Shown piece by piece: positions 1-64,000 of a stretch of 64,000 nucleotides of DNA. Source of the stretch: Agarophyton chilense. Lineage: Eukaryota > Rhodophyta > Florideophyceae > Gracilariales > Gracilariaceae. The DNA lies in NCBI GenBank assembly GCA_030374765.1, contig JARGXX010000138.1:1178001-1242000 (forward strand), read 5' to 3'. The stretch's first letter is position 1, and the number at the start of each line of letters is the position of its first letter. The position numbers and the translations under genes were made by a program. Under the pieces are notes generated by a model. That model saw only the letters and a list, made by a program, of their open reading frames with translations, did not search any database and was not told the origin of the DNA.

Positions 1-666
1 GACCATCGGAGCTTGGAAACGTTGTGTCACTCACAAAGCTTCTCTGTCGTTAACCCGTCATATTATGCTGGCCATCGTAGCTCGGCTCGAAGAGAGAGAG
101 GCCTCCATGACGCAGCTGTTGCTCTAGCAGTGGCGTGGGGGGCTTACTTACTTATTTCTGAGACCCTTTATATTCGAAGACAAGATGTCGCACTCCCCGG
201 GGACATTCGAACTCGCAGCATCGGCGCACTTACCTCAGCTGGAATTGGGATTGCACATGGGAAAACGGGGGACAATCAGTTTACACTTATTCATGAACTT
301 TCCGTCGTGTCATTTCTTTCATCACACCTTGCAGCGCATCGGCCCGAAACGACCCTCCACATCACATATAATGCTTATTTGCAAAGCATCAAGGACGGCG
401 AACAGTTTCTTGGGCTCCCAGGCTCACTCACGCCTCGCTCTGCGCGTATTGGAGGATCCTTGCATGCCTTATGCAATGGGACTTCTGCTGAATCTATTGC
501 CCTACATGGGCGTTGGGCATTTATTTCTTCGCTTCGCTATTATCTCACGAACGGAAGATCCTTTCTCCATAAGATCACGCTAACCACAGAAGAGAACTTA
601 GTTCTCTCTCGATATGCACAACAAGGATCCTCTATTATGACACCCCCGCCTTCCGACACAATCTAG
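1..666 (+). pseudogene. DIRS-like tyrosine recombinase, C-terminal part (cut by window edge)
   Basis: The frame is open from base 1, so the gene starts outside the window. It matches the catalytic domain of tyrosine recombinases of the DIRS/YR-retrotransposon kind, which integrate circular DNA. Visible are the SARIGG box (second catalytic arginine), LHGRW (the His/Trp box) and LRYYLTNGRSFL, which holds the candidate tyrosine nucleophile. Two expected residues look lost. The residue normally histidine in TPHSxR reads TPRSAR, and the first catalytic arginine region reads LLISET with no arginine. It is therefore probably inactive. Remnants that may belong to the same element class occur at 13951-14523 and 21314-21845, but on the other strand. 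A Crypton recombinase is possible; DIRS is preferred because of the GRW..SLRYYLTNGR pattern. Confidence 0.7.
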
Positions 667-899
667 AACAATACACAAGCCACTTCCAGAAATTTGCCTT
701 CTTTGCATGAAGTGAATATTGGTTGGGGTTGCTGGTTGCGAACTGAACGTGCCTTCTCGCACCGTCCAACCAGCCGAGCTACTGATACTCCTGGCCCCCG
801 CCTCTTCAGAGTCAACGCTTAACAGGGTTGCGACGTCTGAAGAGACTTTTGTGATCCAAAAGATGCAATAAAGGTCCTATTGCGTTCTTTTTCTTTGCT
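667..899. other. No gene seen
   Basis: Sequence following the recombinase stop. It may be the 3' flank or terminal region of that element. I looked for similarity to repeat R1 as an inverted terminal repeat and saw none. Confidence 0.4.
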
Positions 900-1745
900 A
901 CATTCCTGGCACCATCTAAAGCACAAGCAAACTATAACAAAGATTCTTCACAAAATCTGGTGAGTGTATAGGATATATCAAAAGCTCAATGTTTTCCGCA
1001 TTATACAAAACTTCGAAGAACCTAGATACATAAAGTACGGTACCGTCTTGCTGAAATATTGGTTCTTGTTGACATTATTTGTCCCCACAAGGTAGAAATT
1101 TTGGCTTCAGCATTTCCACATAATTATCCGGATTAATATTACCATCAAAAAAACCAAAGGTCTTTTAGCATAACGAGAAAAGAATGCCCAAAACATTACT
1201 GAAAATCCTCCATTCTACTTCTTAGAGAACAGTTTTTCGTCAAAGCGTTAACCATGATAGTAATAACTCTATCCGTCTGGACCGTCACCATGAGATTTTT
1301 CTCGTCACTCCATGCAACCATGTTTACTTTGTGATGATAAAATCGATTATATTGCAAAGCCCATGCAAGATGCGCAATTCGATGATGTTTAGTCATCAAC
1401 AGTGCCTATTTTATATTACTCACCTTTATTCAAAAGATAAATAAATCTTGTCACAGTAAAAAGGATAATGTGCAAATTTAGATGTTTTTAGATCTTCATC
1501 TGAGGAACAATTATTAAGAAAGCACTTGATTACTATGGCGGGTACAATTAGATGTGAGCGTTTATGGCCTTTCACTTCTTTTCTTCATCTCTTTTGCGCT
1601 GTGGTTCTTCACACATTTGTGTACAGCTGTTTTGAAGCGATTCGACTGAGTTGCTATTCTTTTTAGAGACAGATTGGCTCCATGAAGTGCTATGACTTGA
1701 GCAACTTCTGAATGACTAGTAGTACACATGCGCAATGGATGCTGT
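900..1745 (-). pseudogene. Decayed Tc1/mariner transposase
   Basis: Read on the minus strand and allowing frameshifts, three blocks of a Tc1/mariner transposase appear in the right order. Near 1740-1580 is a helix-turn-helix block (LSLKRIATQSNRFKTAVHK) followed by KRSERP, like the linker of the DNA-binding domain. Near 1400-1250 is HHRIAHLAWA then VAWSDEKN, the first catalytic Asp block. Near 1060-940 are FQQDGT (second Asp block) and YPIHSPDFV, where the third acidic residue of SPDLNPIE is lost. There are many stops and shifts, so it is a dead copy. I did not find terminal inverted repeats. It is a different, older copy than the one at 56874-58145. Confidence 0.75.
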
Positions 1746-3936
1746 GTTGTGTACGTGGTACACCATTGCGTGTCTTTTTTTGAATGTTCTTGTATTTATG
1801 CACTGCAGCAAAAACAGTGCTTTTAGAGCTATAACGAATGTATATGTTTTGGGCCTACGTTGAATGAATTTTGTTTATTGATGATGTGTCAGCTTGCAAT
1901 CGTCTAAATTCTTTCATAATCTGGCTCTCAGAAGCCCTCGTTTGTTCAATAAACACACCTTTCTTAGATTTTTGCATACGACTGTTAGTAGGCCTTAAAT
2001 ACACCGTTGAGTGGTCAGCTTTCGTAACGGTCATTTGATAAAGACGCTAATTGTGCGTCTGCTCCTGGTCACACCTGTTTCATTTTGTAAAGATTGCTCC
2101 GAGAATCAAACTCCGATATATTACGTCGTATTGGACAACATTCGCACTACTCTACTTATTCTTTTCATTTCTGTTATCACATCTGCTATATGGTCTGTTA
2201 CTACTTGTTTGACTTCTATAATTCCGCCGACTAGAAGAATGTTGAAAGATTAACCCAAGGTACCAACTATCGTACCTGAATAGCGAGAATCGCAGCAGCA
2301 GTGTTTTATCAGCCTACAATAAACTCCAAATCGCGCTGGCCGGTTCGCGGCGAGTGCGGGGAATGACAGACGAAGAAAACGGGTTTACAATTGCTGACAC
2401 TCTTGTCTATTGTTTTGCCCTGGGCGCTTCGGCGATGTCCAATTTTCCCACAATCACGTCTCGAACGAAGAGAAGGCTTGATATCAGCCCGAGTGCAACA
2501 GATCACCCCGAGCAACCGAGGTGATAATATGCTTGTCATGAGGGGAATTCCGTAAGGGCAGATATCAAAATATCTGCCGTTCCGTATGGGTAGATATCAG
2601 ATATATGCACTTTAGGCCGGTTGAAAAGTTAAGACATTTGATACGTTCACCTTCACGCGGGAGAAAAAGCTGTCTACTTAAAAGGCAACCATAATTTTGC
2701 GATAGATTTGTATCCAGATGGTAAATGTTTTTGGACTAATGATCTTTTGCTAACGAGGGATGCCAAATTCATCGCGCCAAGTAATAATAATTGTTGCCGT
2801 CCATCATGAATGCTTGTCAATCAGAAAGACAACAAATGATGTCGAACGAATCATTGAAGCAACAATTTCTTGACTGCGTGGTTAATAGCTCCAATAAGTG
2901 CATGACTATACCGATAAACGCACAGAACTCTTTTTTGACACCGAAAAATAGTACTGAATGTGCGGCATTCAAAAGAATTACATATGCCGCAACTCTTAAA
3001 ATTAAGTTGAATCCACCAATTAAACTCGCGAAGCACAGCAAAGTTTAAGAATCTTTGCAACAACTGAGCATATAAATTGCATTCACACCCGCAAATGAAC
3101 GAAAACTACAAACATATTCGAATTTGATAGACGACTATTGGTGAAAAGTTACTTTTTGTGACGAAAAGAAGATTCACTTCACTGAATTTTGAATTTTGAT
3201 GCTCGTCCGTCAAGTTCGTTCGTTGATTCTCAAGCACACAGAGTTCACACGTACAAATGTGAACCGTGCATAGAAACACCACTTGTGCATACGGCCCAGC
3301 AGGTGCGCGTCACACAGGATCTTTTAATATAACCTTATTAGATTAATAAATGGATTTCGTTTATGCTCCAAGGTGACACCGCGCATGATGCACGCTGTCA
3401 CGACTTTGTGTCCTTGTTGACCTATTGACGCCGCGTTGCTCGAATTCTCGTCTACTCCTTTGCTTCTCAAACTTCTCACCTTCCAGCACACGCTTGTAGG
3501 TCATCTACAATCTTGTACTCGTTCATGATATTGATGCCCAACACTTTGTTCTTGACGCTGAGCGGCCGCCGAGAATTTGCTCTGGTACATCATGAGCGTA
3601 TCAGGACTATGCGCACCTGAGCACAACGCTGAAGAACGGCATGGGCAGTGGATACGAGAAAATCATCGGACTCAAAAGAACTGCACATTCTCAGACATTC
3701 TCGCATTCTAGTGGGCTGGTATCTGAGCGGTCCTTTAATACCACATTCTTTGTATGCGAATAAGACATCGGAACGATTCTGATATTAAAACTGGTCTTTA
3801 TTCATATGCCCAAGTACTCACAAGTATTGGACAATGCAGTGCGATGAACGTTTCGAGAGCTTTGTGTGATAACGAGTTGGATCACCGTACTCGCTTTGCG
3901 AAAAAGTCGTATGTATTGACGCAATGCTCAATTTTT
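1746..3936. other. AT-rich region with no recognisable gene
   Basis: Only short reading frames are present, none longer than about 85 codons, and several overlap on both strands (for example 2791-3048 plus against 2817-3041 minus). I recognise no domain. It is probably decayed intergenic or transposon sequence. Confidence 0.5.
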
Positions 3937-4097
3937 TCGAGATCGCTTACTTAATACTTTATAAACAGTCATCAGTACATTTCTATTGCTTTACAGAACA
4001 GTCCCATTTGAATGAGCTTTTCACAGACCATACGACGCGGTTAAACACCATCGCGAACGTTACAGGAACGATTAGGTTAGAACTCAGCTCCTTTGCC

Positions 4098-4799
4098 TTA
4101 GATACCAACACCTCCCTCACCACCAGCGCCACCAACTCCTCCGGCACCAAAGTCGCCAGAAAGAATACCAGCTCCGCCAGCGCCACCGTTTCCTCCCTCG
4201 AATCCAATACCGCCATCACCACCGGCGCCACCCACACCGCCAGCTCCAAAGTCACCAAACAGACCCCCGGCTCCACCGGCACCGCCATTCCCTCCAAGAC
4301 CAAAGTCGGCTCCGCCGCCATTGCCACCATCTCCACCGAATCCACCGATGCCGACGTCGCCTTCGAGAAGACCAGCTCCACCGTTTCCACCGGCTCCGCC
4401 ACTGCCCACGCCAAAGATCAAACCTCCCTCGCCTCCGTCACCACCGCCGCCACCGACGCCTCCATACCCAAAGTCACCGTAGAGGGCACCGTTTCCGCCG
4501 GCACCTCCGGCGCCGCCGTCACCAACGAAGAGAGAGTCGCCACCTCGGCCACCTTCCCCACCAAATCCTCCGTACCCAAAGTCTCCGACCAGGGTTCCGA
4601 TTCCGCCGGCGCCACCATCTCCGCCGTCGCCAAGTCCAAGTCCGCCGGCACCACCATCTCCTCCAATGCCGCCCACTCCGCCATCTCCAATCAATAGTCC
4701 GTTACCTCCAGCTCCTCCCTGTCCTCCTTGTTTGACTGAAGGAACAATGGCGGCGTTGGCGGCGTAAAGGCAAAGAGCGATTGCGACAGTAAGCTTCAT
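4098..4799 (-). CDS. Secreted glycine-rich GGxGG-repeat protein, copy 1
   Basis: 233 residues. The start at 4799 ([10 protein letters not shown]) is preferred over an in-frame Met at 4844 because it begins a clean signal peptide ending near residues 16-17 (ANA-AIV). The rest is almost entirely glycine-rich: GGxGG runs broken about every 30-40 residues by GDFG or GDVG blocks that carry the few aromatic and aliphatic residues. There are no cysteines after the signal peptide. Such composition fits an extracellular or cell-wall structural protein, but function is not proven. It differs from the copy at 51880-52581 by one residue (Tyr against Asn in the first GDFG block). The long Ser/Thr/Ala frame on the other strand is only a codon-bias shadow. 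Confidence 0.85.
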   Translation of the reverse strand: MKLTVAIALCLYAANAAIVPSVKQGGQGGAGGNGLLIGDGGVGGIGGDGGAGGLGLGDGGDGGAGGIGTLVGDFGYGGFGGEGGRGGDSLFVGDGGAGGAGGNGALYGDFGYGGVGGGGGDGGEGGLIFGVGSGGAGGNGGAGLLEGDVGIGGFGGDGGNGGGADFGLGGNGGAGGAGGLFGDFGAGGVGGAGGDGGIGFEGGNGGAGGAGILSGDFGAGGVGGAGGEGGVGI

Positions 4800-4920
4800 G
4801 GTTGTGATATTTGAGGTTGCAAAGTAATACGAGTTGAGTAACATAAAGAGCGCAAGTGCGAAGCGAGTTGTTGTAGAATGAGGGAGGAGATCGAAGTGGA
4901 GAAGGCGACCACCGGCGCTG

Positions 4921-4934
4921 CGGTTTTTAAATGG
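4921..4934 (-). promoter_or_regulatory. TATA-like box of glycine-rich gene, copy 1
   Basis: On the minus strand the sequence reads CCATTTAAAAACCG, about 120 bp before the chosen start codon. It is conserved at the equivalent place in the other copy (51745-51758). Spacing and composition fit a TATA box, but no transcript data are available. Confidence 0.45.
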
Positions 4935-5495
4935 TTTCGCAACTGCAAAAGGGGGAACACTTCACAAGCGAAGTTCGGGCAAGAGCAGCAGCGCAACACA
5001 GCTTAGTCTCTGCATGGTTGGCTTGCAAATTCATGGAACAGATCTTCAACGGATGAATGTGTGGTTTTGTTTGTTTTTTGAAATTGAATGGGTTGTAGAA
5101 TCCACCTTGTTGATGTGGCGACCCAGGCTAGAGGACCGTCTGAGACTCAGATAACACAATGTGGTTCGAGGTTGGCAATACTGCAACGCAGATGTCGCAG
5201 TGGTGATGATAGTGGTATAATGCAGGCGGTGACTGAGGACGTCAGTGACATCCAAGCAAACTAGTGCAATTTGCAAAGCTACGATTAGTATTTGAAGATC
5301 TTAGGTGGGAAGCACCATGTCTTGAAATGGACTTTGGCGGCGTCTTGCAGGCATGTGAATCCTTATCCTTTGCACATCACAGATTTCCGTTGCCTCTTTT
5401 CTTCTACCGACATTTGCCAACCGCACTCCACCGTGACAGCAGATTGCGACATGATTGATGTCGGCGCCTGTTCAGTTGCGGCCTCTAGGATGACG

Positions 5496-6744
5496 TAATG
5501 AACTGTGTGCCGCCCGTTCCAGTCGATTCAGGTCCAAGTCTATGTGTGACGGCACAAAACAGAAATCTTGACGCAACTTGTTACACAAGCCGCCATGGCT
5601 TATTAGGCATGTTAACACGTGTTGGACTACGGCATAACACCAGCTAGATAACCTCTTACAGCATACTCGATCAATCAATAATAAATACACCCAGCTTGTA
5701 GAGTTTCGAAGCTTCCCAAGTATACTTCTATGTAACCTAAAGTGAGCGACTGGCGACACGTGTCCAGCACTAAGCGCTGTCGGAGATCTCGCGCACGGGG
5801 TCGCGAGAGGCTCCCTGGACAATTAAGCAAACCCTAGAGCGGCCAAGGAAACAGGCAACTCCAAAAGGACAACGGGGTACTTCGTCCCCCTCCCTGCTCG
5901 TCCCATCGCTCTGCGGATAGTTTTGCTACGCCTAGCTGCACACTAATCATCACCGTTATAGGCTTAGGACAGTCTGATAGAGCTATCAACTCACCATTGC
6001 TGTTGCCAATGTTTTGAGGAAATGAAGATGCTTATTTTTGCCGTCTTGATGTTTTTAATTGTGTGGACCAAAAAAAAAGCTTCCCGAAACCCCACAAAAA
6101 TTTTCTTTAGAATGGTATGTTTGACTCTTGAACAGCAGTTTTTTCATCTTGATTTTATCGCAGTTTAGCAGTCTGTAATCGAAGAAGCTAAACACACAAA
6201 AAATTGATAACGGAAAGACCAAGATCACTTAGTTCCGTAATTTCTCGAATTAATGGTAGTTGGTCTGCCTTCTACAATGATACCCCGACTCACAAACTCT
6301 TTTTACAAGGACACAAACTTCCATTACCTAAAAGAAAGATCTGCATACGCTGGTTGCCATCTTTCGCAGTCTTTTTATGAAGAATATTATACACACCGGC
6401 TGAACCTTATATTTGTAGGTGTAAGAAGTTCAGGCTAACGTATTGCTGTAAAATGATGATCTTCTGAAACGAACCCTGAACAATGCTGTTTTGCAGTTCA
6501 TTTTAGAAGCTGATCATCTATTAAATAAAATAATCGTTTCAGTTTTCTAAGGTATTTACACGTATTCATGAGTGTGCGCGATAGACTAAAGATAAATTGG
6601 AACCCTTGTAATACGAAGAGAGCAATACAAGTCTATATAGCCTTATCTAAAGACTTTTTGATAGGTAGAAGAGAGTAAACGACACTCTGCTGGGTGTTGT
6701 ATCCAAATTTCTAGGTAATAAAAAATGTGTCTAAGATGAACCCA
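5496..6744 (+). repeat. Dispersed repeat R1, copy 1
   Basis: About 1.25 kb that aligns throughout, in opposite orientation, with 24945-25893 plus 21836-22147. It has no long reading frame. In this orientation its end reads AAGATGAACC. In the other copy that ATG opens a gag-like reading frame (21845 downward), so R1 may be the 5' leader or terminal region of a retroelement. Here the sequence after the ATG stops at once (ATG AAC CCA TGA). Confidence 0.75.
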
Positions 6745-8322
6745 TGAAAACCATTTGATCGCCTTCACAAAGTCTTTCCATTCCTCGTTTTGATGATACT
6801 TTTAAAGATCCTAGCTTTCAAACGATGTCTACTAGACCACCAAATCCCTACTTTACTTATTATTATATAGATTCAATACTTGAATAGAAAGCTTAAAAGG
6901 TATTTACAAGCCTTCAAGCACCTATTGGTTCCCGTCACGCAGCTTAAACCGTGGCAGGCTCTTCTAGTTCTGGTTGTCAGCAGCGGAAAATGTGTGGCCA
7001 TCGACGGGCACACAGCTCAGTGGTCGATGCTTCGCTTGCGGTTGTACTTGCAGGGCGACCGCAAGTACGCAATGGTCGAATTCCTCCTCCTCCGAACTTT
7101 TCTTATTCGCTCTCACCCTCCTCCGCCCTCTAGTAGTAGCTGGTAGTCGTTGGAAGGCGTTCGGCTGTGTTTTGCAGACCTTCCCGAGTGGCTGGCTTTG
7201 GTACTCATCAGCAATCAGTAGCCAAAAGCTGAAGGTGCCAGGGAGGTTGCCTTGGTGGCACAGAGATCCAATCGGAGGACGTATGTTTGCGGTAGCGCAG
7301 AGGTCCGTTCGGAGGACGTAAGCCGGCGAGGGGGTCGGTGATTGGTCGAACGGATTTAATGCCTTGCTAGCGGTTTAATTGCCAGTGTAGCATGTGAGTG
7401 CCACGCTGGAAGTGTTGGAAATGCGCTGGCATGCTACAAATGATGAAGACGGGAAAGAGCTATTTAAATAAGACTCACTCTTTCCAAAACGTTTCTGAAT
7501 GATCTTTTGACTTTAAAAAGAGATCTGAAGATCTGAACTTCTTCAACTGCGATTCAAAGACCCATCTTTGTAAGGACAAATAATGTAAAGTACCCACTTG
7601 GCTGAGAAAGAAGGGCATCTGTGGAAGCATCTGTCAAGAAAAGAAAAGGGGTTGGTTACAACGGGATGTTTTCCAAGTGGCGGTAGATTGAAATCCGCTG
7701 CAAAAATGGCCTCTGCCTTGTCGACCCCTTTTGATAGAGTATGGGAAGAACATTACCCAGCAGTAAGGAATACACTGCAGAGTGATTGGGTGTGCCTACG
7801 AGGTCGTGTGCTAACTTGTAGAGCGCGGCGGACTTGAAGCGCGGCATGAGTTAACGATACTCATGAAACAATGTTTCCAACGCCATGGAAACGGTCTGGC
7901 GCACCTGGTCCACGTCGCAAGAGACTGCGAATATCCAGCAAGCCGAAGAATGTTCAGGCTGCTCCGATTGCACTCCACTTATGTCTGGTACGCTCCAGCG
8001 ACCAAGCCATGCAGAGGAAGAACAACGCCATATGCACTCCAATTACATTCACAGTAACACGGTTAAATCCATCTGCACTCCGCATGAGAATTTTTCTTGT
8101 AGGGCAAGGCCTGTGAAGGCATTTCTATTAAATGCTTCTGTTTAAATACAAATTACCTTGGTTTAAACAGCACAGTTTGAATACTTTTAAAAGCTCTCAT
8201 GGAACCGCGTGATGTTTTGAGCTGTGGCCATGTGGAGGGATTTACAACATTGAATGCATATCCAGCTAAAGTATCGCGTAGGGCTTTATTCAAGCCCTGC
8301 TGCCTTTCAAATCCTCGCACTT
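6745..8322. other. No recognisable gene; short imperfect tandem at about 7260-7325
   Basis: Frames up to about 115 codons exist on both strands (for example 6974-7321 plus and 7656-7847 minus), but none shows a domain I recognise. A unit of about 37 bp containing TCGGAGGACGTA occurs twice at about 7260-7325. The part around 6940-7380 is richer in G+C than its surroundings and may be a transposon relic. Confidence 0.4.
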
Positions 8323-8889
8323 CTACGGCGCACAGACACCAGGGCCAGCTTTGCAAACCATTTGAAAACACTTATCAGTCCCACCAACACCAAGCAGTAC
8401 ACAGCAGTAGTGACAATCACTGTTACATCCACACTGTCTCAGTGGAGATGTTTCGTTCGGGCCCGCGGGGGGTACAGGCGTCTCAATTTGAGAAGAGACT
8501 GTCTTGTGTTTGTTGTAAGAATTGAGGCAAGCTATTTTTTGGTTGGGAAGCATTTTCATTTTGTCTTTCTTGTTGGCTAACTGCACAGAATAGCGCAATG
8601 CATGAGTCATGTATTTCGCAAACTTCTTGCGATGGTAACATTCCACTCGGCTCCCACCGATGACCACTTCATCCGGTTCGAACTTCATTGCGTGTTCGTG
8701 CAGAAATTTTCCAACACTAGGAGAGAGCCCCAAGCGAGACACTTGGTTCTGACAACTCTTCCACTTCTCTTGCCAGCCGGATCGCGACCAACAGGAATAG
8801 CCAACTGTAAAACAAGCAACAAAAGCCAACCAGGAAAGCGCATTTCCCATTCGTGCGTTCAAAGACATGGCAATACACTGAAAACACAC
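8323..8889 (-). CDS. Small secreted cysteine-rich protein
   Basis: 188 codons from the first Met; Met-8 or Met-14 may be the true start. From there a signal peptide follows (hydrophobic stretch ALSWLAFVACFTVGYS, about residues 17-32). The mature part is basic and ends in a cysteine-dense module. Cysteines sit at 153, 155, 159, 162, 163, 174, 179 and 186, with spacing CxCx3Cx2CC..C..C..C typical of disulphide-knotted secreted peptides. I recognise no named family. Overlapping frames on the plus strand look like shadows. Neighbours are unrecognised sequence. It is probably a real single-exon host gene, judged from signal peptide plus cysteine module only. Confidence 0.55.
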   Translation of the reverse strand: MCFQCIAMSLNARMGNALSWLAFVACFTVGYSCWSRSGWQEKWKSCQNQVSRLGLSPSVGKFLHEHAMKFEPDEVVIGGSRVECYHRKKFAKYMTHALRYSVQLANKKDKMKMLPNQKIACLNSYNKHKTVSSQIETPVPPAGPNETSPLRQCGCNSDCHYCCVLLGVGGTDKCFQMVCKAGPGVCAP

Positions 8890-11800
8890 TCACAACTGCA
8901 ACGTGCGATTGAGAAGAAAGAAAAGGACTGATCACTGCGATGCTGCCGGAGGTGAAGAATTGAGCCGAAAGGTGCTCTTATGTAGTCCTGATTGTCAGCG
9001 CTTCCAAAAGTGGAAAAAGTCTCGAGTGGTACCTTAATCTTATTACCTGTGGTGTTCTCGAATCCGTTCCTGAGTTTCAAAGATTACAGAATTTTCAACG
9101 TGCAATTCCTGTCGTGACCTGAATTACAATTCGACAATTTCCAAGAATCTATCGAGACAATTTGATGAACTCGTGTTTGCTCTAGAATAAAAAACGAAAA
9201 CAAGGCTAGGTCTCAACTTCAAATATGGTAAAACTTTTGGTTGTCGAGATTTCACTTCTTTCTACGTATCGCTTGAATAACAACACCATAACGGAGTTTC
9301 TTAGATATCTACCTATTCTCAATAGCGAAACGCGTTTCCCATCATGTCGGTTTTCGTCAAAACGAAAACATCTTCATGTATTATCCTTGTGTCGTTCAGA
9401 GACTAAATGTATATCACTTGCAATCTAATCTCCCGGTAAACCAACTGACAAAATACAATCCTTTCACATTGGATCTCGGAATGGAATAATAGACTTTGAG
9501 GTTTCTTCTTCAAAAATTGAGTTTTCTGTCACATATGAAAAGGGCAAGTAAATGTCTCCGAGAATGTGCTCCTCGAGCAAGTGTATTTCGAGCAATTACA
9601 GAATGGGCAGCCATACTCGTTGCAGATATCTTTGGAGCGTCCAAATAAAGTGAAGCAAAACAAGTCGCCAAACGCAATTAGAACAAAAAGAATCACAATT
9701 CGCAGAGAGAAATACAGGGCCAATACGAGATGTCACGAGTTGGTGCCTTCGAATAATATTCGAAGAATGCACAGTACCGCGGTAGTTTTTATCACTCTAC
9801 GCATGTTTGACTTTCATGTTCGGCCAGACATAAAGAAATATATTTGGTATCAAAGATGAGATTGTGCTTCTACGTGCAGAGTTACATCCCACCATTAACA
9901 CGAAATGGAGATCATCACAACAAGCAGCAAACAAGTAAGGGTTATTCCATTTCTACGAAACAAACTTCTTCGAGTTGTAACGCGATAGCACATTTATCGC
10001 TTGTTGGCAGTTAAAGCCAGTGGCCCATTAATTGAACGAATGTATTGGCGAGGCCATGTGCGTCTTCCAATTATATTGGTCAATAGCCTGAGTTCTCTCA
10101 TGAGTCTTTGCTTCCACCTCTGTGAAGTGTGAATGTTGAGGCACAAAGCGATCTCGACATCGAGCTTTTTAGCCACTGTTTCAGTTCCTTACATGTCGTC
10201 CCTACTTCAACGCACTACGTTGCTACGCACGGTGATAGTCTACGATCCCCTGTCCAGTCTTTAAGTTTTCAGTTCCCCATGCAACATATCGATAAGGGTA
10301 CAAATGCCACATGGTCTTGTGAGTGGTGAGCTTCGGACTTTGCCAGCAACTTCGATGTAGGTGTGACAGCCTGTCCTCACAGTGCCCCTTCCGGCGCGCA
10401 CCTCTCGCGCCTCGCACGCTTCTCCACCCGTGGTCGGGGACTACTTTTCAGAAAAGCAGGCCCGCACCTTCGCTCTAGCCCGGGAAGGGAGAGGGCCAGG
10501 CCGAACAGCCGGTTACTACCTCCTTCTCTGCTCCCTTTTCTGCGCCTGGCGTTAACTCGGCGAACACCCGTCACGATGTGTGCAACTCCAGATGTCTATC
10601 GCTGTCCCAGTAGAACTATCGAGGGGAGCCTTTTCATGAGCTGTCGTCTATATTTGACTCATTTAATGTCGGCATCATCTGGGTGAACATGGTCTAAAGA
10701 GAGCCCTGATAATGGACACTATTTGTTCCAGGCTCCGGGACCAAACAAACTACTTTGTATTCGTCAAACACTTGACGTTGATTTCCACATTGTAGTACTT
10801 TATATCTGCCAAATGGACTTGAAGGGGTTTCAGCCAATTGTCCAAACTTATGAGATTGTCCGCACAGTCGGAATGTGTCAACAGCAGCGTTAGCAAAAGC
10901 AAGTGCTATGTCGACGCCGTTGACTCAAAGGGAAACGGCGAATATTTGTTTCGAAAGGTAAATGAAGACCCACGAAAACCCTTAGTGACAATGCGGCTAA
11001 AAAAACTGATGCTTCTTCATGCTTTGCAACTGATGATGTAATATATTTAACGGTGCGTTAATTGCATATCGTATTTCTATTTGTTTGTGCTCTTATTATT
11101 GTTTCTTCATATGTGAGCGGTTGTTGAAGACTGTGGAATAAAGCAGGGAAGTAAATGCCGATGTTGGAATATTTACTTGATGATCTGTCCATATGCGTGT
11201 GCGGAATTGTCAACGCTTGCGTACAGAAAGCATGATGCCGAAAGAAGCCATCATCTAGGATCAAGTCAATGCATCCTCGACGACTCTTGAGGATGTTGTG
11301 GAAAAACGTCTTGCATGTCCTTCCTTTACAACAGTCTATGCCTATCGGACACTTAGGTCTGAGAAGTTGATAACAACTAGGAGATTACTCCACTTCATTT
11401 TTGGAGGCTTATAAAAACAGGAACAACACATACTCTAGTCACCGGCTGAGAAGTCACCTTGGACACTCACAATTTGCCCATTCTACGTAAGAGCTTTTTT
11501 CTACGGATAGTACATTAATACTTTATATGTAGCTCTTGATCACATCGATAATTAGTTACCAGTAAACACAAAGCAGTAGAGACTTAAACATTGTTTATTG
11601 ATACATCGGTACAACTGTTTACTCGCGGATACGAAAATAGCGCTTCCATTGTTACAGACCCAGGAACTGATTCAACGTTGACTGCTCTCCGGAGAAGGTC
11701 CAATTCTTCATTGGATATGAAAATCCTCCCGTGGACTGATGCAAAAAGAGAATCAAGAAGACAATACAAAAGCAATCAAGATAAAGAACTTGTTGCATGA

Positions 11801-12577
11801 GAAGCTACCAAATTCCAACTCAAGCAACACATCTCTTGGGTTAAGTGGGATAAGGTTACCAGCCCAGTTACATGGTAGAGCCAAAAAAATTTTTTAATCA
11901 ATTGAATGTTCAAGAATTACGTCTGCAGATGGCTGGAAGAAGATCGTCGAAGCTTTTTACAAAGAAAACTTTCTATAGGTTGTTAGAGACGTTTACCAGA
12001 GTTTTAATTCATTGTTGTTTATGAAGAGAGGCTCAAATGAGGCGTTCAAGAATTATCGAGTCAAGGGTTTTAAGGCTAGTATTATTTTGACGTCCAACTC
12101 CTGTAACCTGCCTGAAGCACTAATGGAATCCACCCTTTAGTCTAACTAAGCTGTTGATAGCGGGCAGATGATTTTTGTACTTGCGGCACCCTCTAATAGA
12201 ACAGCTCCTGAATGCGGTGTCACAACTGATGATTTTTTAAAAATCTGTCTCGTGTAAAAGGGTTGCTTTTGGTTTAAAGCAATGTGACACAGCAGATAGT
12301 GACGAGTCTAGGGCTGTCCTCGCCAATTTTGCTACTGTTTATAACAAGAGACGGACAGGACGAGTCATAAATCTCGCAATAACCGATTGAAACCTGCTTA
12401 GTTTAGTGATCTGAAGAGCAAAAGTCAATATCATAGCTGTTAAAAGTATGGATATTGTCATTACAACAATAATTGTAAATTAGAAGGTGCATAGACACAT
12501 AGATAGAAGCATAAAGCCTCGAGTTAATTCAAGCGCCACAGAGATGAAAAAAAAAATCTGCATCAAATGGAAAGAAT
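8890..12577. other. Unrecognised AT-rich region with a GC-rich patch at about 10370-10580
   Basis: No frame exceeds about 110 codons and no domain is visible. A sharply GC-rich block of about 200 bp (10370-10580) stands out from AT-rich flanks and may be a fragment of one of the GC-rich retroelements. Frames such as 9566-9859 (plus) and 9994-10176 (minus) are rich in basic residues and could be transposon debris. Confidence 0.4.
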
Positions 12578-12898
12578 TTGATGCTGTTACTCTTGGTACA
12601 GTTAAAATGGTCTAATGTGCAAGCCCTGGGGAGAGTGTTCCCTAAGACTTCCGGATGTGCGAATAATGACAAGCGTCGCGTTCGGCGGGGCATCATTGCC
12701 CTGTATGTGGCTTGCGCATGCACTGTACACGTCGCTTTCGCCGCAGTCCCATTGGATGTAAATCACTGCAACCCGGATATTTGTGGGGTGGTTGCCAGCA
12801 TTGCTGGACAGTTGACATATTCACTGAAGAATTTTATATGTGAAGACAAAACCTCTCGGGATGCTTTATTGCTCTCAGAGCGGATATCGGCTAAATGA
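12578..12898 (+). CDS. Hypothetical short ORF with a possible signal segment
   Basis: 106 codons. A hydrophobic stretch (IIALYVACACTVHVAFAA, about residues 39-56) follows a basic segment RRVRR and is followed by a small cysteine-containing tail. This could be a signal or membrane segment with a late start. A frame of the same length on the opposite strand (12763-13083) also has a hydrophobic stretch, so the evidence is weak. It may be a gene fragment. Confidence 0.2.
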   Translation: MMLLLLVQLKWSNVQALGRVFPKTSGCANNDKRRVRRGIIALYVACACTVHVAFAAVPLDVNHCNPDICGVVASIAGQLTYSLKNFICEDKTSRDALLLSERISAK

Positions 12899-13950
12899 GA
12901 TGACGAGAGATGAAGGGGGAGAGAAAAGAAAGCACGCCTACTCAAACTAAAAGAGAAGTAGACATGTTGAAACACTGGTGCAGGGAGCGTAGCAGAGTAA
13001 GAGGGCAGACAAATAGACATACCCAGAAGGAAGGACACGAGCAGCAGCGCTGTTGCATATTTGTATCCCACGTCCGCCGTCAAGACGGTCGGAACACTTA
13101 CAAAAAATTACAGCTGCAGCGTATTCCTCTTTTAACTTCACTCATGTACACTAATGGACACCAATCAAAGTAAAAAGAAATACGGAGGTGTGCATAACGC
13201 CGAAGGGGGTAGATGCGCAAAAAAACACGACGAAGGGGCTGTGACACTTATCATAGAGTCCATGTAGATCCGAAACATAGTATCTGACTCCCAATCGAGG
13301 CGGCGTAAAATCCATTCCTTAGGAAAAAAGGACAAAAAGTTCCTGAAAGCCTACAATGCGAGAGCTATGAGATCCATAGTTGCAACCATCGGTCGCAAAT
13401 TTGTTAACAATCAATAAGCAATGACGTATGGAAAATGCCAGGTTAGCTAAACGCAATTAAATTGCGGTGCACGTACCGAAAACCCCTGGATTCTCTTGTC
13501 AAAAAGTAGCCTGTTTACGCAAAAGAGCCACAAGATAAGACTCAGGGTTTGTAAGGTGTTCCCGGTATTTCAGCAGGAGTCAACGATTGAGTTCTCTACC
13601 CTTTTGTCTAATAAAGACACATATACTATAAGCGTCGACGGATATATCATCAACCGTAGTGTAACGCACGCAAAGACAGCGGCATTGTAAAATGACTTAG
13701 AAAACGATACCTGCACCGTGACCGATATGACAGACTGATATATCACTCAAACCGACCTCCAAAATAGGATGCATTAGAATTGCACTGCAAACAAGACGCT
13801 TCGCCTTAATTGGGATCACCGACTGCTGTCGTCGATTACAGAACGTGATTAGCGCGCGCATTATCCTTGTCTTAATGAGGGAGGGAAGATGATGAAGTTT
13901 GTGGTATTTGCTGATTGTTGTAATATACTGCGGTAGAGAAACAGAAAATA
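12899..13950. other. No recognisable gene
   Basis: Only short frames (for example 13496-13690) with no visible domain. Confidence 0.4.
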
Positions 13951-14523
13951 TTACGCCCTCCGACGACAGATATCACAAGTAGGCCGTGACCTCTTTCTCA
14001 GTTTCTGGCAGTGGACACAGGTCATCCTCATAAGAGAAGGAAATCCAACGTCGAAACTGACTGGTACGATTGCGCCATGCACTTTTCGATCAGCCGTAGT
14101 TAGAAAGCAAGCAAGCAGTTTCTGCAGATCCTCCTGTAGGACAATCAAAACCGGCGCGAGCCAAGATTGCTGACTGTATGCCAACGGCCAAGTCCACACG
14201 GGCCTGATCACTACCACGGCAAGTCTCCACGGGGGATTGACAGGACGCTCCGAGATGTAGACTGGGAAGCTAGGTGATTCCAAGATGGTGAGGTTTATAA
14301 AAAGACCAATCATTTGCTCGTACCAAGGCTGACGCGGCCATTGTGGCGCCAATAACACCCAGCACCCGCCTTTAACCCCTGTCTTCCGAACCAATACCGG
14401 TAGAAAGTCGAAAGGCGGATTCGGAAGGCCTGCTCGACCGTCTCTCCAGTAGTCTTGCATCTGCGTACCGATGCACTTGATCCTGGCCGGAAGCGGTTCG
14501 TTGAGGGGGCGACACGAGATTAC
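13951..14523 (-). pseudogene. DIRS-like reverse transcriptase/RNase H, C-terminal fragment
   Basis: The minus-strand frame continues from the LTR of element A, but the part after the LTR edge reads like the end of a DIRS-type pol. It contains LLAPQWPRQPWYEQMI, the segment A-P-x-W-P-x-Q-P-W that closes the RNase H region in these elements, and ends with a short CxxC..CxxC-type tail (CVHCQK, CDICRR). The 5' part is missing because element A starts at 14524. A gag-like piece in the same orientation lies on the other side of A (21314-21845). The two may be parts of one DIRS-like element into which A landed, with loss of the RT core. No tyrosine recombinase follows. Confidence 0.55.
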
Positions 14524-15437
14524 TGTGGAGCAAAACCCGGCGACGGGAAGTGCTCTCAAGGTGTTCGAAGCCATCCTCCCTGGGGGAGGCAGACTCAGAG
14601 ACAGAGCCCTCCGTTCCACCCGTAGTATGGGGTGTAACTCCCACGGGGGATTCCGGCAGTACCGACGGAGGTGAGGGGTAGAAATCGTTAGGTCGGGAAT
14701 GAGTATGGGTATCCCAAAGAATGGGGGAAAATACGGCGAAGAGGAAAAACGGGGCGAGGGTTGGGCACTAACAGGCACCGGACCCAAGAACCAGAAAAGG
14801 GGCGAAAAAACAAAAGAAACCCAATACAGGGGCGAAAACCTGTCCTCGAAAGGAAACACAAAAAGCACGCAACAAGTAAGCAGAACCCCCACGGGGTATC
14901 GTGCACGCAGGTAGTCTGAGCGGTCCCAAGGGGGTGGTTGCACGGAACCCAAACGTGGGCACTCTCCAAGTGGAGTCGTGTCCCTACGCAGGCGTTGCTA
15001 ACCAGAGTCCGTTCCGGGTTGTAAGGCCGAAACGATGGCGACGAAGAACCTCTAAAGGTATCGAAGACCAACCTTGGTTGTCATTTACTCTGAGCTCGGA
15101 CTGTCAGATCTCGCCTCCCTAAGTAGGGCCCATTAACTAAACTCTACAGTAGTGCACACCTGCTCAGGGCCATACACGTGAAGATTCCACTGCCAGGGCC
15201 CAAAAATCCAACGTTCTAACAAATATCCGAAATTCGGTGCCAAAATTAAGCCACGTGTATCACGGGGCCAATCCAACCATGGGCCATCCGAATTTTCCCT
15301 TATAGGCCAAATATAACCAGAAAACAGTGCCACCTCAGCACACCTTAGAGGGGATCATAATCATAACCCTCGGAGGGTTCAATCCTCATTCTATGAGTTG
15401 CATCTTCAAGTATCCCCTGACTGGGCGTTGCTCTACA
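14524..15437 (-). repeat. 3' LTR of element A
   Basis: Starts TGTAGAG and ends CTCCACA on the minus strand. It is matched over its length by 20401-21313 with about two dozen differences. A minus-strand polypurine tract (AGGGGGAGA) abuts it at 15438-15447. Confidence 0.9.
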
Positions 15438-15447
15438 TCTCCCCCTC
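15438..15447 (-). promoter_or_regulatory. Polypurine tract of element A
   Basis: Minus-strand purine run directly before the 3' LTR. It is the expected plus-strand primer site and helps fix the orientation of the element. Confidence 0.65.
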
Positions 15448-15647
15448 ATTAAGACGAGGAAGAACATTCCGAGCCGCGGGTGTCTAGCTTTCCGATCACT
15501 ATACATACTTCTCTCCCAATGGGGTCCTTCACCACTTCTGAGGATCGCCACAAAACCGGCATATCGGTACAACTTTCTTCTACTCCTCCGACTTTCGGCG
15601 ATAAGCAACTTCTCGCAACAGCAGTCTCAACCAGCCCTCTCAAGTGA

Positions 15648-16416
15648 ATGAACCCATACGTCATCAACCCACTCTCGGGGCCATCGTCCTCCGCGCCGGC
15701 GGACAACGAAGCTCCCCAGCAGGGTGGAGATTTCTCCGATGCTACGGACCATCATGCGTCAGATCGACCTTGTCCCAGCGTTGGGTTCGGCCAACAACGT
15801 GCAGGACCTGTATCCAATCTTGGACGTGATCGACAACACCCAATGGGATCGAGTTCCAGTGGCAAATCAGCCCGCAGGGGAAGGATCCGCGCGAGACAAG
15901 TCTCCTGGCCGGTACGATCCGGGCTCCGGTAAATGGGTCTATTACAATCCCTTCGAAGGGGTTCGCATCAGCGCGGCGCAAGCACGGGCGCTGATTGACT
16001 CGCCTCGACCGATGCCGGTAGGACACCCGACGGGGTTCATTTATACCGATGATTACGAGTACGAGCCTCCAGTAGACCTGGACGATCCAGCGTTGGATAA
16101 CGAAGTGCCAGCTCCTAGTGGAGTACTCCCTGTGGAGCCATCTGCACCCTTCCAACCAGTGGGAACGACCTGAGCTGCAGCGGCGAATGCATCCGGTGGC
16201 GGTCCATCTGCTCCCCCCGGGTGGGGTGTGAACACCCTTGCGCAGGCGCCGGTTGCCACTCCGCAAGCGGATAGTGTGCGACAAGGCCTCGTGAACGCAG
16301 GCATTCCGATTCCCCCGGGTATGACGGATGTGAGCCAGATGTTGGCTTTCGCCTCGGCGTTCCATCAGGGTCAGAATCCCAGCGGTGGGGCGGGTCCCTC
16401 CACGGGCTTCCCGTAG
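15648..16416 (+). CDS. Antisense ORF of element A (env-position, unknown family)
   Basis: This ORF lies between the 3' LTR and the chromodomain, opposite in strand to gag. It starts MNPYVINPLSG in one frame, shifts by one base near 15745, and continues to 16416 through one in-frame stop at 16171-16173, giving about 255 codons. Recognisable landmarks are WVYYNPFEG, PRPMPVGHPTGFI and, near the end, NAGIPIPPG followed by QMLAFAS. The same landmarks occur in the antisense ORF of element B (VWYDPW, PRAMPPTQPSGYI, DAGIPLHL..QMLNLLR) and partly in C. It has no known domain, signal peptide or membrane segment. The frameshift and stop mean this copy is probably not functional. Similarity was judged by eye only. 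Confidence 0.55.
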
Positions 16417-16474
16417 TTCCGCCTTCGGGCAATTGTGGAGTCCATAGCTTGGCGACAATAGTTAACTTCTGATA

Positions 16475-16650
16475 TTTGCATAACTTCTTTTCTTCTTCCT
16501 CCCTAGGATCTTAACTTCTACTTCATCTTCTTCATTCCTTCTTAGGATCTTTTTCATCTTCGTCTTCATCTTCTTCCCTTCCTAGGGTCCAATCTTCTTC
16601 TTAATCTTCTTCTCCACTTCGTGGGTCTTCTTTTCCTTTTTCATTATAAA
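16475..16650. repeat. Pyrimidine-rich (CTT)-like tract of element A
   Basis: About 175 bp, almost only C and T on the plus strand with CTTCTT repeats, lying between the convergent ends of the antisense ORF and the chromodomain frame. Element B has a GAA-rich tract at the equivalent place (44367-44520); in both, the gag-pol strand is the purine strand. Confidence 0.7.
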
Positions 16651-16817
16651 CTGTCCCGATAACCGGTGTTGTGTTCCCCGGTTAATGGCGCTAGGCCGAG
16701 GGCCAGTAGACATTCCCTCTCAATACGTGTTCTTCGGGATACTCTCCTCAATTCCTCTTCAGAGGTCCAACATCTTCCTCACTTCGAGGTCGCATCCACA
16801 ACAGTTCCCGTGGTGGC

Positions 16818-17108
16818 TTACCCGACTTGGGCACGATCCAGACTTGGAGGCAAGGTTACCCGAGCGCGTCGGTGATAGGATAAAACCTTAGACATCGGAA
16901 GGTGCTCAATGGGTTCCACTGTATTCTCATCAGGCGAGAATCCGTACCATCGGACTTGGTAGCGAACTTCTCCCTCGGGGGTGTAGATGTGACGCACGAT
17001 GCGATCGATAACGAATTCCTGCGGGTACACTTTTCCCTGTTCGGGCTTCTCTTCCCTCTTGGAACGCTCTAGTTCCCTTGAGGGTGTCAACGTAGGGTCT
17101 AGACACAC
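16818..17108 (-). CDS. Chromodomain remnant of element A
   Basis: The frame begins MCLDPTLTPSRELERSK and contains a clear chromodomain: FVIDRIVRHIY, then VRYQVRWYGFSPDENTVEP, then a closing helix LPMSKVLSYHRRARV. In chromoviruses this domain sits at the C terminus of integrase and is thought to direct insertion to particular chromatin. Here no integrase zinc finger or DDE core precedes it. Between 17108 and 17633 only frames of unclear meaning are found. It is either a leftover of an internal deletion of pol or a retained targeting module. Confidence 0.8.
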   Translation of the reverse strand: MCLDPTLTPSRELERSKREEKPEQGKVYPQEFVIDRIVRHIYTPEGEVRYQVRWYGFSPDENTVEPIEHLPMSKVLSYHRRARVTLPPSLDRAQVG

Positions 17109-17632
17109 CCCGGTGGGCTCTTTTCCGTGTTGCGAGCGGGTCTCAGCACTTCGTCCAAACGGCGCCGAGTGGCCTGTGGGCTACGTTGTAACTTCCGTCT
17201 ACGGAGTCAAAACGGCCCATCTTGGGTTCTTCTTAAAGCTGAGATTTTCCCGATAACAACGGTGTTCTTAGATTCCGTGACGGTTGAGAAACCGCGACGC
17301 GGTAGCGTCTCCAATCTCAGGGGGGTAAGACTTCAACGTCAACCCGAGCTACGGGGACGAAGGTTGCTCCCGTGCAACGCGCCGTGCGACGGAGGCGGTT
17401 TGCGCGACGGTTGGTCGTCAGAGCCTTTTGATTGGCTCGGTGCCATTCGACGTGTGCCACACAAATGCGCGGGCGCCCCGTGTGGGGTGACTGTTCCTTG
17501 TGCGGGAAAATCTGCCTATGCGGATGTGAGGTGGCGCTTTCGACACGCGCTAGCACTCTCCTGAGCTGTCCCTGACGGGTCTCTCTCATTTCTTTCCCAT
17601 TCCTTAGGGTTCCAGTGTCTCCATAGGAGTTC

Positions 17633-18142
17633 CTATTCCCATTCCATAACGGAGAGCCAAATTTGGTCGACCTCGTCGTCGAGATCTTCCCCGTGCGGGT
17701 CCGCTGACACAGCTCGTTCCCGAGAAAGCAAGGTTTGAGTGTGCGAAACCTCAGTGTCTCTTCCGCGGCGGCGGGTGATCGTCGGCTCTGTAGGCGTTCC
17801 GGGTGCGGAGTTCTCCACACGACTTTCCCTAGGCGGGTTTTCGTCATCTTTTCTGACGTCGTGCTCGGCTGGGTCGGCGGTGATGTCGCTACCCATACGC
17901 TGGGGTTGAGACTTCTCTGTCGCCGGCTCGGTCGGGCTCGCCGTCTCACTGTGAGAACTAGATTCCCTGTCAGGGCGACTGGCTGACGCCGAAACATCGT
18001 CCTGCGAAGGAACTAAGTCCTCCTCCCCCTCCTTAGGCGGAGAGCCAGGAGGCTTGACTACCTCCGGTGGGGGAGTAACTCTGTAAGAGTTCGTTGACTG
18101 GGCCCTTGAGGGAGCGGGCCCAGGTTCGGGAGTATCCGAAGT
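17633..18142 (-). CDS. Acidic/Pro-rich extension in frame with gag of element A
   Basis: After the gag stop codon (TAA at 18145-18143) the same frame stays open for about 170 codons to 17633. It begins TSDTPEPGPAP and is rich in Pro, Ser, Glu and Asp (for example GDLDDE-like acidic runs near its end). It has no protease motif. It could be reached by readthrough of the single stop, or it could be the remains of a longer gag that acquired a stop. Which is correct cannot be told from sequence. Confidence 0.5.
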   Translation of the reverse strand, partial: TSDTPEPGPAPSRAQSTNSYRVTPPPEVVKPPGSPPKEGEEDLVPSQDDVSASASRPDRESSSHSETASPTEPATEKSQPQRMGSDITADPAEHDVRKDDENPPRESRVENSAPGTPTEPTITRRRGRDTEVSHTQTLLSRERAVSADPHGEDLDDEVDQIWLSVMEWE

Positions 18143-20173
18143 TTAGTTTTTCGAAGCGGACCCCACCGAATTCGGTGCAGCTGCCTCGAAGGGGACCTGT
18201 TGTTCCCCGTTCGCGGGTACAAGTTCTGTATCCCTGTCAGCAAGGTGAGCTCGGAGTATCCTTTCTTCCTCATAGGACCTACTCGGGACTCGAGCTTTCT
18301 CCTCAGGGGTCAGAGCCTCGTACTGAGCGATAATTCGTGAACCCTCCCCCAGGGGAAATGTGCAGTCTGGTGCTTTGTGACCACGGAGGTAACACAAATA
18401 GCAAATCAGCTCTGCCGGGTTCGGTTGTGGACGTGAATCCACGCGACGTGGTGCTGTATCCCTCCATCCGGGGCGAGTAAACCGAGCAGCGGTATTCGCT
18501 ACAGGTAGCGATGCGGCTGGCACCCTCCGTCCGTGGGTATAGAGCGCAGGGTCTTCATCCGTAGTCGGAGCGGATGTCGACGGCGACTCAGACGTACCCA
18601 TAGATTCGGGGTTACTTCCCATGAAGTGAATGTTATCATTGACCCCCACAGGGGTAGGGCCTCCTGCGAGTGACAAAGACGAGTTACCTCCAGCGGCGAG
18701 GAGTGCACTTGTCGGCCGACTCTTTCGGTTCTGCCGGGCACGGAGAGTATCCCCCTCAGCCTGGGCGTACTGAACCAATTCCAAGTAGGTCAGCTTGCGC
18801 TTCTCTTCCCGATGTCGGGCAACCAATGCCCTTATCGAGGGGTCCAAACCATCCACAAACATGGAGCATCTCTCGTAGGCGGGGAATACATTCCCGCATC
18901 GGTGAAAAGCTTTATTCAAGCGAGTTGAATACACCGTTTCGGTTTCCATCGGCTTCTGCAGCGTATCCCTTAATGCAAGGATTGCTTCCTGAATCGCATT
19001 TCCAGTAGCGTATGACCTCAAGAGGTACTGCACCGCTTCGGGCCAGCACGTGACTCCCCCTTCCGAGGCTCGGGATGATCCACGGACGGAGTTGAACTGG
19101 TCTTCAGCCATCCCCTTTAAGAAATAGGGTAATGCAAGATACGCTTGCGCTTTACTCATACCGAGGATTTCAGCCTCCTGCACGAACCTCGCAAGGAAAT
19201 CGAGCACCAGAATTGGGTCTGTTTCTGTGAACTCCCTCTTTTGTAGGGTGATGCTCAGCCTTTTGATGTAGTCCTTGACCTTACCCGTTCCGCGGGATGT
19301 TCGATCTCCCGAAGGGTTATCCAACCGGTAATAGCGGTACGATAGCAGCTTCCGATAGAGAGGATTCGTCGGTTTCAGCTCCCTTAATCCAAGGTGTTTT
19401 CTACCCTTCTTCCGTGTACGGATTGCCCCTTGAGAGGTGTAAGTAGCCTTCGACCGAGTCGCCCGGGATGACCGGCGTCCATCTTCACTATCCGAAGATT
19501 CGGAGGACGAACTCGATGAAGAGCGATTGGGATCGGAATCCGATAAATCCTCTTGGAGGTGAACGCTCTTCTTTGACTTGCGGCGGTCCCGTTTAGCGGA
19601 GCGGTGTTCTTCGTCTTCCGAAACGTCGGGTTTATCCTTCGAGGCTTCTGTGTCTCCGTCCATACGGATAATGGCCTCGAGGGTGTCCAGCCGAGCTCGG
19701 AAGCGTTCCGCTTGCACGCGGTGTTCCTCCACGAGGCTCCGGTACTCCTGGATAAAGACCCCAGGGGTACCAAAGCTTTCCAAAAGGGAGTTCACATCCC
19801 TCCTCAGGGTACGAAGGTCATCGGCGACTCCCCGCACCTGGGCGTCCTCCACCTTGAGGCGGAGGGTAGTAACCTCCTGAAGGAGCTCGATGTGAGCCGC
19901 GTTGGCGATATCAATTTGAGTCTCCAGGCGCTGTAATTCAGGGTCGGCCCGACTTCGGGGTGCTGCTGAGGGGGTCTCCACCACTGGAGCTGGGCCCACA
20001 GCCACGACCTCTCGAGGACCTGAAACCAATGAGGGTGCTCTCCGAGTGTCCGGATCGATACCGGAATCGTTCCGATCTTCGGGAATTGAGCTCCTCGACC
20101 TAGGCGGGGCCGGGGGCACTGAATCCGCTTGACGGTTCGATCCAGTCCTGGAACCACGGGTAGGCGGCGTCAT
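18143..20173 (-). CDS. gag: Gag of element A, intact 676 codons
   Basis: Uninterrupted from ATG at 20173 to TAA. The N-terminal third is Pro/Ser-rich and then coiled-coil like (RLETQIDIANAAHIELLQ to SLLESFG). A charged Ser-rich segment (LSDSDPNRSSSS, ESSDSEDG) follows. Next is the capsid-like core with KDYIKRLSITL, ILGMSKAQAYLALPYF, AVQYLLRSYATGN and MFVDGLDPSIRALVARHREE. The nucleocapsid zinc knuckle is CYLCYLRGHKAPDC (Cx2Cx4Hx4C, about residues 591-604). The same core is found in element B (37705-38205). It would form the particle of a non-autonomous element, supplied with enzymes in trans. It is the only undamaged gag in the window. Confidence 0.9.
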   Translation of the reverse strand: MTPPTRGSRTGSNRQADSVPPAPPRSRSSIPEDRNDSGIDPDTRRAPSLVSGPREVVAVGPAPVVETPSAAPRSRADPELQRLETQIDIANAAHIELLQEVTTLRLKVEDAQVRGVADDLRTLRRDVNSLLESFGTPGVFIQEYRSLVEEHRVQAERFRARLDTLEAIIRMDGDTEASKDKPDVSEDEEHRSAKRDRRKSKKSVHLQEDLSDSDPNRSSSSSSSESSDSEDGRRSSRATRSKATYTSQGAIRTRKKGRKHLGLRELKPTNPLYRKLLSYRYYRLDNPSGDRTSRGTGKVKDYIKRLSITLQKREFTETDPILVLDFLARFVQEAEILGMSKAQAYLALPYFLKGMAEDQFNSVRGSSRASEGGVTCWPEAVQYLLRSYATGNAIQEAILALRDTLQKPMETETVYSTRLNKAFHRCGNVFPAYERCSMFVDGLDPSIRALVARHREEKRKLTYLELVQYAQAEGDTLRARQNRKSRPTSALLAAGGNSSLSLAGGPTPVGVNDNIHFMGSNPESMGTSESPSTSAPTTDEDPALYTHGRRVPAASLPVANTAARFTRPGWRDTAPRRVDSRPQPNPAELICYLCYLRGHKAPDCTFPLGEGSRIIAQYEALTPEEKARVPSRSYEEERILRAHLADRDTELVPANGEQQVPFEAAAPNSVGSASKN

Positions 20174-20382
20174 GCTGCAGACACGACACCGACGATTCGG
20201 GGTAACGATGAAATTCGATCACGAGATTCCCGGAGAACAGATGACCTAACACAAAACAAAAATAAAAACCAATTCCACCCTTTCCCAAGGGGACCACTAC
20301 AACAAATCTTCACGACGGTGCTTCCTCTTCCAAGAGATATTCCAACACGTGGATGACCAACCCAAAAGTCCGAGAACGGATT

Positions 20383-20398
20383 CTAAGTCCGGAGACCA
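20383..20398 (-). promoter_or_regulatory. Primer-binding site of element A
   Basis: Reads TGGTCTCCGGACTTAG on the minus strand, 2 bp inside the 5' LTR. It begins with TGG, the complement of tRNA CCA. Elements B and C have closely similar sites. Confidence 0.7.
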
Positions 20399-20400
20399 CT

Positions 20401-21313
20401 TGTGGAGCAAAACCCGGCGACGGGAAGTGCTCTCCAGGTGTTCGAAGCCTTGCTCCCTGGGGAAGGCAGACTCAGAGACAGAGCCCTCCGTTCCACCCGT
20501 AGTGTGGGGTATAACTCCCACGGGGGATTCCGGCAGTACCGACGGAGGTGAGGGGTAGAAACCGTGGATCGGGAATGGGTATGGGTATCCCAAAGAATGG
20601 GGGAAAATCCGGCGAAGAGGAAAAACGGGGCGAGGGTCGGGCACTAACAGGCACCGGACCCAAGAACCAGAAAAGGGGCGAAAAAACAAAAGAAACCCAA
20701 TACAGGGGCGAAAACCTGTCCTCGAAAGGAAACACAAAAAGCACGCAACAAGTAAACAGAACCCCCACGGGGTATCGTGCACGCAGGTAGTCTGAGCGGT
20801 CCCAAGGGGGTGGTTGCACGGAACCCAAACGTGGGCACTCTCCAAGTGGAGTCGTGTCCCTACGCAGGCGTTGCTAACCAGAGTCCGTTCCGGGTTGTAA
20901 GGCCGAAACGATGGCGACGAAGAACCTCTAAAGGTATCGAAGACCAACCTTGCTTGTCATTTACTCTGAGGTCGGACTGTCAGATCTCGCCTCCCTAAGT
21001 AGAGCCCACTAACTAAACTCTACAGTAGTGCACACCTGCTCAGGGCCATACACGTGGAGATCCCACTGACAGGGCCCAAAAATCCAACGTTCTAACAAAT
21101 ATCCGAAATTCGGCGCCAAAATTAAGCCACGTGTATCACGGGGCCAATCCAACCATGGGCCATCCGAATTTTCCCTTATAGGCGAAATATAACCAGAAAA
21201 CAGTGCCACCTCAGCACACCTTAGAGGGGATCATAATCATAACCTTCGGAGGGTTCAATCCTCATTCTATGAGTTGCATCTTCAAGTATCCCCTGACTGG
21301 GCGTTGCTCTACA
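20401..21313 (-). repeat. 5' LTR of element A
   Basis: Partner of 14524-15437, same orientation, with the same TGTAGAG..CTCCACA ends. Confidence 0.9.
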
Positions 21314-21845
21314 TTAGCCATGGTCTTAACAGCCTTGGTCTCAATTTTTGCAGTGAAGGAGTCTCGCGTTGAGCGATTAGCCTCGGAGAACACGGCATCG
21401 TTGCTTTGCTCCACTAAGAAGGACATTTGCTTAGCCATGTCCATTCTGTGCTTCATAATGTTCTTGAAGTACTGTGCGCGAATCGTCAGCAAATAGGGTA
21501 CAGCGTTCATCGCTTCCTCGGCGAGGGCGAGGCGTCCGGCGAGGTCTTCTGGATTCCCACCTTCTACCTTTTCCATTATCAGCGCTGTGATGGCCATGTC
21601 AGTCCATACACCGGCGGCGTTGAAATACTCTCATTCCATAGCCTATCTTCGGTTCTTACTCTTGAGGGTTGTACGGAAGGCATGAACTGGCGGCTTCAAG
21701 ATCGCCATGTGGGTCGCAAGGTCATGGGGTCCTCGACCAAAGATACATCCTCCACTCACTAGCGACAGGGTGTTGATCTCTTGACCAGCCTCCGCGTATT
21801 GCTTGCGCTGCGGTTTGGCTGTCGCCCACGGTTCATCTTAGACTC
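21314..21845 (-). pseudogene. Gag-like ORF remnant (possibly DIRS-type) cut by element A
   Basis: On the minus strand, an ATG at 21845 opens a basic N-terminal segment (MNRGRQPKPQRKQYAEAG). The frame then runs, with two stops, through a helical segment EDLAGRLALAEEAMNAVPYLL and HRMDMAKQMSFLVEQS until it meets the LTR of element A. It lies directly downstream of repeat R1. The helical, basic make-up suits a retroelement gag. The presence of a DIRS-type pol tail on the far side of A suggests, without proof, that both come from one DIRS-like element. Confidence 0.4.
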
Positions 21846-22147
21846 ATTTTGTCTTAACTAGAAAATTGTATACAAAATCCAAAAAAATGTGAGTCCCTTC
21901 TTCTGCTCATCACCAAGACTTCTACCGAGACTCTACTGACTTTTAATGCTCCCTTCCTACAACGAAAATTCCAACACATCCTTAACCTATCAAGCACACT
22001 CATGAATATTTGTAAAGACCTTAAAAAACTGGAACGGAATCAATTGATTTGATTTTTTTTGTTTAATAGATGATCCGCTTCTAAAATGAACTGCAAAACA
22101 GCGTTTTTCAGGGTCTCGATCAGGAAGATCATCATTTAACAGCAATA
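21836..22147 (-). repeat. Dispersed repeat R1, copy 2, inner part
   Basis: Aligns with 6441-6744 in opposite orientation. Separated from the rest of the copy (24945-25893) by a 2.8-kb PIF/Harbinger insertion. Confidence 0.75.
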
Positions 22148-22293
22148 GAAACCGTACGTCTGGAAAATTCAGAAACGAACAGGACGAAAAAATTAGCATT
22201 GCTTTGCTAAAAACCTTCAGCAGATATCAGTTTTTGAATATTTCTGAGTACATGTACGCATTCCCGCATGATTCTATGTTCTGAGTATAAAAT

Positions 22294-23519
22294 TTGCTAG
22301 TAACACGACGTACTGAACGCTGTAATCGACCTAGCGGCATCATGCCGACTCAAATCGACTTCACGCCGTTCGTATGCTGCAAAAAAGCGCCTGGTCTGAG
22401 TGTGGTAGCAAAAGCGCTATTGAAGAGACGTAGGACGAACCCGAAATCATCTTTTTCAAGCTCTTTCGTCATCTATTGTGTAGCATCACAAGTAGAACGA
22501 GGTAAAAAGGAACAAGATCGTATCCTTTCAAGGTACAATCACATTTGCCTAAGCGATTTTTCGGTCAACTTCAACGCCTTTGAAGAACAAGAATGCTTTT
22601 TTTTACGTCGGTTTCACTAAAACCGATGAAATTCGTATTATAAAAGCAATTGTGTAACCGGAAAGCCAAACTGTACTAATCGTAACAGGTAGTGCGTCAC
22701 TCCTATACCAGCAACGTGCTTGGTTCTGAGTCGCGTTTCGTCTCCCAAAAGTGGGAGGATATCGAAGTTATGTTTGGAAAGCGCAAACTGCATCTATCAG
22801 AGATCTACTGGGAGGCTTTGGAAAATATCAGGAAAACCCGTGGCAAAGTAATGAATTTTATTTCGCAGCCATTCATGGAGCATAGAGCCGTTGAATTCGC
22901 AAGATCAGTATACCGAAAATGAAAGGGGCTGTCCAAATGTGTTGGGTTTATAGATGGGACGGTAATTGAAATAGCAAGGCCGAAGGGGTACCGAAGGCAG
23001 AAGGTAATATACAACAGCCACAAGCGCAAGAAAGCATTTCAATACCAAGCCCTCAACACACCTGAAGGTTAAATACTACACTCATGCGGACCTATTGAAG
23101 GTAGAAGACACGAATGGACGCTATACATACTCAGAAATATGGATGAAGCTCTTTCCCGAATCTTGGAGATAAATGGGCGTTGCTTCTGTATATACGACGA
23201 CTCCGGTTACAAGCATAGATGGTACTTGGAAGTAACTTTCCATGGAAGTAATTCACTTGCAGCATAAAAGGCGTTCAATACAGCTATGTCATTGATCCAA
23301 ATAAGCGTGGAATGGATATTCAAAGAAATCCAGCTGCACTTTACTTTCGTAGACTTTAAGCATAAAATGAAGCTGCTGGAGAGTCTTATCGGATTGCTTT
23401 TCTTATGTAGCATGTTTCTCAGCAACTGCCTTAATTGCATTTATCCTAACCAAATATTGCAGTACTTTGATTGCACACCACCATCCCTCGAAGCGTACTT
23501 TACCATGCACAAAAATTGA
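22294..23519 (+). pseudogene. PIF/Harbinger DDE transposase, frameshifted
   Basis: The pieces in order are: EEQECFFLRRFH (the N-terminal block of these transposases), a helical segment around KWEDIEVMFGKRKLHLSEIY, then VGFIDGTVIEIARPKG (first catalytic Asp), VIYNSHKRKKAFQYQAL, GPIEGRRHEWTLY (second catalytic block, where the usual Asp reads Glu) and SVEWIFKEI (catalytic Glu). It needs several frameshifts and has internal stops (for example after NTPEG). The family is certain, but the copy is inactive. Role of the family: cuts and joins the transposon ends together with its Myb-like partner. Confidence 0.8.
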
Positions 23520-23703
23520 CCCTTTTTATCATCAAACCCCTCACTTATCCGGGCCTCATAAGACCCGGACGAGCGGAGGTTCGGAAAAAAAAGTCTGCAA
23601 AACGAAGAACGAGTATTTACCTGCGAGGAGGGCCAGACCCATATTAGACACACTCCTTACAATTTGAGGATATCATCGGAACAACAAAACACCTGAAAAC
23701 GAC

Positions 23704-24682
23704 CTATTCAGATCTCTTATTAAAAGCTCCCATTATCACCTTCAACTTTTCTAACTCTAGTTGATTGGCAGCCACACGCTCAGTTTTCTGCCCTATTCGG
23801 TCCTTGTCACGCTCGATATGCCCCGAAGCGTACTTTTCGCGGTTAAACGACAATTTGTTGCGCTCGAACGCAATACGAGCCAGATCTGACTCTTTTTAAT
23901 GTTTTCGAAACGCAGCCAGCTCCCCTCTTATTCCCGATGTGCGCGCTTTCTTGTGCTTTTGTCTCGCTGTTAGGCTTCCGGAGTCTGTTCCGCTTTCTTC
24001 ATATTTACTTTATCCTCTTCAAAAATTTTGCTTTCGTGATAAAGAAGACGCGACGAGGTTTCGACCGAGGCGCTACTCGTCCTCTTCCTTTTTTTCAACT
24101 TTCTCTTATTCAGAGTTCTTCTTGCCTCTTAAGTCGTCCCACGCTTCTCTTATCTAGAACAGGAGCTCGTTAAGCTCACTCAAATATTCCTCACCGATCT
24201 TCGAACAGTCATTATTGAACCCATAATCCTTTCTGAGCGAGAGCTGGAGACGGGTGCACCGATTTTGTACCTGCTTCCAAAAAACCGTCATTTTCAGGGT
24301 GTCGTTAGCGATGCGTCTCTCCGCCGCTTTTTGTACAGGACACCGGTTTGTCCATGTAATGCGATATGAGTACGAGCGGCAGCAAATTCTCTAATGATTA
24401 TTAAATCCTCACGGTAAAGCAGAAGTGACGGCCACTCTTTTTCTTCATTTAAACAGCAATTGAATCTGTATTGACGGAACTTGACACGGGCGCGGTGGAA
24501 ATTGACACCGCGACGGCGAAGTTTGACGCCGCGGCGATAGAGCATGACGCCACGGCGATGGAGCTTGACGTGCAAGCGATAGAGCTTGACGTTGCTACAG
24601 GGGTGGGTAAAGCGGAACTGGTAGCGCTGTCTTGAGGCTGTTTGTCGGAAAGAGCATGGTCAATTGCGACAAAAGATGCCAT
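23704..24682 (-). pseudogene. Harbinger Myb/SANT-like accessory protein, frameshifted
   Basis: Starts MASFVAIDHALSDKQ with an Ala/Ser/Thr-rich tail. A shift in frame leads to a trihelix/SANT-like segment (YREDLIIIREFAAARTH, then GQTGVLYKKRRRDAS). It ends in a charged coiled coil (LARIAFERNKLSFNREK, NQLELEKLKVIMGAFNK), the normal C-terminal architecture of the Harbinger DNA-binding protein. The distance and convergent orientation to the transposase fit. Several frameshifts disrupt the middle. Confidence 0.65.
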
Positions 24683-24944
24683 GGTGTGATAGATTGGAAA
24701 AGGAACAGGCGGTGGTGGGAAACGATGACTACACCATTCTTGCTATCACCACTTGGCACACCTGAGTTTTTGCGAAGAACGGGACACTTGTCCTCATGAA
24801 CGTCCCTAATACCGTTCCACTAACCAGGTGGGTTTCATTGCGTTTTGTGACGAGTCCATTGCAGAACTTTCCAAATCCTCTTTCATTTCCTGAAGTCCGG
24901 AAAATCAGTCTAGAATTTTACAGGCATATGAACTCTAATATAAT

Positions 24945-25893
24945 AGCCTGAATTTCTTACATCTACATGTATAAGGTTCAGCTGGTGTGCATAATATTTT
25001 TCATAGAACGACCCTGGAAAAAGGCAAGCAGTGTATGCAGATCCATTTTTTAGGTAATGGAAGTTTGTAACTTTGTCCAAAGAGTTTATGAGTCGGGTAT
25101 CATTCTAGTAGGCAGACCAACTACCATTAATTTGAGAATTTACGTCACTAAATGACCTTGGTCTTTCTGTTATCATTTTTTGTGTGTTTAGCTTTTTCGA
25201 TTACAGACTGCTGAATTGCGGTAAAATCGCGGTGAAAAAAAACTGCTGCTCAAGAGTCAAATATACCATTTTAGAGAAACATTTAGTGTGGTTGCGGGAA
25301 GCTTTTTTTTGTCCACACCATTAAAAACGTCAAGACGGCAAAAACAAGCATCTTCATTTCCTCAAAACATTGGAAACTGCAAGGGTGAGTTGATGGCTCT
25401 ATCAGAAAGACCTAAGCCTATAACGGTGATGATTAGTGTGCAGCTGGGCCTCGCAAAAGTATCCGTAGAGCGATGGGACGAGCAGAGAGGGGGACGAAGT
25501 ACCCCGTTGTCCTTTTGGGGTTGCCCTGTTTCCTTGGCCGCTCTGGGGTTTCTTAATTGTCCCGGGAGCCTCTCGCAACCCCGTGCGCGCGAGCTCCGAC
25601 AGCGCTCAGTGATGGACACGTGTCGTCAGTCGCTCACTGTAGGTTACATAAAAGAATACTTGGGAAGCGTCTAAACTCTACAAGGGCTTGGGTGTATTTA
25701 ATATTGATTGACTGTGCATCGAGTTTCGTGTAACCGGTTGTCTAGCTTGTGTTTTGCCGTAGTCCGACACGTGTTAACATGCCTAATAAGCCATGGCGGC
25801 TTGTGTAACAAGCTGCGTCCAGATTTCTGTTTTGGGCCGTCACACATAGACTTGGACCTGAATCGACTGGAACGGGCGGAACACAGTCAATTA
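24945..25893 (-). repeat. Dispersed repeat R1, copy 2, outer part
   Basis: Aligns with 5496-6437 in opposite orientation. Similarity ends just before a 39-bp motif that is found again at the right edge of the window. Confidence 0.8.
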
Positions 25894-25900
25894 CATATTT

Positions 25901-25939
25901 CTAGTGTCTATACGATCACTGGCCTCAGATGAGGCCAAA
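25901..25939. repeat. 39-bp motif with a GGCCTCANATGAGGCC palindrome
   Basis: Matches 63831-63869 with three differences. Core 25921-25936 is a near-perfect palindrome. Unknown function. Confidence 0.7.
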
Positions 25940-26310
25940 ATTACAACATCGATAATTCTTGTAAACTATGTCAATTTCCTTAAGTTTTTGTTCCTAGACG
26001 TTGTCAACACTCTCTTCTTCCCTGGCGTCAACCTCAAAGATCACGAACGATTGTCCACAACCTGTAGAAAACATCATCTATACTTCATTCTTTCATAATT
26101 TATCAAATATGTCATCATATATGGATCCTCGTCGTGTAGTGGGAAACAGAGTAAACACCGGCGCACGTCTCACCACATCGGAGAGCAACTGTAAACGCTT
26201 CTTTTGCACGCAATGGAAGACGAAACTGGTCAGCTGAAGTGTTACAAAAGTGGACGTTATCGTCAAAAATAATCGGAGACACACTTTTGCCACGATATAA
26301 TTCGAGCTAA

Positions 26311-26646
26311 CTGGTCGCGAGAAAGTATGCACTCTCAAAACTTTGTAATGTAAAAGCCGGAGATCATGTCACGGCTCAAAAAACTGCTCAAGAAGCCATC
26401 AATTCCAACGTGGAGATAAATGGTGCTGCTATTACTAATGAAGTTTCGAACAATGAAGAGCAGCATACTGTCACGGATGGCGATCACAGTCACACGATGA
26501 ATACGTTGAGCCCTCTTACTGTGACAAACAGTGACACGCAAGACAGCTTTTTAGAAGTTTATTCGACTAAATTGACAACGAAAAATGTATCCTTGACTCT
26601 CAAGGGTCCATTGCAAATGCATCAATGGAACGTCATTAGACCTGTT
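26311..26646 (+). pseudogene. Orphan coding fragment cut by element C
   Basis: Open frame after a TAA at 26308, beginning LVARKYALSK and running to the edge of the 3' LTR of element C at 26647. It is polar and Asn/Thr-rich (VTAQKTAQEAINSN, EEQHTVTDGDHSHT). A Met occurs at 26410. No domain is recognised. The abrupt join to the LTR suggests that the retrotransposon inserted in, or next to, a coding region, but the fragment may also be chance. Confidence 0.25.
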
Positions 26647-27091
26647 TCTAACGCCATGATGGGTGGGTCAGCGCACGGGTCTCGACCTTTGTAGCGTGGT
26701 AGAGCGGGTCCTAAGGTTTTAATCGTTGACGGCGGCACTTCTAGAGTTCTTGGTGCAGTGGGCTGGCGTATACTGCGTAGTACTACAGGTTGGAACTATG
26801 GAAACGATGGCTTGAAGACCAATTGGCGGAATTAATATACCAAAGGGGGTTGTTTAGTATCCTAACGCTGCCTACCTTATTCAAAGTGAGAAGCATCACT
26901 CGAGGCACGTAACTAGTACTGGCGAGGCGCTGGAATCTCCCTGGCACTGTAATGCTAATCAATTGCACTAATTAAAAAAAATTAATAATCTACATGAGTC
27001 CACCTGAGGTCGACCCGTCGACGTGTCACCTCTAAGATACCTCAGGGCCTGGCGGCTTACATAGCCCAACCGTTATCCTCGCTCCTTCACA
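26647..27091 (-). repeat. 3' LTR of element C
   Basis: 445 bp, starting TGTGAAGGAGCG on the minus strand. It is matched by the solo LTR at 39970-40413 and the truncated 5' LTR at 47702-47979. A purine run on the minus strand (AAGGGAGGGAGA, about 27093-27106) precedes it as polypurine tract. Confidence 0.85.
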
Positions 27092-27282
27092 TATCTCCCT
27101 CCTTAAGATTTGGCCGCCACGGCGAAGTCCAGATTTCCTCATGACTGACCCAGGGGACGTGAGCGCTTAGTCGCTCCCAGGACCATTTGCCGCGACGGGA
27201 CGTCGCGTCGTCATCATCTGCGGGGATGCGGGGATGCGTCAGCTGACCATAAGCGCCGAAGAGCAATTAATTTCCCTAAAGA

Positions 27283-29607
27283 ATGGTACTCCCACGCGCC
27301 GTAAGTGTGGGCCATAGGTGCATCATCGGCGCATTCTTCGCGTCGCGTTGCCGAGACGGTCCATTGGCTCCTTTTCCTCTGACGGACATTGGGGCCTTTC
27401 TTAGTCTCCGTTCTTCCTTTGGAGACCCTCCGCGCTTCATCCACCGTGATTCACGCCTGGTAGTCCGCTCGGGTCAATTCCGTCACTCGCCTTCCCATCG
27501 TGGTTCTTTTACATTGGTCTCGCGCGATGCCGAACTCACCTTTAAGCCCGTCGGATACGCCGTTCTCCATTCGGACTATGTCGCTTTCGTCGGCTTTCCT
27601 ATCCATTTGCCAGCAGACCAGCCTGTGGCCAGCGGCACCATGGCTTGAAAAAAACAAGCGGGGAGCTCCTCGGGATACCAAATGGCCTACGAACGTCTCC
27701 ATGACTGCTATGACTATACCATCGGACGAAACCCGTGGGCAGTGCGTCACGCCATTCTTCCATTCTCTGTAGACTAATACAAAAGTGTTTTCCATATGTA
27801 TCTCGACGCCCGAAGGTTCGCGAAGATACCCGATTTCCGGACGGGCAGCAAGAACGCCCGCGGCGTCTTGTGGTACAAATGGTCGTTACGTTGTCCTGTG
27901 GATCCGCGTTCTGCGACGCGCTGTCGCACCATCATCTAAGCGGACATGCCGTACGTCGGCTGCGAGGAGGATGCCGAGTTCCAGTTCACGGTGAAAAAAT
28001 TCCTTTCGGACCTATACACGCACTTCATCTCGCCTCATGTCAAATTTTCTTCGGCGGCTTACAACCTCTTGGCGCTCATGTGATTTCGACCGCCGTATGA
28101 CCGCCTGTTATGGATGTCCAAAAGGGTCATTTGGAACAAGATGCATGAGCCCGATGGTTGTTTGCGTCAATCCTTGGGGTTCTTCTTTTTTTGGCACCGG
28201 GTGGAGTTTCACGACATGAGCGCAGACAAACGTCTTCCGTTATTTCTTTCGCTTCCCCACGAGGATGACAACCAATGGGCCATGTATTGGCGTGTCTCGA
28301 CCCTCCCTTTGGTTCCCACGCCGTCTGTGGTGGCGTATCACTCGTCCAAACTCATGGGCGATGACAATGACCGAAGGTCGGGGCTGTCCTGGCAGGTACT
28401 CCTCGTTGAGCTCGGCGTGATGTCCCTTATGGCCTTCTTGGATACCGTAAAGTACGGAATCCGTGGTAATGTCCGTTCAGAGGATTGGAGGGTATGGTAC
28501 GACGAGAACATACCCGGTCCTGAAAGTCACCTAATCCTGCTCCCGGACATCATGATCCGTTTCCTAAGGAACCTGGGAATCCAGAATATCGTCCGTGGGA
28601 CCCAGTTCGACGTCGATGAGAACGGGGCCCTTTTGGATCATGTCCTACAGGTGGAATGGGGCAAGGCTCCCGGGTTCCTTTGGTATGACCATGATACCGA
28701 CTCATTCACGGCGATTCCGCTACGTCTGCAGGGTCGAGACAACTCTCGTGTCTATCCCTCAATGCCTTTGAGGAATCAACCATCGGACATCCCGATGCGT
28801 CATGTGCCCGACTATTATCCGAAGGCCATTGGGTTTGGTCCCCTGCGCTTTAAGCCTGATGTGGAAGCCACGCCATTGGTTCCTGCTGATATGTCCGATT
28901 GAGAATCCTTCGGTGAAGATCCCTTCTTCCTACCCGTAGAGGGCGGTAATCCTCCGGTCGAGTGCCCTGTGGTGTTGCCGACCACTTCCCCTTCTTCAGC
29001 TCCTCCGGGCGCTGCTCCTCAGAATGAGCTTTCTTATGAGCCGCCCCTCTCCCAGGTGTACATCCCTCCTGGCGAGGTTACTGTCGATGCCGGAAGTCCT
29101 GTAGGTAGTGCGCTGGCTCAAAAGTCCACTGGGGGCGTCGACATCGCTCCGTTCTCTCCGTTTCCACACTTTCCCGCTTCGGTCATGGCTGCGGCTTCGG
29201 ATCTCCGTCATTTTTGCTGTACCGTTGGTATTACGGCCTCGATTGACATTGCAACAGTTCTGAGAGAAGCTTGCGCTTGGGCGCGTCGCTCGGCGCGCTA
29301 TGCTGCGGTTGTCCAAAAATGTCAGGATTTAAAGACCGCCATGGTCAATATCCTGCAGCAGAATGCCCAAGTGAGGTTTCAGAGGGTTACTGCCGACTTG
29401 GATGTCCCATATGTTCTAAATTTGAGGGAGAAAGAGGCTGGCAATGGTATCACTAGTTCCTCAGGTGAATTTCCGCCGAAGAAGCGTGTTCGGCTCGCTG
29501 GGGCCGGTCCTAGTGGTCCAGTTGGCTCATCGGGTGACCTTAGTCCGGGTTTCGCTCCTGAAGGTTCCAATGAGAACGAAGGAGATACTGCTGCGCCGCC
29601 CCAGTGA
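27283..29607 (+). pseudogene. Antisense ORF of element C (env-position, unknown family), about 775 codons
   Basis: One reading frame runs from ATG at 27283 to TGA at 29607. It is interrupted only by five in-frame stops (near 27646, 27772, 27940, 28081 and 28900), with no frameshift needed. It lies on the strand opposite to gag-pol, between chromodomain and 3' LTR. The middle segment (28114-28902) is open for 262 codons, with GLSWQVL, EDWRVWYDE, FLWYDHDTD and PSMPLRNQPSDI. The last part (28969-29607) is Pro/Ser-rich at first and then helical (ATVLREACAWARRSARY). GLSWQVL matches GIPWHVL of the B copy, and the WYD and MPxxxxPS landmarks match A and B. No known domain, signal peptide or membrane helix. 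Such length without frameshift implies past selection on the protein. Confidence 0.6.
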
Positions 29608-29879
29608 GTCCTGTTGGTGTTCCGAGCGCTTCCGCGAACCTTGAGGTCATGATAAGGCCTGTTTTACTTCTGTTAGTTAGTCAGATAAATAAATGCTTGT
29701 GCTTTCCCAAGGTCGTTCTTGTATCTCAAACGTGCGTGCCTCGGGAAGTATTACAACCTTGAGAGACTCTCAGGTCTTCCTCCGGGGTCGCCGAAGGACT
29801 GACCTTGTTTCCTGATTCGGAAGCTACGACGAACCGTCGTGCTCCGACAAACTGTCGTGTCGGGAGGCGGTTTGGGGGG

Positions 29880-30335
29880 CGTTTTGGGATTATTCAAACC
29901 AATGGTTGACCACTCCTGAAGGCTGCGCTTCGTGCTGCCGATTTTGCGCCGATAGCGGGCGATATAACTAGCCGGAATGGTTTGAGGCTCTTGCCAAGTG
30001 TCTTCCTCAGGTGTGTAGCCTAATCAACTGACGCTATAGCGCATAGTTTCATCTTCTCCTAGACCGGCGGAGATGATGCACTCAATCACATATTCCGGTT
30101 CGTATTCATTCTCCGGCAGGAGAGTGTGGTCCAGAGGGGCAAATCCATCGAAGTCGGTGGGAAGAGGTGGCTCATTGTCATTTGTATTGACCATCGGGTC
30201 CATGGGGCTAGTCGGATCCGCAGGAACTGCCTTAGGGGGTGCAGGGATTTGAGCCTCGACTTGGGCTCGTACTGATTCCGTTTGCCCAGGGGACTGGGAC
30301 TTTGGTGACTCGGGGGAGCTGGGATCACGTGTCAA
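29880..30335 (-). pseudogene. Integrase tail and chromodomain of element C
   Basis: A Pro-rich linker (QIPAPPKAVPADP) leads into a chromodomain: YVIECIISAGLGEDETMRYSV, then after a stop LGYTPEEDTWQEP and the closing helix IPASYIARYRRKIG. The stop falls where the conserved Trp of the KWxG motif is expected. Continues from the integrase frame upstream. Confidence 0.7.
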
Positions 30336-31800
30336 CCAATCAATCGATACGGTGTCCTTTTGGCCGTCATTTAGTAACGCAATGGTGTGTTTATTGGTCT
30401 TGAGAACTTTTTATGGTCCCGTAGAGCGGGGTAAGAGCTTCCGCGTAGTGTCCTCGAGTTCCTCACTGTCCCTCGGTGCCCGGTTCAGGTAAACAAGTTC
30501 CCCTTTTCCGAAGGTCGGTGTGTTCCAAACGGCCTTGTCGAAATTGGACTTGTAACGCAGTTGGGCTTTGGTCAGTATAGTTCTAGCCGATTGGATAATG
30601 CGGTCGATGCGTCGGTGCAAGTAGCGCTTCGCCTGGGTAGGAGTCATTCCTTCGGTTATTTCCTGGGGTATGATAGACTCCTGAAGGTCCACGGCTATCG
30701 GCGGCTAAGCTCTCGTTAGCGTTAAGTCGAAAGGCGTTGTCCCCGTGAAAGCGTGCACCTGCGTGTTGTAGGCATAAAGCAGTGGCTGAACGTAGTCATC
30801 CCAGTCTAATTGGTATTCCGATATGTAGTGTGCCAATCGGTCCAGAAGGGTGCGGTTGAAGCGTTAGGCTTGGACATTGGATTGCGGGTGGTACGCAGTG
30901 GTGGTCAAATGTCTGATACCTAAGGTCGCACAAACGTGTGAGAAGAATTTGGATACAAACTGGCAGCTGTTATCCGTAAGGAGGTAGAGTGGCATGCCGA
31001 ATGAATATACCCAGTGGGACAAGAGGGCTGTGGCTACATCCGTGGCTGTTGTCTTCGCTGAGGGTAGGGCTCGGGTAAGCTTGGTAACCCTATCGTTTAT
31101 AACCAAGAAAAACCGTTTTCCATGGGACGACTTAGGCAGAGGCCCAAATATATCTGTCGCGACAAATAACATCGGACCTGTGCCGGGGAAGAGCTTCAAT
31201 TTGGCCTGATGGTTGGCGCGAGACCCTCGGATTTGTGCGAACGATGTACACTTCCGTGCGGTTTGTCATACGTCCTTCGCCATTAGTGGCCAGTACCAGA
31301 ACTTCCTTAGGGTCTGGTACATTCGTTGGCCTCCAGGGTGACCAGAAAAGCGAGGTAAATGGGCGAGGTATAGGAATCGCGCCCTCAGCGAAGTTTGTAA
31401 TACCCGTTGGAGTGCGCCATCCAGCGGTGAGCGGCGACAAAGTAGTCCAAATCGGTCATAGTTAAATAGGAATCCAGGGGTTCCTACCAATTGGGCTGTT
31501 TCTTTGCAGTACTCGTCTTCGACCTGGGCCTGTAGGAGTTCCTCAATAGTTCTAAGGAGGAGCTCTTTTTCCTCCAGGGTTATAGCATTAATCTGATGAG
31601 TTGTTGAATTGGGCGGTACTGTCTCACAGTCCAATAGGTATACTTCTTTCTCCTTCACCTCAGGATAATTCGATTGGACCTTATCCATAAGGTCATCCGT
31701 TTCCGTATAAACCTGAGGTCCATCATCTTTAGAGGGGGTAGGAATTAGGTCGTCCAATGGAGTGTCATCAGTTCCGTCGGTAGTGATTCGCGACGGGGCA
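30336..31800 (-). pseudogene. Integrase of element C
   Basis: The zinc-binding region is visible as HLPRFSGHPGG and, after a stop, KCTSFAQ, in which the second cysteine of CxxC is lost. The catalytic core has FVATDIFG (first Asp) and LLTDNSCQF (second Asp). The third block reads NVQA-stop-RFNRTLL, so the catalytic Glu is missing. The C-terminal part includes a GPY/F-like region (NTPTFGKGELVYLNRAP). It would insert the cDNA into the genome; this copy cannot. Confidence 0.8.
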
Positions 31801-31829
31801 TCTGCTGCTTGGTGCTTGATACCCGGCCT

Positions 31830-32117
31830 CTAGGTTATCTCGTAGTCATATTTTGACAGCCTGCGGCGCCACCTAGCGAGGCGACATGATGCATCGGTCA
31901 TATTGAGAACCCAGCGGATCGATTTTTGGTCTGTCCTGATGGTAAACCTGGTTCCCTCGAGGTAAGGACGGAGTGTCAATACGGACCATACGATGGCTAG
32001 ACATTCGTTTTCGGTAGTATTGTAGTTTCGCTCCGCGCTGGTGAGCGTTTTGCTCCAATATCCAATAGGTCGATGGTCCTTCGGTGACTCCTGTTCCTGT
32101 AGCAGTGCACATTCCAC
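31830..32117 (-). pseudogene. RNase H domain of element C
   Basis: Contains IGYWSKTLTSAERNYNTTENECLA and RTDQKSIRWVLN, the typical gypsy RNase H landmarks, and continues with RWRRRLSKYDYEI. It is separated from RT by stops around 32155. Confidence 0.8.
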
Positions 32118-33175
32118 TTGGACATCAGAGGCGTCTGTATCCAGGACAAAGAGCCTATTGGGTTTTGGTTAAGCCAGTATATGTGGACTCAGAAATTTGT
32201 CCTTTAGGGTGTGAAATGCGTCGTACTGGTCGTCGGTGAGGGCTTCTAACTCCAAAGGTGTTCCCTTCTTCAGCATCGCCTTGACAGGGACCAAGATCTC
32301 TGCAAACCCTTGGGCGAACCGTTGGTAAACATTGCACAAGCCCATGAAGGATCGTAGTTCTATGTGGGGCCTAGGAAGCTTAGCCTGGCGAATCGCATTT
32401 GTGGTCCGTGTGGCTACCTTTACCTTTCCTGGGAGGACGATGTGACAGAGATAGTCCACTGAGGCCAGGAAGAAAGCGCATTTGCGGAGTAACAGTGTTA
32501 CTACAGCGTTCTGTAGGATTTTTAGCACCTTCTTCACGTGGCGAAGGTGTTCCTTTACGGTCCGTGAAAAGATTATGACCTTATCAAAAACTACCAGGGC
32601 AAAATTACATTCGACTCTGGACAGTATGATATCCATTACCCGTTGGAAATTTGCTGGTGCATTCTTTAAACCAAAGGGCATACGAGTAAATCTGAACAGA
32701 CCTTCATGGGTGGTAAAGGTTGTCAGCGCTCTCGCATCTTCGGCCAAAGGGATTTCCCAATACCCGGAGCTAGCGTCCAGTGTGGTAAATACGACAGCTT
32801 CGCCTAAGGAATCCATACAGTCATCCGTGCGGGGTATCGGGTATGAGTCCCTCTTGGTTACTGCGTTCAGCTTCCTGTAGTCCACACAGAACCTGACGGA
32901 GTCATCTTTCTTCGCCACGAAGACAAGGGGACTTTCCCATTAGGATTGGTTCGAAGGCGCCGGCTCTATGACTTGAGCTTTGCTCATCTTGTCCATATGG
33001 TCGGCGACAATTTTCCTTTCCTTAAGGCCGGTAAAATAGGGGTTCTGGAACTGTGGTCTAGCGTCGTCCTGAAGGTCAATGCGGTGTGTAGTGGCTCCGC
33101 TTCTTCCCAATCTACCTGACCACATGGCCTGGTAATCCCTGAGGAGATGAAGTACCTAGGGCATATAGGATTCAA
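32118..33175 (-). pseudogene. Reverse transcriptase of element C
   Basis: RT blocks follow in order: VRFCVDYRKLNAVTKRD, YPIPRTDDCMDSL, FTTLDASSGYWEIPL, FRFTRMPFGLKNAPANFQR and LVVFDKVIIFS. The last is the active-site box, normally YxDD; here the second Asp is Lys (FDK), so polymerisation should be abolished. The preceding segment (33125-32940) holds the start of the domain, KERKIVADHMDKM, after a stop. The LRSFMGLCNVYQRF block closes the domain. Confidence 0.85.
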
Positions 33176-33911
33176 ATTTTGCGCCGATAGCGACTGTCCC
33201 CTCCCAAGAGTCGAAGCACTTGTCGGGAGTTGGCGTTGAAAAGATATCCATTTGGGCTTCCATGATGGCCATGGGTGCGGTTAGAGTGATGTAAATCACT
33301 GTACCTTTAGATAATTGTACGGGTTTATCTCTGAAGTTGATGATTGTGACCAAGAAGGGCCTGTTGAGGTGGACGTCCATTACTCCATTGGCCATAAAGG
33401 TAAGGTGCTTCAGAACCGTTTTCGGGTAGTTCTGAATCATTACGAGATTTGAGAACTGGAAATGGACCGATACAGCGATCTGGGTCATTGGGGGTATCAT
33501 TATGGCCTTCGACAGCCGAACCTTATTGGACTCCGTGTTTTCAGAGACAACCGCTCGTTTGCGGTTAGCTTCTGGTCCTGTGGCTGAACCAGTTATGGAG
33601 ATGGAACGTGCGTCGTAGAATGAGACTTTCCGAAGGCCTGGATAAATGGTCTTAATGTATCGATCGATAAAGGAGATCCCTAGGATTGCCTCAGCGCCCC
33701 AGTTAAGACATACAAGGAACCACGTGCAGACTTTGAATTGTCCTAACTGGAGGTAAAGTGGTACTCTCCCTTTAATTTTCATTGGTCTACGTGATGCATC
33801 GGTATTTTGTGGGGTCTTACATGCCTGAACGAAATGTTGCCAGCCCAGTGAGAGTAGCCTAGTATGGGCCAAGTTGAGACCGGCACCTGTGTCCAATATG
33901 GCTGTGGTCAC
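33156..33911 (-). pseudogene. Aspartic protease region of element C
   Basis: Starts MTTAILDTGAGLNLAH, a textbook retropepsin active site (D-T-G-A), and continues through LGISFIDRYIKTIYP. A long extension of unknown role follows (KAIMIPPMTQIAVSVHF), like that in element B. The 5' boundary to gag is interrupted by stops. Confidence 0.75.
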
Positions 33912-34285
33912 TCGAGAGTTGTTGGAACGAAGTCCAACGGTTACTTGAACTTTGTAATTCTCTTTCCTGAAGATACAGACCGGGTCGTTACTGTGTTCGA
34001 ATTGTGGTTCAACCTAAGTGGACCATTCTGGGTGGTTGGTATTGAAAGGTGAAGAGATCTTTGGCTCATGACCGTTCAATTGGTTAAGGCGGGGGCTTAA
34101 AGAGGGAGAATTTGCCTCGCGTCGACCCTCTAAGAGTATTCCGATGGGATTTACGTTTCTTCCTGAAGATAGGATTCTTCTTCGGGGTCGCCCGTAGGAT
34201 CTACAATGGCGTGGACCTTTGGGGCTTTGATCGGAGTGTCCGGAGGCTTGGCATAACTTGAGCTTCCAGGGGTCCCTGTAGTTTG

Positions 34286-35588
34286 TTACTGTGCCCTGTT
34301 TAACATTCCTTCGGATCTCCGCACTCGGTAATTCTCTTCCCTGAGGGCTAGGAGGTTTTTTCGTGCGTCCTCAGGTAGATATCTCGTGCAGTCACAAGTT
34401 AGAGCCATGGAAAGGCAGAGGAAGCAAGCCCTTGGGGCCCGAACAAAAACGTCCTTGCGGGGCGGAAAGGGAGAATACTTGCGCGTGGATGGTTTGGTGG
34501 TCACTGTAGTTACCTGGGAGCTATATGATGGGGGTCCGGACGGAGGGGCACTGAAATGGACCGGGAGGGCATCTCCCGAATCGGCGTAATGGTGTGATGC
34601 ATCCATGTACGATTCCGTGGAGCTAACCAAATTGGCTTGGTTGGGTTTACGCAATGGAGTTACGTGTCCCCTGGATAAGTCAGCATTCCGCCTGGAAGTA
34701 CTGTAGGGTTTGCCATAACCTTCGGCATAAGTAACGGGCCTTTGGAAGGAGCATTGTGGGTTTCCCGTGTGGCTATTGCGGACATTTGTCCGAATGGCAG
34801 GGAGTAATCCTGTGATGAAGTGACATTTGAGCCGTATTTCGGAGAATACATTTTTACATCGGTAAGGCTTTTTCCATAGGTCGTCTGCTAAAGTCGATTC
34901 GGTCATGTTAGAGCTCTGCGTAAAAGAGATTGCTTCCTGGTGGGCATCAATTATAATGTCATCCGTGGCGTAAGTTTCCAAGAGGTAATGAACAATCTGA
35001 GGGTATGACCTGAGGAGCTCACAGTCCTGAGCATCAACGAGGTCAGTTGTGACAGATATCTTCAAAACCACTCGGTCACGCGCCTATCCTGTAAGGAAGA
35101 ATTGGAAAAGGTACAGAGCGTCGCCCTAGTGGACACTGTTCTGATCGCAGGCTGTACGGAACAAACTGGGAAATCTAAGGACAGCAATGGAATCGGAACC
35201 CGAGAACTTGTCCGTAATGGTTAGTTGCATCCGTTTGGCCCATTTTGCGACTCTGCGAGCCACCGAACTAAAATATTTCGGGGACCTGTCGGGCAGCCGA
35301 TAATTCCGGTAGTCTAGAACCTTGAGGAAAAGCTCTTTATTTGTTTTTAGTGGTCTGAGACCTCAAACGGCAGCCTCTTCCACTTCCGAGTCGATCGTTT
35401 TGGTTGAGGCTGATTCGGAATTACTCGTGTCCGAATGGTCTCTTCTTTTGCTTCTTCTGTTCTTCTTTCTCCTGCGGTTACTTCTTTTCTCTCCAGCGGA
35501 ATATGAACCTGAAGGAATGATCTCTCTATCAGATACGATGGAGCCCTGAGGTCGCTGTACCTCATACTGTCCTTTGGGTAAGGTAGTC
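34286..35588 (-). pseudogene. gag: Gag of element C, C-terminal part
   Basis: Contains a charged KR/Ser-rich segment, then LLRSYPQIVHYLLETYATDD, which corresponds to AVQYLLRSYATGN of element A gag. A corrupted zinc-knuckle region (ACFLCLSMALTCDC) follows. There are stops near 35085 and 35342. It is cut at 35588 by the 5' LTR of element B and resumes at 47159. Confidence 0.75.
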
Positions 35589-36361
35589 TGTAGCATTCTG
35601 TATGCAATTGAGTTTGACCGATCGAAACACTACGAAGTCGCGATACGGCATTCATAAGCTATTGCTTGGGCTATACTCGATTACGAGAAGTTATGAGAAG
35701 AATGACTTCATGGAAAGGTTGGGACAGGAGAAACTTAATTAGGAAGTACTGTACTTAGTGTACACTGTAAGGTGCAATCACCAAATATTACATTTGGTAT
35801 TATTTAGATAATTGTGTATTGGCATGTCACTTGTATGCCTTACTGTACGGTACTTGCTTTGCCTCTTGGCACATTAAAGGGCACAAGGCCCAGGTGAGGA
35901 CGGCAAAGGCCAACCAACAACCACCAACGAACCAAAACACCATCTTGGTGAGTCCTAAAAATCCTAAAGTGGTTTACCAAAAGGGGTACCTATAGTATCA
36001 GTTCTTCACCGTTCTGAGCTATAGCTCTTGTTTCGAAGATACCCTCTACTGTTGCGCGTTTACCGCCCCTTTTCTACAGCTTTCTGTGTGTGTTTGTGTT
36101 GTTTTCTCTGCTCTCACCTGGTTATTTGTGTTTTCAAAAGGGATGTCGAGCCGATCTCGTTTGCATTACGTACCACCGCATCTGGACATCCGCTTCGTGA
36201 ACACAAGTATTTCCCCCATTGTTAAGGCACACCTGGCTGCTTTCCGCACACTCTCTTTTTATCTAAGAACCGTTGCTTGCAAGGCTACACCCGCTCTTCG
36301 CGGTTATTTCTGTGGATGACCACTGCACTGAGACCTATACAGTCTTCAATAAAATACAACA
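35589..36361 (+). repeat. 5' LTR of element B
   Basis: Matches 46385-47158 throughout, with many more differences than between the LTRs of element A, pointing to an older insertion than A. Confidence 0.85.
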
Positions 36362-36366
36362 TAAAT

Positions 36367-36382
36367 TGGTCTCCCGATTTAG
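36367..36382 (+). promoter_or_regulatory. Primer-binding site of element B
   Basis: TGGTCTCCCGATTTAG, 5 bp inside the LTR. It differs by one base from the site of element C (TGGTCTCCCGACTTAG) and by two from that of A. Confidence 0.7.
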
Positions 36383-36745
36383 AAAGAAGTACACCTGTGT
36401 TTGGGATATTTGTCGCTTTGACCGTAAATATCTTGTTTCGCACGTTCGAATGATCCTCGTTGGATTCCCGTGCGTTGTTGTGAAATCAGTGAACTGAAGC
36501 TTGAACCGTCATCATGGACTCTACATTGAGAGAAGACGTTTGGAACCGGATCTAACCGTTCGACACGTTCGCCGGTCAACCCGAGTATTAGTTGTGATTC
36601 TTCACTGTTTGTTGGTTCTATTTGCTAGAAGTTTCTATCGTTTTCGATATTGGTTGTAACGATCGCGATATATGTTGTTCTCTTTGAGAATTTTGTTTAC
36701 GTCGTCCGCATTTGTTATCTGGATTGTCTGTGATAATTTTCCGCC

Positions 36746-38757
36746 ATGCAGACGAGAAGCCGACCAGATTTGGATAGAAGCGAGTCCGCGGCACCCCGCT
36801 GAGCCACCTCTACAGAGGCCGGCAACCGCCTATATCGTCATGCGAAGAAGAAGTCGAAATAGACAGGAAGCGTAATTGCACCTTCGGAGGTTCCGACGAC
36901 GATCGCTCTCCAGGCTACTACCTCATCTAAACGTGATATCACGGAAGGTGCAGCCTCCCGAGCTGAACTACAGCAACTCCGTGCGGAATCTGCGACGCAG
37001 AAGTTCCGTCTGGAGGAGATGGAAGGTCAAGTTAACTTCTTAAAATCGTCATTAGAGACGTTAAGAAGAGAGAACATGGCTCTGGAGAATCAAAATCTAG
37101 ACACAAATCGGATGGCCGAGATTGTTCGGACAATCCGAGAAGATCTAAATCAATTGTTAGAAGAGAAAAAAATGCGATAGGGGCCTTACCACCTATACCA
37201 GTTACTGTTGAAGTGACCCTCTCACGTGCAAAACCTCGCTTAGAGCGATTGGAGACTGTGGAGAATGCACCGTTGCAAACTCCGCACCCGGAAGTACAGG
37301 AGGTGGGACCCATCGTTGCTGATGAGTGGTCGCGCAAGAAAGATTCGAAGAGGTCAGAGGTACAGAAGTTATCTTCAAGATGCTCTAAATCGAGAAAACT
37401 CGCCAGAAGACATGACACCGATGGAGACGGAGATGATTCCGATTATACGGATTCCGATAGTTCGGATACGGACGATCCCGAGAAGAAAAGTTCATCTTCT
37501 GATGACAACTCGAGCGAAAAGGACACTTTCTGCTCGAGAAAGAAAAGAATTGGTAGCTCACTACTGTCCCGCAAGAAGGGACCGCCTACAAGAATCTGAA
37601 ACCGCTTTGGTGTACGAAACCGCTTTACAGGAAGGTTACAAAATAATCGTGTATATCGGCTCAAGGTCCAAAAGGGAAAGCGAACAGGTCGCGAGACAGC
37701 CAAAGTGAGAGATCACATTAAGCGTTTGAAGAGTGCCCTCGATGGTCTTACTTTTTCTGGGAAGGATCCCATTCGTATATTTGAATTTCTCAATCGCTTT
37801 GTAGTCGTAGCCGACACGCTGGGGATGAGTGAAGCTCAAGCATCCGTGGCACTCCCATGCTTATTGGTTGGATTTCCAATGGAGCAATACCATGCCATAA
37901 GTGGTTCACTTACCACTGATGAAGGTGGAGTCACCAGTTGGGCCGAAACCGTGCAGTACTTTCTGCGTAGTTACGCAACGTCTAATGCAATTCTTGAAGC
38001 TATTCTGAATCTCATAGATATTTCCCAAAAGCCTGGAGAAAAGGAGGTTGAGTACAGTTCAAGACTGAATAATGCAGCTACACGCTGTGGAAATGTCCTT
38101 TCTACGGACGAGAAGATGACACTTTTTGTCGATGGACTCAATCCGACTATCAAGTCATTGTTATCCCGTCATCGGGAGAAGCACTCGAGAATCAGTTTTC
38201 TGTAATTAGTGCAGTATGCCCAGGCTGAACGTGAAGCAGTTCGCGCTCGTCGCGGAAGTGGAACACGTCATTTAGGGACATACCGTGTTGCTAACAGGGA
38301 TATAAAACGCCCTATCAAGCGAGGCAAGGTTTTGCGTCTGGAGTTGCCAGAGGAATCACGCGTTTCGACGTTTACGTCTCATGATGACAGCTATACTGGA
38401 GAAGACGCAGTTAATTATCTGGATGATCCAGAGGGGTCAGTGCCTACTACAGATTTGCCGTTAACTGATTCCCGTGTGGAAGATGATATATTGGATATGG
38501 GGCCACGCCGTTATCCTTACAGTAGGAGTCCGATGGTCCCGCCAGCGGATGGATGTACTTCTTAGAAGTCTGGTTGGGTAGATACCCGTGGTACAGAGCA
38601 GCCACAGCTGAGGTTGAACAGGGATGGCCTGATATGTTATGGGTGCTATGGAAGACATCATTTGTCATCGGAGTGCACTTTGCGCTTTACACAGGTACAT
38701 CGAGTTGTCTCGAACTTTGAAGCTCTCCCGGAGCCAGAACGAACCCGTGCCCCCTGA
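36746..38757 (+). pseudogene. gag: Gag of element B, frameshifted
   Basis: ATG at 36746 (MQTRSRPDLDRSE). Two early stops precede a coiled coil (ELQQLRAESATQKFRLEEME to MAEIVRTIREDLNQLLEE). Next come a charged Asp/Ser segment and the capsid-like core 37705-38205 (RDHIKRLKSALDGL, LGMSEAQASVALPCLL, TVQYFLRSYATSN, LFVDGLNPTIKSLLSRHREK), clearly homologous to element A. The zinc knuckle is CYGCYGRHHLSSEC (Cx2Cx4Hx4C) near 38632-38673. The frame is broken several times. Confidence 0.8.
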
Positions 38758-38933
38758 CAATCATATTGGAAGGCCAACGCATGGGTACTTGCGGATATGA
38801 TACGCAAAACTCATGCGAGAGCTAAGAACTCTGAAAGATCACAGGGTTCAGCCCCAGAAGTACAGAGGGACGCCGATGTGGCGAGGGAGAAACCCGCGTC
38901 ATCGGGAAACTAAGTGAGGGAGCCTTCAGGGGT

Positions 38934-39944
38934 TTGGGTGGATTCAAACCCACCATACCGATCGGGATACCGACCTTGCCCCGCTCCCGGGAGTTTAAAC
39001 CGAAGGTACTACAGAGACAAGGAAGATTTTCGAACGTCGGAAACTATGTACAGTTGGACTGTATATTGAAGCGTCCTTGGAGACGATATATGTGCCCAAG
39101 TAGGAGGACGAGTCACGTCATGATTATGGCCCGAAGGAACTACAAGGTCTATGACAACGTCGGCTCTTCTCAAGCGCTGTTATCGCGAAGCCTCGCTTTA
39201 TTGGATACGGTTGCAGACCTGAACTTTATCAGGTTGTCTGAATTGGGCAAAGAAGAGAGAGCTTGAATACAACAGGCACAGATACCGGATATCCGGGACG
39301 CGAACAAAAGACCTATAAAGTCTATTGGAACAGTACGGCTTGTCGTTCGCTTGAGAAATAATGTTGGCATGTTAACTTTTATTGTATGTATCACATTGGC
39401 TGCACGATTTGTGCTGGGTTGTGACTACTGTGACAAGTTTTTCGAATCGATTTGTCCGAAGATTCGGGAAGTGGAGCTGGACGATGGCTCTACAGTGCCA
39501 ATCGTGCGCAGACCTCTGCAGCGATCCGCTTCATTTGCACCATTACCACCGTCATTAGAATACGAAGCAACACTGGGCATAACATCTCAGAAGATTTCGG
39601 TGTGTACAATAACAGGGATACCACGAAAAAGTGAACCATGGGTATCAGTCGTTACTGAGAAGCACGGACCTATCCTTATTCAGCCGAACGTGGCACTGTA
39701 TCACACTAGTGAATTGCTAGTTGCTAACGGCATTGCACAGCTGAGCCCGAAGATCCCTTTCAGGATATTGGTGAGAAATGTTGGCTTGGAAGATCGTCGC
39801 TTACACAGGCAGCAGCTCTTGGGCATGGCGCTGCCACACCCTTCAGTTGTGATACCGACACACATAATGACGGCAGACTTCTTAGGAGTAACGTCCACAG
39901 GCGAGCAGAAGGTGACAGCGACAGAAGCGGTCGGGAACATGTAG
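38934..39944 (+). pseudogene. Protease region of element B
   Basis: One frame with a single stop at 39264-39266. The active-site block reads ALLDTVADLNFI, where retropepsins have D-T-G-A, so the catalytic loop is altered. The C-terminal extension (VVTEKHGPILIQPN, TADFLGVTSTGEQ) parallels that in element C. It is followed directly by the solo LTR insertion. Confidence 0.6.
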
Positions 39945-39969
39945 AACATGAAGGAAGAGAATGTCTCTG

Positions 39970-40413
39970 TGTGAAGGAGCGGTGATAACGGTTGAGCCCT
40001 GTAAGCCAATGGGACCTGAAGGATCTTGCAGGTGACACGTGTACGGGTCGACCTCAGGTGGACTCATGTAGTTTTTTCTAATGTAATTAGTGTAATAGAT
40101 TAACAATACAGTGCCAGGGGGATCTCAGAGCCTGGCCAGTACTACTTACTTGGCTCGAGTGACGCTTCTCGCTTAGAGTACGGTAGGCACCGTTAGGATT
40201 CTAAATAACCCATTTTGGTATATTTGTTCCACCGTTTGGTCTTCAAACCATCGTTTTCATAGCTCCAACCTGTAGGACTACGCAGTAAACGCCAGCCCAT
40301 TGCATCAATTACTTTGGGAGTGCCGCCGTCAAGGATTCGAACCTTAGAACCCGCTCTACCACGCTACCACCGGTCGAGACCCGTACACTGACTTAACCCG
40401 TCATTGCGTTACA
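39970..40413 (+). repeat. Solo LTR of C family inserted between protease and RT of element B
   Basis: 444 bp, from TGTGAAGGAGCG to GCGTTACA, flanked on both sides by CTCTG (39965-39969 and 40414-40418), a perfect 5-bp target-site duplication. It matches the LTRs at 26647-27091 and 47702-47979. It arose by insertion of a C-family element and recombination between its LTRs. Confidence 0.9.
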
Positions 40414-41274
40414 CTCTGAAGAAGAGATGGAAGAAGCCCTCCAGGGCGTGAAAATGGAACAAGTTCCTGAGGATTATAAATGAAGATTGCGCATATTGCT
40501 GCTGAAGTTTTGACATATGTGGAGTGGACACATTGGCTAGATAGCGGCTACAGAACATCATATTGACGTTGTACCGGGTACAAGACCCATCGCTCAATTA
40601 CCGTATCGGGCAGGCCCCCGAACTCGTCAGATCGAGCAAGAACACGTGGAATCCATGTTGGAAAAGGGATTCATTCAGCCAGCTCAATCAGCTTGGGCAT
40701 CCCCAGTGGTCCTTCTTCTCAAATGAGATAATCCTTTACGCTTTGCGTTGACTAAAGAAAACTGATTGCAGTAACTGTGAGGGATACGTACCCATTACTG
40801 CGTATGGATGAATGCATCGATATTCTTGGGGAAGCCAATGTTTTTACTACGCTTGACGCAAATTGGGGATACTGGTAGATACCAGTCGCCCCAGAAGACC
40901 AAGATAAGACTAGATTTGCGTTTCACGCAGGACTGTATCGCTCTAAGCGAATTCCATCTGGTTTGACCAACGCCCCTGCGACTTTTCAGCGTGCCATCGA
41001 TATAATACTATCACAGTACACGTGGAAAACATGTCTTGTTTACTTGGGTGACATCATCATTTTCAGTAAGAATATGGAAGAAAATTTTGGGAATGTTCAG
41101 GGAATCCTCGAGAAGTTACAGCAAGCTGGAATTACCTTGAAGATTAAGAAGTGTGAATGGTTCACTGACCAAGTGAAATACCTGGGGCACAGGACAAAGA
41201 CAGGGAAACTGGAAATGGAAGAAGTGCAGACCGCTGCGATTCATGAGTCCAAACCTCCGCGAACGCAGACGTAA
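40414..41274 (+). pseudogene. Reverse transcriptase of element B
   Basis: Frameshifted at first (QLPYRAGPRTRQIEQEHVES, GFIQPAQSAWASPVVLLLK). Then comes an open part from 40963 with NAPATFQRAIDIILSQ and the active-site box LVYLGDIIIFS, where YLDD has become YLGD. The loss of a catalytic Asp predicts no activity. KYLGHRTKTGKL closes the domain. Confidence 0.85.
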
Positions 41275-41860
41275 TTGAGATCCATTCTCTGACTTTGTAA
41301 CGTCTACAGACGATTTGTGCCGCGCTAATCCCATATCGCTGCACCTCTTAATGTATTATTGAAGAAGGGAGAACTCGTTCAATTGAAGGAATTCGGAGAA
41401 GCCGAAACGGAAGCTATCGCAAAGCTAAAACACGTGCTGACCACAGCTCCTGTGTTACCTATTCCGAAAACGGATCTTCCTTACTCCGTCGATACGGACG
41501 CTAGCGATTATCAGATAGGGTATGCCCTTTTTCAAACGCACGAAGACGGCATACGGCATCCTACTGGATACTGGTCGAGAAAACTGCACCAGGCAGAAAA
41601 GAACTACTCTGTGTCAGAAAAAGAATGCCTTGCTATGGTTTGGGCTCTGACGACCCTCAGACCTTACCTACAGGGTGCGCACTTTAAGGTCAATACCGAG
41701 CCTCAGATGGCTCATATCGATTACCGACCCGTCGGGACGCTTAATGCGATGGCGTCTGCGCCTTTCAGAATTTGATTTCACAATCATCTACAAAAAGGGA
41801 ACTTCAAACGTACACGCCGACGCGTTACCGCGACTCGAAGCCTTGAGAGAAACCCAATTG
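41275..41860 (+). pseudogene. RNase H domain of element B
   Basis: SVDTDASDYQIGYALFQ, GYWSRKLHQAEKNYSVSEKE and LTTLRPYLQGAHFKVNTE are the standard gypsy RNase H blocks. After a shift the frame continues MRWRLRLSEFDFTIIYKKG and NVHADALPRLE, the normal end of RNase H. Confidence 0.85.
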
Positions 41861-42009
41861 GAAATCGATGATGAGATACCATGTTTGGTAACGGAAAATT
41901 CGAGAACGAAAGAAGAAGAACTAGAAGATCGAGAAGAGGAGGATTATCAAATGGAATTACTGGTAGCCCAGAGTTCGGACACTGATCCAGAAGATCAACT
42001 CGAACGAAT

Positions 42010-43185
42010 CTCTTTTGAAGAGCTATTACGTGAACAAGTCACAGATGCCCTCTGCGCGGCTATCCGCTCTCGTCTTAACGGGGGGGAGGTGTTGCCTTTT
42101 CGTTTCGACGATCGGTGAATCTTTGTTCGAACTAGTGAATCGAATGATCAAATCGTGATATCACACGCTCTCAAGAGCAGAGTACTGCATTTGGCACATT
42201 ATTCGCAAATGCCTGGTCATCCAGGAGGTACGAAGCTGTATCTAACCCTCAGAAGGGACTTTTATTGGCCAACTTTGGCAATGGATTGTCATGCGACAGC
42301 TAAGATGTGCGTAACGTGCGCGAGGAATCGAATGAAGCTCTGGAAAAAGAAGAAGCCAATGAAGCTGTTCCCAGCAATCGCACCTCTACAGTATGTCAGT
42401 ATTGACATACTTGGAGAATTGATCCGCTCGAAGCGAAGGAACTGATGCCTTTTGGTAATAACTGACCGCTTCTCTAAGCTGGTTAAGACTGTTCCCCTGA
42501 AACGGATTACTGCTTTTGTGATAGCACGAGCGTTTATCCACCATTCGGTTTACTACTACGGACCACCGGATACTCTGCTCTCAGATAATGGCAAGCAATT
42601 CGTTGCACGCTTCTTTCAAGATTTATGCAGGATACTTGGCTTTGAGAACGTGTTCACCACGACGTATCATCCGCAATGTAACAGGCAGGTGGAACGGTAC
42701 AACCGTACACTACTCACCGCGATTCGGCACTACATCGGAGAACACCCGAAGGACTGGGATCTAAATACAGACACGATTTGCTACGCGTACAGTATGCAAG
42801 TGCATTCGAAGACGAAGCTAACACCCTTTGAATTGGTAATATCTCGCCGACCAACGGCTTTGCCAATCAAGATAGATTCGGACAGAACCGAAGAAGAGTT
42901 AATGCCGACCACGGCTCAGTTTTACCTACGCTGGAGGAAGGAGTTGCGCAAACGCACTACGCAGGCTGCAAAAGAGATTGGAAAGACCCAAGTGCGCTAA
43001 AAGCGCAATTACTACGCGTCAATGAGACGAACACTCCCGGATATTCGAGTCGGAGGACACGTTTTCGTGAGAGTGGGAATGAAAGATAGCCGGAAGACTG
43101 GAGAGGACAAGTAACGGAAACGCGATCATAAGTTAGCGCCGATCGCTACAGGACCGCATGAAGTTGTCGAATTCGACGAATGTAC
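42010..43185 (+). pseudogene. Integrase of element B
   Basis: The zinc domain is intact: HYSQMPGHPGG and CVTCARNR. After a stop at 42443-42445, the catalytic core retains all three acidic residues: YVSIDILG, LLSDNGKQF and QVERYNRTL. The C-terminal GPY/F-like part (KLAPIATGPHEVVEF) is in another frame after stops near 43000 and 43112. It is less decayed than the integrase of C. Confidence 0.85.
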
Positions 43186-44008
43186 CGTGGTAATACGGAG
43201 AAGTACTGAGGTGGAGCGCATTTCTCGCGACCGAGTAGTTGGTGCACCAGACGGAGAAGCTGACTTACAGCGAGAGGAGTCCACACGTGGAGATATTGAG
43301 GTGCGGGAGCCACCACGGCCACTAGTTGTGCAGGACCTTGCTTACTTACCGCCGCAGGACAAAAGAATTCCAAAACTACCACGTGGTGAAAAGAGTTCGG
43401 AGATCCGGCTTACAGGGCTGCCCATGACATAATCATAGCTCCCACTGTAGCATTGAGAGGCGACACGGCGATCCGCACTGTGAGCGCGCAGCAAACTGCA
43501 GTCTCTCCCTCAAACCACGCGGTGGACGCGAAAGAAATTGAGTATGAAACCTCACGTATCAGAAGTAGTGAAAGCTCTACAGGGAGTCGGGATGACAGAA
43601 CAGAATCGCTATTTGGCGTAGAATCAGAAGGAACCGAAGCTTAGATCAGCAAGCCAATTCTGCAAAACGGATTGAAGAGTGTAACTCTCCCTGAGGAGCG
43701 CAGCAGGTCTCAAGAAAAGAAAAAGTCCAGAAGAGACTCCGCAGTTGTGGAGACGCCACATGAAGACAGTATGACTGTATGGGCTGACCCATTTGCGGCG
43801 GATACCGAGCATTTGAGGCGACCCCCAGAACGTCCGGACACCTTAAATCCAGAAGAGAAGAAGCCCAACGGGGCAAGCCTAAGGCGAACAGTGGCAACTA
43901 AAGTCGCGTTTTCGCCGCAAGGTTCAGAAAACCCGAGAAGGAAGTTGGAAGCGCCCGCCAGACAGGAAAGATATAGGGAAACCAGAAGACTGGCTTTGAG
44001 AGCCCCGG
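43186..44008 (+). pseudogene. Integrase-chromodomain linker of element B
   Basis: Polar, charged frames (43187-43432, 43453-43644, 43672-44079) with Arg/Glu-rich composition and no domain. They join the GPY/F region to the chromodomain, with shifts and stops between. Confidence 0.5.
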
Positions 44009-44356
44009 ATGTGGATGAGACGAGAGAACGTGATGACACGATTTCCGAACGCTATAGCGAACGCTACGGAACCTGTTGACAAGAGTGTCACCCCGAATGA
44101 GGGTTCCGTAACTAAGGAGATGGAATACATCATCGAACGCATTATAGATCATGGATGGCATGCGAAGGACAACAGTTTACTGTTTAAAGTGCGTTGGTAT
44201 GGGTATCAACCTGAAGACGATACATGAGAGCCCATTCGCAATCTACCACGATCACACGTGCTCGCGTACTGCCGACGTGCTAAACTGGGTGTCCCAGACA
44301 CTATTGATGACGCTCTCGTCGGTTGGGTTGTGTCAGGAGAGCCAGATGGAATCTGA
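44009..44356 (+). pseudogene. Chromodomain of element B
   Basis: MEYIIERIIDHGWHAKDNSL, then FKVRWYGYQPEDDT, a stop at 44225-44227 in place of the conserved Trp, then EPIRNLPRSHVLAYCRRAKLG. It matches the chromodomain of A in layout and is the predicted targeting module at the integrase C terminus. Confidence 0.85.
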
Positions 44357-44366
44357 CCCCTACAGA

Positions 44367-44520
44367 AGTATGGAGTAACTCCAGGAGGAGGAAGAAATAA
44401 GTGGAGGTCCACAAGAATTGAGAAGTGAAGCAAGAAGAAAAGAGGCCTCGCAGAAAGAAGAACAAGCAAAGAAGGAGCAGAAGATCAAAGCGTTTCATTT
44501 TGGTTCTCTCAAAACCCAGC
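44367..44520. repeat. Purine-rich (GAA-like) tract of element B
   Basis: About 150 bp, mostly A and G on the plus strand, between the end of the chromodomain frame and the end of the antisense ORF. It sits in the same place as the CTT-like tract of element A. Confidence 0.6.
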
Positions 44521-44557
44521 GCTAGTCGGTTTGTGACAGTGCCCTCAGGCAAGAAAG

Positions 44558-46208
44558 TTAAAGATTCGGGTTTTCCGAGTTGATATCCATCGAGGAGCGC
44601 AAGAGATTCAGCATCTGCTGTCGATTTCCTTGAACAAGGTGCAGAGGAATCCCAGCGTCTTCGAGGAATTGCGTCAGATTTCCAAGCTCGGCATCGTGGG
44701 AAGCCACTGCGGGTCGAACATGCTCAGGTACAGCGCTGTGCATCGCTACAGGGACCACTGGCTCTATGTCGTCGTTCTCACAAAAAGCGGGATTCTCGAG
44801 GATGACCTCTTCTGGCTCTTCGTCGTAATCGATTTCTTGCATCTCGTCAACGAGTGCGTCGCCATTCTGAGCAGTTGCCTCGTGTATGTAACCACTCGGC
44901 TGGGTTGGAGGCATTGCTCGCGGAGTTTCCCGCAGAACTTTAGCGCAATCGCCGTCCATATGCTGGTTGGTCCAGGGGTCGTACCAGACACAGTCACTGC
45001 CGGGACCGGTTCTTCCGGGTGATTAGTCGCGACGAGGACGTTCTCTAGCCTGCTATTCAGAAGGAACAAGGGTCCAGTCAATCTAATCAATGACATTCAT
45101 CAGGCGCATAAATTCTTCGTGGTTGGCACGTGAGTCTAGGACGAGCGATAGATCGAGTTCTCCCGCAAATTGTCGAGCAATCAGGCTCATATACCACAAA
45201 CGATATGTGTCGCATACATCCCAGAGGATGAACACGGCCATCTTCGCGATGAATTTACTGTAGACGTCTACACAATTACCGGAAAACGTATCATCCGCGA
45301 GTGAGGAACCTACGTAGGTGATTGAAGGAGGGAGCTCCACAGTACAGCCACGCGGACTCTCGATCTCATGCCAGTATTGAGGAATCGGCACGTAGCGCCC
45401 GACGCGCGAGCTATACCGGATTCGGTCCACTTCGAGCATATGGTATGGAACCAAGTATCCCAGTCGAGATCTGGTACGGCGTTCCCACCGGGAGAATTAC
45501 AAATACGGATTATCCCGTTTGCGGAGAAAGCGGAATTCCGCGCGTAAGTGAGGACTGTCGGAACAGAGGGCCCCGTGGGATACTCCACGAACACCGCGCC
45601 ACCTTTGGATATCCAAAGCCGCTAGGTACTCGACATACGAGTAGGCCTCGCCATTTGTTCTGGCACACCAGGTATCGAATTGCCAATCCTCATTGAGAGG
45701 CACCGAGTCGATAGTGCGGCGTAATCGCTGGTACACCAGACGGGTGAATCGTTCTCACGCCTCGAGCAAGCTCTCGTTTCCGAAGCGACTGATCTCATTG
45801 TATAAGACGACGCAATGGCTCAACCAATCTGTTTTAAACAACACATGCCATGGGATGCCATCGGAAAGGCGACCTGTGACGAAATACTGATCATCAGAGC
45901 TTCGTCGCAGACCGCCGCAGGGAAAGACCAAGGCGCTCGCGCGTATAATGCAGAGTGCTGCAGGGGGTCTCGGCCGACGAAGTCCGCGTAATGTGGGAAC
46001 CTCTGTACGGAGGAAGACGCAGGTTGCAGAACAGCTGCTGTGGAGGAAAGGTATGCAGGACCAGGACTGGAAGCCGATTGCGGCAAAGGACAGTTGGGGA
46101 GAGTGGAGCGGAACCTCTAGGCGGCGCAGAAGTCTGCCGAAATGGAGGGTTGTCTACATCGCCATAGGACGTCGGTGGATTGACCATGTAAGACGGAAGG
46201 TTGCTCAT
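44558..46208 (-). pseudogene. Antisense ORF of element B (env-position, unknown family), about 550 codons
   Basis: Starts MSNLPSYMVNPPTSYGDVDN at 46208 on the minus strand and ends at 44558, with several frameshifts and stops. Landmarks in order are: VTGRLSDGIPWHVLFKTDWL (matches the GLSWQVL block of C), NEDWQFDTWC, PIPQYWHEIESPRG, VWYDPWTNQ, PRAMPPTQPSGYI, EIDYDEEPEEV and DAGIPLHL..QMLNLLRSSM. The last four align with the antisense ORF of A. It is longer than that of A and shorter than that of C. No recognised domain, signal peptide or membrane helix. Position between pol and 3' LTR is where env-like or accessory ORFs sit, but here the strand is reversed. Confidence 0.6.
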
Positions 46209-46372
46209 CGCGAGATGTCGGATACAAGAAAAGCTTGAAGGATGGAATAGCGAGATGATCCCAAGGTGGAGTGGGAAAACACAAGGTTGTGATACGGAAA
46301 GAAGAATCGGAATGTCCGAGAAGCGCGCTGCGATTGCTTTTATAGGCAATGCGTCGTGGGGGCTCCGCTCTT

Positions 46373-46382
46373 AACGGGGGGA
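46373..46382 (+). promoter_or_regulatory. Polypurine tract of element B
   Basis: AACGGGGGGA, 2 bp before the 3' LTR. Confidence 0.6.
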
Positions 46383-46384
46383 TG

Positions 46385-47158
46385 TGTAGCATTCTGGATG
46401 CACTTGAGTTCGACCGATCGAAATACTACGAAGTCGCGATACGGCATTCATAAGCTATTGCTTGGGCTATACTCGATTACGAGAAGTTATAAGAAAAATT
46501 ACTTCTTGGAAATATTGGGACAGAAGAAACATAATTAGGAAGTACTGTATTTAGTGTACACTGTAAGGTGCCTTCACCAAATATTTTATTTGGTATTATT
46601 TTGATAATTTTGTAGTGGCACGCCACGTGTATGCATTACTGTACGGTACTTGCTTTGCCTCTTGGCACATTAAAGGGCGCAAGGCCCAGATGAGGAGGGC
46701 AAAGGCCAACCAACAACCACCAACGAACCAAAACACCATCTTGGTGAGTCCTAGAAATCCTAAAGTGGTTTACCACAAACGGGTACCTATAGTATCAGTT
46801 CTTAACCGTTTTGAGCTAAAGCTCTTGTTCCGAGGATACCCTCTACTGTTGCGCGTTTACCACCCTTTTTCTACAGCTTTCTATGTGTGTTTGTGTTGTT
46901 TTCTCTACTGTCACCTGGTTATTTGTGTTGTCATAAGGGGTTTCGAGCCGCTCTCATGTGCATTACGTACCGCCACATCTGGACATCTGCTTCGTGAATA
47001 CACGTATTTCCCCCATTGTTCAGGCACACCTCGTTGCTTTCCGCCCACTCTCTTCTTATATAAGAACCGTCGCTCGCAAGGCGACACCCGCTCTTCGCGG
47101 TTTTTTCTGTGGATTCCCACTGCACCGAGACCTCTATAGTCTTCAGTGGAATACCACA
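46385..47158 (+). repeat. 3' LTR of element B
   Basis: Partner of 35589-36361, ending GAATACCACA. Confidence 0.85.
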
Positions 47159-47392
47159 TAATATGTGAGGGAGTCTAAGAATAGCTCAGACTTCATGACC
47201 TTGGGGACGATTCGAGTGACAAGGTAGTCCGTATGGTCAGCGATCGCCGTAACAAGTTGCATGTCTACAATGAAATCCACGTGGGATGAATAGAGCTCAC
47301 GGAGACGGGGCCAGAGAAGGTCGGCAAGCCCGGCGGGAATATTCTACTTAATTCCTTCGGTCTTACGAGGTTTTCCTTATGGTGTTCCTGGC

Positions 47393-47629
47393 CTAGAGAT
47401 GGCCCTGGTGAGGAGTTCTCGTAAACGAGGCTGCTACCGTGGGTTCTCGGCGAATCCTTTCAGGGTCGTTCACCGGAGTCAGTACTCCTTGCGGCTGGCT
47501 TTTAGTGCTCCTGCGGTTGCTAACACTATCAACCTGTGGTTCAGGCGACATCGTCGGCGTTGCAGTGGCAGCTGGTCCTGCCGTAGGTGGCCTAAGGTCT
47601 GGTCGGTTGGGTGTATTTCCTGCATGCAC
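47393..47629 (-). pseudogene. gag: Gag N terminus of element C
   Basis: MHAGNTPNRPDLRPPTAG, a Pro/Thr/Arg-rich start like that of element A gag, stopping at 47393 and followed by frameshifted sequence to the junction with element B at 47159. Assigned by position after the primer-binding site. Confidence 0.5.
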
Positions 47630-47701
47630 AATGGCCGTGGCTTTTGTACTTCTGGTCCATTGGGGAATTATTCCAAAGGTTTCTAAGTCGGGAGACCAAA
47701 A

Positions 47702-47979
47702 TTTAACGCGATGACGGGTGGGTCAGCGTACGGGTCTCGACCGGTGGTAGCGTGGTAGAGCTGGTCCTGAGGTTCGAATCCTTGACGGCGGCACTCCCAG
47801 AGTACTGGGTGCAATGGGCTGGCGTTTACTGCGTAGTCCTACAGGTTGGAGCTACGGAAACCATGGCTTGAAGACCAAAGGGTGGAATTATTATACCAAA
47901 GGGGGTTATTAAGTGTCCTATCGGTGCCTACCTTACTCTAAGAGAGAAGCGTCACTCGAGCCAAGTAAATAGTACTGGC
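47702..47979 (-). repeat. Truncated 5' LTR of element C
   Basis: Matches 26647-27091 and 39970-40413 up to 47979, then diverges abruptly. It contains GGTTCGAATCC (47771-47781, plus strand) and a GTGGTAGAGC D-arm-like string. Confidence 0.85.
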
Positions 47980-48143
47980 TGTCGTATAGTGGCGGAAGGG
48001 CTGACCTTTGAGGGTGTCAATATACTACACTGACCTTGTAGGTGATGGATGCGAGGGATCATCGGCCATGCTGCTCCGGGCGAGCTCCCATCTAGGTGTT
48101 GTTAGCCAAGTGTAGTGTTGACATGTACCTTCTGGTTGAGTAA
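47980..48143. other. Unassigned junction between element C and copia element D
   Basis: No coding similarity seen. The copia frame has a stop at 48141-48143, so the element is truncated here. Confidence 0.4.
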
Positions 48144-50942
48144 TTGTTAGTACTTGATTTAACGAACTCTCACCCCAAAACCTCTCACGCTGCTCACACG
48201 TCAGTCAGTGTCTCACAAGTTGAGCTTCGGCATAACAGACTTGGTCATACTGCAAACAAGGACCTTCTGCGAAAAATGCTCCACAGTGGTTTATTACCCA
48301 CTCAAACAGCTACTTCTTCCCACTGCTTACCGTGTGCAAAGGGGAAGTTTCGCAAGTCTTTTCGTGGATCTCTCTCTTCTGCACTCCAACCCGGACATCT
48401 CCATGCCGATATCACGAGTGCGGGCACGGAGTCTACCGACGGATACTTGTATTACATTGTCATTGTTGACGAGAAAACTCGCTTCCTCTATGCCGCTCCT
48501 CTGAAACGCAAGAATGAAGCTTCTGATGTTATCCTGACGTTTATAAAATGGTTTGAATGCCAATCCGGATTTCAGACACGATCGTTGCACACTGACGGTG
48601 GTTCAGAATTTTTCAAGGCCCAAAAGACTCTCAAACGTCTCGGTGTTTCTATCACCACTTCTTCCTCATATACACCGTCTTCCAATGGACTAGCTGAGCG
48701 TAGTATCGCTATACCTATGGGTCCTATTCGTGCCTGTCTTAATCAAGCACACATTCCCCTCTCTTACTGGCCGTATGCTCTTCAACACGTGGTTGACGCA
48801 AAGAATGCCATTCTACATCGATCTACTGATGCAATCCCATATGTGGCTCTTTTCCAAGAGTACCCACGCTATATACGGCATTTCCGCCCCTTCGGCTGCC
48901 GTGCCCTTGTAATGGTTCGGGAAGATTAACTTCGCAAGATGGAACCTCGCCTTATTGAGGGCGTCAATCTCGGCCATACTAATGGTGGATTATACTACAT
49001 TGCCACATCAACTGAAATTGTTCACACTAAGCACGTGCACTTCTTCGAATCCGAATTTCTCGGACTGCCATCCATGGCCAACTCGTCACTGCCCACCCCG
49101 TCTGCCTTCCCTCCTACAACTGATGGATACATCTCATCCGATGACGAAGAGGAAACCTCCTCTCCTATGGCCATTACTGGGAATGACACGGATTCTATCT
49201 CGAATGACAGTGCCCCAAGCCAATTAACCTCCCTCACGCACTACCCTGCAAAGGACTCCACCTATGATCCTGACCTTGGAGACTATCCTTCTGATATTGA
49301 AGATTTACAGCAATCTGCTTCATGTGCTCTTGCCAGCCTAGTGTTACCTAAATCTATTAGCACTAATGACGAGCCTACTCTTCGTCAAGCCTTGAAGTCT
49401 CCTGAATCTGATCTTTGGCTCGAATCCATCAAAAAGGAGTTTGACACCATTGTCTCCCTTGGTACCTATACTGATGCAGACGACTCTCATTGTCCCGCCA
49501 TTTCCTCCGGAATTATTCTACGTCTCAAACGAGATCATCAAGGGAATTCTCTTCTTTTCAAGGCTCGTCTGGTAGCTCGAGGTAACTTTCAATCACCCTC
49601 GGACAGTGAAAATCTTTATGCTCCAGTACTGAACTTTGAAGTGTTTCGTATCGTTCTGGATCTCGCCACTGCTAAGAACTGGGATCGACAACACATTGAT
49701 GTCAAAGGAGCCTTCCTCCACGCTCGTATGCCCGAAGACAACCCTGTTTGGATCAAGCTTCCCACCATTCCCGGAATTCCAGAAGCTGATGGGCGTATTG
49801 TTCGACTAATCAAATCTCTTTATGGTACGCGTGAGGCCCTACGTCTGTGGTATGAAGACGTTTCGACGTTTCTCCGCTCTATTGGATTCCAGCAATGTCA
49901 TTCTGCTCCTTGTCTGTTTAATTACACAAAGGACTCTGCTATGGTTATGGTTCTTGCCTATGTTCACGACCTCAGTATTTTTGGACCCTCGGAATTGACC
50001 ACTTGGACCAAACGCATGTTAAGTAATCAATACGATATCTCCGATCTTGTCAAAACGGATTTATATCTTGGTGTGTCTATCATTGAAATGCATGACCGTA
50101 TCGTACTCCACCAGAAGCCTCTTATCAAGAAAGTAATTCGACTGGGGAACATGAAAATGGCCAATCCACTACAAACCCCATTACCAGTGTCGCACTGCCT
50201 TTACGACCCGAAAGCCACCTTGTCTGACTCTGATAATGCTTTCATGGCCTCCGTACCCTACAAGGAGATTCTTGGCTGTCTATTGTTTCTTTCCACACGA
50301 ACCCGACCGGACATCACCACAGCAGTTTCCATGCTTGGAAAATTCTCATCATCTCCTTCACCATCTCACTGGCAGTATATGAAGAAGGTTATTAGATACC
50401 TGATTGGAACAGAAGACTATGGCCTCTCATTCCCGCGCCAGAACGAGTCCACTGTACTTGCCTGGGCTGATGCTGATTGGGGACGAGATCTTGAAAAACG
50501 TCGCTCCAGGGGGGGACACTGCATTGCAGTTGGCTCTGTACCAGTTTTATGGAGCTCGAAATTGCAAAAATCTACCGCCCTCTCAACGTCTGAAGCAGAG
50601 TTTTATGCATTGTCGGAGTGCATCAAACAGCTAGTATGGGTCAGGAACATCTTTGACGAGCTTTCTATTCCGATACAAGAACCCATTGTGATTTATGAGG
50701 ACAACTTAGAGACAATTGCATGGTCTCAAGATGTGCTTGGTATGCGTCGCGTTAAGCATATTGAGCTCCGATTCCATTATGTTCTTGATGCTGTGAAAAA
50801 CAAACTGGTCTCTGTGAAGTACATTGAGTCTGCCAAGAATCCCGCGGATATGTTCACCAAATCACTGAACGGAGATTCGTTCATTCAACACCGTAACTTT
50901 CTCGGTATTACTCCTTGCATGAGCGAGGGAGGCTCTCAGTGA
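48144..50942 (+). pseudogene. Copia pol polyprotein (element D), 5'-truncated, one stop
   Basis: A single frame with one stop at 48927-48929. Order: GAG-pre-integrase zinc region (HNRLGHTANKDLLRKML, CLPCAKGKF), integrase core with LHADI, HTDGGSEF and NGLAERS (D, D, E present), and a linker. The reverse transcriptase follows with ARGNFQ, DVKGAFLHARMPE and LKSLYGTREALRLWYE-like block; its active site reads YVHDLSIFG, normally YVDD. RNase H is last with AWADADWG, STSEAEFYALSE, YEDNLETIAW and NPADMFTKSL. The Pol order IN-RT is diagnostic of Ty1/copia. Gag and the 5' LTR are missing. Loss of the first Asp of YVDD predicts a dead enzyme, though the frame is otherwise well preserved. Confidence 0.9.
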
Positions 50943-51231
50943 GTATGTGTTTGTAGTATTCAAGAGTTTGATATTCAAACTCTGAATATGTATTGTTTTG
51001 TATTTGAATATTTTACGAGAGCATTATAACAAATGCTCTCGTCATTGTACTGTTACTACCTTCTCTCTCGTATGTTTTTGATTATCATAAAAGCGAGGTA
51101 GCAAACACTGTCACATATGTTTGCTACCTCAACAAGCAACTTGTTCAGAACATAACCTTCGCTGTGACTTTAAAGCAGGAGGGACATGGTTAGAAAATAA
51201 AATTTTTACTTAGAAAATAGAACACGCCGCT
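50943..51231 (+). repeat. 3' end of copia element D (probable LTR) with three hairpins
   Basis: Follows the pol stop and a GAGCGAGGGAGG purine run, as an LTR would. Three perfect inverted repeats occur: 50963-50983 (9-bp arms), 51016-51041 (10-bp arms) and 51095-51130 (13-bp arms, GAGGTAGCAAACA). No 5' LTR is left for comparison, so LTR ends cannot be fixed. Confidence 0.55.
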
Positions 51232-51744
51232 GCAATCTGCTGTCACGGTGTAGTGCGGTTGGCAAATGTCGGTAGAAGAAAAGAGGCAACGGAAATCTGT
51301 GATGTGCAAAGGATAAGGATTCACATGCCTGCAAGACGCCGCCAAAGACCATTTCAAGACATGGTGCTTCCCACCTAAGATCTTCAAATACTAATCGTAG
51401 CTTTGCAAATTGCACTAGTTTGCTTGGATGTCACTGACGTCCTCAGTCACCGCCTGCATTATACCACTGTCATCACCACTGCGACATCTGCGTTGCAGTA
51501 TTGCCAACCTCGAACCACATTGTGTTAACTGAGTCTCAGACGGTCCTCTAGCCTGGGTCGCCACATCAACAAGGTGGATTCCACAACCCATTCAATTTCA
51601 AAAAACAAACAAAACCACACATTCATCCGTTGAGGATCTGTTCCATGAATTTGCAAGCCAACCATGCAGAGACTAAGCTGTGTTGCGCTGCTGCTCTTGC
51701 CCGAACTTCGCTTGTGAAGTGTTCCCCCTTTTGCATTTGCGAAA

Positions 51745-51758
51745 CCATTTAAAAACCG
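51745..51758 (+). promoter_or_regulatory. TATA-like box of glycine-rich gene, copy 2
   Basis: CCATTTAAAAACCG, about 120 bp before the start codon, identical to the other copy. Confidence 0.45.
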
Positions 51759-51879
51759 CAGCGCCGGTGGTCGCTTTCTCCACTTCGATCTCCTCCCTCA
51801 TTCTACAACAACTCGCTTCGCACTTGCGCTCTTTATCTTACTCAACTCGTATTACTTTGCAACCTCAAATATCACAACC

Positions 51880-52581
51880 ATGAAGCTCACTGTCGCAATC
51901 GCTCTTTGCCTTTACGCCGCCAACGCCGCCATTGTTCCTTCAGTCAAACAAGGAGGACAGGGAGGAGCTGGAGGTAACGGACTATTGATTGGAGATGGCG
52001 GAGTGGGCGGCATTGGAGGAGATGGTGGTGCCGGCGGACTTGGACTTGGCGACGGCGGAGATGGTGGCGCCGGCGGAATCGGAACCCTGGTCGGAGACTT
52101 TGGGAACGGAGGATTTGGTGGGGAAGGTGGCCGAGGTGGCGACTCTCTCTTCGTTGGTGACGGCGGCGCCGGAGGTGCCGGCGGAAACGGTGCCCTCTAC
52201 GGTGACTTTGGATATGGAGGCGTCGGTGGCGGCGGTGGTGACGGAGGCGAGGGAGGTTTGATCTTCGGCGTCGGCAGCGGTGGAGCCGGTGGAAACGGTG
52301 GAGCTGGTCTTCTCGAAGGCGACGTCGGCATCGGTGGATTCGGTGGAGATGGTGGCAATGGCGGCGGAGCCGACTTTGGTCTTGGAGGGAATGGCGGTGC
52401 CGGTGGAGCCGGGGGTCTGTTTGGTGACTTTGGAGCTGGCGGTGTGGGTGGCGCCGGTGGTGATGGCGGTATTGGGTTCGAGGGAGGAAACGGTGGCGCT
52501 GGCGGAGCTGGTATTCTTTCTGGCGACTTTGGTGCCGGAGGAGTTGGTGGCGCTGGTGGTGAGGGAGGTGTTGGTATCTAA
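51880..52581 (+). CDS. Secreted glycine-rich GGxGG-repeat protein, copy 2
   Basis: 233 residues, with a signal peptide ([16 protein letters not shown]) followed by glycine-rich repeats with GDFG blocks, as in copy 1. The only protein difference is Asn for Tyr in the first GDFG block. The start codon is fixed by the CACAACC-ATG context and the signal peptide. Both copies are intact and both keep about 0.65 kb of identical upstream sequence, so both are probably expressed. Structural cell-wall or mucilage protein is a plausible role, inferred from composition only. Confidence 0.85.
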
Positions 52582-52750
52582 GGCAAAGGAGCTGAGTTCT
52601 AACCTAATCGTTCCTGTAACGTTCGCGATGGTGTTTAACCGCGTCGTATGGTCTGTGAAAAGCTCTTTCAAATGGGACTGTTCTGGAAAGCAATAGAAAT
52701 GTACTGATGACTGTTTATAAAGTATTAAGTAAGCAATCTCGCAAAATCAA

Positions 52751-54645
52751 GGCTTTTCTCATGCAGTATCAAGTAGAATCTAGCTGGTGTTTGGGCGAAG
52801 CACTTCTCCTGTCACGTGCGGTGTGCGGCGAAAGTATTTGAAAACGTTGAGTGGTTTTTTAGAAGGAGGACGTTACCATATCAACCATTCGTGGCAGTGT
52901 TCCGTGTTGGTCCCAAGTGGGCGCATTTCTGATACGGTGATGATGCGCTAGAGCAAATTCACGGCGACTGACGACTGACATCATGAACGGGTACCAGATT
53001 GTGGATGTAACCTACTGTACAAGCGTGTGGTGGAGGGTGAGAAGTTTGACATGGCAATCGGGTGGACAAGCAGTCGAGCAACGCGGCGCCAACATGCCAC
53101 GAATGTGGAAGCCAAGTGGTGGCAGCGTGCATCATGCGCCGTGCCACAGAGAGGGAGATGAAACGGTTTTGTTTGACGGACGGCTGTTGTGTCATGCTTA
53201 CAAGTGTTGTACCGGTACACGAATTGCACTTGCACAGGTGTACCCATCAACGCTCCATTCACTTTTCAGTTACATAGGGTATCGATGTTTGAGCGGAGAA
53301 AGTTGCGAAAAAAGGACGACGAATATGACTTGCGCGCGCGCGCGCGCGCGCGTCGTCGGCTTGAGACATGCTGAGCGTGTTGCGACACGATTCGACGAGT
53401 GGGGTTGGCTCAATTGTTGGCTCGGGAGGGCGAGTTGTTTGATGATCTGCAAGATAAAGATATAGCACATACGAAGTGCACCATCATAAAATCACGTGGA
53501 TAACTCAAAAAAAAAATAGTTTGGCTGATAGTTGCACAAGACTATGACGGACATGATGATGATGATGATGATGATGATGATGTGCGGTTTTCAGCAGCGT
53601 GCAGAACGTGGTGAAGTAGGGCATGGTCATCGTGCGTGGGACAGAATTCAAGCTGAGCCAACAAACATTGAAGGCAAGAGACGAGAGAGCTGCAGACGTG
53701 GTTGCGACTGGTATGTGCCATTGGGCGATGGAGTGAGCACAGGTTGGAGAAGAGACGAAGAAGAAGATGATGAGCGACAGGGTGTGATTGCGCTTACCAC
53801 GCTGATGGGTCATTTTGGGCGGACACCTCAGCTCAGCCAGGAGCGGGCATATGGCATGATTCACGGCGGGAAAACGGCCAAAATAGGAAATGAGCAAAAA
53901 GAAAACGGCGCGTGCACCCATACCTTTAGCTGGGTGAAAGTCACGCGCTGCGTATACGTAGATACGTAAAGCGTGCTGTGTTGCACACAAATCAATTTAA
54001 ATGGGTGGGCGTGTGTAGCAGACGCAAATGCGCACAAGATGAAAAGGCAGAAAAACAAAAAAAAGTCAAAAACCTTACACACGCAACGTGTGAGGGAGTT
54101 GGGTTGTTGTAGATACGTGTGTCACGTAGAATTGCGTCATGCGGGTGATCATGTGCGATGAAGTGGCCACGTTCGCTCAAGAGGAAGCTCACCGTGCGGC
54201 GAGAAATATAGTATATGGAAACAGCAGCGTGGAGAACGGGGGGAGCGACGCGGACACGCATGTTTGTTTCGGTTGCACAGGCTTTCCCCACGTCGCGGCG
54301 TGTGCTGCAATGCACGACCGCTGGTGCTCAAAAATGAGTCAAAAGTATTGGGGGTGTCATAACGCTGATTAACATGGATTGTTTGTTGGGTTTTGTGTAT
54401 TTTGTGCGCACTTGCCACGCTGCGCGCTCGATACGGGGCGGGCGGACGGGCGCGCGTGGTGTGTGATGGTTCACACTTGTTCCGGGTGCGTAGGGATGCG
54501 ACGCGATGCGTGCAGAAATTTTTTGTGTATATGAGCGAGGCGGAGCTCGGACAGACGACCGATTGAAGTGAGCGTCAAGCTGTGGACAAAGAGGGCGTCA
54601 ATTGTTCCAAGACGTTAATTGTGTGAAACAGAAGAAGAAACAGAA
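52751..54645. other. Intergenic region with microsatellites
   Basis: Contains (GC)10 at 53332-53352, a potential Z-DNA tract, and about ten ATG repeats at 53553-53583. Frames up to about 160 codons (52983-53465, 53505-53990) are crossed by these repeats and show no domain. A TATA-like GTATATGAGC lies near 54525, about 120 bp before the CAP gene. Confidence 0.5.
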
Positions 54646-55392
54646 ATGATGATGTTGAAGTTTACTGTTGCGCTGGCGCTTGTGGGCGCGTGCATGGCGT
54701 TTTCATGCCGTACGGAAGAAGGCGGTGTGGTGTATCCGTACGTGTACTTCAAACGCGACCCCAGACAAGATCTGAACGCCAAGATGTTCATCGGGGCGCC
54801 CGACTCGGACAGGGAGCCTGCCGACGAGGAGGAAGTGACGACCAAAGCGCCGCGCACGACGTCGGCAATGGAGGCACCGGGGCGAAACACAAAGACGCCA
54901 CCGAGCAACGCAATGATGATGGAGACGCCGATGGCGACGCCGATGGCGACGACATCAACAACAACAACAACGGCGGGCACGGATGAGGATGGTGCGATGG
55001 AATCGATGCCGCGCGACGACGCCAAGGGAAAGATGGTGTGTCGGGGGTGCGGGTCGGTGAACTTTGACGAAGTGAACCGGTACCGGGCGCGTCTCGGGCT
55101 GTCGCAGCTGCGGTGGAACGACAAGATGGCGCGGGAGGCGGCGGCGCACAGCAAGGACATGTACGAGAGAAAGTACTTTGAACACAGCGAGTTGCCGTAT
55201 GCGGAGAACATCGCCATGAACTGGGGCTCGCACAAGTGGGCCGACATTTCGGACGCCTTCTTCGAGCAGTGGAAGAACAGCCCGCGGCACGACGCCAACA
55301 TGAAGAACGGCGCGCACGAGTGCGGCGGCGTGGGCATCTACGGCGATGGCGACAAGTTCTACGGCACGCAGGTGTTCTCGCGCAACTGCTAG
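54646..55392 (+). CDS. Secreted CAP-domain (SCP/PR-1-like) protein
   Basis: 248 residues from MMMLKFTVALALVGACMAFS, a clear signal peptide; an earlier in-frame Met at 54619 would put nine acidic residues before it and is less likely. After a short N-terminal part comes a low-complexity Thr/Met/Ala/Pro linker (about 60-125). The CAP domain (about 140-248) has VNRYRARLGLSQLRWN, then HS (His180), AENIAMNWG (Glu187), FFEQW (Glu207) and RHDANM (His215), the four residues of the CAP cavity. GGVGIYGDG and YGTQVFSRNC follow. It is exported; CAP proteins bind sterols or act in extracellular defence in other eukaryotes, but the specific role here is unknown. Single exon. Confidence 0.88.
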   Translation: MMMLKFTVALALVGACMAFSCRTEEGGVVYPYVYFKRDPRQDLNAKMFIGAPDSDREPADEEEVTTKAPRTTSAMEAPGRNTKTPPSNAMMMETPMATPMATTSTTTTTAGTDEDGAMESMPRDDAKGKMVCRGCGSVNFDEVNRYRARLGLSQLRWNDKMAREAAAHSKDMYERKYFEHSELPYAENIAMNWGSHKWADISDAFFEQWKNSPRHDANMKNGAHECGGVGIYGDGDKFYGTQVFSRNC

Positions 55393-55428
55393 CTACCTAC
55401 CTACCTACCTACCTACCTTCCTTCGTGG
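55391..55428 (+). repeat. (CTAC)n microsatellite
   Basis: CTAC repeated about six times directly after the CAP stop codon, in its 3' flank. Confidence 0.8.
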
Positions 55429-55480
55429 TAGTAATAGTAGTAGAGCTAGCTGCAACGCGCGCATGTAAACAAATTGAGTG

Positions 55481-55608
55481 GCGCCAGCACCAACACGTGC
55501 GCCAGCACCAACACGTGCGCCAGCACCAACACGTGCGCCAGCACCAACACGTGCGCCAGCACCAACACGTGCACCAGCACCAACACGTGCACCAGCAGCA
55601 CCACGTGC
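55481..55608. repeat. 18-bp minisatellite, 7 units, each with CACGTG
   Basis: Unit GCGCCAGCACCAACACGT, five near-identical copies then two variants (GCACCAGC...). Every unit junction forms ACACGTGC, so CACGTG recurs at 18-bp spacing. Lies between the CAP gene and tRNA-Leu. Confidence 0.9.
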
Positions 55609-55651
55609 CCACTTGTGCCAGAAAGCACACATCCGCCCCAACCAAAAGAAG

Positions 55652-55657
55652 AAAAAA
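55652..55657 (-). terminator. Pol III terminator of tRNA-Leu
   Basis: Six T residues on the minus strand, 13 nt past the tRNA 3' end. Confidence 0.7.
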
Positions 55658-55670
55658 GTCCACACTCCAC

Positions 55671-55750
55671 TGAAAGCGGTGAGATTCGAACTCACGCCCC
55701 GGAGGACTAGTGCCTTAAACTAGCGCCTTAGACCACTCGGCCACGCTTCC
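55671..55750 (-). tRNA. tRNA-Leu (AAG)
   Basis: 80 nt including the discriminator A, no encoded CCA and no intron. Acceptor stem GGAAGCG pairs with CGCTTTC (one G-T). The D region has A-box TGGCCGAGTGG. The anticodon stem CTAGT/ACTAG holds loop TTAAGGC with anticodon AAG, read as IAG for CUU codons. A long variable arm is typical of class II tRNAs. The T arm contains the B-box GTTCGAATC. It lies about 155 bp before GTP cyclohydrolase I, on the opposite strand. Confidence 0.92.
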
Positions 55751-55905
55751 GCGCGTGTGCGGGAGAATGGCGTCGCGCGCTGCGTAGTTGACGCGTTGCG
55801 GCGCCATCCGCCGGCCGCGCTGCTTTTGACGCGCCGCCGCAACGAGCAGCGGCGTGGGGGGCGAGCTCGCGTGCGCCGCCGCCGCCGCCGCCGCTGTCTT
55901 TTGCC

Positions 55906-56769
55906 ATGCAGCGCGCCGCCGCCTCCGCCGCCGCCGCCGCCGCCGCCGCCGCCAACGGCCATTGCGTCGACGGCGATGCCGCCGCTGCCGCCGCCGCTCC
56001 CGCGCGCAAGCGCCGTCGCGCGGATGGCGACGACGGGGCGCCCACCACTTCCACTACCACTACCGCCGCCGCCGCCGCCGAGAGCGTCGTGCCCCCCGCC
56101 ACCGACGACGAAGAAGAAGACGACGACGACGACGACGACGACGACGAGCGCCGTACCATCCAGCGCCTGCTGGACGCGACGCCCGCGCAGACGCGGCCGG
56201 TGGACAGCGCGGCGGCCACGGCCGCCATCCACGCGCTGCTGCTCGCTCTTGGCGAAGATCCCGCGCGCGCGGGGCTGCTAAGCACGCCGCGCCGCGTGGC
56301 ACACATGTTCGGCGAGCTACTCGGTGGCTACCGCACCGACCCGCGCGCGCTGCTCAACGGCGCGCTCTTCGAGGAGGCGCCAAACGACCTGGTGCTACTC
56401 CGCAACATGACCTTCTTCTCCATGTGCGAACACCACCTGCTCACCTTTTCCGGCCGCGTTCACGTCGGCTACGTGCCCGCCGGCCGCGTCATCGGACTCA
56501 GCAAGGTGCCGCGCATCGTCGAGATGTTTGCGCGCCGCCTGCAGTTGCAGGAACGACTCACGTCGCAGATTGCGCACTTTTTGGACCATGTGTTGAACCC
56601 GGCCGCCCTGGCCGTTGTCATTGATGCGTCGCACTTGTGTGCCACCATTCGCGGCGTGCGCTCGTCCGACGCCTCCGTCACCACGTCGGTCATGTTGGGC
56701 GACTTCAAACGCGACGCCCCGTTGCGCTCGCACTTTTGGAGCCAGCTGCGCAGCGCCTCGCACCAATAG
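55906..56769 (+). CDS. folE: GTP cyclohydrolase I
   Basis: 287 residues. Catalyses GTP to 7,8-dihydroneopterin triphosphate, the first step towards folate and tetrahydrobiopterin. The catalytic domain spans about 100-284. SMCEHHLL supplies zinc ligands Cys174 and His177 and catalytic His176. GRVHVGYVPAGRVIGLSK and RRLQLQERLT are family signatures. ASHLCATIRGV supplies His243 and the third zinc ligand Cys245. The first 82 residues are low complexity: poly-Ala, a basic PARKRRR patch resembling a nuclear signal, and a Glu/Asp run. The start at 55906 is the first Met of the frame that reaches the domain; a later start cannot be excluded, as the repeat-rich N terminus is not conserved. Single exon, very G+C rich. 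A Tc1 element lies 104 bp downstream. Confidence 0.95.
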   Translation: MQRAAASAAAAAAAAANGHCVDGDAAAAAAAPARKRRRADGDDGAPTTSTTTTAAAAAESVVPPATDDEEEDDDDDDDDDERRTIQRLLDATPAQTRPVDSAAATAAIHALLLALGEDPARAGLLSTPRRVAHMFGELLGGYRTDPRALLNGALFEEAPNDLVLLRNMTFFSMCEHHLLTFSGRVHVGYVPAGRVIGLSKVPRIVEMFARRLQLQERLTSQIAHFLDHVLNPAALAVVIDASHLCATIRGVRSSDASVTTSVMLGDFKRDAPLRSHFWSQLRSASHQ

Positions 56770-56873
56770 CACCAACACATCCTTTTACGTAAACGCACTC
56801 ACAACGCCTCCCGCTTTGTAGTCACACACCCCACCAAAACTACAGTCTTCATTGACTCTTGTTTGTTTACCTA

Positions 56874-58145
56874 CAGTGCGTTTCAAAAACATATCCCTTT
56901 ACAAAAACTGCGCCAAAAAGGCATTTCACGTACTGTAGAGCACATTTCACAACAAAAAGAAACTTAAGTCAACAACACTTTTTCAAAAGTATATCCTTTA
57001 TACATTCATTAGCTCAATTATGGCTCGTGGCGCACCTCTGACACGTTCTGAACAGCTGCAAATCATGGAATTAGTAGGTCAGGGTATGATTCCAGCAGAT
57101 ATAGCCCGAAAACTCAAGCGCAGCCCAAAAACCAATCAGCAACTTCATCAAAAACCCCGCTACATACGGAACAAACCGCTCAAACGGCCGTCCAACGTCA
57201 CTATCCCCGGCCTATAAGCGTGGAATTAAGCGAAAACTATGCCCAAACACTTCGTCTTGCGAAAAAATTGTCAAAAATCTAAATTTGCCTCTATCAAGAT
57301 CTACAATATGGCATAAAGTCAACCGTCAAATATTGTTCAAGTACCTAAAAGTGGGAAAAACATTTTCTTTAAAGATAATAACAAAAATAAGCGAGTGGAA
57401 TGGTGTGCTCAAAAAGCATATTGCAAAACGAAACAGAATAATTTTATCTTTTCCGACGACATAAAGTTTAACCTTGATGGTCCAGATTGCTATAAATTTT
57501 ATTGGCATGAGCTACGAAAAGAAAAGAATGAATTTGTTACCAGGCATTCAGGAGGCGCATCAGTAATGGTTTGGGCGAAAATCTCTACAAAAGAAGCAAC
57601 TGATGTGGATTTTGTTGAAACTAAAATAAACTCTGAGAAGTATGCTGAGGTTCTATGCTTCATGCATGGAGAGGAATTCATTTTTTAGCAAGATAATGCA
57701 CCTGGGCATAAGTATAATTATATGAAACAGTGGTTCAATAGTCTAAATATGTCGGTTATGAAAAAACATGCGCGCTTTTCTGACCTCAATTCTATCGAAA
57801 ACATTTGGGGAATGTTGGTCCGAATGGTCAATGGGCAAGGAAGGCATTGTGACACAGTTTTTGATCTAAAAATTTGTATCAAAGATTTCTGGGAAACGAT
57901 TGACTGTAATGCGATCAGTCTTTTATAGAATCAATGCCAAAGCGTTGTATAAGTTTTATTCAGGCTAAATGAGCAAAAATAAACTACTGAACTCGCGTTA
58001 GAATAAAAAGGATGTAATAAAGGTTATGTTATTGAAACAGTTTTGTACTTGGAATTTTTTTCACACTACTTTTGTTAGTTTTACTGTAGCCAAAAAGTCG
58101 ATTTTTGGAAAATTTGTGCGAGGGATATGATTTTGAAACAGACTT
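56874..58145 (+). mobile_element. Tc1-family DNA transposon
   Basis: 1272 bp between TA dinucleotides (56872-56873 and 58146-58147), as expected for Tc1/mariner. Terminal inverted repeats of about 26 bp: left CAGTGCGTTTCAAAAACATA, right (inverted) AAGTCTGTTTCAAAATCATA, both followed by TCCCT. Sub-terminal sequence is also partly mirrored (CTGTAG on both sides). Carries one decayed transposase gene in plus orientation. It inserted 104 bp behind the GTP cyclohydrolase stop codon. Confidence 0.88.
57020..57928 (+). pseudogene. Tc1 transposase (DD34E), with stops
   Basis: Begins MARGAPLTRSEQLQIMELVG, a helix-turn-helix with ADIARKLKRSPKT. The frame is then interrupted (stop at 57215) and poor until 57395. 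From there FSDDIKFNLDGPD (first Asp), SGGASVMVWAKIS and, after an in-frame stop at 57686, QDNAPGHKYN (second Asp) and FSDLNSIENIWG (Glu) follow in the same frame. Thirty-four residues separate the second Asp and the Glu, the DD34E spacing of Tc1. All catalytic residues survive but stops make it inactive. Confidence 0.88.
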
Positions 58146-59090
58146 TACTTTCAAAACTGAAAAACAACTCTTTTTATTTCAGGAAAACCCCATCGCCACC
58201 CATATTCATCATCACACCAATATTTGCACCGCCAACTACAAATCCCTCTGTTTCTGGCGGGAAACCGAAACAGTTCTGTTATTCTGCAATACGAACAGCT
58301 GAAATACAGCCCTTTACATTTACCACATTTTTTCTTACTTAAAATCCTCTAATGTCTCCCAATGCCACCCAATAAATGCTGTGATAGTTGTACACATTTC
58401 GGCGGTGCAGCCCAACGTTATTGTTGCAATGCTGCTGAAAACAGACAAAGCGTAGTCTTGTGACGGAAAGAAAGTCGTGCGGCTCAGATTTGCTCACCTG
58501 TCTCCTGCGCTGATCTTGAACAAGTTCTTCTGCGCAACCCTTCAGAATTATTTTTTTTTTTTTAACGTATTGGATTGGGCCACTTACCCTGCAACGGATT
58601 GGACTCACCCTTTTGCTCTGCTTCAAATCCCATCGGCATGTCCCAGGAGCGACATCTTCTCTACCAAACAAATGTAATTTGGCGTTTCTCAAAATTGGCG
58701 CACAGTCTCCACTATGGAGCATTGTTGGGAGAAATGAACGGTGGTAGTTATTCATCCTTCTCAGCGAACAATTCAATGTTTCAAAGCCCCCCGTTGTCAG
58801 CAATCAAAAGTGCATTGCTGAAAGCGTTGTAGACTGCAATCAACTAGGGTTGGAGAAAACGTGCGTGCAAACTCTTGTCTTGAAGCAACATCTGTACAAT
58901 CTTTTCCATCTCTGTCCACTCTATTTTTGCATTCTGAATTGCCACCTCGGTCGTCTATTAAATCAATCCACCCCTCCCCATCCAACTCCTCCCCCAGCGC
59001 TCTCCTCTTCCACATACTCGATCGGAGTGGTATAACGTTCAAGCTTCATCTTAAATCTTCCCCGCGTTCCCGGGAGGAACAGTTTCGATC
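58146..59090. other. Intergenic, no gene recognised
   Basis: A T run at 58551-58563. The minus frame 58339-58803 (154 codons) has no domain and is crossed by this run. The last part is the 5' flank of the cysteine-rich gene. Confidence 0.45.
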
Positions 59091-60014
59091 ATGTTTCTCG
59101 TGCTGCTTCTCGCTCTCGCAAACTGCATATTTACCCAGGCAAACACCATTGCGCTTTCGGAATGTAGCGCTAATCTTTGTTCTACTCTCGGCGCATCCGG
59201 TCTCTGCACATTTACTCAGCGCTCAGATTCATCCACCATCACATGCCGCAAGTTTTCCCAAACGCAACGATCCATGGAACAGTGTGATTTTGCTTGCATT
59301 CAAATATGTCTTCCACCGGATGAACAACCAGTGGCAAACACGGGAAAGCGTTTCTGTTCCGATTGCATTTTGCGATCTGCAAGCTGCAGCTCTCACTATG
59401 AAGTTTTCTTCGCACCAACAACTCCAATCATCACGCCGGTACCCTTGCCAATTCGACCACCAGTTCCTCTGCCCAAGTGTTCTCTTCCCTTTTGCAGCCG
59501 ACATGGAAGTAGCGCAAAATGCTTGCTCCCTGGCGCTCGCCCTAAGCTCATTACATGCGGAACGTGGCCTTCTCTAGACAATGACGCTTGCCCAAGAGCC
59601 GTGTGTAAAATCTTGTGTCGTTTGCCAAAAAAAGGAAGGATCTGCAACAACACATGTCCGGACTGTGCATTCTTCAGCCTCAGTTGCAAGTCTAACTTTG
59701 AGCTTTATGCTCCCGAGAATTGTGCCCCATGGAAACCATCGATTCCAGACTGCTCACTTGAGTTCTGTTCTGAACGTGGCAGTAAGGCCAAGTGCCGCTT
59801 TAACGGACACACAATAACATGTGGCGAGTGGCCTGATCTAGACCCCAAAGCATGTCCAGTCGTGGTTTGTTTGATTCTGTGTGACCTTCCTTTGACGGGT
59901 CCAGTATGCAAAAACACTTGCCCATCTTGCGCATTCTTTTCGGCAAGCTGTACAACCAATTTCAGATTGTTTGCACCCAAAGTTTGCCCAATTGAAAAAA
60001 TCTCCTCTTCTTAG
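59091..60014 (+). CDS. Secreted protein with three cysteine-rich repeats
   Basis: 307 residues. Signal peptide MFLVLLLALANCIFTQA. Three tandem modules of about 80 residues (25-109, 130-211, 221-299) have the pattern Cx4Cx8C, a CGxWP-type block (TCGTWPSLD, TCGEWPDLD), CPxxVCxxLC, CxNTCPxCAFFSxSC and a closing FxLxAPxxC. A Pro-rich hinge (109-129) separates module 1, which is the most divergent. Modules 2 and 3 each hold 12 cysteines. I recognise no named family. It is likely disulphide-bonded and extracellular, perhaps a binding or wall protein. Single exon. The start is the first Met and opens the signal peptide directly. Confidence 0.82.
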   Translation: MFLVLLLALANCIFTQANTIALSECSANLCSTLGASGLCTFTQRSDSSTITCRKFSQTQRSMEQCDFACIQICLPPDEQPVANTGKRFCSDCILRSASCSSHYEVFFAPTTPIITPVPLPIRPPVPLPKCSLPFCSRHGSSAKCLLPGARPKLITCGTWPSLDNDACPRAVCKILCRLPKKGRICNNTCPDCAFFSLSCKSNFELYAPENCAPWKPSIPDCSLEFCSERGSKAKCRFNGHTITCGEWPDLDPKACPVVVCLILCDLPLTGPVCKNTCPSCAFFSASCTTNFRLFAPKVCPIEKISSS

Positions 60015-61872
60015 TCATTGGAGCACAGCTGCTAGTCGTATTCCGAGAGGAATTGGCCTCTTTTATCAATCTGAAATATTTGACCACTGCGAGATGCGGA
60101 GTAGTTAGATTTCTTCTCTTATACATGATTAAAGTAAACTGTTCTTGCGATAGAAATACCGCTTCACATATAGATTTCTCACGTGACACACCATTTCTTT
60201 TTCTCCAGTCAGCTTCTTGGACAAACGAAATATCCGAAAATTGCCCCGAAAGAGTTGTCACAGGGACAAGAAATGAAAATTCGAGAAAAGGCAGTGCCCA
60301 AAGAGTCTCATATGGTCGAGAGCACTGCCTTGTTTTTTTAGACAGTGTTCTCTACATCTTGAATGGATCGAATACCCTCTCTAGATAATGATGTACACTC
60401 GTTTATTGAGCGTGACAAGGTTTTAGATTTACCAAATATTTTCTGGATGTCACAATAAAGGGCAGTTGGTGGTACATAGGCAACCCCATGTACTAAACAC
60501 AACTGCGCCCGTGCATTGCAAAGAACAAGAAGATGATACGAAAACACAAGTCTTAGTGTGCATCCTCGTTTTTGATTCATCACGATATATTTCGGAAAGA
60601 AATAATCTTTATGCTCAAAACAAAAAAGCAAGCTGTTCAAAACTTAGTACTATCGGGCCTGTGAGAGATATATATGTTCTGGCACACACATACATATCTT
60701 GTAACACAGAGTTGTTGGCAAAAGAGTGCTCGCACCTCCTGGATGGTGCAGGGTCAGCCGCTTTACCTCTGTAGTACCTCGAACCCTGACCGGCCATGGT
60801 GCGACTCAGGCTGGAGCCTGTGGCTCCGACCGAGCGCATATCTCTTAACAGCTTGAACTCGGTACATCGCACGACGCCGTGAGACGTCATGTGTAATAAT
60901 ATAGTTGTTCCTAATGAACGACTACTTGTAAGGCAGAACCTGTGTAATCTAGAGAGTGGAACGTATGTCAAATTAAAAATGTCTTGGCTAAAACCTACGT
61001 CACATATATACATATATATATATACATGTTCATTCATGTGATATTCAAAAGAAGCAGCGAAAGAAGATCAGGAAGCTTCATGAAGAGTCTAGGCTTATCT
61101 TCTTTAAAAAGTATAACGGTTCTGAACAGAGTAAGCCTTTGCATGATGGATGTCTACCTTTTGTGGTTTTGATGTTCATTTTGGATTCAAAATGACCCAA
61201 AACACCTTGAGCTTTTCTTCCGACGTATGACGAACCACGTGAGTCGCTTGTCAAGAAATGGCGGGGTTCAAAGCCTCACAGTTTTCTGAGAGTCCAGTTG
61301 TTCTATTGTACCTTGAGTGCCATGGCGGTGCTTCTCGATCGTGGAACGGCCTACTGATGAACGGCATCTACACTCTTGCTACCTACAAAAGCGTTCTAGG
61401 TGACAAAATCCAATGTCCGTTCTGGGTTCCGTGTAGCTAGACGGAGCCAGAATCGGCTACACAACGGCCTTCAAATCCCCTACCATTACTCTGATCCTCA
61501 TTGATCCGCCGCCAAGAGTCTTCAATGCAACAGTTAGATTATTCTTTCTCTTCCTTCAGCCCATACTCTTTCGTGAGTAAGAAGCAGTTGGGCAAAAGCT
61601 AAGCCAAAAAACAGAACAAGACCAACGCATATTGGGGACTGCTCACGAGAATTAATTCTAAACCACAGTAGGAAAGCGAGCGCAATTGAAGCAAACTGCG
61701 GATGAGAGCATTGTGGCAGTTCAATCCAGGAAAACCTGGTCGAATGCATCTGAACGGCCAGTATCGTGATTACAAATTCTGGTGGAGACGAATATCCCGG
61801 CAAAAGAAAGCTCAGAGGTAAATAATTTTTAGTGGAAAAAGTCTTTGGTTTTAAGCAGAACAAGCTTTAAAG
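60015..61872. other. Intergenic, no gene recognised
   Basis: Frames to about 140 codons on both strands overlap each other (60053-60388, 60338-60640, 60615-61037) with no domain. A TA-rich microsatellite lies at 61007-61026. A G+C-rich segment (60730-60880) has small inverted repeats. Confidence 0.45.
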
Positions 61873-62877
61873 TCAGACTGTTTTGTGCAAGAATTTTCTA
61901 CGAATGGCGTTCAAACGCCGTGGTGATCTTTGGCCCTCATCAACCAGCTGCCGAACGTCTTCAACGCAGCGAACAAGTTCGCCTTCGCTCCAACCTGAGT
62001 GGAAAGAGAGGCTTTCGCACCAGCTCACGTTGACACCAAGCTTTTGCATCGCGAGGAGCACTGCAGCAGCGGAGAGATGGCTTGGTCGATATTTCAAATG
62101 ACGCCCATCCACCATGGCCAACTCTACAAACATTTGCGCGCTTTCCAACACGTTCTGTGCCACCTCATTGTGCGTGCCTTTTGCTTCGAGTGTCTTTCCA
62201 ATGCGGTTCAAGAACGTCAAGCAGTACGGAGTGCTCACCTCGAATCGTAGAGCATTCAAGATGGTTGCCTCCATGAGAACCACGTCGTCCATGCTGAAAG
62301 CACCGTCCGACAGGGTGACAAAATCATTGGCATCTGGAGCGTAGATCTCTTCGTACTTTGCAGCAATGTAAAGGCACACACTGCCGACCAATTGAAGAGT
62401 CTTTCGGGTAGGTTCGTAACTATGAAGGAAACGATCCAGAATGTGAACACATAAGTGGAGGGAGCTGTCCTTCAACTTGAGACACACACATACATCAGCT
62501 ATCCAATCAACTAGAATCGCCCTCATTCCTCTTGTGACTGTCTTGTGGGACTCCAAGAGGTTGGTGCTGGGCATGTGTCGTTTTTCGGCCAGAAGATGGT
62601 TCTTGTGGATAACTGCAGCCAAATCGCTTCCTTCCACACGGTTCAGTTTGTCCGAAGCATCAATATCGATGTACTTGGTATTCGTTTTCGATGGAAACGT
62701 GTTTTGAGATACTGGCGCTTTTTCGGAGAGTACATGGTGGTGGTTCTTTGTGATAGAGATATTGTTGGAGATTTTCTGGGCTTTAGCGGCACGCTTAAGC
62801 GGGAATGAGTTTCTCACATTGGCGTGGCGGTTGGTAATGTCCCCCAAAGCGCGTTTCGGCATCATTGAACTTATCAT
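61873..62877 (-). CDS. Mitotic (A/B-type) cyclin
   Basis: 334 residues, regulatory subunit of a cyclin-dependent kinase acting in the nucleus at G2/M. The N terminus has PKRALGDITN (about 7-16), a destruction-box-like element for APC/C-driven turnover. The first cyclin box (about 88-212) contains MRAILVDWIADV (118-129), the mitotic-cyclin signature, and KYEEIYAPDANDFVTLSD in the CDK-contact region. The second box (about 214-330) opens TPYCLTFLNRIGK. Length is short for cyclin B of animals but normal for compact genomes. Met-5 or Met-6 could also be the start. Whether A or B type cannot be settled by eye. Single exon. Confidence 0.92.
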   Translation of the reverse strand: MISSMMPKRALGDITNRHANVRNSFPLKRAAKAQKISNNISITKNHHHVLSEKAPVSQNTFPSKTNTKYIDIDASDKLNRVEGSDLAAVIHKNHLLAEKRHMPSTNLLESHKTVTRGMRAILVDWIADVCVCLKLKDSSLHLCVHILDRFLHSYEPTRKTLQLVGSVCLYIAAKYEEIYAPDANDFVTLSDGAFSMDDVVLMEATILNALRFEVSTPYCLTFLNRIGKTLEAKGTHNEVAQNVLESAQMFVELAMVDGRHLKYRPSHLSAAAVLLAMQKLGVNVSWCESLSFHSGWSEGELVRCVEDVRQLVDEGQRSPRRLNAIRRKFLHKTV

Positions 62878-63364
62878 ACTGTTGATGGGGGGGAGGGGTG
62901 GTTTTGACTAGGAAGGAAAGCGGAAAAAAGGTTGAATGCCTGGATGCTTTTGTTGTTGCTGAATGTGAAGGAGAGAGGCAGATGCCATCGCCTCTTAAAT
63001 GTGGCTGCTGTGAACTAATGTACCTGATTCCGGTATTTCCAAAACAGAAAGCCCTTGAGGTCCAAATGGTTGTCATCGTTTTGGGAATATCTCCGTTTTG
63101 TATGCAAAGCACGGCAAACCCATTTGGGAGTCACAAAGAGTTTCCGAAACTGGACTTGTTTGAAGTTGGAGAATGAGCCGAAATTATGGTGTACCAAAAC
63201 TAGAAAAATAAATCATTTACGTTTTGGTTTTGGCCAAAGATTTATTGGCATGTGTTCTTTGTGCTCAATATGTAATGCAGCAAACAGAACGCAGAATGTG
63301 AGCATTATTTTATTAAACCATTTGCTTCTCAGCAAATCTCGGGCGCGGTTTGGAGAAGTAGAGC
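62878..63364. other. Upstream region of the cyclin gene, no gene recognised
   Basis: A 92-codon plus frame (62898-63176) has no domain and is probably chance. Expected to hold the cyclin promoter. No clear TATA box chosen. Confidence 0.4.
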
Positions 63365-63868
63365 TCAAGTGAGATATCCAAAGTTTTTTATGTCCTGCCT
63401 TTTTAGTTCAATAAGTCTGTCTTGGAATCTGCGTTCTGTGGTTGTTCCTGTGCGAGAAGGGAAAGCTGTAGAAGGCTCAATGTTTGGTTGCTTTTGCCGT
63501 TGCTGCTGCGCCTTTCCGGTACATTCTGCCACAAGCCTAGCTGCTGCAGTAGCGAGTACGGCGGAGAGCGGAGCGTCGGCAGTGATCGCGGCTGAGGGAA
63601 GCGCGGGGCCGGAGAGAGCAATCGCATCAAGTGCGGCAACGGCGACGACGACGCGGAACGCGCGTGTAATGACAGCAGTTGTGGCAGCAGGGAGCGCGGC
63701 AGCAGAGCACGCGGCAACAGAGGTCGGCTGTGACAGCGGCGCAAGTGAGAGCGAGAAGTGCGGGAGATAATGGAACAGTCTGGCGTAAGAGGCACGGGCG
63801 GGTGCACTGAGCCAGAGCCACCTCAAGACACTAGTGTCTATACGACCGCTGGCCTCATATGAGGCCAA
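63365..63868 (-). pseudogene. Ala-rich ORF of unknown origin, perhaps a transposon accessory protein
   Basis: 167 codons on the minus strand, Ala/Leu-rich over the first two thirds, ending with a charged helical tail (TTERRFQDRLIELKRQDIKN). This resembles the coiled-coil C terminus of Harbinger Myb-like proteins. It begins exactly in the palindromic 39-bp motif. A plus-strand frame (63369-63770) is equally long, so the coding strand is uncertain. Confidence 0.25.
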
Positions 63869-63869
63869 A
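63831..63869. repeat. 39-bp motif with perfect palindrome GGCCTCATATGAGGCC
   Basis: Second copy of the motif at 25901-25939 (three differences). The palindrome is perfect here (63851-63866). Confidence 0.75.
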
Positions 63870-64000
63870 CTGTAAATTTAGGTGCTGATTTTTAGTTATT
63901 TTGACCAGATTTTTTCCCTTTTTTGACCTCCAAACAGTAAAGACTTAGTATAGCCTACTCAACAGAATATGCGCTTCACGAAACTGCTTCCATGTGAAAG

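Follow-up and report, generated by a model that had tools for sequence, protein, structure and literature searches.

What is the role of a gene that lies opposite to gag and pol, between the chromodomain region and the 3′ LTR, in three divergent Ty3/gypsy elements of the red alga Agarophyton chilense? The stretch of 64,000 nucleotides analysed here, which spans positions 1,178,001 to 1,242,000 of contig JARGXX010000138.1 and is hereafter called the window, carries these elements (A, B and C; Table 1), and a preliminary description of it had held that their antisense frames, placed where env would be expected, form one protein family kept while gag and pol diverged. The position is as described in all three elements, although every window copy of the gene is broken. 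The antisense gene and pol face each other tail to tail, and the proposed starts are real ATGs lying inward of the 3′ LTR edge by about 210 bp in A, 177 bp in B and 191 bp in C. Decay has taken a different form in each case: in element A some 950 bp of the antisense gene are missing, together with its reading frame and the region from RT to integrase, the B copy contains seven in-frame stops in the 550 codons read, and the C copy is interrupted by several stops.

First, it needs to be asked whether the hosts of this gene are what they were said to be, namely three chromodomain gypsy elements. Their pol, gag and chromodomain regions were located by reference to an A-type copy in another part of the genome (79.8 Mb in size), whose pol follows the chromovirus order of RT, RNase H, integrase and then chromodomain. 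A Pfam chromodomain match (PF00385) was obtained for this copy and for A and B in the window; the same search found no chromodomain in window C, so that the assignment stands for A and B by Pfam and for C by its similarity to A and also to B. Between the elements, identity is 48–59% (A–B) and 42% (A–C) in pol, and 40% (A–B) and 29% (A–C) in gag. In A, B, B-like copies and C, the LTR edge is marked by a similar pyrimidine run followed by TTAAG, as judged by eye, which is the complement of the purine tract. Element B has probably inserted inside the minus-strand element C, and the second C-type LTR piece, which lies beyond the nested B, is probably the 5′ LTR of C.

Table 1. Features of elements A, B and C, in coordinates of the window
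Feature	Position	Strand	Description
Element A	14524..21314	−	Ty3/gypsy; derivative without RT, RNase H and integrase
Element A LTRs	14524–15438 and 20401–21314		915 bp, 97.4% identical
A antisense remnant	15648..16413	+	ATG at 15648; some 30 codons precede an internal deletion that changes the frame; a C-terminal stretch of 254 codons follows, containing one stop
A chromodomain region	16821..17174	−	PF00385, E 2.2e-8; 95.8% to A-type copy
A gag ORF	18146..20218	−	691 aa; related to B gag
C 3′ LTR	26649–27091	−	Edge near 27092 by eye, at the purine-tract complement
C antisense gene	27283..29607	+	ATG at 27283; several in-frame stops; best stretch 28084–29604
C chromodomain-like region	29943..30104	−	31% to A over 54 aa, E 5.6e-5; no Pfam match
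C pol, RT to integrase	30318..33149	−	42% to A
C gag	34712..35362	−	29% to A
Element B	35589..47161	+	Ty3/gypsy
Element B LTRs	35589–36364 and 46385–47161		777 bp, 90.9% identical
B gag	37633..38766	+	40% to A gag; Retrotrans_gag, PF03732
B pol, RT to integrase, broken	40490..43267	+	
B chromodomain region	44093..44323	+	44% to A; PF00385, E 2.5e-8
B antisense gene	44558..46208	−	ATG at 46208; decayed, with frameshift and stops
Second C-type LTR, piece	47704..47979	−	86.6% to 26649–26923; beyond nested B

Second, do the three antisense genes encode one protein family? For A and B the relationship is direct: BLASTP finds 33% identity along 152 aa between the window copies (E 3e-15), and this match is confined to the antisense frame. 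Between full-length copies of the A type and the B-like type, identity is 34–35% over 540 residues. Identity with a further subfamily, D, is 41% for A and 36% for B-like. The core blocks RAEFRYL, ERRxRSR, EVPRGC and SPGR are largely kept across six A/B-type sequences. For C the relationship that had been read by eye emerges through profiles alone, pairwise BLASTP being not significant (A–C, E 0.35; B–C, E 1.3). A profile–profile comparison of A/B against C scored 58.1 (probability 91.9, P 6.8e-7), whereas 240 shuffles of columns or blocks gave 25.8 at most and the reversed profile 16.3; a differently composed A/B profile gave 55.9 (probability 89.3), while A-like rows alone reached a probability of 56 and B-like rows alone 75. 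When an A/B HMM was run over the six frames of the window, C was the top match outside A and B (sequence E 0.008, domain E 0.037), and a GxGPS-like tail was seen by eye in A, some C copies and several homologues. We count C as a member of the family, though less confidently than A, B and D.

The motifs by which the family had first been recognized fared unevenly in the profile alignment. The block of an aromatic pair followed by D or N is aligned, as is the AG(I/F)P tail that A and B share, which stands opposite VGIT in C. The "MP" of C, however, is missing from the seven other C sequences compared over that place (P0001–P0005, L006 and L007), and GIPWHVL of B and GLSWQVL of C do not occupy aligned positions. 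Among proteins, all six matches to the C antisense product come from A. chilense, a gracilariacean red alga. An A. chilense protein, P0010, shares 90% identity with a copy in the genome, which is close to the identity that B-like copies show among themselves there. Relatives of the antisense protein are also present in Gracilariopsis chorda, where the relative is annotated merely as hypothetical, and in further sources.

Third, the antisense gene is protein-coding and under selection at the protein level. In all three sets of copies tested, dN/dS was lowest in the antisense frame among the six frames, and stops were fewest there: set C gave 0.37 (28 pairs) with 0.37 stops per 100 codons, set B 0.64 (253 pairs) with 0.81, and the comparison of B-like with B 0.14 with 0.00, this last value coming from the three of six pairs that could be computed, with dS near saturation. 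The frame next lowest in dN/dS, whose third positions coincide, gave 0.47 (C), 0.70 (B) and 0.32 (B-like versus B), with 3.2 to 4.0 stops per 100 codons. The low antisense stop count is partly built in, since the copies were found through antisense-frame matches, but the substitution pattern is not so affected. Within groups, dN/dS was 0.39 to 0.46 among full A copies (three pairs), 0.60 to 0.92 among B-like copies (three pairs) and 0.70 among truncated A copies (435 pairs), the last two groups looking nearer neutral; a rise within young groups is expected because most copies decay after insertion. Open frames are nevertheless common in the A type, in that 45 of 76 scored copies lack any stop over the 570–575 codons matched, although these are the best of 1863 candidates and the stop-free share over all copies is therefore lower; none of 2000 first-order Markov sequences remained open. 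The proposal of one antisense protein family across elements with diverged gag and pol thus withstands the two results that could have overturned it: a profile match was found, and dN/dS lies below 1 in a frame that recurs in other copies.

The copies across the genome also bear on how the gene relates to its element. We scored 149 A rows (the best of 1522 candidates), 85 B and B-like rows (the best of 1723) and 85 C rows (the best of 1115 first-look candidates), each number being a lower bound. Among the matches listed, an antisense partner on the opposite strand, no more than 4 kb downstream, accompanies 30 of the 49 A-type pol places that were scored, at a median distance of 1790 bp; the remaining 19 have none, and a match on the same strand within that distance was never seen. 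The partners of the 30 pol copies comprise 23 labelled full and seven truncated, and the truncated form, as defined by match range, occurs at 42 of the 149 scored A places. The presence of this form at these places and beside these pol copies shows that the gene is no absolute requirement in cis, and the way in which copies with a truncated gene have spread agrees with a supply of the protein in trans. In sum, the gene lies antisense to gag-pol, between pol and the 3′ LTR, and is kept over many copies and families, as are the antisense additional ORFs (aORF-3R) of LTR retrotransposons.

What, then, might the protein do? The reading that we favour on balance is that of a native, protein-coding accessory gene of a red-algal chromodomain Ty3/gypsy lineage whose product is a trans-acting nuclear regulator of its element, as has been proposed for the antisense accessory genes of the plant Grande/Retand elements. 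A separate antisense transcript would begin within the 3′ LTR or slightly inward of it, and the protein made from it would act in trans in the nucleus, either tuning transcription of the element or shielding it from host silencing. Here we infer the transcript, its promoter, the nuclear location and the target. No promoter could be found, and the TATA-like site of B shows no conservation across 27 aligned copies. A basic PP(K/T)KRxxL stretch, noticed by eye in six of eight C copies, is consistent with nuclear import; by eye, no clear classical nuclear signal was seen in A-type and B-like proteins. The A/B/D-type protein, of about 560–650 residues, is predicted to be mostly helical in its conserved core, to be poorly ordered at the ends and to carry a pair of helices at the C-terminus, although the models are weak (mean pLDDT 55 and 60) and their structural comparison gave no usable match; by eye, the tail is largely acidic with a short helical hairpin. 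The antisense proteins had no Pfam match above cut-off and no NCBIfam match, and an A/B-type profile found no sequence match in the PDB. Probably, then, the antisense gene helps the element to control its own activity in the cell. The two functions suggested in the preliminary description, countering silencing or yielding a second product through a promoter in the 3′ LTR, are neither shown nor excluded.

Other roles can be considered against the same observations. It is possible, if doubtful, that the protein serves specifically to suppress host silencing in trans, or is a chromatin guide working with the chromodomain, its gene having stayed antisense through an entire lineage of red-algal elements; sense and antisense transcription of an element would then make up a built-in switch, and non-autonomous copies would depend on the gene. 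A role in integration or pre-integration complexes, such as targeting or nuclear import of the cDNA beside the chromodomain rather than gene regulation, appears similarly improbable: A, B and C do all pair the gene with a chromodomain region (in C by similarity only), and the basic stretch of the C copies and the RxRSR motif conserved in the A/B core would suit it, but the truncated A form indicates that the gene is dispensable in cis, even if supply in trans is possible, and no nuclease or DNA-binding match was found above cut-off. We consider it very unlikely that the antisense transcript is itself the functional product, acting by forming dsRNA or by interfering with the genomic RNA, with a frame that is incidental. 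In sequence, the gene complements the 3′ part of the RNA of its own element, and antisense RNA control has been discussed for other retrotransposons (in part of PMC7264820), yet this idea is already disfavoured by the codon-position pattern, with the lowest dN/dS in the antisense reading frame, and by a protein that is kept across A, B and D while third positions are near saturation.

An inverted envelope-like or particle-structural component is, if anything, slightly less credible still: the position between pol and the 3′ LTR is that of env, but the opposite strand speaks against an env-like extra ORF, as does hydropathy, whose 19-residue maximum of 0.78–1.54 in ten A/B/D-type proteins gives no strong transmembrane segment, and no Pfam match rises above cut-off. 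By hydropathy only, the A/B/D-type protein would be soluble; of two C proteins tested, one attains 1.68. Least probable of all is a host gene carried along as a passenger, capture being a known source of extra retrotransposon ORFs (PMC7264820, in part), given that the antisense protein follows the branching of gag and pol, with A and B closer and C distant, and that three protein searches, read at the level of the hits' sequences and annotation, named no characterised host homologue.

Finally, the regulatory reading gains perspective from known systems, as described in the portions of two reports drawn on here. Antisense accessory genes of LTR retrotransposons have been described in plants and, in the case of Boty, in fungi, with their function given there as unknown (PMC7264820, PMC11963269). 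The closest arrangement is that of RIRE2 and of the plant Retand/Tat elements, whose antisense ORFs with TRP28 (PF04195) likewise lie between pol and the 3′ LTR and, as with the algal gene, are kept across families and species (PMC11963269, PMC7264820). Retand elements, in which tandem arrays are common, are nevertheless non-chromoviruses of plant hosts (PMC11963269, PMC7264820), whereas the algal A and B carry chromodomains; the PF00385 matches in A, B and an A-type copy are at odds with a non-chromovirus element. Nor was TRP28 matched in the algal proteins tested (three at E ≤ 1 and nine at E ≤ 10), and a genome search with PF04195 gave no match, with no positive control registered either. 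Gene23 of maize Grande is an antisense accessory gene near the 3′ LTR, like the algal gene, and is reported to have a nuclear product and its own promoter (PMC7264820); the likeness is one of description, the localisation and promoter of the algal gene being putative. Boty of Botrytis cinerea and Sclerotinia sclerotiorum, likened by its description as well, carries an antisense ORF between pol and the 3′ LTR outside plants (PMC7264820). HBZ of HTLV-1, the antisense gene of an LTR element and a nuclear regulator (PMC11963269), resembles the role proposed for the algal gene, although HTLV-1 is an infectious retrovirus of a different kind and the algal protein has no Pfam match above cut-off. In a small genome (80 Mb) with many copies, where open and truncated forms occur together, the need for the gene in cis or trans and its antisense transcription are directly testable. 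The arrangement as such is known from plant elements and Boty, and what appears to be new is the protein family in red-algal elements. That an unrelated-looking protein occupies the same place in red-algal chromodomain elements suggests that the arrangement arose or persisted repeatedly, and that the position itself matters.

Of the 149 A-type places scored in the 79.8 Mb genome, 42 hold the truncated form of the antisense gene that element A, a Ty3/gypsy retrotransposon, carries between pol and its 3′ LTR, and, judging from the range of the matches, the internal deletion is apparently the same across these copies. Long pol matches adjoin some of the truncated copies in this genome. Within element B, a related retrotransposon, there is a third copy of the C-type LTR (that of element C) at 39970-40411, 5′ of RT and in inverse orientation.

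The window also contains inverted repeats, Ty1/copia ORFs and host genes.

Further features of the window
Feature	Position	Remark
Inverted copies, 1515 bp	3933-5447 and 51232-52746	98.6% identical, 46 kb apart
Inverted repeat, about 950 bp	5495-6437 and 24944-25894	88% identical
Ty1/copia ORFs for integrase (rve) and RT (RVT_2)	48144-50939	near the piece of the second C-type LTR
Host genes: CAP-domain protein, GTP cyclohydrolase I, cyclin	54619-56766 and 61876-62907	

Three kinds of ORF had no match in Pfam: the glycine-rich ORF present in both 1515-bp copies (one of the two tested), ORF 1-663 and ORF 59055-60011. By eye, the first has a start like that of a secreted protein, the second is reminiscent of a tyrosine recombinase in its C-terminal portion, and the third, with its repeated cysteine-rich units, looks secreted.
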